A stretch of DNA of 64,000 nt from Archivesica marissinica (taxonomy: Eukaryota > Mollusca > Bivalvia > Venerida > Vesicomyidae), in NCBI GenBank assembly GCA_014843695.1, contig CM026390.1, positions 98,986,362 through 99,050,361 on the forward strand, given 5' to 3'. The first letter of the stretch is position 1. Every line of letters starts with the position of its first letter. The notes under the pieces are model-generated. The model did no database searches. It was not told where the DNA came from and was given only the letters and a program-made list of their open reading frames with translations. Below are positions 1 through 64,000 of the stretch, piece by piece. The position numbers and the translations under genes are program-made.

Positions 1-133
1 AAAACAAAGCAGTTTTGAGGATAGTACTTATATACTTGGAAAACAAAGCAGTTTTGAGGATAGTACTTACATACTGGGGAAAGCAAAGCAGTTTTGAGGA
101 TAGTACTTAGATACTGGGAAAACAAAGTAGCTT
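1..133. repeat. 39-40-bp tandem repeat, left edge of window
   Basis: Three and a third units of AACAAAGCAGTTTTGAGGAT plus AGTACTTA-ATACTGGG are seen. The array probably continues to the left of the window. Confidence 0.9.
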
Positions 134-607
134 AGTAAATCACAACAGCGAAGAACTGAATGCACGTAGATCAGTGTTTAACATGTTTTATTCACCCTGC
201 AAGTATAAAAAAACGAGACACTCGCATACAATGCAGTTTCTCATTTCTGAACAGGAATACAGCGTTAAGTATTACCAACATTTGTCGATGTAAGAACTCT
301 ATAACATAATTTGCAGAGTGGATATAACACCATCACATATTTTTCGTCAAAATAAAACGAGCAATATGGCATTGAATTTCTATGGCAATGCCAATTATCC
401 TCCAGCTCTTAACACTAAATTATGCATGGCGGGCTATTAACACTACAAATATTGCTGTAAGTCTGTATATGCAGCGAATCCGATTGATTGACGATCAGAC
501 ACAGAGTAACAACTTGTTGAAAGTTGTGAAAATGGCCATTCTTTGAAAGTTTCACATTTTGACTGACTTGGTAAATACGTACTTGTGACGTCATGGTAAA
601 ATACTTG
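134..607. other. intron sequence, no feature seen
   Basis: AT-rich unique sequence. No open frame with coding character, RNA gene or mobile element is recognisable. Confidence 0.5.
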
Positions 608-1171
608 TGTTGATGTCATAGTCACGTGCTACATCCGCTGTGTTGATGTCATAGTCACGTGCTACATCCGCTGTGTTGATGTCATAGTCACGTGCTACAT
701 CCGCTGTGTTGATGTCATAGTCACGTACTACATCCACTGTGTTGATGTCATAGTCACGTGCTACATCCGCTGTGTTGATGTCATAGTCACGTGCTACATC
801 CGCTGTGTTGATGTCATAGTCACGTGCTACATCCGCTGTGTTGATGTCATAGTCACGTACTACATCCACTGTGTTGATGTCATAGTCACGTGCTACATCC
901 GCTGTGTTGATGTCATAGTCACGTGCTACATCCGCTGTGTTGATGTCATAGTCACGTGCTACATCCGCTGTGTTGATGTCATAGTCACGTACTACATCCA
1001 CTGTGTTGATGTCATAGTCACGTGCTACATCCGCTGTGTTGATGTCATAGTCACGTGCTACATCCGCTGTGTTGATGTCATAGTCACGTGCTACATCCGC
1101 TGTGTTGATGTCATAGTCACGTACTACATCCACTGTGTTGATGTCATAGTCACGTGCTACATCTGCATGAT
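608..1171. repeat. 33-bp array, 17 units, with a four-unit higher-order period
   Basis: The unit is GTTGATGTCATAGTCACGTG plus CTACATCCGCTGT. Units at about 725, 857, 989 and 1121 carry ACGTACTACATCCACT, giving a 132-base super-period. Thirteen of the seventeen units contain the E-box CACGTG, and each contains TGATGTCA, one base from a CRE. A 33-base unit has no phase shift, so a 203-codon frame on the - strand is open by construction and is not evidence of a gene. Confidence 0.92.
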
Positions 1172-1542
1172 TGACATAATAATATACATGTAGAATATAC
1201 ACCGTTGTTTTGCATACATTGATTAATGTTTTATGTTATTTAAGAAATAATAAATATCAACCTTCGGCCTTCGTGATATATTTCTGCGCATAAGAACTTC
1301 AAACGAGGGTTATTCTGCGATATACCACGGTTGATACTTATTATTTCGATTCTAACACGACTTACCTCTAATAATTTTAAAGGAGTATTTTCTTCAAACG
1401 CCGCTGCATTTGGCTTTCGAAATTTCCTCCTGCGTAAAGGGGTGATGACGTTATTTTTTAAAGAAAATACCAATCTAATGCACAAATGTTGTAACTGATC
1501 AATAATTTTATTTATTTTGTCAAATAAAACTGTACAGAATAG
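1172..1542. other. unique intron sequence, possible old element arm
   Basis: GGTTATTCTGCGATATACC and ATTCTAACACGAC here recur inverted at about 2555-2625, on the far side of the TIR element at 1543-2364. This may be the two arms of an older element into which the MITE inserted. Confidence 0.35.
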
Positions 1543-2364
1543 TACCGTATTTAGCTATGTATAGTGCGCACATTTCTTACTGAAATCCTCATCCAGTTTA
1601 TCTACTGCGCATTATACACCAGTACAGACATCAGGACAGTTTTTTCCTGACCAAAATTGACCAATATTTTGTGAAATTCGACCCGAACGGCCCATAGTCA
1701 TTCTATAATTTGTTACATTCGACAAACGTTATAAACTAGCTATTAAAACCAGTTGCCGATAGTCTATATAAATAAATGAAATTAATAAGACCACAAAATT
1801 AGCATATATTGTGTTTATTTTGGTAAACTTTGAAGAATTTAATTGAAATTAGTAATTTTTATGCATAAAAAAATGGCGATTTGATAACATCACATGGTTT
1901 TATCGTATGTAATATTTCCCGTACTTTTCGCGTACTTCGCCGTACAATGTACAATGCAGATTTTGGCTGCAGTATTTCAATTGTTTGTAGCGATAATTAA
2001 TTTCGACAAACCTTTCACAATGGGTCCCAGTTAATTAGGTAGGCTACACGTGTTGAGAAGTTTGAGCATCTGCTGACATGTTTGAGAACGTGTTGAGATG
2101 TTTGAGAACGTGTCGAGAAATTTGAGCAGGTTTACCTGAGTGCGTTACCGTTCCTGGATGAGGTATCTCGAGTGATTAATATAAGTTGTAAAAATCACGG
2201 AGCACAATTTTTAGCAATTCTTGAGAAATGTTAAATTTTGACTTGGAAAATTGCGTTTTTCACGTGCGCAGTATACATCGGAACTCAGTTTTTCCCCCAT
2301 TTTCGTGCCAAATCGTGGGTGCGCATTATACACGATAGCGCACTATACATAGCTAAATACGGTA
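1543..2364. mobile_element. non-autonomous TIR element with TA target duplication
   Basis: The ends TACCGTATTTAGCTATGTAT and, inverted, ATACATAGCTAAATACGGTA are perfect inverted repeats over 27 bases, bounded by TA on both sides. Related GCGCATTATACAC motifs recur inside near both ends. At 822 bases without a transposase frame it is a MITE-like member of a TA-inserting family (pogo or mariner superfamily by target site only). Confidence 0.78.
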
Positions 2365-2871
2365 TCTGAAACGTTACTTAACAGAAAAACAAGATGGACA
2401 AGAGATTATCTGATTCTAAAAATAGCTCACTTCCGTGAATTCCAACGGTATTTTTTACAAACATCGCGTGACTTTCATTCATAAAACTTTACACGCATTG
2501 TATAAATGATGTAGCCAAAACACGGTGCGCGTGCAGCATAGTTCAAGGTAGGTATATTGCAGAATAACCCGAGATTGGTTTTACTCTAGATGTATGTATG
2601 TTATTAGCTGGGTCGTGTTAGAATATAGTTTAATGAATTTAATTTCTGATTATCACATAAGCAAAGTATTTAATTCAAGTAAAATTACAAATAAAATGTG
2701 AACTACTTTTTGTTGCGTTTACTATTAATTTACAACAATCGACCATATAATGCACTTCATTGATTGTGACAGAAGCAAGGATACGTGAAACTTTTGCAAT
2801 TCATTGAATTTACATGTGTTTGGGCGATTATATTATAAATAGGATCTTGTATTTGTGTTCATTTGTATTGA
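2365..2871. other. unique intron sequence
   Basis: AT-rich. It contains the inverted partner of the 1300-1370 motifs and nothing else recognisable. Confidence 0.4.
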
Positions 2872-3140
2872 GTCCGCCTCCGTGGTCGAGTGGTTAAGGT
2901 CGCTGACTTGTATACAACTGTAACCTATCATCACTGATGGTCACGGGTTTGAGCCCCGCTCAGGCCGTGTCTCATTTATATGAAAAAGTTGGCAGTTTCT
3001 TACGGAGGTTGGTGCACCCAAGTACTGGTTAACCGCTGGAGCCTGCCCAGGAAGGGTGTTGTTAGGTAAACTGCCCGCCGGCGATATAGACCAAAATAAT
3101 GCTGATGCAGGCGTATAACCCGAAATATAACATAACATTT
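2872..3140 (+). mobile_element. tRNA-derived SINE, family B
   Basis: The head has an A box like that of Ser/Leu tRNAs (TGGTCGAGTGGTTAAGG), an extended variable region, and a B box (GGGTTTGAGCCCC). A non-tRNA body follows (GGAGCCTGCCCAGGAAGG) and ends near CATAACATAAC. It lies about 150 bases upstream of exon A. It is not a functional tRNA because the acceptor stem does not close. Confidence 0.7.
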
Positions 3141-3296
3141 GTAATGAATTTATTTAAGCTGGTCTTCTAAAAACGACAATCAATAACAAATGACCACTCA
3201 TTTAATATCCTACATATAAGCAATCAAGGAATTTAAAAATAATGAGGACAGTCACAAATTGAGCAATACATGAGTTTGTGTGTTTGTAATTTACAG

Positions 3297-3577
3297 ATTT
3301 CAATGGAGTACAGGAGAGTTTCATCATATTCCATGACAACGGTTACACACTGCACGAGCCTAGTGAATGCCTCACCCAACGTCACGTGCTACCAGACTTT
3401 GGCAACTTCTACTTTATCCCAGATGAGCTAGATGCCCCGCCATCCCTGTGTGAGAAAGGTATCCCGTGTATCTGGGGCGGAGCTGTCCGTGTCAAGGATA
3501 TATTCGTATATGCCTCACAGCCTCGGGAGAACCGGGTTCTCGTGATCGATGTGGAAGATACGTATAACCCTAACCAG
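3297..3577 (+). CDS. FSTL5: FSTL5-type protein, internal exon A (first exon in window)
   Basis: This exon encodes 93 residues of the C-terminal half of a follistatin-like 4/5 protein, a secreted glycoprotein family with Kazal, EF-hand and Ig-like domains followed by a long beta-propeller-like C-terminal region. The acceptor is TTACAG at 3291-3296 and the donor is CAG/GTTGGT at 3578. The first two bases finish a split codon and the exon ends in phase 0. Visible motifs are FIIFHDNGYTLHEP, the cysteine-containing CIWGGAVRVKDIFVYASQP and NRVLVIDVEDT. The last two align with the family segment in which a W-G-S-A-V motif precedes a Y-V-A-Q-P and an NRVLVVDI strand. A SINE (2872-3140) lies just upstream and a 19-bp array 32 bases after the donor. 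Upstream coding exons are outside the window. FSTL4 and FSTL5 are vertebrate paralogues, so an invertebrate copy may be the ancestor of both. Confidence 0.88.
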
Positions 3578-3608
3578 GTTGGTTTTACATGATAGTGAAA
3601 TAATGAAA

Positions 3609-3798
3609 TCTGAGAAAAGACTGACATTCTGAGAAAAGACTGACATTCTGAGAAAAGACTGACATTCCGAGAAAAGACTGACATTCCGAGAAAAGACTGA
3701 CATTCTGAGAAAAGACTGACATTCTGAGAAAAGACTGACATTCTGAGAAAAGACTGACATTCCGAGAAAAGACTGACATTCTGAGAAAAGACTGACCG
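3609..3798. repeat. 19-bp array, 10 units
   Basis: The unit is CTGAGAAAAGACTGACATT with T/C variants. It begins 32 bases after the exon A donor but shares no sequence with the exon end. Confidence 0.92.
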
Positions 3799-3862
3799 CA
3801 TATATGCTTTCATCTGTGCCAACATTAGTGATTTATATAAGTTGATTTATAACAGGCTTGTA
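3798..3862 (+). mobile_element. SINE family C, 3' tail fragment
   Basis: ATGCTTTCATCTGTGCCAAC and GTGATTTATATAAGTTGATT match the tail of the full SINE copy at 15970-16205. The head is absent and the fragment abuts the 19-bp array. Confidence 0.5.
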
Positions 3863-3984
3863 AGATTCAAAAGTACGTCTCAAGCTGCCAGTCATGTGTC
3901 TGACAAAAACTGACTGCTTAGCAGAGGTTACAACCAGTAGAGGTTAAATCATAAACATGGTCAGCTTAATGACAACTGATGCAT

Positions 3985-4281
3985 TGTGTGTTTTATGTTT
4001 ATTTATCGTCACTACTGGTTGCCCATATGAGCGACGCCTCCTGAAGAGATTAGTCATTTTAGATTTTTGGAGGATATGCAATGATACAGACAGAGACCCA
4101 TTCCAGAGTCTTCTCTGGTTCTTTTATGTGCACGGTGTACAGCACTGGCACGAGAGCTCGGTTTAAAGTCCCATCTGAAAGATTGTTAATTTTATTAGGG
4201 TCAGACAGCGGATCGAATCTGCGATCCCTGGATTACCAGTCCAGCGTGTTACCACTGGACTACAGATCCGTCTGTACATAA
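3985..4281 (-). mobile_element. tRNA-derived SINE, family A
   Basis: On the - strand the head reads GTAGTCCAGTGGTAACACGC then a B-box region (CGCAGATTCGATCC), followed by a body ending in GGCGTCGCTCATATGGGCAA. The same body occurs at 9766-10005 and 13604-13857, so this is a dispersed family and not a tRNA gene. Confidence 0.72.
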
Positions 4282-5727
4282 CTGATGCAGGTTTAACTGT
4301 AAGCCTTTATATTCAGCAAATCTGCAGAGAGTTTAAAATCTATACAGTACAGTATTGCAAATATGGATTAAATTAGACCTTTAGTCCTTCAAAATAGATA
4401 TACCGTAAGTTTGGGAGAAATGAATGTCCTTGAATTAATGAATTTTACAATAACAACTTCCTTTGTTAGCTGAAAGAGAGATTTATGGCAGCATATTAGA
4501 GACTATTTCTTCCATGTTACCGGTAATTGATTCCCTGTAACTCAAGTCAAGATATTTATATCTCTACAATGGATGCTCATACTTAAACGTGAAACAATTA
4601 ATCCATATAGGAAATTATTTTCAGCCGTATGGTTGGTGACCTTGAATTGTTAAAGTCAAGGTCATTTTAATAAAAGTTATATTTCTTCAATGGATTCCCA
4701 GAACTTTGTGAAACTTTAATTAACTAGAGAATAGCTCCCAGCTGCCATGCCAACATGTCCTGACCGATTTCTTCCAAAATTGAATAATTTCCTCCTGAAC
4801 CAACCCTCTATATATCCACAAACTATTTGTGTTATTCTTATAACACAGGCAGACACACACACACAGCCAAAAAGAACCCCCGTTCCTACGGCAGGGGCTA
4901 ATGAATCATTTCAGGATACTCTTTTTTGTGATAAAATTGTTGCAAAGTTTGACCTGTGTCAGACTCGTCCAGTTCAGCGGAAGCACAGATGCCTTCATTT
5001 TCTTTATTGCCACCGGATACAGCAAATAACTTGGCTCTATTTGCCAAAAGGGTGCCTATCCAGATGTCAGTTGCGAGGTTGACCTAATTTAGTGTTAGCG
5101 ACATCATGCAGTGCGGCACTTTACGTAGTTGCAATAGGTATTGTAATAAGGAAAGAAATACCGCAATAATGGCTGTATTTATGATGAATAATGTCAAGAT
5201 TGTGGTAGACAGATCAGTTATATTTACTTTGGGCATATTGGTTCTGACTTGCTGCTAAAACTCTGGGAAAGTTGGCAGAATAAAGATATGATCAATTATA
5301 TCATTGAGTATCTGTTGCAATGGTCATGTTGCCTGACTGATTCATTGCGTGTGTTATGAAATCATTAGATATGTCTACGTGATACTCTACATGACCTTCA
5401 GATCCTGCATTCTCTATATACAGTCTACATCCGTTATGTCGAATTCCGTCAGACCAAACAAAATACTTCGACATAACCGAAGTTTGACTTAACGAAATTC
5501 GATATAGTATATACAGTTATATGTACAATGATTGTGTCTAATACGGGACTTTGATCCAACTTCAAGATAACCGGAGAATTCGACATAACTGACTTTGTAG
5601 TAAACTAGCGATCGTCAGACAAAATGTAATGCAGTCTCTATATATACCTTTTGGTTCTCCACTGCATGTGCTATGCTGTGAGTTGTTGTGATGGACCTGT
5701 AGTTACAGGTATGATATTGATGCATCT
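4282..5727. other. unique intron sequence
   Basis: It contains an inverted pair TGACCTTGA / TCAAGGTCA at 4637-4664 and, at about 5430-5600, TCGAATTCCGTCAGACC and CGACATAACCGAAG motifs that look like a decayed DNA transposon. A 111-codon frame from 4747 has no recognisable domain. Confidence 0.4.
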
Positions 5728-8630
5728 ATAGACCCATGTGCATGTATCCATACCAGTCACCACATGCATGTATCCATACCAGTCACCACATTCATGTATC
5801 CATACCAGTCACCACGTGCATGTATCCATACCAGTCACCACATCTATAGATCCATGTGCATGTATCCATACCAGTCACCACATGCATGTATCCATACCAG
5901 TCACCACATGCATGTATCCATACCAGTCACCACGTGCATGTATCCATACCAGTCACCACATGCATGTATCCATACCAGTCACCATGTGCATGTATCCATA
6001 CCAGTCACCATATGCATGTATCCATACCAGTCACCACGTGCATGTATCCATACCAGTCACCACATCTATAGACCCATGTGCATGTATCCATACCAGTCAC
6101 CACATATATAGACCCACGTGCATGTATCCATACCAGTCACCACGTGCATGTATCCATACCAGTCACCATGTGCATGTATCCATACCAGTCACCATATGCA
6201 TGTATCCATACCAGTCACCACGTGCATGTATCCATACCAGTCACCACATCTATAGACCCATGTGCATGTATCCATACCAGTCACCACATATATAGACCCA
6301 CGTGCATGTATCCATACCAGTCACCATGTGCATGTATCCATACCAGTCACCACATGCATGTATCCATACCAGTCACCACATGCATGTATCCATACCAGTC
6401 ACCACATGCATGTATCCATACCAGTCACCACATGCATGCATCCATACCAGTCACCACATGCATGTATCCATACCAGTCACCACATGTATGCATCCATACC
6501 AGTCACCATGTGCATGTATCCATACCAGTCACCACATGCATGCATCCATACCAGTCACCACATGCATGTATCCATACCAGTCACCACATGCATGCATCCA
6601 TACCAATCACCACATGCATGCATCCATACCAGTCACCACCTGCATGTTTCCATACCAGTCACCATGTGCATGTATCCATACCAGTCACCACATGCATGCA
6701 TCCATACCAGTCACCACCTGCATGTTTCCATACCAGTCACCACATGCATGTATCCATACCAGTCACCATGTGCATGTATCCATACCAGTCACCACATGCA
6801 TGCATCCATACCAGTCACCACCTGCATGTTTCCATACCAGTCACCATGTGCATGTATCCATACCAGTCACCACATCTTTAGACCACATGCATGTATCCAT
6901 ACCAGTCACCACGTGCATGTATCCATACCAGTCACCACATATATAGACCCACGTGCATGTATCCATACCAGTCCCCATGTGCATGTATCCATACCAGTCA
7001 CCACGTGCATGTATCCATACCAGTCACCACGTGCATGTATCCATACCAGTCACCATGTATCCATACCAGTCACCACGTGCATGTATCCATACCAGTCACC
7101 ACCTGCATGTATCCATACCAGTCACCACGTGCATGTATCCATACCAGTCATCATGTGCATGTATCCATACCAGTCACCATGTGCATGTATCCATACCAGT
7201 CACCATGTGTATGTATCCATACCAGTCACCACGTGCATGTATCCATACCAGTCACCATGTGTATGTATCCATACCAGTCACCATGTATCCATACCAGTCA
7301 CCATGTGCATGTATCCATACCAGTCACCACATGCATGTATCCATACCAGTCACCACATGCATGTATCCATACCAGTCACCACATGCATGTATCCATACCA
7401 GTCACCATGTGCATGTATCCATACCAGTCACCACATGCATGTATCCATACCAGTCACCACATGCATGTATCCATACCAGTCACCATGTGCATGTACCCAT
7501 ACCAGTCACCATGTGCATGTATCCATACCAGTCACCACATCTTTAGACCACATGCATGTATCCATACCAGTCACCACGTGCATGTATCCATACCAGTCAC
7601 CACGTGCATGTATCCATACCAGTCACCACGTGCATGTATCCATACCAGTCACCATGTGCATGTATCCATACCAGTCACCATGTGCATGTATCCATACCAG
7701 TCACCATGTGCATGTATCCATACCAGTCACCATGTGCATGTACCCATACCAGTCACCATGTGCATGTATCCATACCAGTCACCACATCTTTAGACCACAT
7801 GCATGTATCCATACCAGTGACCATGTGCATGTATCCATACCAGTCACCACATGCATGCATCCATACCAGTCACCATGTGCATGTATCCATACCAGTTACC
7901 ATGTGCATGTATCCATACCAGTCACCACATGCATGTATCCATACCAGTCACCACATGCATGTATCCATACCAGTCACCACGTGCATGTATCCATACCAGT
8001 CACCACGTGCATGTATCCATACCAGTCACCATGTATCCATACCAGTCACCACATGCATGTATCCATACCAGTCACCATGTATCCATACCAGTCACCATGT
8101 ATCCATACCAGTCACCACATGCATGTATCCATACCAGTGACCATGTGCATGTATCCATACCAGTCACCACATGCATGCATCCATACCAGTCACCATGTGC
8201 ATGTATCCATACCAGTTACCATGTGCATGTATCCATACCAGTCACCACATGCATGTATCCATACCAGTCACCACATGCATGTATCCATACCAGTCACCAC
8301 GTGCATGTATCCATACCAGTCACCACGTGCATGTATCCATACCAGTCACCATGTGCATGTATCCATACCAATCACCACATGCATGTATCCATACCAGTCA
8401 CCACGTGCATGTATCCATACCAGTCACCATGTGCATGTATCCATACCAATCACCACATGCATGTATCCATACCAGTCACCATGTGCATGTATCCATACCA
8501 GTCACCACATGCATGTATCCATACCAATCACCACATGCATGTATCCATACCAGTCACCACATGCATGTATCCATACCAGTCACCACATCTTTAGACCACA
8601 TGCATGTTTCCATACCAGTCACCACGTCAA
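5728..8630. repeat. 26-bp array, about 110 units
   Basis: The unit is GTGCATGTATCCATACCAGT plus CACCAC, with 18-base short forms and occasional TCTATAGACCCA or CTTTAGACCA inserts. Because 26 is not a multiple of three and the unit has no stop in any forward frame, all three + frames are open for long distances (up to 820 codons). This is an array property. Confidence 0.95.
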
Positions 8631-8804
8631 TATTTTCAAAACGAGGTTGATCCCAACTACCGCCTCAATCATCTTACATATTTGTGTCTGCATCCCATCA
8701 TTATTACAAACAAAAGAAATCTGAAAAGTATGGCATGCATCATGCACATGAAAGCATTTAGCACCAATGGTGACATAAGATAAGATCAATTTTATTTTGA
8801 GTCG
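8631..8804. other. spacer between two arrays
   Basis: Nothing recognisable. Confidence 0.4.
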
Positions 8805-9479
8805 GCAAGATAGCAACAGTACAACACAAGCTCTGAGTGAGCTTTTGAACAGACTGGCAAGATAGCAACAGTACAACACAAGCTCTGAGTGAGCTTTTGA
8901 ACCGACTGGCAAGATAGCAACAGTACAACACAAGCTCTGAGTGAGCTTTTGAACCGACTGGCAAGATAGCAACAGTACAACACAAGCTCTGAGTGAGCTT
9001 TTGAACCGACTGGCAAGATAGCAACAGTACAACACAAGCTCTGAGTGAGCTTTTGAACCGACTGGCAAGATAGAAACAGTACAACACAAGCTCTGAGTGA
9101 GCTTTTGAACCGACTGGCAAGATAGCAACAGTACAACACAAGCTCTGAGGTGAGCTTTTGAACCGACTGGCAAGATAGAAACAGTACAACACAAGCTCTG
9201 AGTGAGCTTTTGAACCGACTGGCAAGATAGCAACAGTACAACACAAGCTCTGAGTGAGCTTTTGAACCGACTGGCAAGATAGCAACAGTACAACACAAGC
9301 TTTGAGTGAGCTTTTGAACCGACTGGCAAGATAACAACAGTACAACACAAGGTCTGAGTGAGCTTGTGAACCGACTGGCAAGATAGCAACAGTACAACAC
9401 AAGCTCTGAGTGAGCTTTTGAACCGACTGGCAAGACAGCATCAGTACAACACAAGCTCTGAGTGAGCTTTGAACCGACT
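8805..9479. repeat. 52-bp array, 13 units
   Basis: The unit contains GCAAGATAGCAACAGTACAA then GCTCTGAGTGAGCTTTTGAA, with few changes between units, so it is young or homogenised. It also keeps the - frames open. Confidence 0.95.
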
Positions 9480-9765
9480 ATTTAGTTGACCACTGTAGTG
9501 GAGAGAAATCCAATAAGCTTTTAGTTTTCATTTCAATCCACCTGTATTTATTGTGTACATTATTATTTGTTGTAAATTATGTTATATAATGTTTAAACCA
9601 ATGGTGACCACTTTAGTACTAATTATAATGTTTAGTATAACAAATATAACAGTAATTAAATATTTACATATTTGACCACTGCTACAACCGTGAATATATA
9701 AAGTATTTAATTTGGTTGTAAGACACAATTGACTGTCAAAGTTTGCAACATAATAATAACCTGTG
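9480..9765. other. unique intron sequence
   Basis: AT-rich, nothing recognisable. Confidence 0.4.
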
Positions 9766-10005
9766 ATGGTGTTTTACGTTTATTTATAGTCGCTACCGGT
9801 TGCCCATATGAGCGACGCCTCCTGAAGAGATTAATCATTTTAGATTTTCGGAGGATAGTGCAATGATACAGACAGAGACCCATTCCAGAGTCTCCTCTGG
9901 TTCGTTTACGTGCACAGTGTAAAGCACCGACACAAGACCTTGGTTTAACGTCCCATGTGAAAGACTGTTAATTTTATTAGGGTCAGACGGGGGATCTATG
10001 AAGGA
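9766..10005 (-). mobile_element. SINE family A, tRNA head missing
   Basis: It shares GCCCATATGAGCGACGCCTC, GATACAGACAGAGACCCATT and TTAATTTTATTAGGGTCAGA with the other family A copies. The copy breaks off at the tRNA-derived head, as happens with internal truncation or later deletion. Confidence 0.7.
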
Positions 10006-10502
10006 CTGATACCTGGACTGGATAGTAGTAAATCTATTGTTGTTCATACCGTGGGACATATTGTGGTTCATTGTGTGATCCAGTGGTGTAGCTGCATTGT
10101 TCAGTTGCTTGGAACTGAGGTGTTACTCACCGAGATAGTATTCCAGCCCGATAGAAGTTGTTTTCTTTCAACGGCGAAGTGTACATATGCCACCTGTAAA
10201 TCTGCACGTGCACCAAGTAGATGTAGTGTACACAATCGTCCAATCAACGGCAATCTACAGTCGTCTGGTACGCCTATGGAAGGTGGGAACTAATTTTGAA
10301 AGAAAAAAAGGTGTCAAGCATTTTATGGTTTGATTATCAATTTCTGGTGTTATTAAAAGCATTATGGACCAGTTTGTTTAATAGTGTTGTTTTTATAATA
10401 GTTCTTCCAAGTTGAACATTTTGTCATTTATTTGCAGACTGTCAATTTTAGACGCTTGGTCCTTCCATTGCATACCTATATGATATTTATGTGTATTTGC
10501 AG
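10006..10502. other. intron sequence before exon B
   Basis: Unique sequence ending in the exon B acceptor. The 80-codon frame from 10051 has no support. Confidence 0.4.
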
Positions 10503-10688
10503 GTGATTTTCACGGACCACATGCCAGTATCTGTACACTACGTGGCACACTTGGATGAGGTCTGGGTCCTCTGTTGGAACGGTGAAGACGACAAGGGATC
10601 TAAAACTGTTGTGATAATCAGAAACGCCAGCCAGAGAACACAACACCATGCTATACACACACAACCAATAGGAAACAGATTTGATCAG
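10503..10688 (+). CDS. FSTL5: FSTL5-type protein, exon B
   Basis: This 186-base exon is phase 0 at both ends and gives 62 residues. The acceptor is TATTTGCAG ending at 10502 and the donor CAG/GTATGT starts at 10689. It joins exon A so that NPNQ runs into VIFTDHMPVSVHYVAHLDEV. The motif HLDEVWVLCW matches the family pattern H-D-Q-V-W-V-L-S-W, and HTQPIGNRFDQ matches the family H-T-Q-P-V-G-K-Q-F-D segment; these are the strongest identifiers of the gene. The last bases of the exon, with their CCAATAGGAAAC core, and the first intron bases are the source of the 2.8-kb 41-bp array that follows. A damaged copy of the exon end with its own GTAAAT donor survives at 13535-13560. Confidence 0.93.
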
Positions 10689-10702
10689 GTATGTACCCTG
10701 AA

Positions 10703-13545
10703 ATACACACACCCAATTGGAAACATATATATAATCATGTGACATACACACACCCAATAGGAAACATATATATAATCATGTTTAGTTTAATCATATTTTA
10801 TTGCATTCTATATATACAATGTACAATACAAAATCATGTGACATACATACACCCAATAGGAAACATATATATAATCATGTGACATACATACACCCAATAG
10901 GAAACATATATATAATCATGTGACATACATACACCCAATAGGAAACATATATATAATCATGTGACATACATACACCCAATAGGAAACATACCGGTATATA
11001 TAATCATGTGACATACATACACCCAATAGGAAACATATATATAATCATGTGACATACATACACCCAATAGGAAACATACCGGTATATATAATCATGTGAC
11101 ATACATACACCCAATAGGAAACATATATATAATCATGTGACATACATACACCCAATAGGAAACATACCGGTATATATAATCATGTGACATACATACATCC
11201 ACTAGGAAACATATATATAATCATGTGACATACATACACCCAATAGGAAACATACCGGTATATATAATCATGTGACATACATACACCCAATAGGAAACAT
11301 ATATATAATCATGTGACATACATACATCCAATAGGAAACATATATATAATCATGTGACATACATACATCCACTAGGAAACATATATATAATCATGTGACA
11401 TACATACACCCAATAGGAAACATATATATAATCATGTGACATACATACACCCAATAGGAAACATATATATAATCATGTGACATACATACATCCAATAGGA
11501 AACATATATATAATCATGTGACATACATACATCCACTAGGAAACATATATATAATCATGTGACATACATACACCCAATAGGAAACATATATATAATCATG
11601 TGACATACATACACCCAATAGGAAACATATATATAATCATGTGACATACATACATCCAATAGGAAACATATATATAATCATGTGACATACATACATCCAC
11701 TAGGAAACATATATATAATCATGTGACATACATACACCCAATAGGAAACATATATATAATCATGTGACATACATACACCCAATAGGAAACATATATATAA
11801 TCATGTATGAACCATGACATACACACATCCAATAGGAAACATATATATAATCATGTATGAACCATGACATACACACACCCAATAGGAAACATATATATAA
11901 TCATGTGACATACATACACCCAATAGGAAACATATATATAATCATGTGACATACATACACCCAATAGGAAACATATATATAATCATGTGACATACATACA
12001 CCCAATAGGAAACATACCGGTATATATAATCATGTGACATACATACATCCACTAGGAAACATATATATAATCATGTGACATACATACACCCACTAGGAAA
12101 CATATATATAATCATGTGACATACATACACCCAATAGGAAACATATATATAATCATGTGACATACATACACCCAATAGGAAACATACCGGTATATATAAT
12201 CATGTGACATACACACATCCACTAGGAAACATATATATAATCATGTGACATACATACACCCACTAGGAAACATATATATAATCATGTGACATACATACAT
12301 CCAATAGGAAACATATATATAATCATGTGACATACATACATCCAATAGGAAACATATATATAATCATGTGACATACATACACCCAATAGGAAACATATAT
12401 ATAATCATGTTACATACATACACCCAATAGGAAACATACCGGTATATATAATCATGTGACATACATACACCCAATAGGAAACATATATATAATCATGTGA
12501 CATACATACACCCACTAGGAAACATATATATAATCATGTGACATACATACATCCAATAGGAAACATATATATAATCATGTGACATACATACATCCACTAG
12601 GAAACATATATATAATCATGTGACATACATACACCCTATAGGAAACATACCGGTATATATAATCATGTGACATACATACATCCAATAGGAAACATATATA
12701 TAATCATGTGACATACATACACCCAATAGGAAACATACCGGTATATATAATCATGTGACATGCATACATCCACTAGGAAACATATATATAATCATGTGAC
12801 ATACATACACCCAATAGGAAACATACCGGTATATATAATCATGTGACATACATACACCCACTAGGAAACATATATATAATCATGTGACATACATACACCC
12901 AATAGGAAACATATATATAATCATGTGACATACATACATCCACTAGGAAACATATATATAATCATGTGACATACATACATCCACTAGGAAACATATATAT
13001 AATCATGTGACATACATACATCCACTAGGAAACATATATATAATCATGTGACATACATACACCCAATAGGAAACATATATATAATCATGTGACATACATA
13101 CATCCACTAGGAAACATATATATAATCATGTGACATACATACATCCACTAGGAAACATATATATAATCATGTGACATACATACATCCACTAGGAAACATA
13201 TATATAATCATGTGACATACATACATCCACTAGGAAACATATATATAATCATGTGACATACATACATCCACTAGGAAACATATATATAATCATGTGACAT
13301 ACATACACCCAATAGGAAACATATATATAATCATGTGACATACATACACCCAATAGGAAACATATATATAATCATGTATGAACCATGACATACACACATC
13401 CAATAGGAAACATATATATAATCATGTATGAACCATGACATACACACACCCAATAGGAAACATATATATAATCATGTGACATACACACACCCAATAGGAA
13501 ACATATATATAATCATGTGACATACATACACCCAATAGGAACAAA
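10703..13545. repeat. 41-bp array derived from the exon B donor region, about 68 units
   Basis: The unit is ACATACATACACCCAATAGG plus AAACATATATATAATCATGTG; a six-base CCGGTA insert marks a second class. CACACCCAATAGGAAAC is the exon B end (CACACAACCAATAGGAAAC), and four units keep GTATGAACCATGACATACAC, matching the start of the intron (GTATGTACCCTGAAATACAC). The array closes at 13535-13560 with AATTTGAGCAGGTAAATG, a decayed copy of the true exon end and donor. Confidence 0.9.
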
Positions 13546-13603
13546 TTTGAGCAGGTAAATGAACCATGAAATATATACACAGCACTAAAGGTTTAATACA
13601 GAC

Positions 13604-13857
13604 TGGTCAGTAGTCCAGTGGTTAACATGTTGGACCATGAATCCAGGGATCGCAGGTTTGGTCCCCGTCTGACCATATAATATTAAGTCAGATAGGACTG
13701 TAAACTGAAGTCTTGTGTCAGTGCTTTACAACCAGAGGAGACCATGATATATGTCTCTGTCTGTATCATTACATTATCCTCCAAAATCTAAAATGACTAA
13801 TCTCTTCAAGGTGTCGCTCATATGGGCAACCGGTAGCTATAAATAAACGTATAACAC
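13604..13857 (+). mobile_element. tRNA-derived SINE, family A, full-length
   Basis: The head GTAGTCCAGTGGTTAACATG and B box GCAGGTTTGGTCCCC are followed by the family A body in forward orientation, ending at GGGCAACCGGTAGCTATAAA. It lies between the 41-bp donor-derived array and the 71-bp acceptor array in the same intron. Confidence 0.75.
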
Positions 13858-13924
13858 CCACGCACAAATGGCATGAAGCATGCAATATATACTAGCATGA
13901 TTTCAGTAATGACCTGATGTGGGT

Positions 13925-14538
13925 ATGCATGTGGTTCTGACCTCACTCTATGTTACTGTGTTGTAGGTACAAGAGATTTTCCCGGCTGGGGATGTGGGTA
14001 TGCATGAGGTTATGACCTCACTCTATGTTACTGTGTTGTAGGTACAAGAGATGTTCCTGGCTGGGGATGTGGGTATGCATGCGGTTCTGACCTCTATGTT
14101 ACTGTGTTGTAGGTACAAGAGATGTTCCTGGCTGGGGATGTGGGTATGCATGAGGTTCTGACCTCTATGTTACTGTGTTGTAGGTACAAGAGATTTTCCC
14201 GGCTGGGGATGTGGGTATGCATGCGGTTCTGACCTCTATGTTACTGTGTTGTAGGTACAAGAGATGTTCCTGGCTGGGGATGTGGGTATGCATGCGGTTC
14301 TGACCTCTATGTTACTGTGTTGTAGGTACAAGAGATGTTCCTGGCTGGGGATGTGGGTATGCATGCGGTTCTGACCTCTATGTTACTGTGTTGTAGGTAC
14401 AAGAGATGTTCCTGGCTGGGGATGTGGGTATACATGCGGTTCTGACCTCTATGTTACTGTGTTGTAGGTACAAGAGATGTTCCTGGCTGGGGATGTGGGT
14501 ATGCATGCGGTTATGACCTCTATGTTACTGTGTTGTAG
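13925..14538. repeat. 71-bp array of exon C acceptor plus exon start
   Basis: Eight extra units precede the real junction. Extra exon starts GTACAAGAGAT follow TTGTAG at 13967, 14042, 14113, 14184, 14255, 14326, 14397 and 14468; the real one is 14539. Each unit holds about 45 intron bases (GACCTCTATGTTACTGTGTT then GTAG) and 26 exon bases (GTACAAGAGATGTTCCTGGC). The first unit has four extra bases. All decoys keep a usable AG. Confidence 0.95.
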
Positions 14539-14719
14539 GTACAAGATATTTTCCTGGCTGGGGATAGTGAGCTACATCACCCCTACATGTATGGATACAC
14601 CGTGCACAGTGGTCAGCAAGGACTGTTCAAAGTGAACCTGGAGGACAAGAAATATATCCGAGCTGTAGACTTCACTAAATATAGCTGCGTTCCCAAGTCT
14701 GTTGCCTTTGTGCCTATAG
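14539..14719 (+). CDS. FSTL5: FSTL5-type protein, exon C, flanked by copies of its own splice sites
   Basis: This 181-base exon starts in phase 0 after TGTTGTAG (14531-14538) and ends one base into a codon before GTAATT (14720). It encodes VQDIFLAGDSELHHPYMYGY, then LFKVNLEDKKYIRAVDF and KYSCVPKSVAFVPI. It matches the FSTL4/5 stretch that ends in a K-C-V-P-Q-S-x-A motif. Eight further copies of the acceptor plus exon start lie upstream at 71-75-base spacing, and about six further copies of the exon end plus donor lie downstream at exactly 60-base spacing. Only the innermost pair gives an open frame. An acceptor 71 or 142 bases upstream shifts the frame, one 213 bases upstream meets a TGA, and any downstream donor reads through GGT AAT TGA. 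That is why these boundaries were chosen. Confidence 0.93.
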
Positions 14720-15132
14720 GTAATTGAAGCCTCACTAGATATAACTGCATTCCCAAGTCTGTTGCCTTTGTGCCTATAGGTAATTGAAGCCTCACTAGAT
14801 ATAACTGCGTTCCCAAATCTGTTGCCTTTGTGCCTATAGGTAATTGAAGCCTCACTAGATATAACTGCCTTCCCAAGTTTGTTGCCTTTGTGCCTATAGG
14901 TAATTGAAGCCTCACTAGATATAACTGTGTTCCCAAGTCTGTTGCCTTTGTGCCTATAGGTAATTGAAGCCTCACTAGATATAGCTGCGTTCCCAAGTCT
15001 GTTGCCTTTGTGCCTATAGGTAATTGAAGCCTCACTAGATATAACTGCGTTTCCAATTATGTTGCCTTTGTGCCTATATGTAATTGAAGCCTCACTAGAT
15101 ATAACTGTGTTCCCAATTATGTTGCCTTTGTG
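14720..15132. repeat. 60-bp array of exon C end plus donor
   Basis: The unit repeats exactly every 60 bases: GTAATTGAAGCCTCACTAGA, then ATAACTGCGTTCCCAAGTCT and GTTGCCTTTGTGCCTATAG. The donor GTAATT recurs at 14780, 14840, 14900, 14960, 15020 and 15081. Some 48 bases of each unit are exon-derived. Reading through any copy meets GGT AAT TGA. Confidence 0.95.
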
Positions 15133-15602
15133 CCTTGTCTGAGCTTCATGTCCAACATTAGTACACAAAGCTTGTCTACGCTTCATGTCCAACATTAATA
15201 CACAGAGCTTGTCTGCGCTTCATGTCCAACATTAATACACAGAGCTTGTCTGAGCTTCATGTCCAACATTAGTACACAAAGCTTGTCTGTGCTTCATGTC
15301 CAACATTAGTACACAAAGCTTGTCCGAGCTTCATGTCCAACATTAGTACACAAAGCTTGTCTGTGCTTCATGTCCAACATTAGTACACAAAGCTTGTCTG
15401 CGCTTCATGTCCAACATTAGTACACAACGCTTGTCTGCGCTTCATGTCCAACATTAGTACACAAAGCTTGTCTGCGCTTCATGTCCAACATTAGTACACA
15501 AAGCTTGTCTGCGCTTCATGTCCAACATTAGTACACAAAGCTTGTCTGTGCTTCATGTCCAACATTAGTACACAAAGCTTGTCTGCGCTTCATGTCCAAC
15601 AT
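15133..15602. repeat. 37-bp array, about 12 units
   Basis: The unit is CTTGTCTGCGCTTCATGTCC plus AACATTAGTACACAAAG. Related single motifs (GCTTGTCCACGCTTCATCTC) lie at about 15730, in the dispersed repeat that follows, which may be its parent. Confidence 0.93.
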
Positions 15603-15969
15603 CCCTGGTTGGATGTTCACCAAACTTTGCAGGAAGCATCGGTATACTATCTAGTTGTGCATATTATAACGCCGTTCTGGTTGGATGATTGTTTGCAGAT
15701 TTACAGACATTTGGACATTTTATAGCAAAATGCTTGTCCACGCTTCATCTCCAAAACACCTTTTTACTTTTTCATCTAGCTTGTCATGAAGCACCGGTAT
15801 GATGTCTAGTGGTGCATATTGTAATTCCATTCCTGTTGGAAGATTTTTGGCGGATTTACGGCCATTTGAACATTTTTATGACACAACGCTTTCCTATGCT
15901 TCTTCTCCAAAACTTCATAATACTACATATGTCACTTTCCATGCTTTTATAACTCCACTGAAGCAACAG
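15603..15969. repeat. old duplicated dispersed repeat
   Basis: Two diverged copies of about 150 bases (about 15615-15765 and 15783-15915) share GCATATTNTAANNCC-like sequence, GATTTNCGGNCATTTG and CTTCTCCAAAAC. They resemble a dispersed intronic repeat and not a gene. Confidence 0.5.
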
Positions 15970-16205
15970 TCTGATTGTCCGATTAGCACAGTGGTTAGCG
16001 CGCTCGCTCGCTTCTCACCAATGCAACCCTGGTTCGATCCTCAGCCCGATGTGAGATGGTACGGTGGTTGCCAGATCGGACAGGTGGGTTTTCTCCGGGT
16101 ACTCCGGTTTCCTCCCACACAAATGACTACATTTATGCTTTCATCTGCGCCAATGAGAGTGATTAATATAAGTTGTTAAAACTTGCTTTGTAAAATAAAT
16201 AAAGC
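15970..16205 (+). mobile_element. tRNA-derived SINE, family C
   Basis: The A-box-like part is GATTAGCACAGTGGTTAGCG and the B box CTGGTTCGATCC. A central domain GTGGGTTTTCTCCGGGTACT, CCGGTTTCCTCCCAC is shared with the copy at 52385-52650. The tail is GAGTGATTAATATAAGTTGT and ends AAATAAATAAAGC. It lies just upstream of exon D. Confidence 0.78.
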
Positions 16206-16277
16206 TTAAACTAACAATGTGTGGGGAGACACACGTTTTTTGCAGTAACAATTTCTATTTTTATTTGTTTGCTACAG

Positions 16278-16478
16278 GAGGGCACTCGCTGGTACAGTGT
16301 GTGAAGAAAACTCCGTATGGAATTACCACCAACATTCTAACCTTGGACTATATCACAGATACCGTCACTGACAATATCACATTGTCATCCGTGCCGTATG
16401 TGTCACCTGATGTCAGCAGTGTCATCATGGTGAATGAGGAGACGGGCAAAATATCAGTTCACCGGATCACAGAAAATG
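16278..16478 (+). CDS. FSTL5: FSTL5-type protein, exon D
   Basis: This 201-base exon has acceptor TTTGCTACAG ending at 16277 and donor AATG/GTAAAT at 16479. Two bases complete the glycine codon begun by exon C, giving VPI-G-GHSLVQCVKKT, and one base is left for exon E. Motifs include the single cysteine of GHSLVQCVKK, YITDTVTDNITLSS and VPYVSPDVSSVIMVNEETGK. The family has V-T-D-S-V and T-P-Y-V-S-P-D-G at the same places, so the reading is secure. The exon's last 31 bases (core ATATCAGTTCACCGGATCAC) are the evident parent of the 31-bp array that fills the next intron. A SINE lies in the intron directly before the exon. Confidence 0.93.
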
Positions 16479-16521
16479 GTAAATAACATTACACCAGATT
16501 ACTGAAAATAGTAAATATCAG

Positions 16522-17160
16522 TAGAGTGGTGGAACCTATGCTCGGCGTATTCCTATGCTCGGCATATTTGTCCATTTTCACCCGTATTTAAAATATTGAT
16601 ATAGTTCTAGGCTAATTTCGCTGACAGAGCTGAAGCATGGTTCAATAGCATTCCGTTGCGTGTATCGGTAGCCTGATGCAACTGTCACGTGACTGGTCCA
16701 GCAGACGAATATAAACAAACAAATCATTGGGAGAATATTTCCACCGAAACTGATCCGGTGTATGAGCAATTCAGGTAGCTATACGAATTTAAAAAATCTA
16801 CCACTAACCCGAAAAATAGTTTCTATACCATTTCTGATTAAGACCAATAAGTGTTTTTGTTCAATGATGTACTATATCAAAATAAGATATTCAACAAGAT
16901 ATGGTGGATAAATAAAAAATGACAAGTACGCCGTGCATAGGTGCCTTGAAGTCTTGATTTCCCCATATAAACGGGTGTCAACCGACACCATTGCGATAGC
17001 TGAATTGAGCAGCAAGGTCACGTGATGAAGCTAAAACTGCTAACAAAAGATTTTTGAAACTTGTTTTCACGACTTAAGATAATATATGGCAAGTGCAATT
17101 AACATTTTATACTGGTTATTATATGTGGGATCTACGCCGAGCATAGGTTCCACCACTCTA
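16522..17160. mobile_element. TIR element with TA target duplication, inserted in the 31-bp array
   Basis: The left end TAGAGTGGTGGAACCTATGC and the right end GCATAGGTTCCACCACTCTA are perfect inverted repeats over about 28 bases, with TA at both edges. There is no coding frame. It splits the exon D-derived array, since array-like sequence flanks it on both sides. Confidence 0.82.
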
Positions 17161-18911
17161 TACACGAAATATCAGATAGTAAATCGCAAATATCAGTGTA
17201 CCAGATCACAGATAATAAATAGTGAATATCTGTACACAAGATTATGAAAAACGGTAAATATCAGTGCACCAAACCACAGATACTATTAAATACCAGAGCA
17301 CCATATTCATAAAAATGGTAAATATCAGTACACCAGAGTACTGAAAATAGGAAATATCAGTGCACCAAATTACATATGATTGCAAAGCTGATTACTTATA
17401 ATGGTGAATATATGTACACCAGATTGCTGAAAATCGTATATAATTATCAGTACACTAGATCACTGAAAATTGTCAATATTTGTACACCAGAATACTGAAA
17501 ATAGTAAGTATCAGTGTGCCAAATCACAGATAATAGTATGTATTAATTCACGAGATTAATGAAAATGGTTAATGTCAGTACACCAGATAACCGCAAATAT
17601 TAATGCACCAGATTACTAAAATTGATATATATAAATACATAAATCACAGATTATAGTAAATATCAGCACACCAGCTCACATATTATAGTAACTATCAGTG
17701 CACCATATTACTTATACTAGTAAATATCAGTACACCAGCTTACAGTAAATATCAGTGCACCAGATGACTGAAAATACTACATAATAAACACCAGATCACA
17801 GATTATAGTAAATATCAGTACACTAGCTCACATACTATAGTAACTATCAGTGCACCATATTACCTAAAATAGTAAATATCAGTACACCAGCTTACAGTAA
17901 ATATCAATACTACATAATAAACACCATATTATAGTAAATATCAGTACACCAGATCACAGTAAATATCAATACACCAGCTTACAGTAAATATCAATACTAC
18001 ATAGTAAACACCAGATCACAGATTATAGTAAATATTAGTACACCAAATCACAAGAAACATTGAATATCAGTACACCAAATCACAGGAAACATTGAATAGC
18101 AGTACACCAAATCACAGGAACCATTGAATATCAGTACACCAAAATCGCAGGAAACCTTGAATATCAGTACACCAGATCACAGGAAACATTGAATATCAGT
18201 ACACCAAAATCGCAGGAACCATTGAATATCAGTACACCAGATCACAGGAAACATTGAATATCAGTACACCAGATCACAGGAAACCTTGGAATATCAGTAC
18301 ACCAGATCACAGGAAACATTGAATATCAGTACACCAGATCACAGGAAACCTTGAATATCAGTACACCAGATCACAGGAAACATTGAATATCAGTACACCA
18401 AAATAGCAGGAACCATTGAATATCAGTACACCAGATCACAGGAAACATTGAATATCAGTACACCAGATCACAGGAAACCTTGGAATATCAGTACACAGGA
18501 AACATTGAATATATCAGTACACCAGATCACAGGAAACATTGAATATCAGTACACCAAAATTGCAGAAAACATTGAATATCAGTACACCAGATCACAGGAA
18601 ACATTGAATATCAGTACACCAAAATCGCAGGAACCATTGAATATCAGTACACCAGATCACAGGAAACCTTGAATATCAGTACACCAGATCACAGGAAACA
18701 TTGAATATCAGTACACCAAAATTGCAGGAACCATTGAATATCAGTACACCAGATCATAGGAAACATTGAATATCAGTACACCAGATCACAGGAAACATTG
18801 AATATCAGTACACCAGATCACAAGAAACATTGAATATCAGTACACCAGATGACAGGAAACATTGAATAGCAGTACACCAAATCACAGGAAACCTTGAATA
18901 TCAGTACACCA
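17161..18911. repeat. about 31-bp array derived from the exon D donor region
   Basis: The unit is GAATATCAGTACACCAGATC plus ACAGGAAACATT. The exon D end reads AAATATCAGTTCACCGGATC then ACAGAAAATG/GTAAAT. The 5' part (17161-18000) is diverged and keeps AATAGTAAATATCAG, closer to the parent; the 3' part (18050-18911) is homogeneous. One partial parent-like copy lies before the MITE at 16479-16521, and a few more units follow the 18912-19061 insertion. Confidence 0.9.
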
Positions 18912-19061
18912 ATGTGCCCGAGGTTATAAAACTTTTCTCAGATCTCAAACTCAAGCTCAAGTGATCTGATTGGTTGATTCTGAGTTTTACTGTAAGCTGA
19001 ACCAATCAGCAGATTGAGACTGAATTTGAGATTGGAGAACAGTTTTATAACCTCCAGGCCT
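18912..19061. mobile_element. short foldback element inserted in one unit of the 31-bp array
   Basis: GAGGTTATAAAACTTTTCTC and, inverted, GTTCTCCAATCTCAAATTC-type sequence form an imperfect inverted repeat of about 38 bases around CAAGTGATCTGATTGGTTGA. The flanks CACCA and GATCACAGG are the two halves of one array unit, so the insertion boundaries are known almost to the base. Confidence 0.75.
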
Positions 19062-19129
19062 GATCACAGGAAACCTTGATGGTAATGGTAATTAACAATA
19101 CACTGTATAGAGAAGATGGACATATCAAT

Positions 19130-21130
19130 ATGTCAGATGACAGAAAACAGTCCATTGAAGTACACAATATCACATAAAACAGTCCATTGAAATACACAAT
19201 ATCACAGAAAACAGTCAATTGAAGTACACAATATCACAGAAAACAGTCAATTGAAGTACACAATATCACAGAAAACAGTCAATTGAAGTACACAATATCA
19301 CAGAAAACAGTCAATTGAAGTACACAATATCACATAAAACAGGCAATGGAAGTACACAGTAGCACAGAAAATAATCCATTGAAGGACACAATATCACAGA
19401 AAACAGTCAATTAAAGTACACAGTAGCACAGAAAATAATCCATTGAAGGACACAATAGCACATAAAACATTCCATTTAAGTACACAGTAGCACAGAAAAC
19501 AGTCAATTGAAATACACAATATCGCAGAGAACAGTCAATTGAAGTACACAGTAGCACAGACAACAGTCCATTGAAGTCCACAATAGCACAGAAAACAGTC
19601 AATTGAAATACACAATAGCACAGAGAACAGTCAATTGAAGTACACAGTAGCACAGACAACAGTCAATTGCAGTACACAGTAGCACAGAAAACAGTCCATT
19701 GAAGTACACAATTGCACAGAGAACAGTCAATTGAAGTACACAATAGCACAGAAAACAGTCCATTGAAGTACACAGTAGCACAGAAAATAATCCATTGAAG
19801 GACACAATATCACAGAAAACAGTCAATTAAAGTACACAGTAGCACAGAAAATAATCCATTGAAGGACACAATAGCACATAAAACATTCCATTTAAGTACA
19901 CAGTAGCACAGAAAACAGTCAATTGAAATACACAATATCGCAGAGAACAGTCAATTGAAGTACACAGTAGCACAGACAACAGTCCATTGAAGTTCACAAT
20001 AGCACAGAAAACAGTCAATTGAAATACACAATAGCACAGAGAACAGTCAATTGAAGTACACAGTAGCACAGACAACAGTCAATTGCAGTACACAGTAGCA
20101 CAGAAAACAGTCAATTGAAATACACAATATCGCAGAGAACAGTCAATTGAAGTACACAGTAGCACAGACAACAGTCCATTGAAGTACACAATTGCACAGA
20201 GAACAGTCAATTGAAGTACACAATAGCACAGAAAACAGTCCATTGAAGTACACAATAGCACAGAAAACAGTCAATTGAAGTACACAATAGCACAGAAAAC
20301 ATTCCATTGAAGTACACAGTAGCACAGAGAATAGTCAATTGAAGTACACAATAGCACAGAAAACAGTCAATTGAAGTACACAATAGCACATAGAACAGTC
20401 AATTGAAGTACACAATAGCACAGGAAACAGTCAATTGAAGTACACAATAGCACAGAGAACAGTCAATTGAAGTACACAATAGCACAGGAAACAGTCAATT
20501 GAAGTACACAGTAGCACAGACAACAGTCCATTGAAGTACACAATAGCACAGAGAACAGTCAATTGAAGTACACAATAGCACAGAGAACAGTCAATTGAAG
20601 TACACAATTGCACAGAGAACAGTCAATTGAAGTGCACAATAGCACAGAAAACAGTCAATTGAAGTACACAGTAGCACAGAAAACAGTCAATTGAAATACA
20701 CAATTGCACAGAGAACAGTCCATTGAAGTACACAATTGCACAGAGAACAGTCAATTGAAGTACACAATAGCACAGAAAACAGTCAATTGAAATACACAAT
20801 AGCACAGAAAACAGTCAATTGAAGTACACAATAGCACAGAGAACAGTCAATTGAAGTACACATTAGCACAGACAATAGTCAATTGAAGTACACAGTAGCA
20901 CAGACAATAGTCCATTGAAGTACACAATTGCACAGAGAATAGTCAATTGAAGTGCACAGAGAACAGTCAATTGAAGTACACAGTAGCACAGACAACAGTC
21001 AATTGAAGTACACAATTGCACAGAGAACAGTCAATTGAAGTACACAATAGCACAGAAAACAGTCAATTGAAGTACACAATGGCACAGAAAACATTCTATT
21101 GAAGTACACAATAGCACAGAGAACAGTCAG
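19130..21130. repeat. 32-bp array, about 62 units, with a 416-base block duplication
   Basis: The unit is AGTACACAATAGCACAGAAA plus ACAGTCAATTGA. The block near 19411-19659 recurs almost unchanged at 19827-20075, 13 units later. Its first units resemble the preceding 31-bp array only weakly. Confidence 0.93.
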
Positions 21131-22375
21131 TGTGTACACAAGTTATCAGTATTGCCAGTATAAAATACAATTACATGTGATGCTATTAGCTCTATTTTGG
21201 GATACATGTGGCACTATTTAGTTGGTTTTATGTTACATTTGACATTTATTTGCACATTAAATCGGGTTTGTATTTGGTACATTCGACATTTATTGAAGGA
21301 TCATGTTACATTTATCGTACATTGAGGATTTATTGGCTGTAATGGAGAGATACGATCATACTTTTATTGACAGTTGAAACCGGTTTTGTTTAATAGTTTA
21401 TCACATATCGATTACTGCAGGTGTTTTATTCCATGGCGATCGCGTCCGAGACCGACTGCTGTTTAGAAATCTCTGTTTATTCTAATCACATACCCTGGTA
21501 CATACTATGTTTGCCGAATTTCTCACCAAATAATTCAGCATGAATGAGGTGGAGGGATTAAATGTGAAGGAGAGGCTTGTCAGCATGAAAGAGGGCTGTC
21601 AGCGGGAAAAGGGAGTCAGTAAGGAGGGAAGGTCAGTATAAAGCGGGGGAGGGGGGGGTCATCATAAAGGAGGGGAAAGGGGATCAGCTTGGATTATGTG
21701 GCAGCATGCAGCGTGATCAGTGTTAATCCAGATAATTACAGAAAATTATATGAATTCTTTCAATGTATGTAAGGTGGGGTTATTGCTATAGAAAATAGTA
21801 TGAATCGGCAATATATAAGACGCAGGTTTTTTCATCTAAAATAGTATCCAAATGTCTGCTTCTTCTTATACTCCAGTTTAGAACTAAATTCCATTGTTTC
21901 CAAGACTCAAAAATGACAAATGGCGTATTACAACAAAGGGAAATAAATGTTTCATACTATTTTTCTCTAAGTCCCGTACATGCCATACTTGTTCCGGATT
22001 TCATTGAGTCTATATATCTACATCGTGTGGAAAATATCTACATCGTGTGGAAAATCATTCAAAGTTAAAAATGTTATTTAATTTACTATTATACTGATTG
22101 TATAAATTAAGTCATAAGCAGATGATAGTACACAGCACATGAGAAGTTAGCCGACTACGCCGAAGCACATGGGTACACAGAGCAGTGCTCATACACCAGA
22201 GTCATAATCACGACTCGTAATGCTGACAAATCACAGCAATTCAGTGTTTATATATTTGGTCCTTTTCTTCTCTAAGATCATGTGCGTTTTATACAGCAAA
22301 TAAGCTTTTATCCCTGGAATTTATCTGGGATTTTTAACTGCTGCGTCTGTGTGACCTATATATAGACTAATACGG
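21131..22375. other. unique intron sequence with one G-rich patch and a single copy of the next array's unit
   Basis: Bases 21644-21682 have four runs of four or more G. At about 21755-21805 one isolated unit (TTTCAATGTATGTAAGGTGG, GTTATTGCTATAG) precedes the 54-bp array by 570 bases. TCTACATCGTGTGGAAAAT is repeated twice at about 22017-22053. Confidence 0.55.
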
Positions 22376-24108
22376 CATTTCAATGTTTGTGTGCAAGGTG
22401 GGGCTATTGCTATAGTAAATAGTATGAATTCCTTCAATGTTTGTGTGTAAGGTGGGGTTATTGCTATAGTAAATAGTATGAATTCCTTCAATGTTTGTGT
22501 GCAAGGTGCAAGGTGGGGTTATTGCTATAGTAAATAGTATGAATTCCTTCAATGTTTGTGTGCAAGGTGCAAGGTGGGGTTATTGCTATAGTAAATAGTA
22601 TGCATTCCTTCAATGTTTGTGTGCAAGGTGCAAGGTGGGGTTATTGCTATAGTAAATAGTATGCATTCCTTCAATGTTTGTGTGCAAGGTGCAAGGTGGG
22701 GCTATTGCTATAGTAAATAGTATGCATTCCTTCAATGTTTGTGTGCAAGGTGCAAGGTGGGGTTATTGCTATAGTAAATAGTATGCATTCTTCAATGTTT
22801 GTGTGCAAGGTGCAAGGTGGGGCTATTGCTATAGTAAATAGTATGAATTCCTTCAATGTTTGTATGCAAGGTGCAAAGTGGGGCTATTGCAATAGTAAAT
22901 AGTATGCATTCCTTCAATGTTTGTGTGCAAGGTGGAGCTATTGCAATAGTAAATAGTATGCATTCCTTCAATGTTTGTGTGCAAGGTGCAAGGTGGGGTT
23001 ATTGCTATAGTAAATAGTATGCATTCCTTCAATGTTTGTATGCAAGGTGGGGCTATTGCAATAGTAAATAGTATGCATTCCTTCAATGTTTGTGTGCAAG
23101 GTGGAGCTATTGCAATAGTAAATAGTATGCATTCCTTCAATGTTTGTGTGCAAGGTGGGGTTATTGCTATAGTAAATAGTATGCATTCCTTCAATGTTTG
23201 TATGCAAGGTGCAAGGTGGGGCTATTGCAATAGTAAATAGTATGCATTCCTTCAATGTGTGTGTGCAAGGTGGGGCTATTGCAATAGTAAATAGTATGCA
23301 TTCCTTCAATGTTTGTATGCAAGGTGGGGCTATTGCAATAGTAAATAGTATGCATTCCTTCAATGTGTGTGTGCAAGGTGGGGCTATTGCAATAGTAAAT
23401 AGTATGAATTCCTTCAATGTTTGTATGCAAGGTGGGGCTATTGCAATAGTAAATAGTATGCATTCCTTCAATGTGTGTGTGCAAGGTGGGGCTATTGCAA
23501 TAGTAAATAGTATGCATTCCTTCAATGTGTGTGTGCAAGGTGGGGCTATTGCAATAGTAAATAGTATGCATTCCTTCAATGTTTGTGTGCAAGGTGCAAA
23601 GTGGGGCTATTGCAATAGTAAATAGTATGCATTCCTTCAATGTTTGTGTGCAAGGTGGGGCTATTGCAATAGTAAATAGTATGCATTCCTTCAATGTGTG
23701 TGTGCAAGGTGGGGCTATTGCAATAGTAAATAGTATGACTTCCTTCAATGTTTGTGTGCAAGGTGGGGCTATTGCAATAGTAAATAGTATGACTTCCTTC
23801 AATGTTTGTGTGCAAGGTGGGGCTATTGCAATAGTAAATAGTATGCATTCCTTCAATGTGTGTGTGCAAGGTGGGGCTATTGCAATAGTAAATAGTATGA
23901 CTTCCTTCAATGTTTGTGTGCAAGGTGGGGCTATTGCAATAGTAAATAGTATGCATTCCTTCAATGTTTGTGTGCAAGGTGGGGCTATTGCAATAGTAAA
24001 TAGTATGCATTCCTTCAATGTTTGTGTGCAAGGTGGGGCTATTGCAATAGTAAATAGTATGCATTCCTTCAATGTTTGTGTGCAAGGTGTGGCTATTGCT
24101 ATAGTAAA
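22376..24108. repeat. 54/61-bp array, about 31 units
   Basis: The unit is GCATTCCTTCAATGTTTGTG, TGCAAGGTGGGGCTATTGCA, ATAGTAAATAGTAT. Longer 61-base units duplicate GCAAGGT. The 54-base unit keeps frames open on both strands. TTTGTGTGCAAGGTG and TATAGTA resemble the exon E acceptor junction (TTTGTGTTTTAAAG/GTG, ATAGTA), a weak hint that it too began at a splice site. Confidence 0.93.
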
Positions 24109-24195
24109 TCACAACATATGCTACCCAAGTCTTCTTTTAAGTCATCAACAAATATTATTTTCTCAGTAAATATATGTATCATTTGTGTTTTAAAG

Positions 24196-24360
24196 GTGAT
24201 ATAGTACACCAGTTTGATGTGACGGTCAGCTCCAGTGTTGGCAAGGTGGTCTTCCATAAGGCCAGATACAGTCATGGTTACGACATCTACCTGACCTCTA
24301 CAGAGTATCCACTTATCTATTCTGTTAGCTTGGAGACCGGCAAAGTGGACACTATAAAGG
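24196..24360 (+). CDS. FSTL5: FSTL5-type protein, exon E
   Basis: This 165-base exon has acceptor GTGTTTTAAAG ending at 24195 and donor AAGG/GTAGGT at 24361. Two bases finish the glycine codon started in exon D and one base is left over, so it joins exons D and F in phase. It encodes GDIVHQFDVTVSSSVGKVVF, then YSHGYDIYLTS and YSVSLETGKVDTIKG. The family shows G-E-I-Q, Q-Y-N-I-Y and E-L-S-S-G-K-V motifs in the same order. The polypyrimidine tract is weak: TTTGTGTTTTAAAG. It is followed after 136 bases by the 10-kb 22/26-bp array. Confidence 0.92.
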
Positions 24361-24496
24361 GTAGGTTGACACCAAACTGTAGGAGCTTCTAAAACTATTA
24401 AGGCTAGATTATTGTTATGACTAAACATGGAAAAAATAGCAATCTGGCTTATACTTACAATAAAATATTCAATAAAGAAAGCAACATGCAAATGCA

Positions 24497-27400
24497 GTAC
24501 ATGCCCACAATGGGATGAGTACATGCCCACAATGGGATGAGTACATGCCCACAGTGGGATGAGTACATGCCCACAATGGGATGAGTACATGCCCACAATG
24601 GGATGGATGAGTACATGCCCACAATGGGATGAGTACATGCACACAATGGGATGGATGAGTACATGCCCACAATGGGATGGATGAGTACATGCCCACAATG
24701 GGATGGATGAGTACATGCCCACAATGGGATGAGTACATGCCCACAATGGGATGGATGAGTACATGCCCACAATGGGATGGATGAGTACATGCCCACAATG
24801 GGATGAGTACATGCCCACAATGGGATGGATGAGTACATGCCCACAATGGGATGGATGAGTACATGCCCACAATGGGATGAGTACATGCCCACAATGGGAT
24901 GGATGAGTACATGCCCACAATGGGATGAGTACATGCCCACAATGGGGTGGATGAGTACATGCCCACAGGGGATGAGTACATGCCCGCAATGGGATGAGTA
25001 CATGCCCACAATGGGATGGATGAGTACATGCTCACAATGGGATGGATGAGTACATGCCCACAATGGGATGAGTACATGCCCACAATGGGATGAGTACATG
25101 CACAATGGGGTGGATGAGTACATGCCCACAATGGGATGAGTACATGCCCACAATGGGATGGATGAGTACATGCCTACAATGGGATGGATGAGTACATGCC
25201 CACAATGGGATGAGTACATGCCCACAATGGGGTGGATGAGTACATGCCCACAATGGGGTGGATGAGTACATGCCCACAATGGGATGAGTACATGCCCACA
25301 ATGGGATGGATGAGTACATGCCCACAATGGGATGGATGAGTACATGCTCACAATGGGATGGATGAGTACATGCCCACAATGGGATGAGTACATGCCCACA
25401 ATGGGGTGGATGAGTACATGTCCACAATGGGATGAGTACATGTCCACAATGGGATGGATGAGTACATGCCCACAATGGGGTGGATGAGTACATGTCCACA
25501 ATGGGATGGATGAGTACATGCCCACAATGGGATGGATGAGTACATGTCCACAATGGGATGAGTACATGCCCACAATGGGATGAGTACATGTCCACAATGG
25601 GATGGATGAGTACATGTCCACAATGGGATGAGTACATGTCCACAATGGGATGGATGAGTACATGCCCACAATGGGATGGATGAGTACATGCCCACAATGG
25701 GATGGATGAGTACATGCCCACAATGGGATGGATGAGTACATGCCCACAATGGGATGGATGAGTACATGCCCACAATGGGATGGATGAGTACATGCCCACA
25801 ATGGGATGAGTACATGCCCACAATGGGATGGATGAGTACATGTCCACAGTGGGATGGATGAGTACATGCCCACAATGGGATGGATGAGTACATGCCCACA
25901 ATGGGGTGGATGAGTACATGCCCACAATGGGGTGGATGAGTACATGTCCACAATGGGATGGATGAGTACATGCCCACAATGGGATGGATGAGTACATGCC
26001 CACAATGGGATGAGTACATGCCCACAATGGGGTGGATGAGTACATGCCCACAATGGGGTGGATGAGTACATGTCCACAATGGGATGGATGAGTACATGCC
26101 CACAATGGGATGAGTACATGCCCACAAGGGGGTGGATGAGTACATGCCCACAATGGGGTGGATGAGTACATGTCCACAATGGGATGGATGAGTACATGCC
26201 CACAATGGGATGGATGAGTACATGCCCACAATGGGATGTATGAGTACATGCCCACAATGGGATGGATGAGTACATGTCCACAATGGGATGGATGAGTACA
26301 TGCCCACAATGGGATGTATGAGTACATGCCCACAATGGGATGAGTACATGCCCACAATGGGATGGATGAGTACATGCCCACAATGGGGTGGATGAGTACA
26401 TGCCCACAATGGGATGAGTACATGCCCACAATGGGATGTATGAGTACATGCCCACAATGGGATGGATGAGTACATGCCCACAATGGGATGAGTACATGCC
26501 CACAATGGGATGAGTACATGTCCACAATGGGATGTATGAGTACATGCCCACAATGGGATGGATGAGTACATGCCCACAATGGGATGGATGAGTACATGTC
26601 CACAATGGATGGATGAGTACATGCCCACAATGGGATGGATGAGTACATGCCCACAATGGGATGTATGAGTACATGCCCACAATGGGATGGATGAGTACAT
26701 GCCCACAATGGGATGGATGAGTACATGTCCACAGTGGGATGAGTACATGCCCACAATGGGATGGATGAGTACATGCCCACAATGGGATGGATGAGTACAT
26801 GCCCACAATGGGATGGATGCGTACATGCCCACAATGGGGTGGATGAGTACATGCCCACAATGGGATGGATGAGTACATGCCCACAATGGGATGGATGAGT
26901 ACATGCTCACAATGGGATGAGTACATGCCCACAATGGGATGAGTACATGCCCACAATGGGGTGGATGAGTACATATCCACAATGGGATGGATGAGTACAT
27001 GCCCACAATGGGATGGATGAGTACATGCCCACAATGGGATGTATGAGTGCATGCCCACAATGGGATGTATGAGTACATGCCCACAATGGGATGGATGAGT
27101 ACATGCCCACAGTGGGATGAGTACATGCCCACAATGGGATGGATGAGTACATGCCCACAATGGGATGGATGAGTACATGCCCACAATGGGATGGATGAGT
27201 ACATGCCCACAATGGGATGGATGAGTACATGCCCACAATGGGGTGGATGAGTACATGCCCACAATGGGGTGGATGAGTACATGCCCACAATGGGATGTAT
27301 GAGTACATGCCCACAATGGGATGGATTAGTACATGCCCACAATGGGATGAGTACATGTCCACAATGGGATGAGTACATGCCCACAATGGGATGTATGAGT

Positions 27401-30400
27401 ACATGCCCACAATGGGATGGATGAGTACATGCCCACAATGGGATGGATGAGTACATGTCCACAATGGATGGATGAGTACATGCCCACAATGGGATGGATG
27501 AGTACATGTCCACAATGGGATGGATGAGTACATGCCCACAATGGGATGGATGAGTACATGCTCACAATGGGATGAGTACATGCCCACAATGGGATGGATG
27601 AGTACATGTCCACAATGGGATGGATGAGTACATGCCCACAATGGGATGAGTACATGCCCACAATGGGATGGGTGAGTACATGTCCACAATGGGATGGATG
27701 AGTACATGCCCACAATGGGATGGATGAGTACATGTCCACAATGGGATGGATGAGTACATGCCCACAATGGGATGATTACATGTCCACAATGGGATGTATG
27801 AGTACATGTCCACAATGGGATGGATGAGTACATGCCCACAATGTGATGGATGAGTACATGCCCACAATGGGATGAGTACATGTCCACAATGGGATGGATG
27901 AGTACATGTCCACAATGGGATGGATGAGTACATGCCCACAATGGGATGTATGAGTACATGCCCACAATGGGATGTATGAGTACATGCCCACAATGGGATG
28001 GATGAGTACATGCTCACAATGGGATGAGTACATGCCCACAATGGGATGGATGAGTACATGTCCACAATGGGATGAGTACATGCCCACAATGGGGATGGAT
28101 GAGTACATGCTCACAATGGGATGAGTACATGCCCACAATGGGATGTATGAGTACATGCCCACAATGGGATGGATGAATACATGCCCACAATGGGATGGAT
28201 GAGTACATGTCCACAATGGGATGGATGAGTACATGCCCACAATGGGATGGATGAGTACATGCCCACAATGGGATGGATGAGTACATGCCCACAATGGGAT
28301 GGATGAGTACATGTCCACAATGGGATGGATGAGTACATGTCCACAATGGGATGGATGAGTACATGCCCACAATGGGATGAGTACATGCCCACACTGGGAT
28401 GGATGAGTACATGTCCACAATGGGATGGATGAGTACATGCCCACAATGGGATGGATGAGTACATGTCCACAATGGGATGGATGAGTACATGCCCACAATG
28501 GGATGATTACATGTCCACAATGGGATGTATGAGTACATGTCCACAATGGGATGGATGAGTACATGCCCACAATGTGATGGATGAGTACATGCCCACAATG
28601 GGATGAGTACATGTCCACAATGGGATGGATGAGTACATGTCCACAATGGGATGGATGAGTACATGCCCACAATGGGATGTATGAGTACATGCCCACAATG
28701 GGATGAGTACATGCCCACAATGGGGTGGATGAGTACATGTCCACAATGGGATGGATGAGTACATGCCCACAAATGGGATGGATGAGTACATGTCCACAAT
28801 GGGATGGATGTGTACATGCCCACAATGGGATGGATGAGTGCATGCTCACAATGGGATGAGTACATGCCCACCATGGGATGGATGAGTACATGCCCACAAT
28901 GGGATGGATGAGTACATGTCCACAATGGGATGAGTACATGCCCACAATGGGATGGATGAGTACATGTCCACAATGGGATGGATGAGTACATGTCCACAAT
29001 GGGATGGATGAGTACATGCCCACAATGGGATGGATGAGTACATGCCCACAATGGGATGGATGAGTACATGCCCACAATGGGATGGATGAGTACATGCCCA
29101 CAATGGGATGGATGAGTACATGCCCACAATGGGATGGATGAGTACATGCCCACAATGGGATGGATGAGTACATGCTCACAATGGGATGAGTACATGTCCA
29201 CAATGGGATGGATGAGTACATGCTCACAGTGGGATGAGTACATGCCCACAATGGGATGGATGAGTACATGCCCACAATGTGATGGATGAGTACATGTCCA
29301 CAATGGGATGAGTACATGCCCACAATGGGATGGATGAGTACATGTCCACAATGGGATGAGTACATGCCCACAATGGGATGGATGAGTACATGTCCACAAT
29401 GGGATGGATGAGTACATGCCCACAATGGGATGAGTACATGCCCACAATGGGATGAGTACATGCCCACAATGGAATGAGTACATGCCCACAATGGGATGGA
29501 TGAGTACATGCCCACAATGGGATGAGTACATGCCCACAATGGAATGAGTACATGCCCACAATGGGATGGATGAGTACATGCCCACAATGGGATGTACATG
29601 CCCACAATGGGATGGATGAGTACATGTCCACAGTGGGATGGATGAGTACATGCCCACAATGGGATGGATGAGTACATGCCCACAATGGGGTGGATGAGTA
29701 CATGCCCACAATGGGATGAGTACATGCCACAATGGGATGGATGAGTACATGCCCACAATGGGATGGATGAGTACATGCCCACAATGGGATGAGTACATGC
29801 CCACAATGGGGTGGATGAGTACATGCCCACAATGGGGTGGATGAGTACATGACAATGGGATGGATGAGTACATGCCCACAATGGGATGAGTACATGCCCA
29901 CAATGGGGTGGATGAGTACATGCCCACAATGGGGTGGATGAGTACATGTCCACAATGGGATGGATGAGTACATGCCCACAATGGGATGGATGAGTACATG
30001 CCCACAATGGGATGATGAGTACATGCCCACAATGGGATGGATGAGTACATGCCACAATGGGATGGATGAGTACATGCCCACAATGGGATGGAGTACATGC
30101 CCACAATGGGATGGTACATGCCCACAATGGGATGGACATGCCCACAATGGGATGTATGCCCACAATGGGATGAGTACATGCCCACAATGGGATGATGAGT
30201 ACATGCCCACAATGGGATGGATGAGTACATGCCCACAATGGTACATGCCCACAATGGGATGTACATGCCACAATGGGATGACATGCCCACAATGGGATGG
30301 ATGAGTACATGCCCACAATGGGATGGATGAGTACATGCCACAATGGGGATGAGTACATGCCCACAATGGGATGGATGAGTACATGCCCACAATGGGATGG

Positions 30401-33400
30401 ATACATGCCCACAATGGGATGGATGAGTACATGCCCACAATCCACAATGGTACATGCCCACAATGGGATGATGAGTACATGCCCACAATGGGATGGATGA
30501 GTACATGCCCACAATGGGATGGATGATGTGGGATGAGTACATGCCCACAATGGGATGGATGAGTACATGACAATCATGCCCACAATGGGATGGACATGAG
30601 TACATGCCCACAATGGGATGGATGAGTACATGCCCACAATGGGATGGAGTACATGCCCACAATGGGATGGTACATGCCCACAATGGGATGTGAGTACATG
30701 CCCACAATGAGTACATGCCCACAATGGGATGGATGAGTACATGCCCACAATGGGATGGATGAGTACATGCCCACAATGGGATGGATGAGTACATGCCCAC
30801 AATGGGATGGATGAGTACATGCCCACAATGGGATGAGTACATGCCCACAATGGGATGAGTACATGCCCACAATGGGATGATGAGTACATGCCCACAATGG
30901 GATGGACATGCCCACAATGGGATGGACATGACAATGGGATACATGCCCACAATGGGATACATGCCCACAATGGGATGGATGAGTACATGCCCACAATGGG
31001 ATGGATGAGTACATGCCACAATGGGATACATGCCCACAATGGGATGAGTACATGCCCAATGGGATGGATGAGTACATGCCCACAATGGGATGGATGAGTA
31101 CATGCCACAATGGGATGAGTACATGCCCACAATGGGATGGATGAGTACATGCCACAATGGGATGGATGAGTACATGCCCACAATGGGATGGTACATGCCC
31201 ACAATGGGATAGTACATGCCACAATGGGATGGATGAGTACATGCCCACAATGGGATGGATGAGTACATGCCACAATCATGCCCACAATGGGATGATTACA
31301 TGACAATGCATGTCCACAATGGGATGGGATACATGCCCACAATGTATGGATGAGTACATGCCCACAATGGGATGAGTACATGCCACAATGGGATGGATGA
31401 GTACAACAATGGGATGGATGAGTACATGCCCACAATGGGATGTACATGACAATGGGATACATGCCCACAATGGGATGGACATGCTCACAATGGGATGAGT
31501 ACATGCCCACAATGGGATGGATGAGTACATGTCCACAATGGGATGGATGAGTACATGCCCACAATGGGATGGAGTACATGCCCACAATGGGATGAGTACA
31601 TGCCCACAATGGGATGGATGAGTACATGCCCACAATGGGATGGATGAGTACATGCCCACAATGGGATGGATGAGTACATGCCACAATGGGATGGATGAGT
31701 ACATGCTCACAATGGGATGGATGAGTACATGTCCACAATGGGATGGATGAGTACATGCCCACAATGGGATGAGTACATGTCCACAATGGGATGGATGAGT
31801 GCATGCTCACAATGGGATGAGTACATGTCCACAATGGGATGGATGAGTACATGCCCACAGTGGGATGAGTACATGCCCACAATGGGATGGATGAGTACAT
31901 GCCCACAATGGGATGGATGAGTACATGTCCACAATGGGATGAGTACATGCCCACAATGGGATGGATGAGTACATGTCCACAATGGGATGGATGAGTACAT
32001 GCCACAATGGGATGGATGAGTACATGTCCACAATGGGATGGATGAGTACATGCCCACAATGGGATGTATGAGTACATGCCCACAATGGGATGGATGAGTA
32101 CATGCCCACAATGGGATGGATGAGTACATGCCCACAATGGGATGGATGAGTACATGCCCACAATGGGATGGATGAGTACATGTCCACAATGGGATGGATG
32201 AGTACATGCCCACAATGGGATGGATGAGTACATGCCCACAATGGGATGGATGTGTACATGTCCACAATGGGATGGATGAGTACATGCCCACAATGGGATG
32301 GATGAGTACATGCTCACAATGGGATGAGTACATGCCCACAATGGGATGTATGAGTACATGCCCACAATGGGATGAGTACATGCCCACAATGGGATGTACA
32401 TGCCCACAATGGGATGGATGAGTACATGCCCACAATGGGATGGATGAGTACATGTCCACAATGGATGGATGAGTACATGCCCACAATGGGATGGATGAGT
32501 ACATGCCCACAATGGGATGTATGAGTACATGCCCATAATGGGATGGATGAGTACATGCCCACAATGGGGTGGATGAGTACATGTCCACAATGGGATGGAT
32601 GAGTACATGCCCACAATGGGGTGGATGAGTACATGCCCACAAGGGGGTGGATGAGTACATGTCCACAATGGGATGGATGAGTACATGTCCACAATGGGAT
32701 GGATGAGTACATGCCCACAATGGGATGTATGAGTACATGCCCACAATGGGATGGATGAGTACATGCCCACAATGGGATGGATGAGTACATGCCCACAATG
32801 GGATGGATGAGTACATGCTCACAATGGGATGAGTACATGCCCACAATGGGATGTATGAGTACATGCCCACAATGGGATGGATGAATACATGCCCACAATG
32901 GGATGGATGAGTACATGTCCACAATGGGATGGATGAGTACATGCCCACAATGGGATGGATGAGTACATGCCCACAATGGGATGGATGAGTACATGCCCAC
33001 AATGGGATGGATGAGTACATGTCCACAATGGGATGGATGAGTACATGTCCACAATGGGATGGATGAGTACATGCCCACAATGGGATGAGTACATGCCCAC
33101 AATGGATGAGTACATGTCCACAATGGGATGGATGAGTACATGCCCACAATGGGATGGATGAGTACATGTCCACAATGGGATGGATGAGTACATGCCCACA
33201 ATGGGATGATTACATGACAATGGGATGTATGAGTACATGTCCACAATGGGATGGATGAGTACATGCCCACAATGGATGATGAGTACATGCCCACAATGGG
33301 ATGAGTACATGTCCACAATGGGATGGATGAGTACATGTCCACAATGGGATGGATGAGTACATGCCCACAATGGGATGTATGAGTACATGCCCACAATGGG

Positions 33401-34628
33401 ATGAGTACATGCCCACAATGGGGTGGATGAGTACATGTCCACAATGGGATGGATGAGTACATGCCCACAAATGGGATGGATGAGTACATGTCCACAATGG
33501 GATGGATGTGTACATGCCCACAATGGGATGGATGAGTGCATGCTCACAATGGGATGAGTACATGCCCACCATGGGATGGATGAGTACATGCCCACAATGG
33601 GATGGATGAGTACATGTCCACAATGGGATGAGTACATGCCCACAATGGGATGGATGAGTACATGTCCACAATGGGATGGATGAGTACATGTCCACAATGG
33701 GATGGATGAGTACATGCCCACAATGGGATGGATGAGTACATGCCCACAATGGGATGGATGAGTACATGCCCACAATGGGATGGATGAGTACATGCCCACA
33801 ATGGGATGGATGAGTACATGCCCACAATGGGATGGATGAGTACATGCCCACAATGGGATGGATGAGTACATGCTCACAATGGGATGAGTACATGTCCACA
33901 ATGGGATGGATGAGTACATGCTCACAGTGGGATGAGTACATGCCCACAATGGGATGGATGAGTACATGCCCACAATGTGATGGATGAGTACATGTCCACA
34001 ATGGGATGAGTACATGCCCACAATGGGATGGATGAGTACATGTCCACAATGGGATGGATGAGTACATGCCCACAATGGGATGGATGAGTACATGTCCACA
34101 ATGGGATGGATGAGTACATGCCCACAATGGGATGGATGAGTACATGTCCACAATGGGATGGATGAGTACATGCCCACAATGGGATGAGTACATGCCCACA
34201 ATGGGATGGATGAGTACATGCCCACAATGGGATGGATGAGTACATGTCCACAATGGGATGGATGAGTACATGTCCACAATGGGATGAGTACATGCCCACA
34301 ATGGGATGAGTACATGCCCACCATGGGATGGATGAGTACATGCCCACAATGGGATGGATGAGTACATGCCCACAATGTGATGGATGAGTACATGTCCACA
34401 ATGGGATGAGTACATGCCCACAATGGGATGGATGAGTACATGTCCACAATGGGATGGATGAGTACATGCCCACAATGGGATGAGTAGATGCCCACAATGG
34501 GATGAGTACATGCCCACAATGGAATGAGTACATGCCCACAATGGGATGGATGAGTACATGCCCACAATGGGATGAGTACATGCCCACAATGGAATGAGTA
34601 CATGCCCACAATGGGATGGATGAGTACA
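24497..34628. repeat. 10.1-kb array of 22- and 26-bp units
   Basis: Two unit lengths alternate: ACATGCCCACAATGGGATGA-GT (22) and the same with an extra GATG (26). Variants include TGTCCACA, TGCTCACA, GGGGTGG and GATGTATG. A long block is repeated at an offset of 4698 bases (for example 28507-29127 with 33205-33825), and shorter super-periods of about 730 bases occur. Between about 29,570 and 31,480, and again near 33,100-33,300, units are broken by many small deletions (ATGCCACAATGG, TACATGACAATGG). The - strand is open for up to 1664 codons because no unit contains a stop in any - frame; it is not a gene. Confidence 0.95.
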
Positions 34629-34867
34629 CACATCAAGTGTTCAGTTTCTGAAAATGTAGAGTGGGCTTGCTTCATGCCCATAATCTTTCGATTGATGTCA
34701 AATTAAAAAATTATTTCAGTATAGAATAAATGTAATCTACCGTAGATTCCCGGCCATAAGTCGATCTCGGCTGTAAGTTGAGGGTAAAATTTTAGCTTCA
34801 TATGTCGAGGGTACTTATCACATTTATTACGACAATTGGTTTTTCTATCATTTTTGAATGGAACTTG
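34629..34867. other. spacer with a possible DNA-transposon end
   Basis: TACCGTAGATTCCCGGCCAT then AAGTCGATCTCGGCTGTAAG at about 34739-34780 looks like one terminus of a TA-inserting element. No partner end was found nearby. Confidence 0.35.
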
Positions 34868-35045
34868 GCTCAATTTGAGAGATCTTCAGGTGCGAAAGGC
34901 TCAGAGTTTGCGCCCAGCTGTAACCATTATGATTGTGTCCTTAGGCAAGGCACTGAAATTCCACATTGTCTCTTCTCTCTCCCTCATGGCGATGGATTCC
35001 ATCAGAAATGAGGTCTCAAGAGCGATTAATATAATAGAAACTTAG
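34868..35045 (+). mobile_element. SINE family D
   Basis: GTAACCATTATGATTGTGTC, TTAGGCAAGGCACTGAAATT and GGCGATGGATTCCATCAGAA are shared with 51538-51765 (there on the - strand). The tail GAGCGATTAATATAATAGAA resembles the family C tail. The head region is degenerate in this copy. Confidence 0.6.
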
Positions 35046-35114
35046 CCAAGCGAGTGACCAAAATTACCAGCATAACATGCTTTATTGGTATAGTTTACAA
35101 CAAATCAATCTTCG

Positions 35115-35865
35115 AAATATATACTGGTATGATGGATAATATATACTGGTATGATGGAGAATATATACTGGTATGATGGAGAATGTATACTTGGTATGAT
35201 GGAGAATATATACTGGTATGATGGAGAATATATACTGGTATGATGGAGAATATATACTGGTATGATGGAGAACATATACTGGTATGATGGAGAATATATA
35301 CTGGTATGATGGAGAATATATACTGGTATGATGGAGAACATATACTGGTATGATGGAGAACATATACTGGTATGATGGAGAACATATACTGGTATGATGG
35401 AGAATGTATACTGGTATGATGGAGAATATATACTGGTATGATGGAGAATATATACTGGTATGATGGAGAATATATACTGGTATGATGGAGAACATATACT
35501 GGTATGATGGAGAATATATACTGGTATGATGGAGAATAGATACTGGTATGATGGAGAACATATACTGGTATGATGGAGAACATATACTGGTATGATGGAG
35601 AACATATACTGGTATGATGGAGAACATATACTGGTATGATGGAGAATATATACTGGTATGATGGAGAACATATACTGGTATGATGGAGAATATATACTGG
35701 TATGATGGAGAACATATACTGGTATGATGGAGAATATATACTGGTATGATGGAGAATATATACTGGTATGATGGAGAATATATACTGGTATGATGGAGAA
35801 TATATACTGGTATGATGGAGAATATATACTGGTATGATGGAGAATATATACTGGTATGATGGAGT
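35115..35865. repeat. 21-bp array, about 36 units
   Basis: The unit is ATATACTGGTATGATGGAGA plus A, very uniform, with CATATA and GTATA variants. It ends about 170 bases before the terminal coding exon's acceptor and shares nothing with it. Confidence 0.95.
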
Positions 35866-36032
35866 AGGTGAGTGGATGCCGGGTATGAATTATTGTGAAT
35901 GAACTGGACAATAATGTAATTACTGGTTAATTAAGGAGAGACTTGTTTACACAGTTCAGTTCTGTTCAGAATGAAGTGCCTGCTATATAGACATTGAATG
36001 TAGGTAATGATATATGTTTCAACTATTTTCAG

Positions 36033-36238
36033 ACATACGAGAGCCAGACACGGAGCTATTTCTACCCTGGTTCAAAAATGGGCGACCTATTGTATCTGGG
36101 GGCATCTTCAGCGACTTTCTAGGGACGACAGCCATGTCATCAATGTTGATATTGAATGGAAAACAGCATACCATACAGTGTGATTATAGAGAACTTGAAA
36201 ACCCCTCTGTTGTGGCGTATACACACCTTAGGTCATAG
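36033..36238 (+). CDS. FSTL5: FSTL5-type protein, terminal coding exon with stop
   Basis: The acceptor is CAACTATTTTCAG ending at 36032. Two bases complete the aspartate codon begun in exon E and the frame runs to TAG at 36236-36238. It encodes PDTELFLPWFKNGRPIVSGG, FSDFLGTTAMSSMLILNGKQ and a short tail ending VVAYTHLRS. The family C-terminus has a P-W-x-x-x-x-R motif, then S-G-L-F-G-Q-Y-L-x-T-P-x-x-x-S-L-F-I-L-D-G, then one cysteine and a stop about 20 residues later. The match in order and length marks this as the natural C-terminus and not a truncation. From exon A the window encodes 405 residues, roughly the C-terminal half of a family protein. The 11.7-kb intron before it is almost entirely minisatellite. 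Confidence 0.92.
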
Positions 36239-36649
36239 GGCATGTGGACAGATAATATGACTGCAGTAGAGTCAATAAGGGGAGGTAACTACGGTTAACA
36301 AATGCAAAATAAAATTCCAAGAAGGGATAAGAAAAAGAACAAGTGATTTTATTTTAAGTGAAATATATTTTCTTTTTTATAAATAGGTATTTTGAACCCA
36401 CCGTTTAATTTTGTAAGTCGATCATGAATCAGTGAGGATGGGCATTTGAAGGCTTAAATGAACATTGGATGCGTGATTTCTTACAAGGATCGCTGTATTT
36501 TTCATTGTAGTTGCATATAATACCATCAAGCGCAAGAGATAGCAAGACACTTTGTTTGTACGATCAAACCTGTCCACAGTTACAATAGAAGAGAAACAGA
36601 CATAAGATTACCTAGACAGGTTTATATAAGCTGATTTCCACTTGGCGGT
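36239..36649. other. 3' UTR and start of intergenic DNA
   Basis: AT-rich unique sequence after the FSTL5-type stop codon. Only the AATAAA at 36308 stands out. Confidence 0.5.
36308..36313 (+). promoter_or_regulatory. candidate polyadenylation signal of the FSTL5-type gene
   Basis: AATAAA lies 70 bases after the stop codon. It is the first canonical hexamer downstream of the gene. Other hexamers may be used further on, so the 3' UTR length is unknown. Confidence 0.35.
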
Positions 36650-36945
36650 CAGACCTAATGTTTAAAACCTGATTGGGTAGATTGCTCGCGACGACGGGCA
36701 GACCTAATGTTTAAAACCTGATTGGGTAGATTGCTCGCGACGACGGGCAGACCTAATGTTTAAAACATGATTGGGTAGATTGCTCGCAACGACGGGCAGA
36801 CCTAACGTTTAAAACATGATTGGGTAGATTGCTCGCGATGACGGGCAGACTTAACGTTTAAAACCTGATTGGGTAGATTGCTCGCGACGACGGGCAGACC
36901 TAACGTTTAAAACATGATTGGGTAGATTGCTCGTGCCGACCTAAT
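36650..36945. repeat. 49-bp array, 6 units
   Basis: The unit contains AGACCTAATGTTTAAAACCT, GATTGGGTAGATTGCTCGCG and ACGACGGGC. Each unit has a TCGCGA site. The last unit is truncated. Confidence 0.93.
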
Positions 36946-37335
36946 GTTAATGCTTGATAGGGTACATTGCTGACATTGATATACTTATAGATGCAAATAC
37001 TTGTAGTGGTAGGCAGTTGTATATGTACTGGAGTTGAATGCATACTTCAGGTAGAGTAGCAATGAAGGCACATCATTCTGTGTTCAGCTATACTCTGTAA
37101 AATTTGAAAAGTCGCCCGCCAATAAGCATGTACGGCTTGATCAAAGATTGGTTTACCATGTTCAATTTGTTCTGCATTAATGGCCGTATACAGCCAATTA
37201 TAGAATCTGTGTACCAGACCTACATGGATAGATTATCTTGTACAGGGCTTGTATACCACCTCGTCCTCAGAAAGGTCAAGTCATTATATGTAGAACGCTT
37301 TTTTCACTCTTTGTGATAATGCTTTGATGATGTAA
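36946..37335. other. intergenic spacer
   Basis: Nothing recognisable; the 70-codon frame from 37104 has no domain or splice context. Confidence 0.4.
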
Positions 37336-38240
37336 TTGATATGTAATATACACCATACCAGTAAAATAATGGATGAATTATTCCTGATATGTAATATACA
37401 CCATACCAGTAAAATAATGGATGAATTATTCCTGATATGTAATATACACCATACCAGTAAAATAATGGATGAATTATTCCTGATATGTAATATACACCAT
37501 ACCAGTAAAATAATGGTAGAATAATTCCCGATATGTAATATACACCATACCAGTAAAATAATGGTAGAATAATTCCCGATATGTAATATACACCATACCA
37601 GTAAAATATTGGTAGAATAATTCCCGATATGTAATATACACCATACCAGTAAAATAATGGTAGAATAATTCCTGATATTTAATATACACCATACCAGTAA
37701 AATAATGGTAGAATAATTCCCGATATGTAATATACACCATACCAGTAAAATATTGGTAGAATAATTCCCGATATGTAATATACACCATACCAGTAAAATA
37801 ATGGTAGAATAATTCCTGATATTTAATATACACCATACCAGTAAAATAATGGTAGAATAATTCCCGATATGTAATATACACCATACCAGTAAAATATTGG
37901 TAGAATAATTCCCGATATGTAATATACACCATACCAGTAAAATAATGGTAGAATAATTCCCGATATGTAATATACACCATACCAGTAAAATATTGGAAGA
38001 ATTATTCCCGATATGTAATATACACCATACCAGTAAAATATTGGAAGAATTATTCCTACGTAATATACACCATACCAGTAAAATATTGGAAGAATTATTC
38101 CTGATATGTAATATACACCATACCAGTAAAATATTGGAAGAATTATTCCTACGTAATATACACCATACCAGTAAAATATTGGAAGAATTATTCCTGATAT
38201 GTAATATACACCATACCAGTAAAATAATGGTGGATTGATG
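37336..38240. repeat. 48-bp array, about 19 units
   Basis: The unit is GATATGTAATATACACCATA, CCAGTAAAATAATGGATGAA, TTATTCCT. Variants GGTAGAATAATTCCC and GGAAGAATTATTCCT define three zones. The multiple-of-three length leaves frames open on both strands. Confidence 0.95.
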
Positions 38241-38750
38241 GTAGAATAATGGAAGAATAATGTAGTAATGATGCTCACCTTGTTGAATTGTTCTGTGTGG
38301 TGCATGTCCATCTTGTACAGTTAATTGCAATATGATAAACAACTAGAATAATTTTGTTACATAATATATAAAGATCTTATTATAGTTAAGCCATTTCTAT
38401 TACACCTTAATATAATAGAACGTGTATTACTTTTAATCGCGTATAACGTGATCGTGGCATTACCATGGAAACTTGTTGATTGCTAACATGGCTGTTGCAA
38501 ACTGTGTTGTGTACCTGTGTAAATTGTTTATGTTTTTGTTGCATTGTGTTTACACGGATCTACATTCAGTTTTTGTCTTTCAATTTGTGTTAGTGTCATT
38601 CCTATGATATGAAGCCGTATGTTTTATACATGTATATTTAATGTTTTCATGGCTTTTGCGACTACTTATTTTCTAGTATTATGTTTTCTTTTTATCTTTA
38701 CTCTTTTATAGTTATTACAGAAATTATGTACATTATGTGTATGTGGATTA
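38241..38750. other. intergenic spacer
   Basis: AT-rich, nothing recognisable. Confidence 0.4.
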
Positions 38751-39268
38751 TGTGTGTGCTAGTGTTCATGTGTGTGCTGGGACTGTAAATGTGTGTGCCG
38801 GTGTTCATGTGTGTGCTGGACTGTACATGTGTGTGCCGGTGTTCATGTGTGTGCTGGGACTGTAAATGTGTGTGCCGGTGTTCATGTGTGTGTCGGTGTT
38901 CATGTGTGTGCTAGACTGTACATGTGTGTGCCGGTGTTCATGTGTGTGCTGGTGTTCATGTGTGTGCTGGACTGTACATGTGTGTGCCGGTGTTCATGTG
39001 TGTGCTGGTGTTCATGTGTGTGCTGGACTGTAAATGTGTGTGCCGGTGTTCATGTGTGTGCCAGTGTACATGTGTGTGCCGGTGTTCATGTGTGTGCCGG
39101 TGTACATGTGTGTGCTGGGACTGTAAATGTGTGTGCCGGTGTACATGTGTGTGCACCGGTGTTCATGTGTGTACCGGTGTTTATGTGTGTGCTGGTGTAC
39201 ATGTGTGTGCTGGTGTTCATGTGTGTGCCGGTGTTCATGTGTGTGCCGGTGTTCATGTGTGTGCTGGT
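38751..39268. repeat. 18-bp GT-rich array
   Basis: The unit is GTGTGTGCCGGTGTTCAT with GTGTGTGCTGGACTGTACAT variants, about 28 units. The + frame is open by unit length. Confidence 0.92.
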
Positions 39269-39636
39269 GAACAGACAAGATATATACAGTAGATTGTATA
39301 GAATGTATGAACAGACAAGATATATACAGTGGATTGTATAGAATGTATGAACAGACAAGATATATACAGTAGATTGTATAGAATGTATGAACAGACAAGA
39401 TATATACAGTAGATTGTATAGAATGTATGAACAGACAAGATATATACAGTGGATTGTATAGAATGTATGAACAGACAAGATATATACAGTGGATTGTATA
39501 GAATGTATGAACAGACAAGATATATACAGTAGATTGTATAGAATGTATGAACAGACAAGATATATACAGTAGATTGTATAGAATGTATGAACAGACAAGA
39601 TATATACAGTAGATTGTATAGAATGTATGTACAGAA
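39269..39636. repeat. 40-bp array, 9 units
   Basis: The unit is GAACAGACAAGATATATACA plus GTAGATTGTATAGAATGTAT, almost identical across units. It directly abuts the 18-bp array. Confidence 0.95.
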
Positions 39637-39886
39637 ACTTTCCCTGAATGCAAGTATTTCAGTGCTTAGTGATAAAAGAGTTTATTTATATGCAATTAGT
39701 GTTAATACATCTAAATTGGTTGTTTCCCAGTATCTACTGGAGTAGTCCAATGATTGGAATAAAATGCCCATAATGTGTTGATGTGTTCATCAGCTGATTG
39801 GTTACTGGTCACAACTAGACTTGTCCCTAATCACTTGACCACACTGATTTGATCATTAACTTGTTGGCTGATGAAGACGTTGTATC
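39637..39886. other. intergenic spacer
   Basis: Unique sequence, nothing recognisable. Confidence 0.4.
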
Positions 39887-41475
39887 GGGTGAAACCAGCA
39901 GTACTAGTGGGAACCGGTGAGACCTGCAGTACTAGTGGGAACCGGTGAGACCAGCAGTACTAGTGGGAACCAGTGAGACCTGCAGTACTAGTGGGAACCG
40001 GTGAGACCTGCAGTACTAGTGGGAACCGGTGAGACCTGCAGTACTAGTGGGAACCGGTGAGACCTGCAGTACTAGTGGGAACGGGTGAAACCAGCAGTAC
40101 TAGTGGGAACCAGTGAGACCTGCAGTACTAGTGGGAACCGGTAAGACATGCAGTACTAGTGGGAACCGGTGAGACCTGCAGTACTAGTGGGAACCGGTAA
40201 GACATGCAGTACTAGTGGGAACCGGTAAGACATGCAGTACTAGTGGGAACCAGTGAGACCTGCAGTACTAGTGGGAACCGGTGAGACCTGCAGTACTAGT
40301 GGGAACCGGTAAGACATGCAGTACTAGTGGGAACCGGTGAGACCTGCAGTACTAGTGGGAACCGGTGAGACCTGCAGTACTAGTGGGAACCAGTGAGACC
40401 TGCAGTACTAGTGGGAACTGGTGAGACCTGCAGTACTAGTGGGAACCGGTAAGACATGCAGTACTAGTGGGAACCGGTGAGACCTGCAGTACTAGTGGGA
40501 ACCAGTGAGACCTGCAGTACTTGTGGGAACCAGTGAGACCTGCAGTACTTGTGGGAACCAGTGAGACCTGTAGTACCAATGGGAACCGGTGAGACCTGTA
40601 GTACATGTGGGAACCAGTGAGACCTGTAGTACATGTGGAAACCAGTGAGACATGCAGTACCAATGGGAACCAGTGAGACCTGTAGTACATGTGGGAACCG
40701 GTGAGACCTGTAGTACTAGTGGGAACCAGTGAGACCTACAGTACTAGTGGGAACCAGTGAGACCTGCAGTACTAGTGGGAACCGGTAAGACATGCAGTAC
40801 CAATGGGAACCAGTGAGACATGCAGTACATGTGGGAACCGGTGAGACCTGCAGTACTAGTGGGAACCAGTGAGACCTACAGTACTAGTGGGAACCAGTGA
40901 GACCTGCAGTACTAGTGGGAACCGGTAAGACATGCAGTACCAATGGGAACCGGTGAGACCTGTAGTACATGTGGGAACCGGTGAGACCTGTAGTACATGT
41001 GGGAACCAGTGAGACATGCAGTACCAATGGGAACCAGTGAGACATGCAGTACCAATGGGAACCGGTGAGACCTGTAGTACATGTGGGAACCGGTGAGACC
41101 TGTAGTACATGTGGGAACCGGTGAGACCTGTAGTACATGTGGGAACCGGTGAGACCTGTAGTACATGTGGGAACCGGTGAGACCTGTAGTACATGTGGGA
41201 ACCGGTGAGACCTGTAGTACATGTGGGAACCGGTGAGACCTGTAGTACATGTGGGAACCGGTGAGACCTGTAGTACATGTGGGAACCGGTGAGACCTGTA
41301 GTACATGTGGGAACCGGTGAGACCTGTAGTACATGTGGGAACCGGTGAGACCTGTAGTACATGTGTGAACCGGTGAGACCTGTAGTACTAGTGGGAACCG
41401 GTGAGACCTGTAGTACATGTGGGAACCGGTGAGACCTGTAGTACATGTGGGAACCGGTGAGACCTGTAGTACTGC
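39887..41475. repeat. 28-bp array, about 56 units in two zones
   Basis: The unit is GAGACCTGCAGTACTAGTGG plus GAACCGGT. From about 40,950 the variant CCTGTAGTACATGTGGGAAC dominates, showing local homogenisation. Confidence 0.95.
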
Positions 41476-41767
41476 ACTAGATAGTGTAGTACTGCACTAG
41501 ATAGTCTTATTACAGTTACATGTGAAGTGTTTAGTTTATGTGCATGGCAATATCTAGTAGGTTAGAATGTAGTAACTGTAGATGCATAGCTACAGTCGTT
41601 CAAGGTCTACTGTGATTCTGCCAATCAATGTTCATTGATTTCTGTTCAAATGGAAGTATTGCAGAGATGGTGTTTCTGTTGTACAGTCTTTTGCATATAA
41701 TAATATATGAAGCTGTTTGTGGAAAACCATTATGCATTGGTTTTTAAAATGGTTGTTGTATGACTGA
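41476..41767. other. intergenic spacer
   Basis: A short duplication TAGTACTGCACTAGATAGT occurs twice at 41468-41505. Nothing else recognisable. Confidence 0.4.
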
Positions 41768-42013
41768 TTAACCCTTTCAACCCCACAGGCCTCTAAATAG
41801 GCTTATGAAAAGTGTAGATCCAGATGAGCCGGCTCATGACGAGCCGTCTCATCAGGATCTGCACTTTTTTGCCAGTAATAATTATTACTATTTTTAGATA
41901 AAATTACCCATTTTGATAAATGAACTGGTCCAAAGGTAATTTTCTTATTAATTTATTGGTCTGAAAATATCACGCACCAGTTCATGTCAGTTACTTGGGG
42001 TTGAATGGGTTAA
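41768..42013. mobile_element. piggyBac-like MITE with TTAA flanks
   Basis: TTAACCCTTTCAACCCCA on the left and TGGGGTTGAATGGGTTAA on the right are inverted repeats with one mismatch. They start with CCC next to TTAA, the hallmark target site and terminus of piggyBac elements. Inside is the perfect palindrome ATGAGCCGGCTCAT. At 246 bases it is non-autonomous. Confidence 0.72.
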
Positions 42014-43790
42014 TATTAATGAATACTGTTGCCGTCTGCCACATTGGAATATAACCATGTATTATAGTTGTTGTGGTGTAGTATTCATGTTGTGTATTAT
42101 CCACAGACTGGTGTCACAATGTTAAACATGTATTATATATGTTGCTGTGACATATGTGGACTATTATAGTCATACTCGTATCTAAATAGCAGATTCAACT
42201 ATTTTTCATGCAGGGGTTGTCTGTCCTGCCCGATGACAAATTTTACATTGAAATCTGTATGTACATGTACGAACCTCTGGGGGTAAATGTTACATACACA
42301 TTTGTAAATATGGACCTCTCTGGTCAGTGTTCCATTGAAATTTGCCTGGATATGGTTCCATTGAATTTATCTAGACACTGTTACATTGAACTTTATGTGG
42401 AAAATATTACATTGAAATGTGTCTGGATAATGTTACATTGAAATGTGTGTGTACCAACGTCTATGCTTAAAATCGACTCCTGAAATGATACAATAGTTTG
42501 AATTGATCGTTTTGTGTGCGTTTTCATTTCATTACACATGTATGTATTTGGGCATGCCATGATGGAATGTTAGATTCACATTTATTTGCGCCGACTTCAG
42601 TGACAATGGTTCTAGTTAGGAGCTTGTGTGTAGCAAATCTGTTTTTCTAGTTTTCAGAAACTTCATGGTGTTATATATACGTATTGTTTGAACATGGCTA
42701 TGTAACATTGTTATCAGGTCTCGTGAATATTGTGTTGTATGCGTGTATGTGGCTATATCATGCATCTAATGCTAAACGTACCAATTTATATTCATCTGTT
42801 TCTTATGCATTAAAGTGCTGTCAAACGATCTTACATATTTTATTGTCCCTGCCATTGAAAATGATGGAGATGCATTATGTGTTAACCCCGTCCATCCATT
42901 GTCAAACATTTAGCCTGATTTGAAAAGCTCTTTTCTGAAACTATGCTAGCTTGTGTATTGTCCCATGCGACAAGCTGAATAACCTGCCATAGTGCCCCAA
43001 TAGCATTAGAGTAATGGCCCTTTGATTGCAATTGTTCTGTAAAGTGGACTATCCAATCTGTCTGAAACTTAGCCAAGCTCTGTAACACCAGAGTTACTGC
43101 TCTTAACATTGTCAAAGTATAAGAAAAGGTCATAGTTAGGTATAATATTTGCACCTTATTACTAAACATTAGTTATACATTTATAACACCACTCTCACAG
43201 ATAGCAAAATTACTTATTTATATGTAAATGAAGTATAAATATGGCACGGGACAAGATTTACGAATTACTGACGTTTTTGGAAATCCAATATGCTTTGAAA
43301 TTCATGCTATAGACATATAATTGAGAATAAATGCTTTACGTTTGCTCTGGTGTCTGGCAATTCATTCCGTACACTATTCCATTTTATTGTGAGCTTTTTT
43401 GTTATCTTTGGTCATTGCTTTTAATAAAATGGCCTAAAATAAATCGTGTTTGTTCGCTTATCTTTCACTCCCTTCTATGTACCACTATATAACTTTATGT
43501 GGACATTTTCGTGAACATTATGTGTACTGATTTATCATCGTGCAAACGCTTTAAAAAATGGTTTTGGATTGTTGTCGTATACATTGTTAAGAAAAAGTAG
43601 TTCGGGTGGGTAGCTTTGTCTGAGGTAGTTGGGTCATCCAATGTTACCATGGCAACATTTTTTGTACTGTATTCGAGGGTCATAACTGTGAAATAAAGTG
43701 GTGGGTAGACACATTAGACATTACAAAACTGAAACTCGGTCTCAAGCTTTTGGATTTGCTGAATCATTAAATTTTGAGTTTGAAATCTGA
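42014..43790. other. intergenic AT-rich sequence
   Basis: At about 42230-42450 there are loose copies of TGTTACATTGAAATNTG. No splice-flanked or domain-bearing frame was found on either strand. Confidence 0.45.
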
Positions 43791-46700
43791 CATTCAATGG
43801 GTTAGGCCAGATACCATGTTTACATTCAATGGGTTAGGCCAGATACCATGTTTACATTCAATGGGTTAGGCCAGATACCATGTTTACATTCAATGGGTTA
43901 GGCCAGATACCATGTTTACATTCAATGGGTTAGGCCAGATACCATGCAATGGGTTAGGCCAGATACCATGTTTACATTCAATGGGTTAGGCCAGATACCA
44001 TGTTTACATTCAATGGGTTAGGCCAGATACCATGTTTACATTCAATGGGTTAGGCCAGATACCATGCAATGGGTTAGGCCAGATACCATGTTTACATTCA
44101 ATGGGTTAGGCCAGATACCATGTTGCCATGCAATGGGTTAGGCCAGATACCATGTAATGAGTTAGGCCAGATACCATGCAATGGGTTAGGCCAGATACAA
44201 TGTTGCCATGCAATGGGTTAGGCCAGATACCATGCAATGGGTTAGGCCAGATACCATGTTGCCATGCAATGGGTTTGGCCAGATACCATGTTGCCATGCA
44301 ATGGGTTAGGCCAGATACCATGCAATGAGTTAGGCCAGATACCATGTTGCCATGCAATGGGTTAGGTCAGATACCATGTTGCCATGCAATGAGTTAGGCC
44401 AGATACCATGCAATGGGTTAGGCCAGATACCATGTAATGAGTTAGGCCAGATACCATGTTGCCATGCAATGGGTTAGGCCAGATACCATGCAATGGGTTA
44501 GGCCAGATACCATGTTGCCATGCAATGAGTTAGGCCAGATACCATGCAATGGGTTAGGCCAGATACTATGTTGCCATGCAAGGTGTGAGGGTAGATACCA
44601 TGTTGCCATGCAAGGTGTGAGGGTAGTTGCCATGCAAGGTGTGAGGGCAGATACCATGTAAGGTGTGAGGGTAGATACCATGTTGCCATGCAATGTGTGA
44701 GGGTAGATACCATGTTGCCATGCAATGTGTGAGGGTAGATACTATGTTGCCATGCAAGGTGTGAGGGTAGATACCATGTTGCCATGCAATGTGCGAGGCC
44801 AGATACCATGTTGCCATGCTAGGTGCGAGGGTAGATACCATGTTGCCATGCAATGTGTGAGGGTAGATACCATGTTGCCATGCAATGTGCGAGGGCAGAT
44901 ACCATGTTGCCATGCAAGGTGTGAGTGTAGATACCATGTTGCCATGCAATGTGCGAGGGCAGATACCATGTTGCCATGCAATGTGTGAGGGTAGATACCA
45001 TGTTGCCATGCAAGGTGCGAGGTATATACCATGTTGCCATGCAAGGTGTGAGGGTAGATACCATGTTGCCATGCAAGGTGCGAGGTATATACCATGTTGC
45101 CATGCAAGGGTAGATACCATGTTGCCGTGCGAGGCCAGATACCATGTTGCCATGCAATGGGTTAGGTCAGATACCATGTTGCCATGCAATGGGTTAGGCC
45201 AGATACCATGCAATGAGTTAGGCCAGATACCATGTTGCCATGCAATGGGTTAGGTCAGATACCATGTTGCCATGCAATGAGTTAGGCCAGATACCATGCA
45301 ATGGGTTAGGCCAGATACCATGTAATGAGTTAGGCCAGATACCATGTTGCCATGCAATGGGTTAGGCCAGATACCATGTTGCCATGCAATGAGTTAGGCC
45401 AGATACCATGCAATGGGTTAGGCCAGATACTATGTTGCCATGCAAGGTGTGAGGGTAGATACCATGTTGCCATGCAAGGTGTGAGGGTAGTTGCCATGCA
45501 AGGTGTGAGGGCAGATACCATGTAAGGTGTGAGGGTAGATACCATGTTGCCATGCAATGTGTGAGGGTAGATACCATGTTGCCATGCAATGTGTGAGGGT
45601 AGATACTATGTTGCCATGCAAGGTGTGAGGGTAGATACCATGTTGCCATGCAATGTGCGAGGCCAGATACCATGTTGCCATGCTAGGTGCGAGGGTAGAT
45701 ACCATGTTGCCATGCAATGTGTGAGGGTAGATACCATGTTGCCATGCAATGTGCGAGGGCAGATACCATGTTGCCATGCAAGGTGTGAGTGTAGATACCA
45801 TGTTGCCATGCAATGTGCGAGGGCAGATACCATGTTGCCATGCAATGTGTGAGGGTAGATACCATGTTGCCATGCAAGGTGCGAGGTATATACCATGTTG
45901 CCATGCAAGGTGTGAGGGTAGATACCATGTTGCCATGCAAGGTGCGAGGTATATACCATGTTGCCATGCAAGGGTAGATACCATGTTGCCGTGCGAGGCC
46001 AGATACCATGTTGCCATGCAATGGGTTAGGTCAGATACCATGTTGCCATGCAATGAGTTAGGCCAGATACCATGTTGCCATGCAATGGGTTAGGCCAGAT
46101 ACCATGTTGCCATGCAATGAGTTAGGCCAGATACCATGTTATGGGTTAGGCCAGATACCATGTTGCCATGCAATGAGTTAGGCCAGATACCATGCAATGG
46201 GTTAGGCCAAATACCATGTAAGGTGTGAGGGTAGATACCATGTTGCCATGCAAGGTGTGAGGGTAGATACCATGTTGCCATGCAAGGTGTGAGGGCAGAT
46301 ACCATGTAAGGTGTGAGGGTAGATACCATGTTGCCATGCAATGTGTGAGTGTAGATACCATGTTGCCATGCAAGGTGTGAGGGTAGATACCATGTTGCCA
46401 TGCAATGTGCGAGGCCAGATACCATGTTAGGTGCGAGGGTAGATACCATGTTGCCATGCAAGGTGCGAGGGTAGATCCCATGTTGCCATGCAAGGTGCGA
46501 GGCCAGATACCATGTTGCCATGCAAGGTGTGAGTGTAGATACCATGTTGCCATGCAATGTGCGAGGGCAGATACCATGTTGCCATGCAATGTGTGAGGGT
46601 AGATACCATGTTGCCATGCAATGTGTGAGGGTAGATACCATGTTGCCATGCAATGTGCGAGGGTAGATACCATGTTGCCATGCAAGGTGTGAGGGTAGAT

Positions 46701-46890
46701 ACCATGTTGCCATGCAAGGTGCGAGGTATATACCATGTTGCCATGCAAGGTGTGAGGGTAGATACCATGTTGCCGTGCGAGGCCAGATACCATGTTAGGT
46801 GCGAGGGTAGATACCATGTTGCCATGCAAGGTGCGAGGGTAGATCCCATGTTGCCATGCAAGGTGCGAGGCCAGATACCATGGAACCACA
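43791..46890. repeat. 3.1-kb 32-bp array with an 864-base tandem block duplication
   Basis: The first 320 bases use TTCAATGGGTTAGGCCAGAT plus ACCATGTTTACA. Then TTGCCATGCAATGGGTTAGG-CCAGATACCATG and TTGCCATGCAATGTGTGAGG-GTAGATACCATG alternate. The block starting near 44,434 is repeated almost perfectly 864 bases further on (for example 44498-44809 with 45362-45673), and a rearranged third copy fills 46,200-46,880. Confidence 0.94.
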
Positions 46891-48041
46891 CTGGGTGCTG
46901 AAAATTAACAGCAGGGATGACTCGTTGTACATATCCTGCAATACAGTATCCTACAGGAAATGTTTGACTGAATAACAGTACATGAATGTAATCCAGGCTT
47001 CCCTAGAGTTGGGTGATGCAAAACTGTTACATGTCGAGTCCCCATATTATATCTACTTTATTAACTATTAAACCAAGATCTTTAGGCATGCAGCTTTCTG
47101 ATTGACTGAAGCAATAGTATGGGTTAGTTCAATGGGTCTGTTTTTGTTCTAATTACGATTTTGGGAGGATAGCACAGATATATGCAGTACAGAAGAACCG
47201 GGTATACTTGGGAAGTGGCTGGGTTTCCACCCGCCCCACCCACCCCCACTAAATATAGATAGAATGTCTGACTATTTCTGCAAAAATTAGAAATATCAAT
47301 AAATGTTATTTAATACCAACTTAACCAAGCTTATAAACAATTTAAATCAAGTTGTAAACGCTTAAAATAAACCCAATGGAGGCATTCGTTCTATCACAGA
47401 CTACGTCATTGGTCGGAATGTGTTACTCTCTCTGGAATATTGAATGTCATTTCAATTTATAAATTGAGTGTCACTGGTGGTCCCAGTACAACTATAAAGG
47501 TATGGATTTCCATCAGTGTTATGGAGAGAAAGGGAACTAAAACCTCATCTGCATCTTTAATAACTAAATATATCAAACAAAACAAGGAACTGGAATGCAT
47601 TTGAACATAAATAACATATTACCCTACATGGAATACTACAAATTGCACACAACATTTTGAAAATGATAATGCATTGCACTTTATATAATACACCATTCTT
47701 CATAAAATGTTCATCAGTATAGCAATTCGTGATCATAAAAACAGTTGTGTACGACAGGCATTATTGACAAAAACATGAATAATAAAACAAACGACAGGCA
47801 TTATGGCACAATATCTTGTGAAATACATTGACAAAAACATGAATAATAAAACAAACAGCTCATCTGACACCATTTTAACAACATCGATCATTCTTCCTAA
47901 ATATTGCTAAAATCTGACCAGTGAGTATGTGATACAATGAAAGAGGTGGACTACATTGTATGTTGGTTAAGATGAAAGATTCAAACACCGAATTGTTGAC
48001 ATTGGCGGGTACTGCCCTTATTTTTGCATAAACAAATGTAC
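46891..48041. other. intergenic spacer
   Basis: AT-rich. A local duplication of TGACAAAAACATGAATAATA with ACGACAGGCATTATGG lies at about 47,751-47,860. Confidence 0.45.
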
Positions 48042-48588
48042 AATGTTGCATCACCCTAGAGAAGCTTTAGATGAGCACATGTTGCATCACCCTAGAGAAG
48101 CTTTAGATGAGCACATGTTGCATCACCCTGGAGAAGCTTTAGATGAGCACATGTTGCATCACCCTGGAGAAGCTTTAGATGAGCACATGTTGCATCACCC
48201 TGGAGAAGCTTTAGATGAGCACATGTTGCATCACCCTGGAGAAGCTTTAGATGAGCACATGTTGCATCACCCTGGAGAAGCTTTAGATGAGCACATGTTG
48301 CATCACCCTGGAGAAGCTTTAGATGAGCACATGTTGCATCACCCTGGAGAAGCTTTAGATGAGCACATGTTGCATCACCCTGGAGAAGCTTTAGATGAGC
48401 ACATGTTGCATCACCCTGGAGAAGCTTTAGATGAGCACATGTTGCATCACCCTGGAGAAGCTTTAGATGAGCACATGTTGCATCACCCTGGAGAAGCTTT
48501 AGATGAGCACATGTTGCATCACCCTGGAGAAGCTTTAGATGAGCACATGTTGCATCACCCTGGAGAAGCTTTAGATGAGCACATGTTC
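48042..48588. repeat. 36-bp array, 15 units
   Basis: The unit is ATGTTGCATCACCCTGGAGA plus AGCTTTAGATGAGCAC, with a single A/G change in the first two units. One forward frame is open and would encode MLHHPGEALDEH repeats. No splice sites or coding context support a gene. Confidence 0.95.
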
Positions 48589-48760
48589 ACAGTCGCAGAC
48601 AAAATGTCCAAGTGAGTGTAAACTGGTGAACTAGTCGCAGACAAAATGTCCAAGTGAGTGTAAACTGGTGAACTAGTCGCAGACAAAATGTCCAAGTGAG
48701 TGTAAACTGGTGAACTAGTTGCAGACAAAATGTCCAAGTGAGTGTAAATGTGTGAACTGG
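48589..48760. repeat. 42-bp array, 4 units
   Basis: The unit is TCGCAGACAAAATGTCCAAG plus TGAGTGTAAACTGGTGAACTAG. Confidence 0.93.
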
Positions 48761-49155
48761 TCACACACAAAACGCCTTTCTAATCTAGTGACTTAGTTTT
48801 AAAAAAAGACATGGGCACCACAATATTAATAATGACTATGCAGAAAACTTCTACAAGATAGTATTGACTGATACACATTTAAAATGTAAAGGAAAACAAG
48901 AACAATTTGTACATGTTAACTGCGAAATATCATAATAGAATGACACGTTAGTAGAATATCGCCAAAATGTTTATATACATACAATGGAACTAATGAATGT
49001 GATCACTATAATCATAAGTATGTACAATGGAAAGAATGTCAACTAGATTCATACTGTTTAAAAGTTACAGGTAAATCGAAGTGATTGTCTACATTATGGC
49101 ACAATAATTAGGAATTAAACAACTTGATAATACTTCACTATACAAGATGATTGTA
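48761..49155. other. intergenic spacer
   Basis: AT-rich, nothing recognisable. Confidence 0.4.
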
Positions 49156-50670
49156 TGTTCCTGCTGCAACACAGTAACCCGGTGTCCTGCTGCAGCACAG
49201 TAACCCGGTGTCCTGCTGCAGCACAATAACCTGGTGTTCTGCTGCAGCACAGTAACCTGGTGTCCTGCTGCAGTACAGTAACCTGGTGTCCTACTGCAGC
49301 ACAGTAACCTGGTGTCCTGCTGCAGCACAGTAACCTGGTGTCCTGCTGCAGCACAGTAACCTGGTGTCCTACTGCAGCACAGTAACCTGGTGTCCTGCTG
49401 CAGCACAGTAACCTGGTGTCCTGCTGCAGCACNNNNNNNNNNNNNNNNNNNNNNNNNNNNNNNNNNNNNNNNNNNNNNNNNNNNNNNNNNNNNNNNNNNN
49501 NNNNNNNNNNNNNNNNNNNNNNNNNNNNNNNNNNNNNNNNNNNNNNNNNNNNNNNNNNNNNNNNNNNNNNNNNNNNNNNNNNNNNNNNNNNNNNNNNNNN
49601 NNNNNNNNNNNNNNNNNNNNNNNNNNNNNNNNNNNNNNNNNNNNNNNNNNNNNNNNNNNNNNNNNNNNNNNNNNNNNNNNNNNNNNNNNNNNNNNNNNNN
49701 NNNNNNNNNNNNNNNNNNNNNNNNNNNNNNNNNNNNNNNNNNNNNNNNNNNNNNNNNNNNNNNNNNNNNNNNNNNNNNNNNNNNNNNNNNNNNNNNNNNN
49801 NNNNNNNNNNNNNNNNNNNNNNNNNNNNNNNNNNNNNNNNNNNNNNNNNNNNNNNNNNNNNNNNNNNNNNNNNNNNNNNNNNNNNNNNNNNNNNNNNNNN
49901 NNNNNNNNNNNNNNNNNNNNNNNNNNNNNNNNNNNNNNNNNNNNNNNNNNNNNNNNNNNNNNNNNNNNNNNNNNNNNNNNNNNNNNNNNNNNNNNNNNNN
50001 NNNNNNNNNNNNNNNNNNNNNNNNNNNNNNNNNNNNNNNNNNNNNNNNNNNNNNNNNNNNNNNNNNNNNNNNNNNNNNNNNNNNNNNNNNNNNNNNNNNN
50101 NNNNNNNNNNNNNNNNNNNNNNNNNNNNNNNNNNNNNNNNNNNNNNNNNNNNNNNNNNNNNNNNNNNNNNNNNNNNNNNNNNNNNNNNNNNNNNNNNNNN
50201 NNNNNNNNNNNNNNNNNNNNNNNNNNNNNNNNNNNNNNNNNNNNNNNNNNNNNNNNNNNNNNNNNNNNNNNNNNNNNNNNNNNNNNNNNNNNNNNNNNNN
50301 NNNNNNNNNNNNNNNNNNNNNNNNNNNNNNNNNNNNNNNNNNNNNNNNNNNNNNNNNNNNNNNNNNNNNNNNNNNNNNNNNNNNNNNNNNNNNNNNNNNN
50401 NNNNNNNNNNNNNNNNNNNNNNNNNNNNNNNNTAACCTGGTGTCCTGCTGCAGCACAGTAACCTGGTGTCCTGCTGCAGCACAGTAACCTGGTGTCCTGC
50501 TGCAGCACAGTAACCTGGTGTCCTACTGCAGCACAGTAACCTGGTGTCCTACTGCAGCACAGTAACCTGGTGTCCTACTGCAGCACAGTAACCTGGTGTC
50601 CTACTGCAGCACAGTAACCTGGTGTCCTACTGCAGCACAGTAACCTGGTGTCCTGCTGCAGCACAGTACA
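49156..50670. repeat. 26-bp array interrupted by an assembly gap
   Basis: The unit is CAGCACAGTAACCTGGTGTC plus CTGCTG, with CTACTG variants. It runs into and out of the N block in the same phase class, so the gap is most likely filled by the same array. Confidence 0.93.
49433..50432. other. assembly gap of exactly 1000 N
   Basis: The round length shows a placeholder of unknown true size placed inside the 26-bp array. Frames that cross it are meaningless. Confidence 0.98.
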
Positions 50671-50779
50671 AATCCAGTTTGTGATCCATACAAGACAATG
50701 AACATAAACGTAATGGTCTAATGGCATGCAGCATTCTACAAACAGACATGGTAATCGAACAAGTGTTATGTTAAACTAG

Positions 50780-50985
50780 CTTGGATGGAGAACGCTCGAG
50801 GACTGCAGGAGTGATGTTCCATTAAGAATGTTCTATTACAGAAAACAAGTTGACTTATTAAACAACACCCTGCTAGATCAGAACACGAGAAATATTATAG
50901 GCTCCCATCATGCAAGTCACTCCTCCAGGACAATATGGGAGTGGAACCGGTTGCCGCTCGAGTCAAGAAACAGATGCCAGAAGAT
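50780..50985 (+). pseudogene. non-LTR retrotransposon, C-terminal reverse-transcriptase fragment
   Basis: The frame from 50780 reads LGWRTLEDCRSDVPLRMFYY, then NTLLDQNTRN and SSRTIWEWNRLPLES. Jockey/CR1-like LINEs in invertebrates end with an LGW-x-L-x-x-RR segment, an L-x-x-x-x-x-x-x-x-TR-x segment and a FFPRTI-x-WN-x-LP motif near the C-terminus. This is a short 5'-truncated remnant with no active-site region, and it is followed directly by a tandem array made of GATGACA-type units. Confidence 0.7.
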
Positions 50986-50989
50986 GACA

Positions 50990-51335
50990 AATACTGGACA
51001 ACACATGATGACAGATGACACATGATGACACTTGATGATGATAGATGAAACATGATTACAGATGACACATGATGATAGATGAAACATGATGACAGATGAC
51101 ACATGATGATAGATGACACATCATGATAGATGAAACATGACGCTAGATGAAACATGATGACAGAGGACAACAGATGAAACATGACGATAGATGAAACATG
51201 ATTACAGATGACAACAGATGAAACATGACAATAGATGAAACATGACAACAGATGAAACATGATGATTGATGACACATGATGACAGATGACACATGATGAC
51301 AGATGACACATGATGACAGATGCCGGACAACACAT
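50990..51335. repeat. degenerate GATGACACAT array
   Basis: Units of 9-20 bases such as GATGACACATGATGACA and GATGAAACATGA, irregularly arranged. CTGGACAACACAT at the start and CCGGACAACACAT at the end bound it, suggesting that it grew inside one sequence at the end of the LINE fragment. Confidence 0.85.
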
Positions 51336-51537
51336 CTAGCTTCAGGATGCTATACAATACATGTACACCAGTCGGAACTAACAAGACTGAAGCTGAATTC
51401 AGAATGATATGTCTGATAATTACACGAAAGCATTGCATGAAATCATATATACTTCAGTTTTCAATGCATTCTTAATGTAGTCATGAAAATCGAGATCATG
51501 TAGAAAATTGTCCCATTAATATCTTTGGTTAATAAAA

Positions 51538-51765
51538 TACAAATTTATTCAACCCGATTGTGAAACAAGTTTTTCAATATTATCGCTCTCGATACCTCAT
51601 TCCTGATATAATCCATCGCCATGGAGAGAGAAGAGGCAATGTGGAATCTATGTGCCTTGCCTAAGGGCACAATCATAATGGCTATAACTGGGTGCGAACT
51701 CCTGGCCTCTCACACCTGAAGCAAATGCGCTACCACTGTTACTTCAAGTTTTCAATATATTTGGT
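51538..51765 (-). mobile_element. tRNA-derived SINE, family D
   Basis: On the - strand the head reads AACAGTGGTAGCGCATTTGC, then the CCTTAGGCAAGGCACATAGA body and the GAGAGCGATAATATTGAAAA tail ending in an AATAAA-rich run. It lies downstream of the EGF-membrane gene's stop codon, so it could lie in that gene's 3' UTR or beyond it. Confidence 0.68.
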
Positions 51766-51799
51766 TGTTCCTAGATAATCATGGGTAGCAATGAACACG

Positions 51800-51995
51800 G
51801 CGCTTCGGTTGAGTTCACAGATATACGGTGCTTCGGTTGAGTTCACAGATATACGGTGCTTCGGTTGAGTTCACAGATATACTGTGCTTCGGTTGAGTCC
51901 ACAGATATACGGTGCTTCGGTTGAGTTCACAGATATACGGTGCTTCGGTTGAGTTCACAGATATACGGTGCTTCGGTTGAGTTCACAGATATAAT
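51800..51995. repeat. 28-bp array, 7 units
   Basis: The unit is GGTGCTTCGGTTGAGTTCAC plus AGATATAC. It lies 65 bases downstream of the EGF-membrane gene's stop codon, so it may be transcribed in its 3' UTR. Confidence 0.93.
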
Positions 51996-52059
51996 GTATG
52001 TAGAGTGCCGTAAGCTCATACAATTTCATATATGTCCAGTAAAACCGCCTTTATTTAGA

Positions 52060-52291
52060 TCAGAAGTAACTCTCTTTTGATTGGTCACTACTGTTACTGA
52101 TAACCTCTATCTCAGACCACCGTGACTTTGGTATTCTTGAGTCTCCTCGGGCAGAAAGTGCTGACCTTGAACTCCTGCCATCGTACCGCAGCGGATTCAT
52201 AGCCAGCGCAAATGCTTTAAAACTGGAACGAAGGTCACTTCGGTGCACTGGAAATCTGATTCGGTATCGTTCACCTTTGTTATTCAGTTTT
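52060..52291 (-). CDS. cytoplasmic tail and stop of the EGF-containing membrane protein
   Basis: The acceptor TTTTGCAG is followed by one base finishing the arginine codon from the transmembrane exon, then 76 codons and TGA at 52062-52060. The tail begins KLNNKGERYRIRFPVHRSDL, is rich in Arg and Ser (SSRSALSARGDSRIPKSRW), and ends EVISNSSDQSKESYF. No kinase, PDZ-ligand, ITAM or NPxY motif is visible. The serine and arginine clusters would allow phosphorylation, which is inference. The phase match with the 60454-60544 exon and the acceptor support it as the last coding exon. A TTTATT (AATAAA on the - strand) at 52050-52055 lies only a few bases past the stop, very close for a poly(A) signal. 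Confidence 0.78.
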
Positions 52292-52384
52292 CTGCAAAAC
52301 AAATATGAAACTATTTATTCTAAGTCTGGTATAATTCATCATGTGATTATTTTCACTAATATTTATGAATCGAGTACATAGCAA

Positions 52385-52650
52385 ATGCATGAATATTAAA
52401 GTTTAAACTTTATTTATTTTACAACGATTGCGAAGCAAGTTTTAACAACTTATATTAATCACTCTCGTTGGCACGGATGAAAGCGTAAATGTGGTAATTT
52501 GTGTGGGAGGAAATCGGAGTAACCGGAGAAAACCCACCTGTCCGATCTGGCGACAACCGTACCGTCTCACATACTTCCCGATCCGAGGATCGAACATGGG
52601 TTGCATTGGTGAGAAGCGAGCGCGCTAACCACTGTGCTAATCGGACAGCC
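52385..52650 (-). mobile_element. tRNA-derived SINE, family C
   Basis: On the - strand this repeats the family C head (GTCCGATTAGCACAGTGGTT), the central CTCCGGTTACTCCGATTTCC domain and the AGAGTGATTAATATAAGTTG tail, ending in an ATAAATAAAG run. It lies in the last intron of the EGF-membrane gene, about 95 bases from the terminal exon's acceptor. Confidence 0.78.
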
Positions 52651-52794
52651 ATAATATTGAGAATACTTTACTTTATAAGGTTCGTTGCAACAACTTATCC
52701 TCAACATGTAATATGAGAATATCATTCCATGATCGCCATGAAACATATTGCATCAAATAAATCCAGTTCTGAATATTTACTAAAACTTATGTCT

Positions 52795-55700
52795 ATCGTA
52801 TATATCTTGGTAAACTATTCTATCATATACATCTTTGTAAACTATTCTATCATATACATCTTTGTAAACTATTCTATCATATACATCTTGGTAAACTATT
52901 CTATCATATACATCTTGGTAAACTATTCTATCATATACATCTTGGTAAACTATTCTATCATATACATCTTTGTAAACTATTCTATCATATACATCTTGGT
53001 AAACTATTCTATCATATACATCTTGGTAAACTATTCTATCATATACATCTTTGTAAACTATTCTATCATATACATCTTGGTAAACTATTCTATCATATAC
53101 ATCTTGGTAAACTATTCTATCATATACATCTTTGTAAACTATTCTATCATATACATCTTGGTAAACTATTCTATCATATACATCTTGGTAAACTATTCTA
53201 TCATATACATCTTTGTAAACTATTCTATCATATACATCTTGGTAAACTATTCTATCATATACATCTTGGTAAACTATTCTATCATGTACATCTTTGTAAA
53301 CTATTCTATCATATACATCTTGGTAAACTATTCTATCACATACATCTTTGTAAACTATTCTATCATATACATCTTTGTAAACTATTCTATCATATAAATC
53401 TTGGTAAACTATTCTATCATATACATCTTTGTAAACTATTCTATCATATACATGTACATCTTTGTAAACTATTCTATCATATACATCTTGGTAAACTATT
53501 CTAGCATATACATCTTTGTAAACTATTCTATCATATACATGTACATCTTTGTAAACTATTCTATCATATACATCTTGGTAAACTATTCTATCACATACAT
53601 CTTTGTAAACTATTCTATCATATACATCTTTGTAAACTATTCTATCATATAAATCTTGGTAAACTATTCTATCATATACATCTTTGTAAACTATTCTATC
53701 ATATACATGTACATCTTTGTAAACTATTCTATCATATACATCTTGGTAAACTATTCTAGCATATACATCTTTGTAAACTATTCTATCATATACATGTACA
53801 TCTTTGTAAACTATTCTATCATATACATCTTGGTAAACTATTCTATCACATACATCTTTGTAAACTATTCTATCATATACATCTTTGTAAACTATTCTAT
53901 CATATACATCTTGGTAAACTATTCTATCATATACATCTTGGTAAACTATTCTATCATATACATCTTGGTAAACTATTCTATCATATACATCTTTGTAAAC
54001 TATTCTATCATATACATCTTGGTAAACTATTCTATCATATACATCTTGGTAAACTATTCTATCATATACATCTTTGTAAACTATTCTATCATATACATCT
54101 TGGTAAACTATTCTATCATATACATCTTGGTAAACTATTCTATCATATACATCTTTGTAAACTATTCTATCATATACATCTTGGTAAACTATTCTATCAT
54201 ATACATCTTGGTAAACTATTCTATCATATACATCTTTGTAAACTATTCTATCATATACATCTTGGTAAACTATTCTATCATATACATCTTGGTAAACTAT
54301 TCTATCATATACATCTTTGTAAACTATTCTATCATATACATCTTGGTAAACTATTCTATCATATACATCTTGGTAAACTATTCTATCATATACATCTTTG
54401 TAAACTATTCTATCATATACATGTACATCTTTGTAAACTATTCTATCATATACATCTTGGTAAACTATTCTAGCATATACATCTTTGTAAACTATTCTAT
54501 CATATACATGTACATCTTTGTAAACTATTCTATCATATACATCTTGGTAAACTATTCTATCACATACATCTTTGTAAACTATTCTATCATATACATCTTT
54601 GTAAACTATTCTATCATATAAATCTTGGTAAACTATTCTATCATATACATCTTTGTAAACTATTCTATCATATACATGTACATCTTTGTAAACTATTCTA
54701 TCATATACATCTTGGTAAACTATTCTAGCATATACATCTTTGTAAACTATTCTATCATATACATGTACATCTTTGTAAACTATTCTATCATATACATCTT
54801 GGTAAACTATTCTATCACATACATCTTTGTAAACTATTCTATCATATACATCTTTGTAAACTATTCTATCATATACATCTTGGTAAACTATTCTATCATA
54901 TACATCTTTGTAAACTATTCTATCATATACACCTTGGTAAACTATTCTATCATATACATCTTGGTAAACTATTCTATCATATACATCTTGGTAAACTATT
55001 CTATCATATACATGTACATCTTGGTAAACTATTCTATCATATACATCTTGGTAAACTATTCTATCATATACATGTACATCTTGGTAAACTATTCTATCAT
55101 ATACACATTGGTAAACTATTCTATCATATACATGTACATCTTTGTAAACTATTCTATCATATACATCTTTGTAAACTATTCTAGCATATACATCTTTGTA
55201 AACTATTCTAGCATATACATCTTTGTAAACTATTCTATCATATACATCTTTGTAAACTATTCTAGCATATACATCTTTGTAAACTATTCTATCATATACA
55301 TGTACATCTTTGTAAACTATTCTATCATATACATCTTGGTAAACTATTCTATCACATACATCTTTGTAAACTATTCTATCATATACATCTTTGTAAACTA
55401 TTCTATCATATACATCTTGGTAAACTATTCTATCATATACATCTTTGTAAACTATTCTATCATATACATCTTTGTAAACTATTCCATCATATACATGTAC
55501 ATCTTGGTAAACTATTCTATCATATACATCTTGGTAAACTATTCTATCATATACATCTTTGTAAACTATTCCATCATATACATGTACATCTTGGTAAACT
55601 ATTCTATCATATACATCTTGGTAAACTATTCTATCATATACATCTTGGTAAACTATTCCATCATATACATGTACATCTTGGTAAACTATTCTATCATATA

Positions 55701-56762
55701 CATCTTTGTAAACTATTCTATCATATACATCTTGGTAAACTATTCTATCACATACATCTTTGTAAACTATTCTATCATATACATCTTTGTAAACTATTTA
55801 TCATATACATCTTTGTAAACTATTCTATCATATACATCTTGGTAAACTATTCTATCATATACATCTTGGTAAACTATTCTATCATATACATCTTGGTAAA
55901 CTATTCTATCATATACACCTTGGTAAACTATTCTATCATATACACCTTGGTAAACTATTCTATCATATACACCTTGGTAAACTATTCTATCATATACATC
56001 TTGGTAAACTATTCTATCACATACATCTTTGTAAACTATTCTATCATATACACCTTGGTAAACTATTCTATCATATACACCTTGGTAAACTATTCTATCA
56101 TATACACCTTGGTAAACTATTCTATCACATACATCTTTGTAAACTATTCTATCATATACACCTTGGTAAACTATTCTATCATATACATCTTTGTAAACTA
56201 TTCTATCATATACATCTTTGTAAACTATTCTATCATATACATCTTTGTAAACTATTCTATCATATACATCTTTGTAAACTATTCTATCATATACATCTTT
56301 GTAAACTATTCTATCATATACATCTTTGTAAACTATTCTATCATATACATCTTGGTAAACTATTCTATCATATACATCTTTGTAAACTATTCTATCATAT
56401 ACATCTTTGTAAACTATTCTATCATATACATCTTGGTAAACTATTCTATCATATACATCTTGGTAAACTATTCTATCATATACATCTTGGTAAACTATTC
56501 TATCATATACATCTTGGTAAACTATTATATCATATACATCTTGGTAAACTATTCTATCATATACATGTACATCTTTGTAAACTATTCTATCATATACATC
56601 TTGGTAAACTATTCTATCATATACATATACATCTTTGTAAACTATTCTATCATATACATGTACATCTTTGTAAACTATTCTATCATATACATATACATCT
56701 TTGTAAACTATTCTATCATATACATCTTTGTAAACTATTCTATCATATAAATATGGGTAAAC
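52795..56762. repeat. 4-kb 27-bp array with higher-order structure
   Basis: The unit is GTAAACTATTCTATCATATA plus CATCTTG (or TTT for TTG). A TTG-TTG-TTT order gives an 81-base super-period over much of the array. CATGTACATC units carry six extra bases. A 255-base block repeats at 53401 and 53656, and again 969 bases later at 54625. The 27-base unit leaves frames open on both strands; it is intronic in the EGF-membrane gene. Confidence 0.95.
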
Positions 56763-57080
56763 TATTCTACAATCTGTGTACAAGTTACACTGGAATGAAG
56801 TCCAGTAATATGTACTAAACCTCAAATGGAAATCGATCATCAGCAGATCCTTTAAACATACATATAAGGATGTTAAAACCGGTTAGAATTACTAACTGGT
56901 TAACAGCATACATTAAATGTTAAACATAGTTTCTAGTAATTACACAGTTATACAATTGGATATGTCTTAATGAAATTTATACATCTATATAGTATAAACA
57001 TTTGTAATCGATACGATACCATTTATCACCACAACACACCATAATTAGAAAGATATTAATGTGCGAAAATCAGTTTTAGC
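56763..57080. other. intron spacer
   Basis: AT-rich, nothing recognisable. Confidence 0.4.
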
Positions 57081-60008
57081 ATCACATCACAACACTCACA
57101 TACATCACATACATCACAACACTCACATACATCACAACACTCATATACATCACAACACTCATATACATCACAACACTCACATACATCACAACACTCACAT
57201 ACATCACATACATCACAACACTCACATACATCACAACACTCACATACATCACAACACTCACATACATCACATACATCACAACACTCACACATCACAACAC
57301 TCACACACATCACAACACTCACATACATCACAACACTCACATACATCACATACATCACAACACTCACATACATCACAACACTCACACACATCACAACACT
57401 CACATACATCACATCACTCACATACATCACAACACTCACATACATCACAACACTCACATACATCACAACACTCACATACATCACAACACTCACATACATC
57501 ACATACATCACAACACTCACATACATCACATACATCACAACACTCACATACATCACAACACTCACATACATCACAACACTCACATACATCACAACACTCA
57601 CATACATCACAACACTCACATACATCACAACACTCACATACATCACATACATCACAACACTCACATACATCACAACACTCACATACATCACAACACTCAC
57701 ATACATCACAACACTCACATACATCACATACATCACAACACTCACATACATCACAACACTCACATACATCACAACACTCACATACACCACATACATCACA
57801 ACACTCACATACATCACAACACTCACATACATCACAACACTCACATACATCACATACATCACAACACTCACATACATCACATACATCACAACACTCACAT
57901 ACATCACAACACTCACATACATCACATACATCACAACACTCACATACATCACAACACTCACATACATCACATACATCACAACACTCACATACATCACAAC
58001 ACTCACATACATCACAACACTCACATACATCACAACACTCACATACACACATACATCACAACACTCACATACATCACATACATCACACCACTCACATACA
58101 TCACAACACTCACATACATCACAACACTCACATACATCACAACACTCACATACATCACAACACTCACATACATCACATACATCACATCACTCACATACAT
58201 CACAACACTCACATACATCACAACACTCACATACATCACAATACTCACATACATCACAACACTCACATACATCACATACATCACAACACTCACATACATC
58301 ACAACATCACAACACTCACAACATCACAATACTCACATACATCACAACACTCACATACATCACATACATCACAACACTCACATACATCACATACATCACA
58401 ACACTCACAACACTCACAACACTCACATACATCACAACACTCACATACATCACATACATCACATACATCACAACACTCACATACATCACATACATCACAA
58501 CACTCACATACATCACAACACTCACATACATCACAGCACTCACATACATCACAACACTCACATACATCACAATACTCACATACATCACATACATCACAAC
58601 ACTCACATAAATCACATACATCACAACACTCACATACATCACATACATCACAACACTCACATACATCACACCATTCACATACATCACAACACTCACATAC
58701 ATAACAACACTCACATACATCACATACATCACAACACTCACATACATCACAACACTCACATACATCACAACACTCACATACATCACATACATCACAACAC
58801 TCACATACATCACAACACTCACATACATCACATACATCACAACACTCATATACATCACATACATCACAACACTCACATACATCACAACACTCACATACAT
58901 CACAACACTCACATGCATCACAACACTCACATACATCACAACACTCACATACATCACAACACTCACATACATCACAACACTCACATACATCACATACATC
59001 ACAACACTCACATACATCACAACACTCACATACATCACAACACTCACATACATCACAACACTCACACCACTCACACACATCACATACATCACAACACTCA
59101 CATACATCACATACATCACAACACTCACATACATCACATACATCACAACACTCACATACATCACATACATCACAACACTCACATACATCACAACACTCAC
59201 ATACATCACATACATCACAACACTCACATACATCACAACACTCACATACATCACAACACTCACATACATCACATACATCACAACACTCACACATCACAAC
59301 ACTCACACACATCACAACACTCACATACATCACAACACTCACATACATCACATACATCACAACACTCACATACATCACAACACTCACATACATCACATAC
59401 ATCACAACACTCACATAAATCACATACATCACAACACTCACATACATCACATACATCACAACACTCACATACATCACAACACTCACATACATCACAACAC
59501 TCACATACATCACAACACTCACATACATCACATACATCACAACACTCACATACATCACAACACTCACATACATCACAACACTCACATACATCACATACAC
59601 TCACATACATCACAACACTCACATACATCACATACATCACAACACTCATATACATCACATACATCACAACACTCACATACATCACAACACTCACATACAT
59701 CACAACACTCACATACATCACAACACTCACATACATCACAACACTCACATACATCACAACACTCACATACATCACAACACTCACATACATCACATACATC
59801 ACAACACTCACATACATCACATACATCACAACACTCACATACATCACAACACTCACATACACACATCACATACATCACAACACTCACATACATCACATAC
59901 ATCACAACACTCACATACATCACAACATCACAACACTCACATACATCACATACATCACAACACTCACATACATCACATACATCACATACATCACAACACT
60001 CACATACC
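57081..60008. repeat. 2.9-kb 18-bp array
   Basis: The unit is CATACATCACAACACTCA, with CATACATCA inserts of nine bases that create 27-base units. Both lengths are multiples of three, so frames are open on both strands for hundreds of codons; there is no coding support. Confidence 0.95.
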
Positions 60009-60019
60009 TTGCATACATC

Positions 60020-60450
60020 AAATGAGAGATTATCTCTTAAACTACTAAAGTTAGCATGCCCAAATGAATGGTTATCTCTTAAACTACTAAAGTTAGCATG
60101 CCCAAATGAAGGGTTATCTCTTAAACAACTAAAGTTAGCATGCCCAAATGAATGGTTATCTCTTAAACTACTAAAGTTAGCATGCCCAAATGAAGGGTTA
60201 TCTCTTAAACAACTAAAGTTAGCATGCCCAAATGAATGGTTATCTCTTAAACTACTAAAGTTAGCATGCCCAAATGAAGGGTTATCTCTTAAACAACTAA
60301 AGTTAGCATGCCCAAATGAATGGTTATCTCTTAAACTACTAAAGTTAGCATGCCCAAATGAATGGTTATCTCTTAAACTACTAAAGTTAGCATGCCCAAA
60401 TGAATGGTTATCTCTTAAACGACTAAAGTTAGCACAAATAAATGAAAGGT
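60020..60450 (-). repeat. 42-bp array derived from the transmembrane exon donor
   Basis: On the - strand each unit reads GTTTAAGAGATAACCATTCA, TTTGGGCATGCTAACTTTAGTA. The true junction reads CTTTAAGAG/GTAACCTTTCA and TTTATTTGTGCTAACTTTAG. All ten or so copies have AT where the exon's donor has GT. CTACTAAAG and CAACTAAAG units alternate, giving an 84-base super-period. Confidence 0.9.
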
Positions 60451-60453
60451 TAC

Positions 60454-60544
60454 CTCTTAAAGTGGAGAAAGATGAAGATTGCTACAACCAAGAAGATAAC
60501 AAGAGACACTCCTCCTATAGCAGCCACTGTACCAACATCAATAC
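60454..60544 (-). CDS. transmembrane exon of the EGF-containing membrane protein
   Basis: This 91-base exon follows GATGTTTCAG (acceptor at 60545-60546) and ends AAGAG/GTAACC. Two bases finish the arginine codon begun in the EGF exon, 29 codons follow, and two bases (AG) pair with the first base (A) of the terminal exon to give arginine. The peptide is a textbook single-pass segment: VGTVAAIGGVSLVIFLVV, then AIFIFLHFK with basic residues as a stop-transfer signal. The small-residue GxxxG-like start (AAIGGV) is common in type I receptors. It sits between the EGF and tail exons, so the N-terminus is outside. The donor region seeded the 42-bp array at 60020-60450. In those copies the donor GT reads AT. 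Confidence 0.85.
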
Positions 60545-60545
60545 C

Positions 60546-60804
60546 TGAAACATCACAGCAGTATGCTACCACATCGCTTTTAACGCAACACATAAAACTG
60601 TCATGCATAGAATAAATAACAACATATACGAGGGCCCATCAATAATTTAATGAGCTAATTTCACATCGCTTTCACATAGAGTAATGAAATTTTGTATGTT
60701 CAAAGAATAATCATTCTCCAACTAATGCAGCATGTGCCGACATTGATGACATTAATTAATGACGAAATATCAATATTCTAACGTCACATCAAAGAGCGTT
60801 CATT
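60546..60804. other. intron sequence and mariner leader
   Basis: From the transmembrane exon acceptor to the start of the 38-bp array. It contains the mariner-like terminus at 60627 and no other feature. Confidence 0.45.
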
Positions 60805-61565
60805 GTAAACTGGCGTTACACAGTGTAATCAAGCAACGTGTTGTAAACTGGCGTTACACAGTGTAATCAAGCAACGTGTTGTGAACTGGCGTTACACAGT
60901 GTAATCAAGCAACGTGTTGTAAACTGGCGTTACACAGTGTAATCAAGCAACGTGTTGTGAACTGGCGCTACACAGTGTAATCAAGCAACGTGTTGTGAAC
61001 TGGCGTTACACAGTGTAATCAAGCAACGTGTTGTAAACTGGCGTTACACAGTGTAATCAAGCAACGTGTTGTGAACTGGCGTTACACAGTGTAATCAAGC
61101 AACATGTTGTGAACTGGCGTTACACAGTGTAATCAAGCAACGTGTTGTAAACTGGCGTTACACAGTGTAATCAAGCAACGTGTTGTGAACTGGCGTTACA
61201 CAGTGTAATCAAGCAACATGTTGTGAACTGGCGTTACACAGTGTAATCAAGCAACGTGTTGTAAACTGGCGTTACACAGTGTAATCAAGCAACGTGTTGT
61301 GAACTGGCGTTACACAGTGTAATCAAGCAACGTGTTGTGAACTGGCGTTACACAGTGTAATCAAGCAACGTGTTGTGAACTGGCGTTACACAGTGTAATC
61401 AAGCAACGTGTTGTAAACTGGCGTTACACGGTGTAATCAAGCAACGTGTTGTAAACTGGCGTTACACAGTGTAATCAAGCAACGTGTTGTAAACTGGCGT
61501 TACACAGTGTAATCAAGCAACGTGTTGTAAACTGGCGTTACACAGTGTAATCAAGCAACGTGTTG
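60805..61565. repeat. 38-bp array inside the mariner remnant, 20 units
   Basis: The unit is GTAAACTGGCGTTACACAGT plus GTAATCAAGCAACGTGTT. The last unit runs into AATCAAGCAACGTGTTGTGA then TAAAGTTTGAT, which reads KQRVVIKFD, the usual start of a mariner transposase (RAVIKF). The array was therefore built from the leader and first codons of the transposase. Confidence 0.92.
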
Positions 61566-61589
61566 TGATAAAGTTTGATACATTACTCG

Positions 61590-61986
61590 GAAAATGTTTC
61601 TCAGACATTCGGGAGGATTTGCATACAGTTTATGGAATGGTGCTATTTCCAAGTGGGTAAATCGCTTTAAGGACGGTAGAGAAACAACCGAAGATGATAA
61701 GCATACTGGCAGGCCAGTGACTATTGCAAATGAAATGAAAGTGGCTGAAATTCAGGGATAGAAGAGTAACTGTTGAAAATGTTGAGGGACAATTTGGTAT
61801 TTCGTTTAGTACAAGTCTAATAAGCTTGGAATGCGCTGTGTTTTAGCAAGATGGGTACCGAGCTTGCTGCTTCTGAATCTAATGGGGGAAATGGTCAAGA
61901 GGTGCCGCGAATACTGCCAACTGTACAACGATGAGGGTGATGCCTTTCTCGATCGAGTGGTTGAGACATGGACTCACTTTTTTTGA
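61590..61986 (+). pseudogene. mariner-type transposase, frameshifted remnant
   Basis: Three blocks in different frames resemble a mariner (IS630-Tc1-mariner) transposase. Bases 61651-61761 encode KWVNRFKDGRETTEDD then GRP and a stop; this is the linker after the N-terminal helix-turn-helix region, with its RFK-GRES-EDD-GRP motif. Around 61763-61830 RVTVENVEGQFGIS is the second HTH region. Bases 61834-61986 give RCVLARWVP, CREYC and DAFLDRVVETWT, corresponding to the ARWVPRLL and DFLDRIVTGDETW region. The catalytic part after the first aspartate is missing. A mariner-like 5' end (TACGAGGGCCCATCAATAA) is at 60627. The element lies in the intron between the EGF and transmembrane exons and is inactive. 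Confidence 0.82.
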
Positions 61987-62007
61987 TCTGGAAAACTATC
62001 ATGTATA

Positions 62008-63466
62008 AGACATGTTCTTACTACATACATGATAGATACGGACACTGCAGCCCCTTATAGCAACTGTATGTAGGGTCCCCAGACATGTTCTTACTACATA
62101 CATGATAGATACGGACATTGCAGCCCCTTATAGCAACTATATGTAGGGCCACCAGACATGTTCTTACTACATACATGATAGATACGGACACTGCAGCCCC
62201 TTATAGCAACTATATGTAGGGCCACCAGACATGTTCTTACTATATACATGATAGATACGGACATTGCAGCCCCTTATAGCAACTATATGTAGGGTCCCCA
62301 GACATGTTCTTACTACATACATGATAGATACGGACACTGCAGCCACTTATAGCAACTATATGTAGGGTCCCCAGACATGTTCTTACTACATACATGATAG
62401 ATACGGACACTGCAGCCCCTTATAGCAACTATATGTAGGGTCCCCAGACATGTTCTTACTACATACATGATAGATACGGACACTGCAGCCCCTTATAGCA
62501 ACTATATGTAGGGTCCCCAGACATGTTCTTACTACATACATGATAGGTACGGACACTGCAGCCCCTTATAGCAACTATATGTAGGGCCACCAGACATGTT
62601 CTTACTACATACATGATAGATACGGACACTGCAGCCCCTTATAGCAACTATATGTAGGGTCCCCAGACATGTTCTTACTACATACATGATAGATACGGAC
62701 ACTGCAGCCCCTTATAGCAACAATATGTAGGGTCTCCAGACATGTTCTTACTACATACATGATAGATACGGACATTGCAGCCCCTTATAGCAACTATATG
62801 TAGGGTCCCCAGACATGTTCTTACTACATACATGATAGATACGGACACTGCAGCCCCTTATAGCAACTATATGTAGGGTCCCCAGACATGTTCTTACTAC
62901 ATACATGATAGATACGGACACTGCAGCCCCTTATAGCAACTATATGTAGGGTCCCCAGACATGTTCTTACTACATACATGATAGATATGGACATTGCAGC
63001 CCCTTATAGCAACTATATGTAGGGTCCCCAGACATGTTCTTACTACATACATGATAGATACGGACACTGCAGCCCCTTATAGCAACTGTATGTAGGGCTT
63101 CCAGACATGTTCTTACTACATACATGATAGATACGGACACTGCAGCCCCTTATAGCAACTATGTGTAGGGTCCCCAGACATGTTCTTACTACATACATGA
63201 TAGATACTGACACTGCAGCCCCTTATAGCAACAATATGTAGGGTCTCAAGACATGTTCTTACTACATACATGATAGATACGGACACTGCAGCCCCTTATA
63301 GCAACAATATGTAGGGTCACAAGACATGTTCTTACTACATACATGATAGATACGGACACTGCAGCCCCTTATAGCAACTGTATGTAGGGCCACCAGACAT
63401 GTTCTTACTACATTCATGATAGATACGGACACTGCAGCCCCTTATAGCAACTACATGTTCTTACTA
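62008..63466 (-). repeat. 73-bp array derived from the EGF exon donor, about 20 units
   Basis: On the - strand each unit has TATAGTTGCTATAAGGGGCT, GCAGTGTCCGTATCTATCAT, GTATGTAGTAAGAACATGTC. The exon end reads ATGTAGTTGCCATGACGGAT, GAAGGGCTGCAGTGTCAAGA, then TATATCAC/GTATGTAGTAAGAACATGT. About 45 exon bases and the donor GTATGTAG are included, and nearly all copies keep the GT. Confidence 0.92.
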
Positions 63467-63471
63467 CATAC

Positions 63472-63582
63472 GTGATATATCTTGACACTGCAGCCCTTCA
63501 TATCCGTCATGGCAACTACATATTAGGTTTCCTTCTGTGTCCTTGCTACATATACCATTCTCACACACGCCATCACAGATAT
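63472..63582 (-). CDS. EGF-like domain exon of a single-pass membrane protein
   Basis: On the - strand the acceptor TTATTTTAG is followed by 111 bases, phase 1 to phase 1, and a GTATGTAG donor at 63471-63464. The exon encodes one EGF-like module with six cysteines spaced C-x3-C-x4-C-x9-C-x1-C-x8-C. Recognisable pieces are ICDGVCENGIC and CSCHDGYEGLQC, the latter with the usual G-Y-x-G turn before the sixth cysteine. EGF-like modules act extracellularly, usually in binding or spacing. The exon joins the transmembrane exon in phase. Its last 45 or so bases and the donor are the parent of the 73-bp array in the following intron. Earlier exons lie beyond the window, so the full ectodomain is unknown. 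The family cannot be named from one EGF module. Confidence 0.85.
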
Positions 63583-63627
63583 CTAAAATAACATACATTC
63601 AGAAATACATATATCAAACTATGTATA

Positions 63628-64000
63628 CATGGTATGGATGTGTACATGGTATGGATGTGTACAAGGTATGGATGTGTACATGGTATGGATGTGTACATGG
63701 TATGGATGTGTACATGGTAGGGATGTGTACATGGTATGGATGTGTACATGGTATGGATGTGTACATGGTAGGGATGTGTACATGGTATGGATGTGAACAT
63801 GGTATGGATGTGTACATGGTAGGGATGTGTACATGGTAGGGATGTGTACATGGTATGGATGTGTACATGGTATGGATGTGTACATGGTATGGATGTGTAC
63901 ATGGTAGGGATGTGTACATGGTATGGATGTGTACATGGTATGGATGTGTACATGGTAGGGTTGTGTACATGGTAGGGATGTGTACATGGTATGGATGTGT
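63628..64000. repeat. 17-bp array running off the right edge
   Basis: The unit is GTACATGGTATGGATGT with a TAGGGATGT variant. It lies in the intron upstream of the EGF exon of the - strand gene. Confidence 0.95.

Follow-up and report, generated by a model that had tools for sequence, protein, structure and literature searches.

Tandem repeats that run across exon/intron boundaries, known as mirages, have been described in amphioxus, where the available portions of two reports place them in Adh3, the globin genes BflGb6 and BflGb9, PGBD5, and troponin C (PMC3087553, PMC3902484). According to the same excerpts, they are found at 5′ and 3′ boundaries alike; in the globins they measure 150–160 bp, and the boundaries of the clusters escape homogenisation (PMC3087553, PMC3902484). 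A mirage is characterised by a repeat unit that spans the boundary, an intronic array at a true boundary, AG/GT in many copies, normal splicing, length polymorphism, and somatic instability. In the single 64-kb stretch of Archivesica marissinica DNA analysed here (the window, from one haplotype), the unit spans the boundary at five of seven donors and at the acceptor at 14538 (weakly at that at 24195), and a tandem, minisatellite-like intronic array lies at the true boundary at these five donors. The anatomy is that of amphioxus, in which splicing is apparently normal in the excerpt at hand (PMC3087553).

Judging from the DNA, the present arrays look like a mollusc case of mirages, larger and donor-biased. 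In amphioxus both boundaries are reported, whereas here five of seven donors within 64 kb are concerned; the present arrays also run to as many as about 64 copies and take up as much as about 75% of an intron. The initial annotation of this locus named no earlier description of a bias toward exon 3′ ends; that the phenomenon is undescribed is not supported, since amphioxus mirages already span exon/intron boundaries (PMC3087553, PMC3902484, in part).

Intronic arrays are also present in other lophotrochozoans, such as the 27-bp repeat unit in intron 3 of an abalone TSSK1-like gene and the first-intron repeats of earthworm metallothionein genes (PMC6905558, PMC12783039). However, in the sections of these papers that were available, the unit is tied to a splice junction in neither case, unlike in the present arrays (PMC6905558, PMC12783039). 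Tandem duplication around AG/GT is likewise a feature of the intron gains outlined for ATP2A1, fission yeast, and the potato RdRp in the accessible part of another source (PMC4974935), but the window holds no sign of a new intron, and its units carry intron bases that the start of the downstream exon lacks. Among the matches listed from the open-licence PMC literature (titles and the starts of abstracts), none dealt with mirages in molluscs or with a bias towards donors. A C. elegans study has reportedly dealt with intronic minisatellites and splicing choices.

Genes and exon joins of the window

The window contains two convergent genes, an FSTL5-like (follistatin-like-5) gene on the + strand and an EGF/transmembrane gene on the − strand. 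All 16 of their splice junctions, seven donors and nine acceptors, were located, the first intron bases being identical to those of the initial annotation, and the exon joins read in frame in both genes. The FSTL5-like gene comprises exons E1 (3297..3577), E2 (10503..10688), E3 (14539..14719), E4 (16278..16478), E5 (24196..24360), and the terminal E6 (36033..36238), which contains the stop codon; the donors of E2 and E4 are at 10689 and 16479. Four of its exon joins lie in an ungapped alignment to the relative P0001 (64% identical), and the fifth is inside a single 404-residue alignment to the same protein. On the − strand, the EGF-repeat exon (63472..63582, donor 63471) has a six-cysteine EGF spacing that is seen directly, its Pfam EGF matches being under the cut-off. 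The same gene includes an exon with a transmembrane segment, also seen directly (60454..60544, donor 60453), and a terminal exon encoding a basic tail followed by TGA (52060..52291).

Among the 18 of 106 relatives used, none of them from amphioxus or annelids, the FSTL5-like protein belongs to the same set as two named molluscs; an amphioxus source of the DNA, which the mirages had brought into consideration, was rejected on this basis. No relatives were encoded in the 47 and 93 candidate stretches scanned in prokaryote genomes and viral contigs, respectively, and the search of solved structures gave no significant match (best E 0.38).

Arrays derived from splice junctions

Tandem arrays make up 69% of the window, which indicates that expansion is general here; 47 arrays were counted, in about 40 families, for 19.1 kb of unique sequence. 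TRF arrays overlap the five donor junctions or begin at most 13 bases away. Each junction was compared, as a 60-mer of 30 exon and 30 intron bases, with the rest of its own intron and with 200 shuffles, in 14 tests that covered the seven donors and seven of the nine acceptors, the introns upstream of 3296 and 63583 being cut by the window edge. The claim that five donors carry an array made from their own junction was borne out, with scores of 73 (10689), 118 (14720), and 63 (16479) on the + strand and of 68 (63471) and 41 (60453) on the − strand (0/200 shuffles each). Donors 3578, after E1, and 24361, after E5, had been named as exceptions and remain so: each scored 19, a value matched by 150/200 and 50/200 shuffles, respectively. 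A 19-bp array lies 31 bases downstream of the former (3609–3796) and a 26-bp array of 10 kb begins 135 bases downstream of the latter, and neither is junction-derived. Acceptors also behaved as first described. The match was clear at 14538 (score 99, 0/200 shuffles) and weak at 24195 (score 34, 0/200 shuffles, among 14 junction tests), which resembles the E4-derived array; the other five tested stayed at shuffle level, with 16 to 179 of 200 shuffles scoring as well. When exon bases alone were used at all 16 junctions, four donors and acceptors 14538 and 24195 gave 0/200, acceptors 10502 (3/200) and 63583 (5/200) were borderline, and at donor 60453, where just eight exon bases are copied, 178/200 shuffles were as good.

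The copies, their phase, and their seeding from the junctions are directly visible, and the copies run in the sense of transcription in both convergent genes. The E2-donor array (10689..13575 on the + strand, ends approximate), with 41-bp interior units and 66 anchors including the exon, is the one that fills about 75% of its intron. The exon end with CAG/GTA is found at both of its edges, being retained in the last copy near 13535–13560, and common interior forms read CAT/GTGACA, from which it follows that the seed duplication spanned the junction. E3 has its own junction arrays on either side: at 13916..14565, 71-bp units of about 43 intron and 28 exon bases end in a final copy that is the true acceptor and the start of E3, and at 14672..15135 there are 7.7 copies of a 60-bp unit of 48 exon and 12 intron bases. 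The E4-donor arrays (16449..21129) consist of 32-bp units at 16449–16523 and 17247–18911 and a diverged family at 19140–21129 (its unit scores 46, and none of 2000 shuffles exceeds 37), and are interrupted by an inverted-repeat element. On the − strand, donor 63471 adjoins an array of 73-bp units with about 28 exon bases (62008..63471), and donor 60453 one of 42-bp units made of 8 exon and 34 intron bases (60019..60461).

No uniform selection is visible on the donor copies. TATAG/GTAATT is present in 6/8 anchored copies at donor 14720, exon included, and GTATGT in 18/20 at donor 63471. At 16479 the donor is kept near the exon and the commonest later forms have TTGAAT, with loss of GT; at 10689 it is weakened to the CAT/GTGACA of the common forms, and at 60453 GT has become AT in 10/10 copies. 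Reading in frame into the intron meets a stop after 1–5 bases, before the first copy, at four of the five array donors, and 51 bases into the intron, about where the first copy lies, at donor 10689; splicing at a later copy would therefore mostly truncate the protein.

Origin of the arrays and of the donor excess

The arrays are very probably mirage-type minisatellites, which arose by a tolerated junction-spanning duplication followed by expansion. A short tandem duplication across an existing exon/intron boundary would leave a spare exon end and donor just inside the intron. Such a duplicate would be tolerated because the original upstream junction works and the copies are confined to the intron, and the array could then grow and homogenise like other minisatellites of this repeat-rich genome. 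As the units include intron bases, the duplications postdate the introns; the first donor is presumably the one spliced.

The Rogers model, in which an intron is gained when an exon segment containing AGGT is duplicated in tandem, and by which the arrays would mark newborn introns, is very unlikely. Exon-derived copies with AG/GT beside a donor do resemble the published cases, as far as the available part of that source goes (PMC4974935), but the intron bases of the units are missing from the start of the next exon. Over the seven introns, ungapped comparison of the intron start with the next exon's start gave 3–8/20 identical bases, which argues against such an origin, and that of the intron end with the previous exon's end 5–11/20; this candidate was rejected. 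Misassigned exon ends or assembly artefacts are equally unlikely: long arrays are difficult to assemble, an N gap (49433–50432) lies inside another array, and the exon ends of the − strand gene could not be set against a close homologue, but the FSTL5-like exon joins match P0001, the array copies differ in substitutions, and an inverted-repeat element breaks up one of the arrays.

The excess at donors is a separate matter. With wholly exonic seeds excluded, random placement predicts 0.43–0.54 donors against the five observed (P(≥5) at most 3e-5), and seeding confined to genes predicts 0.55 (P = 3e-5); the observed rate is nine- to twelvefold above the background seed rate. As initially claimed, the pattern is common to two genes on opposite strands, each of which has an excess by itself (3/5, P 0.0027; 2/2, P 0.0073). 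All these values are post hoc, the finding having been chosen after reading from an unknown number of windows. The acceptor rate was not above background in the seed simulations, and the direct donor–acceptor contrast over 16 junctions is marginal (Fisher p 0.035; 0.13 with the weak acceptor counted). The median distance to an array start is 10 bases for donors against 273 and 278 for random unique genic positions, and 258, the same as background, for acceptors (donors vs acceptors, Mann–Whitney p 0.006), in a test that favours junctions, since those within arrays are scored 0 and random positions all lie outside arrays. The idea that donor-like DNA motifs seed arrays in general is unsupported: with an approximate position matrix, 33 array families away from junctions showed no clear enrichment (5/33 below P 0.05, 3.2 expected), so the donor sequence as such is no explanation.

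Chance combined with tolerance may suffice, at somewhat less than even probability: arrays would arise everywhere, donor-spanning ones would be harmless, exon-internal and many acceptor-spanning ones would be purged, and the window would be an unusual run. The density of array families (40 for 19 kb of unique sequence, about one per 400–530 bases in genes) is consistent with this, as is the selection of the finding after reading. However, P is about 3e-5 even with wholly exonic seeds barred, and the separate genes also depart from expectation. Tolerance alone predicts the background rate at donors, which leaves a bias of initiation or retention, or a lucky window. The initial annotation had proposed that duplications could be set off by a process linked to transcription or splicing, for example R-loops or nicks at 5′ splice sites; stalled transcription and U1-bound nascent RNA are further candidates. 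An initiating process of this kind is doubtful, although it fits the five of seven donors where 0.43–0.55 are expected, the occurrence in both genes, on opposite strands and in the sense of transcription, the acceptors at background, and the insufficiency of the donor motif as DNA alone. Against it stand the single post hoc window with seven donors, two of them without a junction-derived array, the marginal donor–acceptor contrast, and the amphioxus mirages at both boundaries (PMC3087553, in part).

For mirage-type duplication and expansion, it is a tentative inference, at somewhat less than even probability, that donors are favoured over other intron positions, either as starting points of duplications or in the survival of these; the excess would then not be merely chance in a chosen window. 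The stronger proposal, that minisatellites arise preferentially at donor splice sites, through a transcription- or splicing-coupled process that makes duplications spanning the 3′ ends of exons and has turned much of this animal's introns into copies of their own 5′ splice sites, is rather unlikely. A genome-wide donor excess would make splice donors mutagenic sites from which repeats are seeded. Exon-derived arrays record the origin of each event, which would make the start points of tandem duplication directly countable. The present case would extend mirages from amphioxus to a distant animal phylum, and would offer one way for introns to lengthen, through the copying of their own boundaries.

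Two genes among tandem arrays

Tandem arrays occupy 43,985 of the 64,000 bases of the window (47 non-redundant arrays; 88 TRF rows). On the plus strand lie six exons (E1 to E6) of a follistatin-related-protein-5-like (FSTL5-like) gene, in frame through the stop codon. As a query, its product is 64% identical to the homologue P0001 across all 339 query residues, and a second homologue, P0003 (Mizuhopecten), is named follistatin-related protein 5. Four of the five exon joins are gap-free against P0001; a 404-residue alignment to the same protein covers the fifth. When the window protein was placed in a tree with 18 of 106 relatives (no amphioxus or annelid row; long branches flagged), it formed one group with P0001 and the homologue P0004 (100/100), joined next by the scallop pair (91/85) and then by a cephalopod (six rows, 100/99), a placement that makes a molluscan source most likely. 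Scans of prokaryote genomes and viral contigs yielded no second locus, as none of the 47 and 93 candidate stretches encodes a relative. The minus-strand gene has exons for an EGF repeat and a transmembrane segment, plus a terminal exon, all joined in frame; its Pfam EGF matches fall below the cut-off, and its exon ends, for which no close homologue was found, are putative.

Elsewhere, a 1000-N gap (49433-50432) lies within a 26-bp minisatellite, and an open frame (61579-61761) resembles a helix-turn-helix fragment of a mariner-type transposase. A tRNA-like match at 4214-4269 (-; Rfam score 30.4 vs. gathering 29), in which ARAGORN finds no tRNA gene, is perhaps a tRNA-derived SINE.

Junction copies and array anatomy

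Each junction 60-mer (30 exon and 30 intron bases) was aligned to the remainder of its own intron and compared with 200 shuffles. Junction-spanning copies are present at five of seven donors, named here by their first intron base: 10689 (score 73), 14720 (118), and 16479 (63) on the plus strand, and 63471 (68) and 60453 (41) on the minus strand; none of 200 shuffles matched any of these scores. No copy was found in the introns of plus-strand donors 3578 (score 19; 150/200 shuffles scoring at least as well) and 24361 (19; 50/200). Among the seven acceptors in this test, 14538 has a clear match (99) and 24195 a weak one (34), both at 0/200, and the other five have no distinct match (16 to 179 of 200). 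This is the distribution that the initial annotation had described. With exon bases only, all 16 junctions being considered, four donors and acceptors 14538 and 24195 stand at 0/200, and acceptors 10502 (3/200) and 63583 (5/200) are borderline. Donor 60453 fails (178/200); just 8 exon bases are copied there, so its case depends on the junction-spanning test.

In the five introns, sequence derived from the junction accounts for roughly 75, 27, 52, 50, and 5% of the length (limits by eye). The 14720 unit holds 48 exon and 12 intron bases, with TATAG|GTAATT unchanged in 6 of 8 anchored copies, the exon counted. GTATGT is retained in 18 of 20 copies at 63471, and AT replaces the donor GT in 10/10 copies at 60453. 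At 10689 (66 anchors), the commonest interior forms carry CAT|GTGACA, a reading based on the 12 commonest forms (48 of 66 anchors); on an approximate position matrix, this site is a weaker donor, scoring 3.2 vs. 9.9 for CAG|GTATGT. The final copy, in which the exon end and CAG|GTA persist, can be aligned with the true junction across about 60 columns (score 60); this shows that the first duplication took in the junction. In the 16479 array, GTAAAT is retained in the nearest copy and TTGAAT appears in the commonest later forms; a second array (19140-21129) has a unit related to this one but diverged from it (46 vs. no more than 37 in 2000 shuffles). The 16479 array, which follows the E4 donor, is interrupted by an apparently MITE-like element of 639 bases (16522-17160) whose 28-bp terminal inverted repeats are perfect.

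The start of exon E5 and its acceptor (24196-24220) resemble the E4-derived array (score 34, 0/200); the exon start was possibly taken over from it, or the likeness is possibly chance. A 10-kb array (24496-34628; 26-bp unit, 408 copies) occupies most of the last FSTL5-like intron, and the 24361 junction has no match in it. On the minus strand, the final 60453-array copy passes into donor-like GCAAG|GTATGTGAG (59990-60012), from which an 18-bp-unit array (57087-60007) seems to start.

Donor excess and its possible causes

Units of 40 array families were placed randomly on unique sequence in 200,000 runs, wholly exonic seeds being barred. A mean of 0.43-0.54 of the seven donors was matched, and at least five in at most 3e-5 of runs, depending on the overlap required; like all chance figures here, these derive from the window where the pattern was first noticed. 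When seeds were confined to the two genes (16 and 5 families, after merging of the diverged 19140 family), 0.55 donors were expected, with P = 3e-5 for at least five. The excess claimed for both genes, on opposite strands, holds for each separately (3/5 donors, P 0.0027; 2/2, P 0.0073). For acceptors, the one clear and one weak match compare with 0.54-0.68 expected of nine, or 0.55 of eight with gene-only seeding. The proposed donor bias is supported against random seeding. Against this reading, donors and acceptors differ only marginally in hits (Fisher p 0.035, rising to 0.13 once the weak acceptor is included). All seven donors lie within 135 bases of an array, the median distance being 10; for acceptors it is 258, and for unique genic positions 273 and 278 (donors vs. 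acceptors, p 0.006); in-array junctions were scored 0 and random positions were all outside arrays, which favours junctions.

A duplication across a donor would leave the upstream junction intact and place the spare copy in the intron, where copies would expand as do other minisatellites of the window. Splicing would probably use the original donor, since at four of the five donors an in-frame stop 1-5 bases into the intron would precede any later copy; at 10689 the stop lies 51 bases in, near the first copy. The introns do not look as though they arose by exon duplication, because neither end is a copy: 3-8 of 20 bases at their starts agree with the beginning of the following exon, and 5-11 of 20 at their ends with the exon ends. 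Donor-like nonamers show no clear enrichment in 33 families away from junctions (5/33 at P < 0.05, either strand; 3.2 expected). Either duplications start at donors more often, through transcription, splicing, or chromatin, or duplications across donors just do no harm in this genome and the window is a lucky draw from it.

Relation to amphioxus mirages

Arrays of this kind have been described: in amphioxus, including its Adh3 and globin genes, tandem repeats that cross an exon/intron boundary go by the name of "mirages". Passages of PMC3087553 describe both boundaries as affected, lengths as unstable, and splicing as apparently undisturbed, and propose intron creation from mirages; a passage of PMC3902484 adds the genes PGBD5 and troponin C. 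Among the matches listed from the open-licence literature, there was no mollusc mirage report or count of donor bias. In light of the amphioxus papers, the kind of array is already known, and the contribution of the clam window lies in the phylum, in how densely the arrays occur, and in their bias toward donors.
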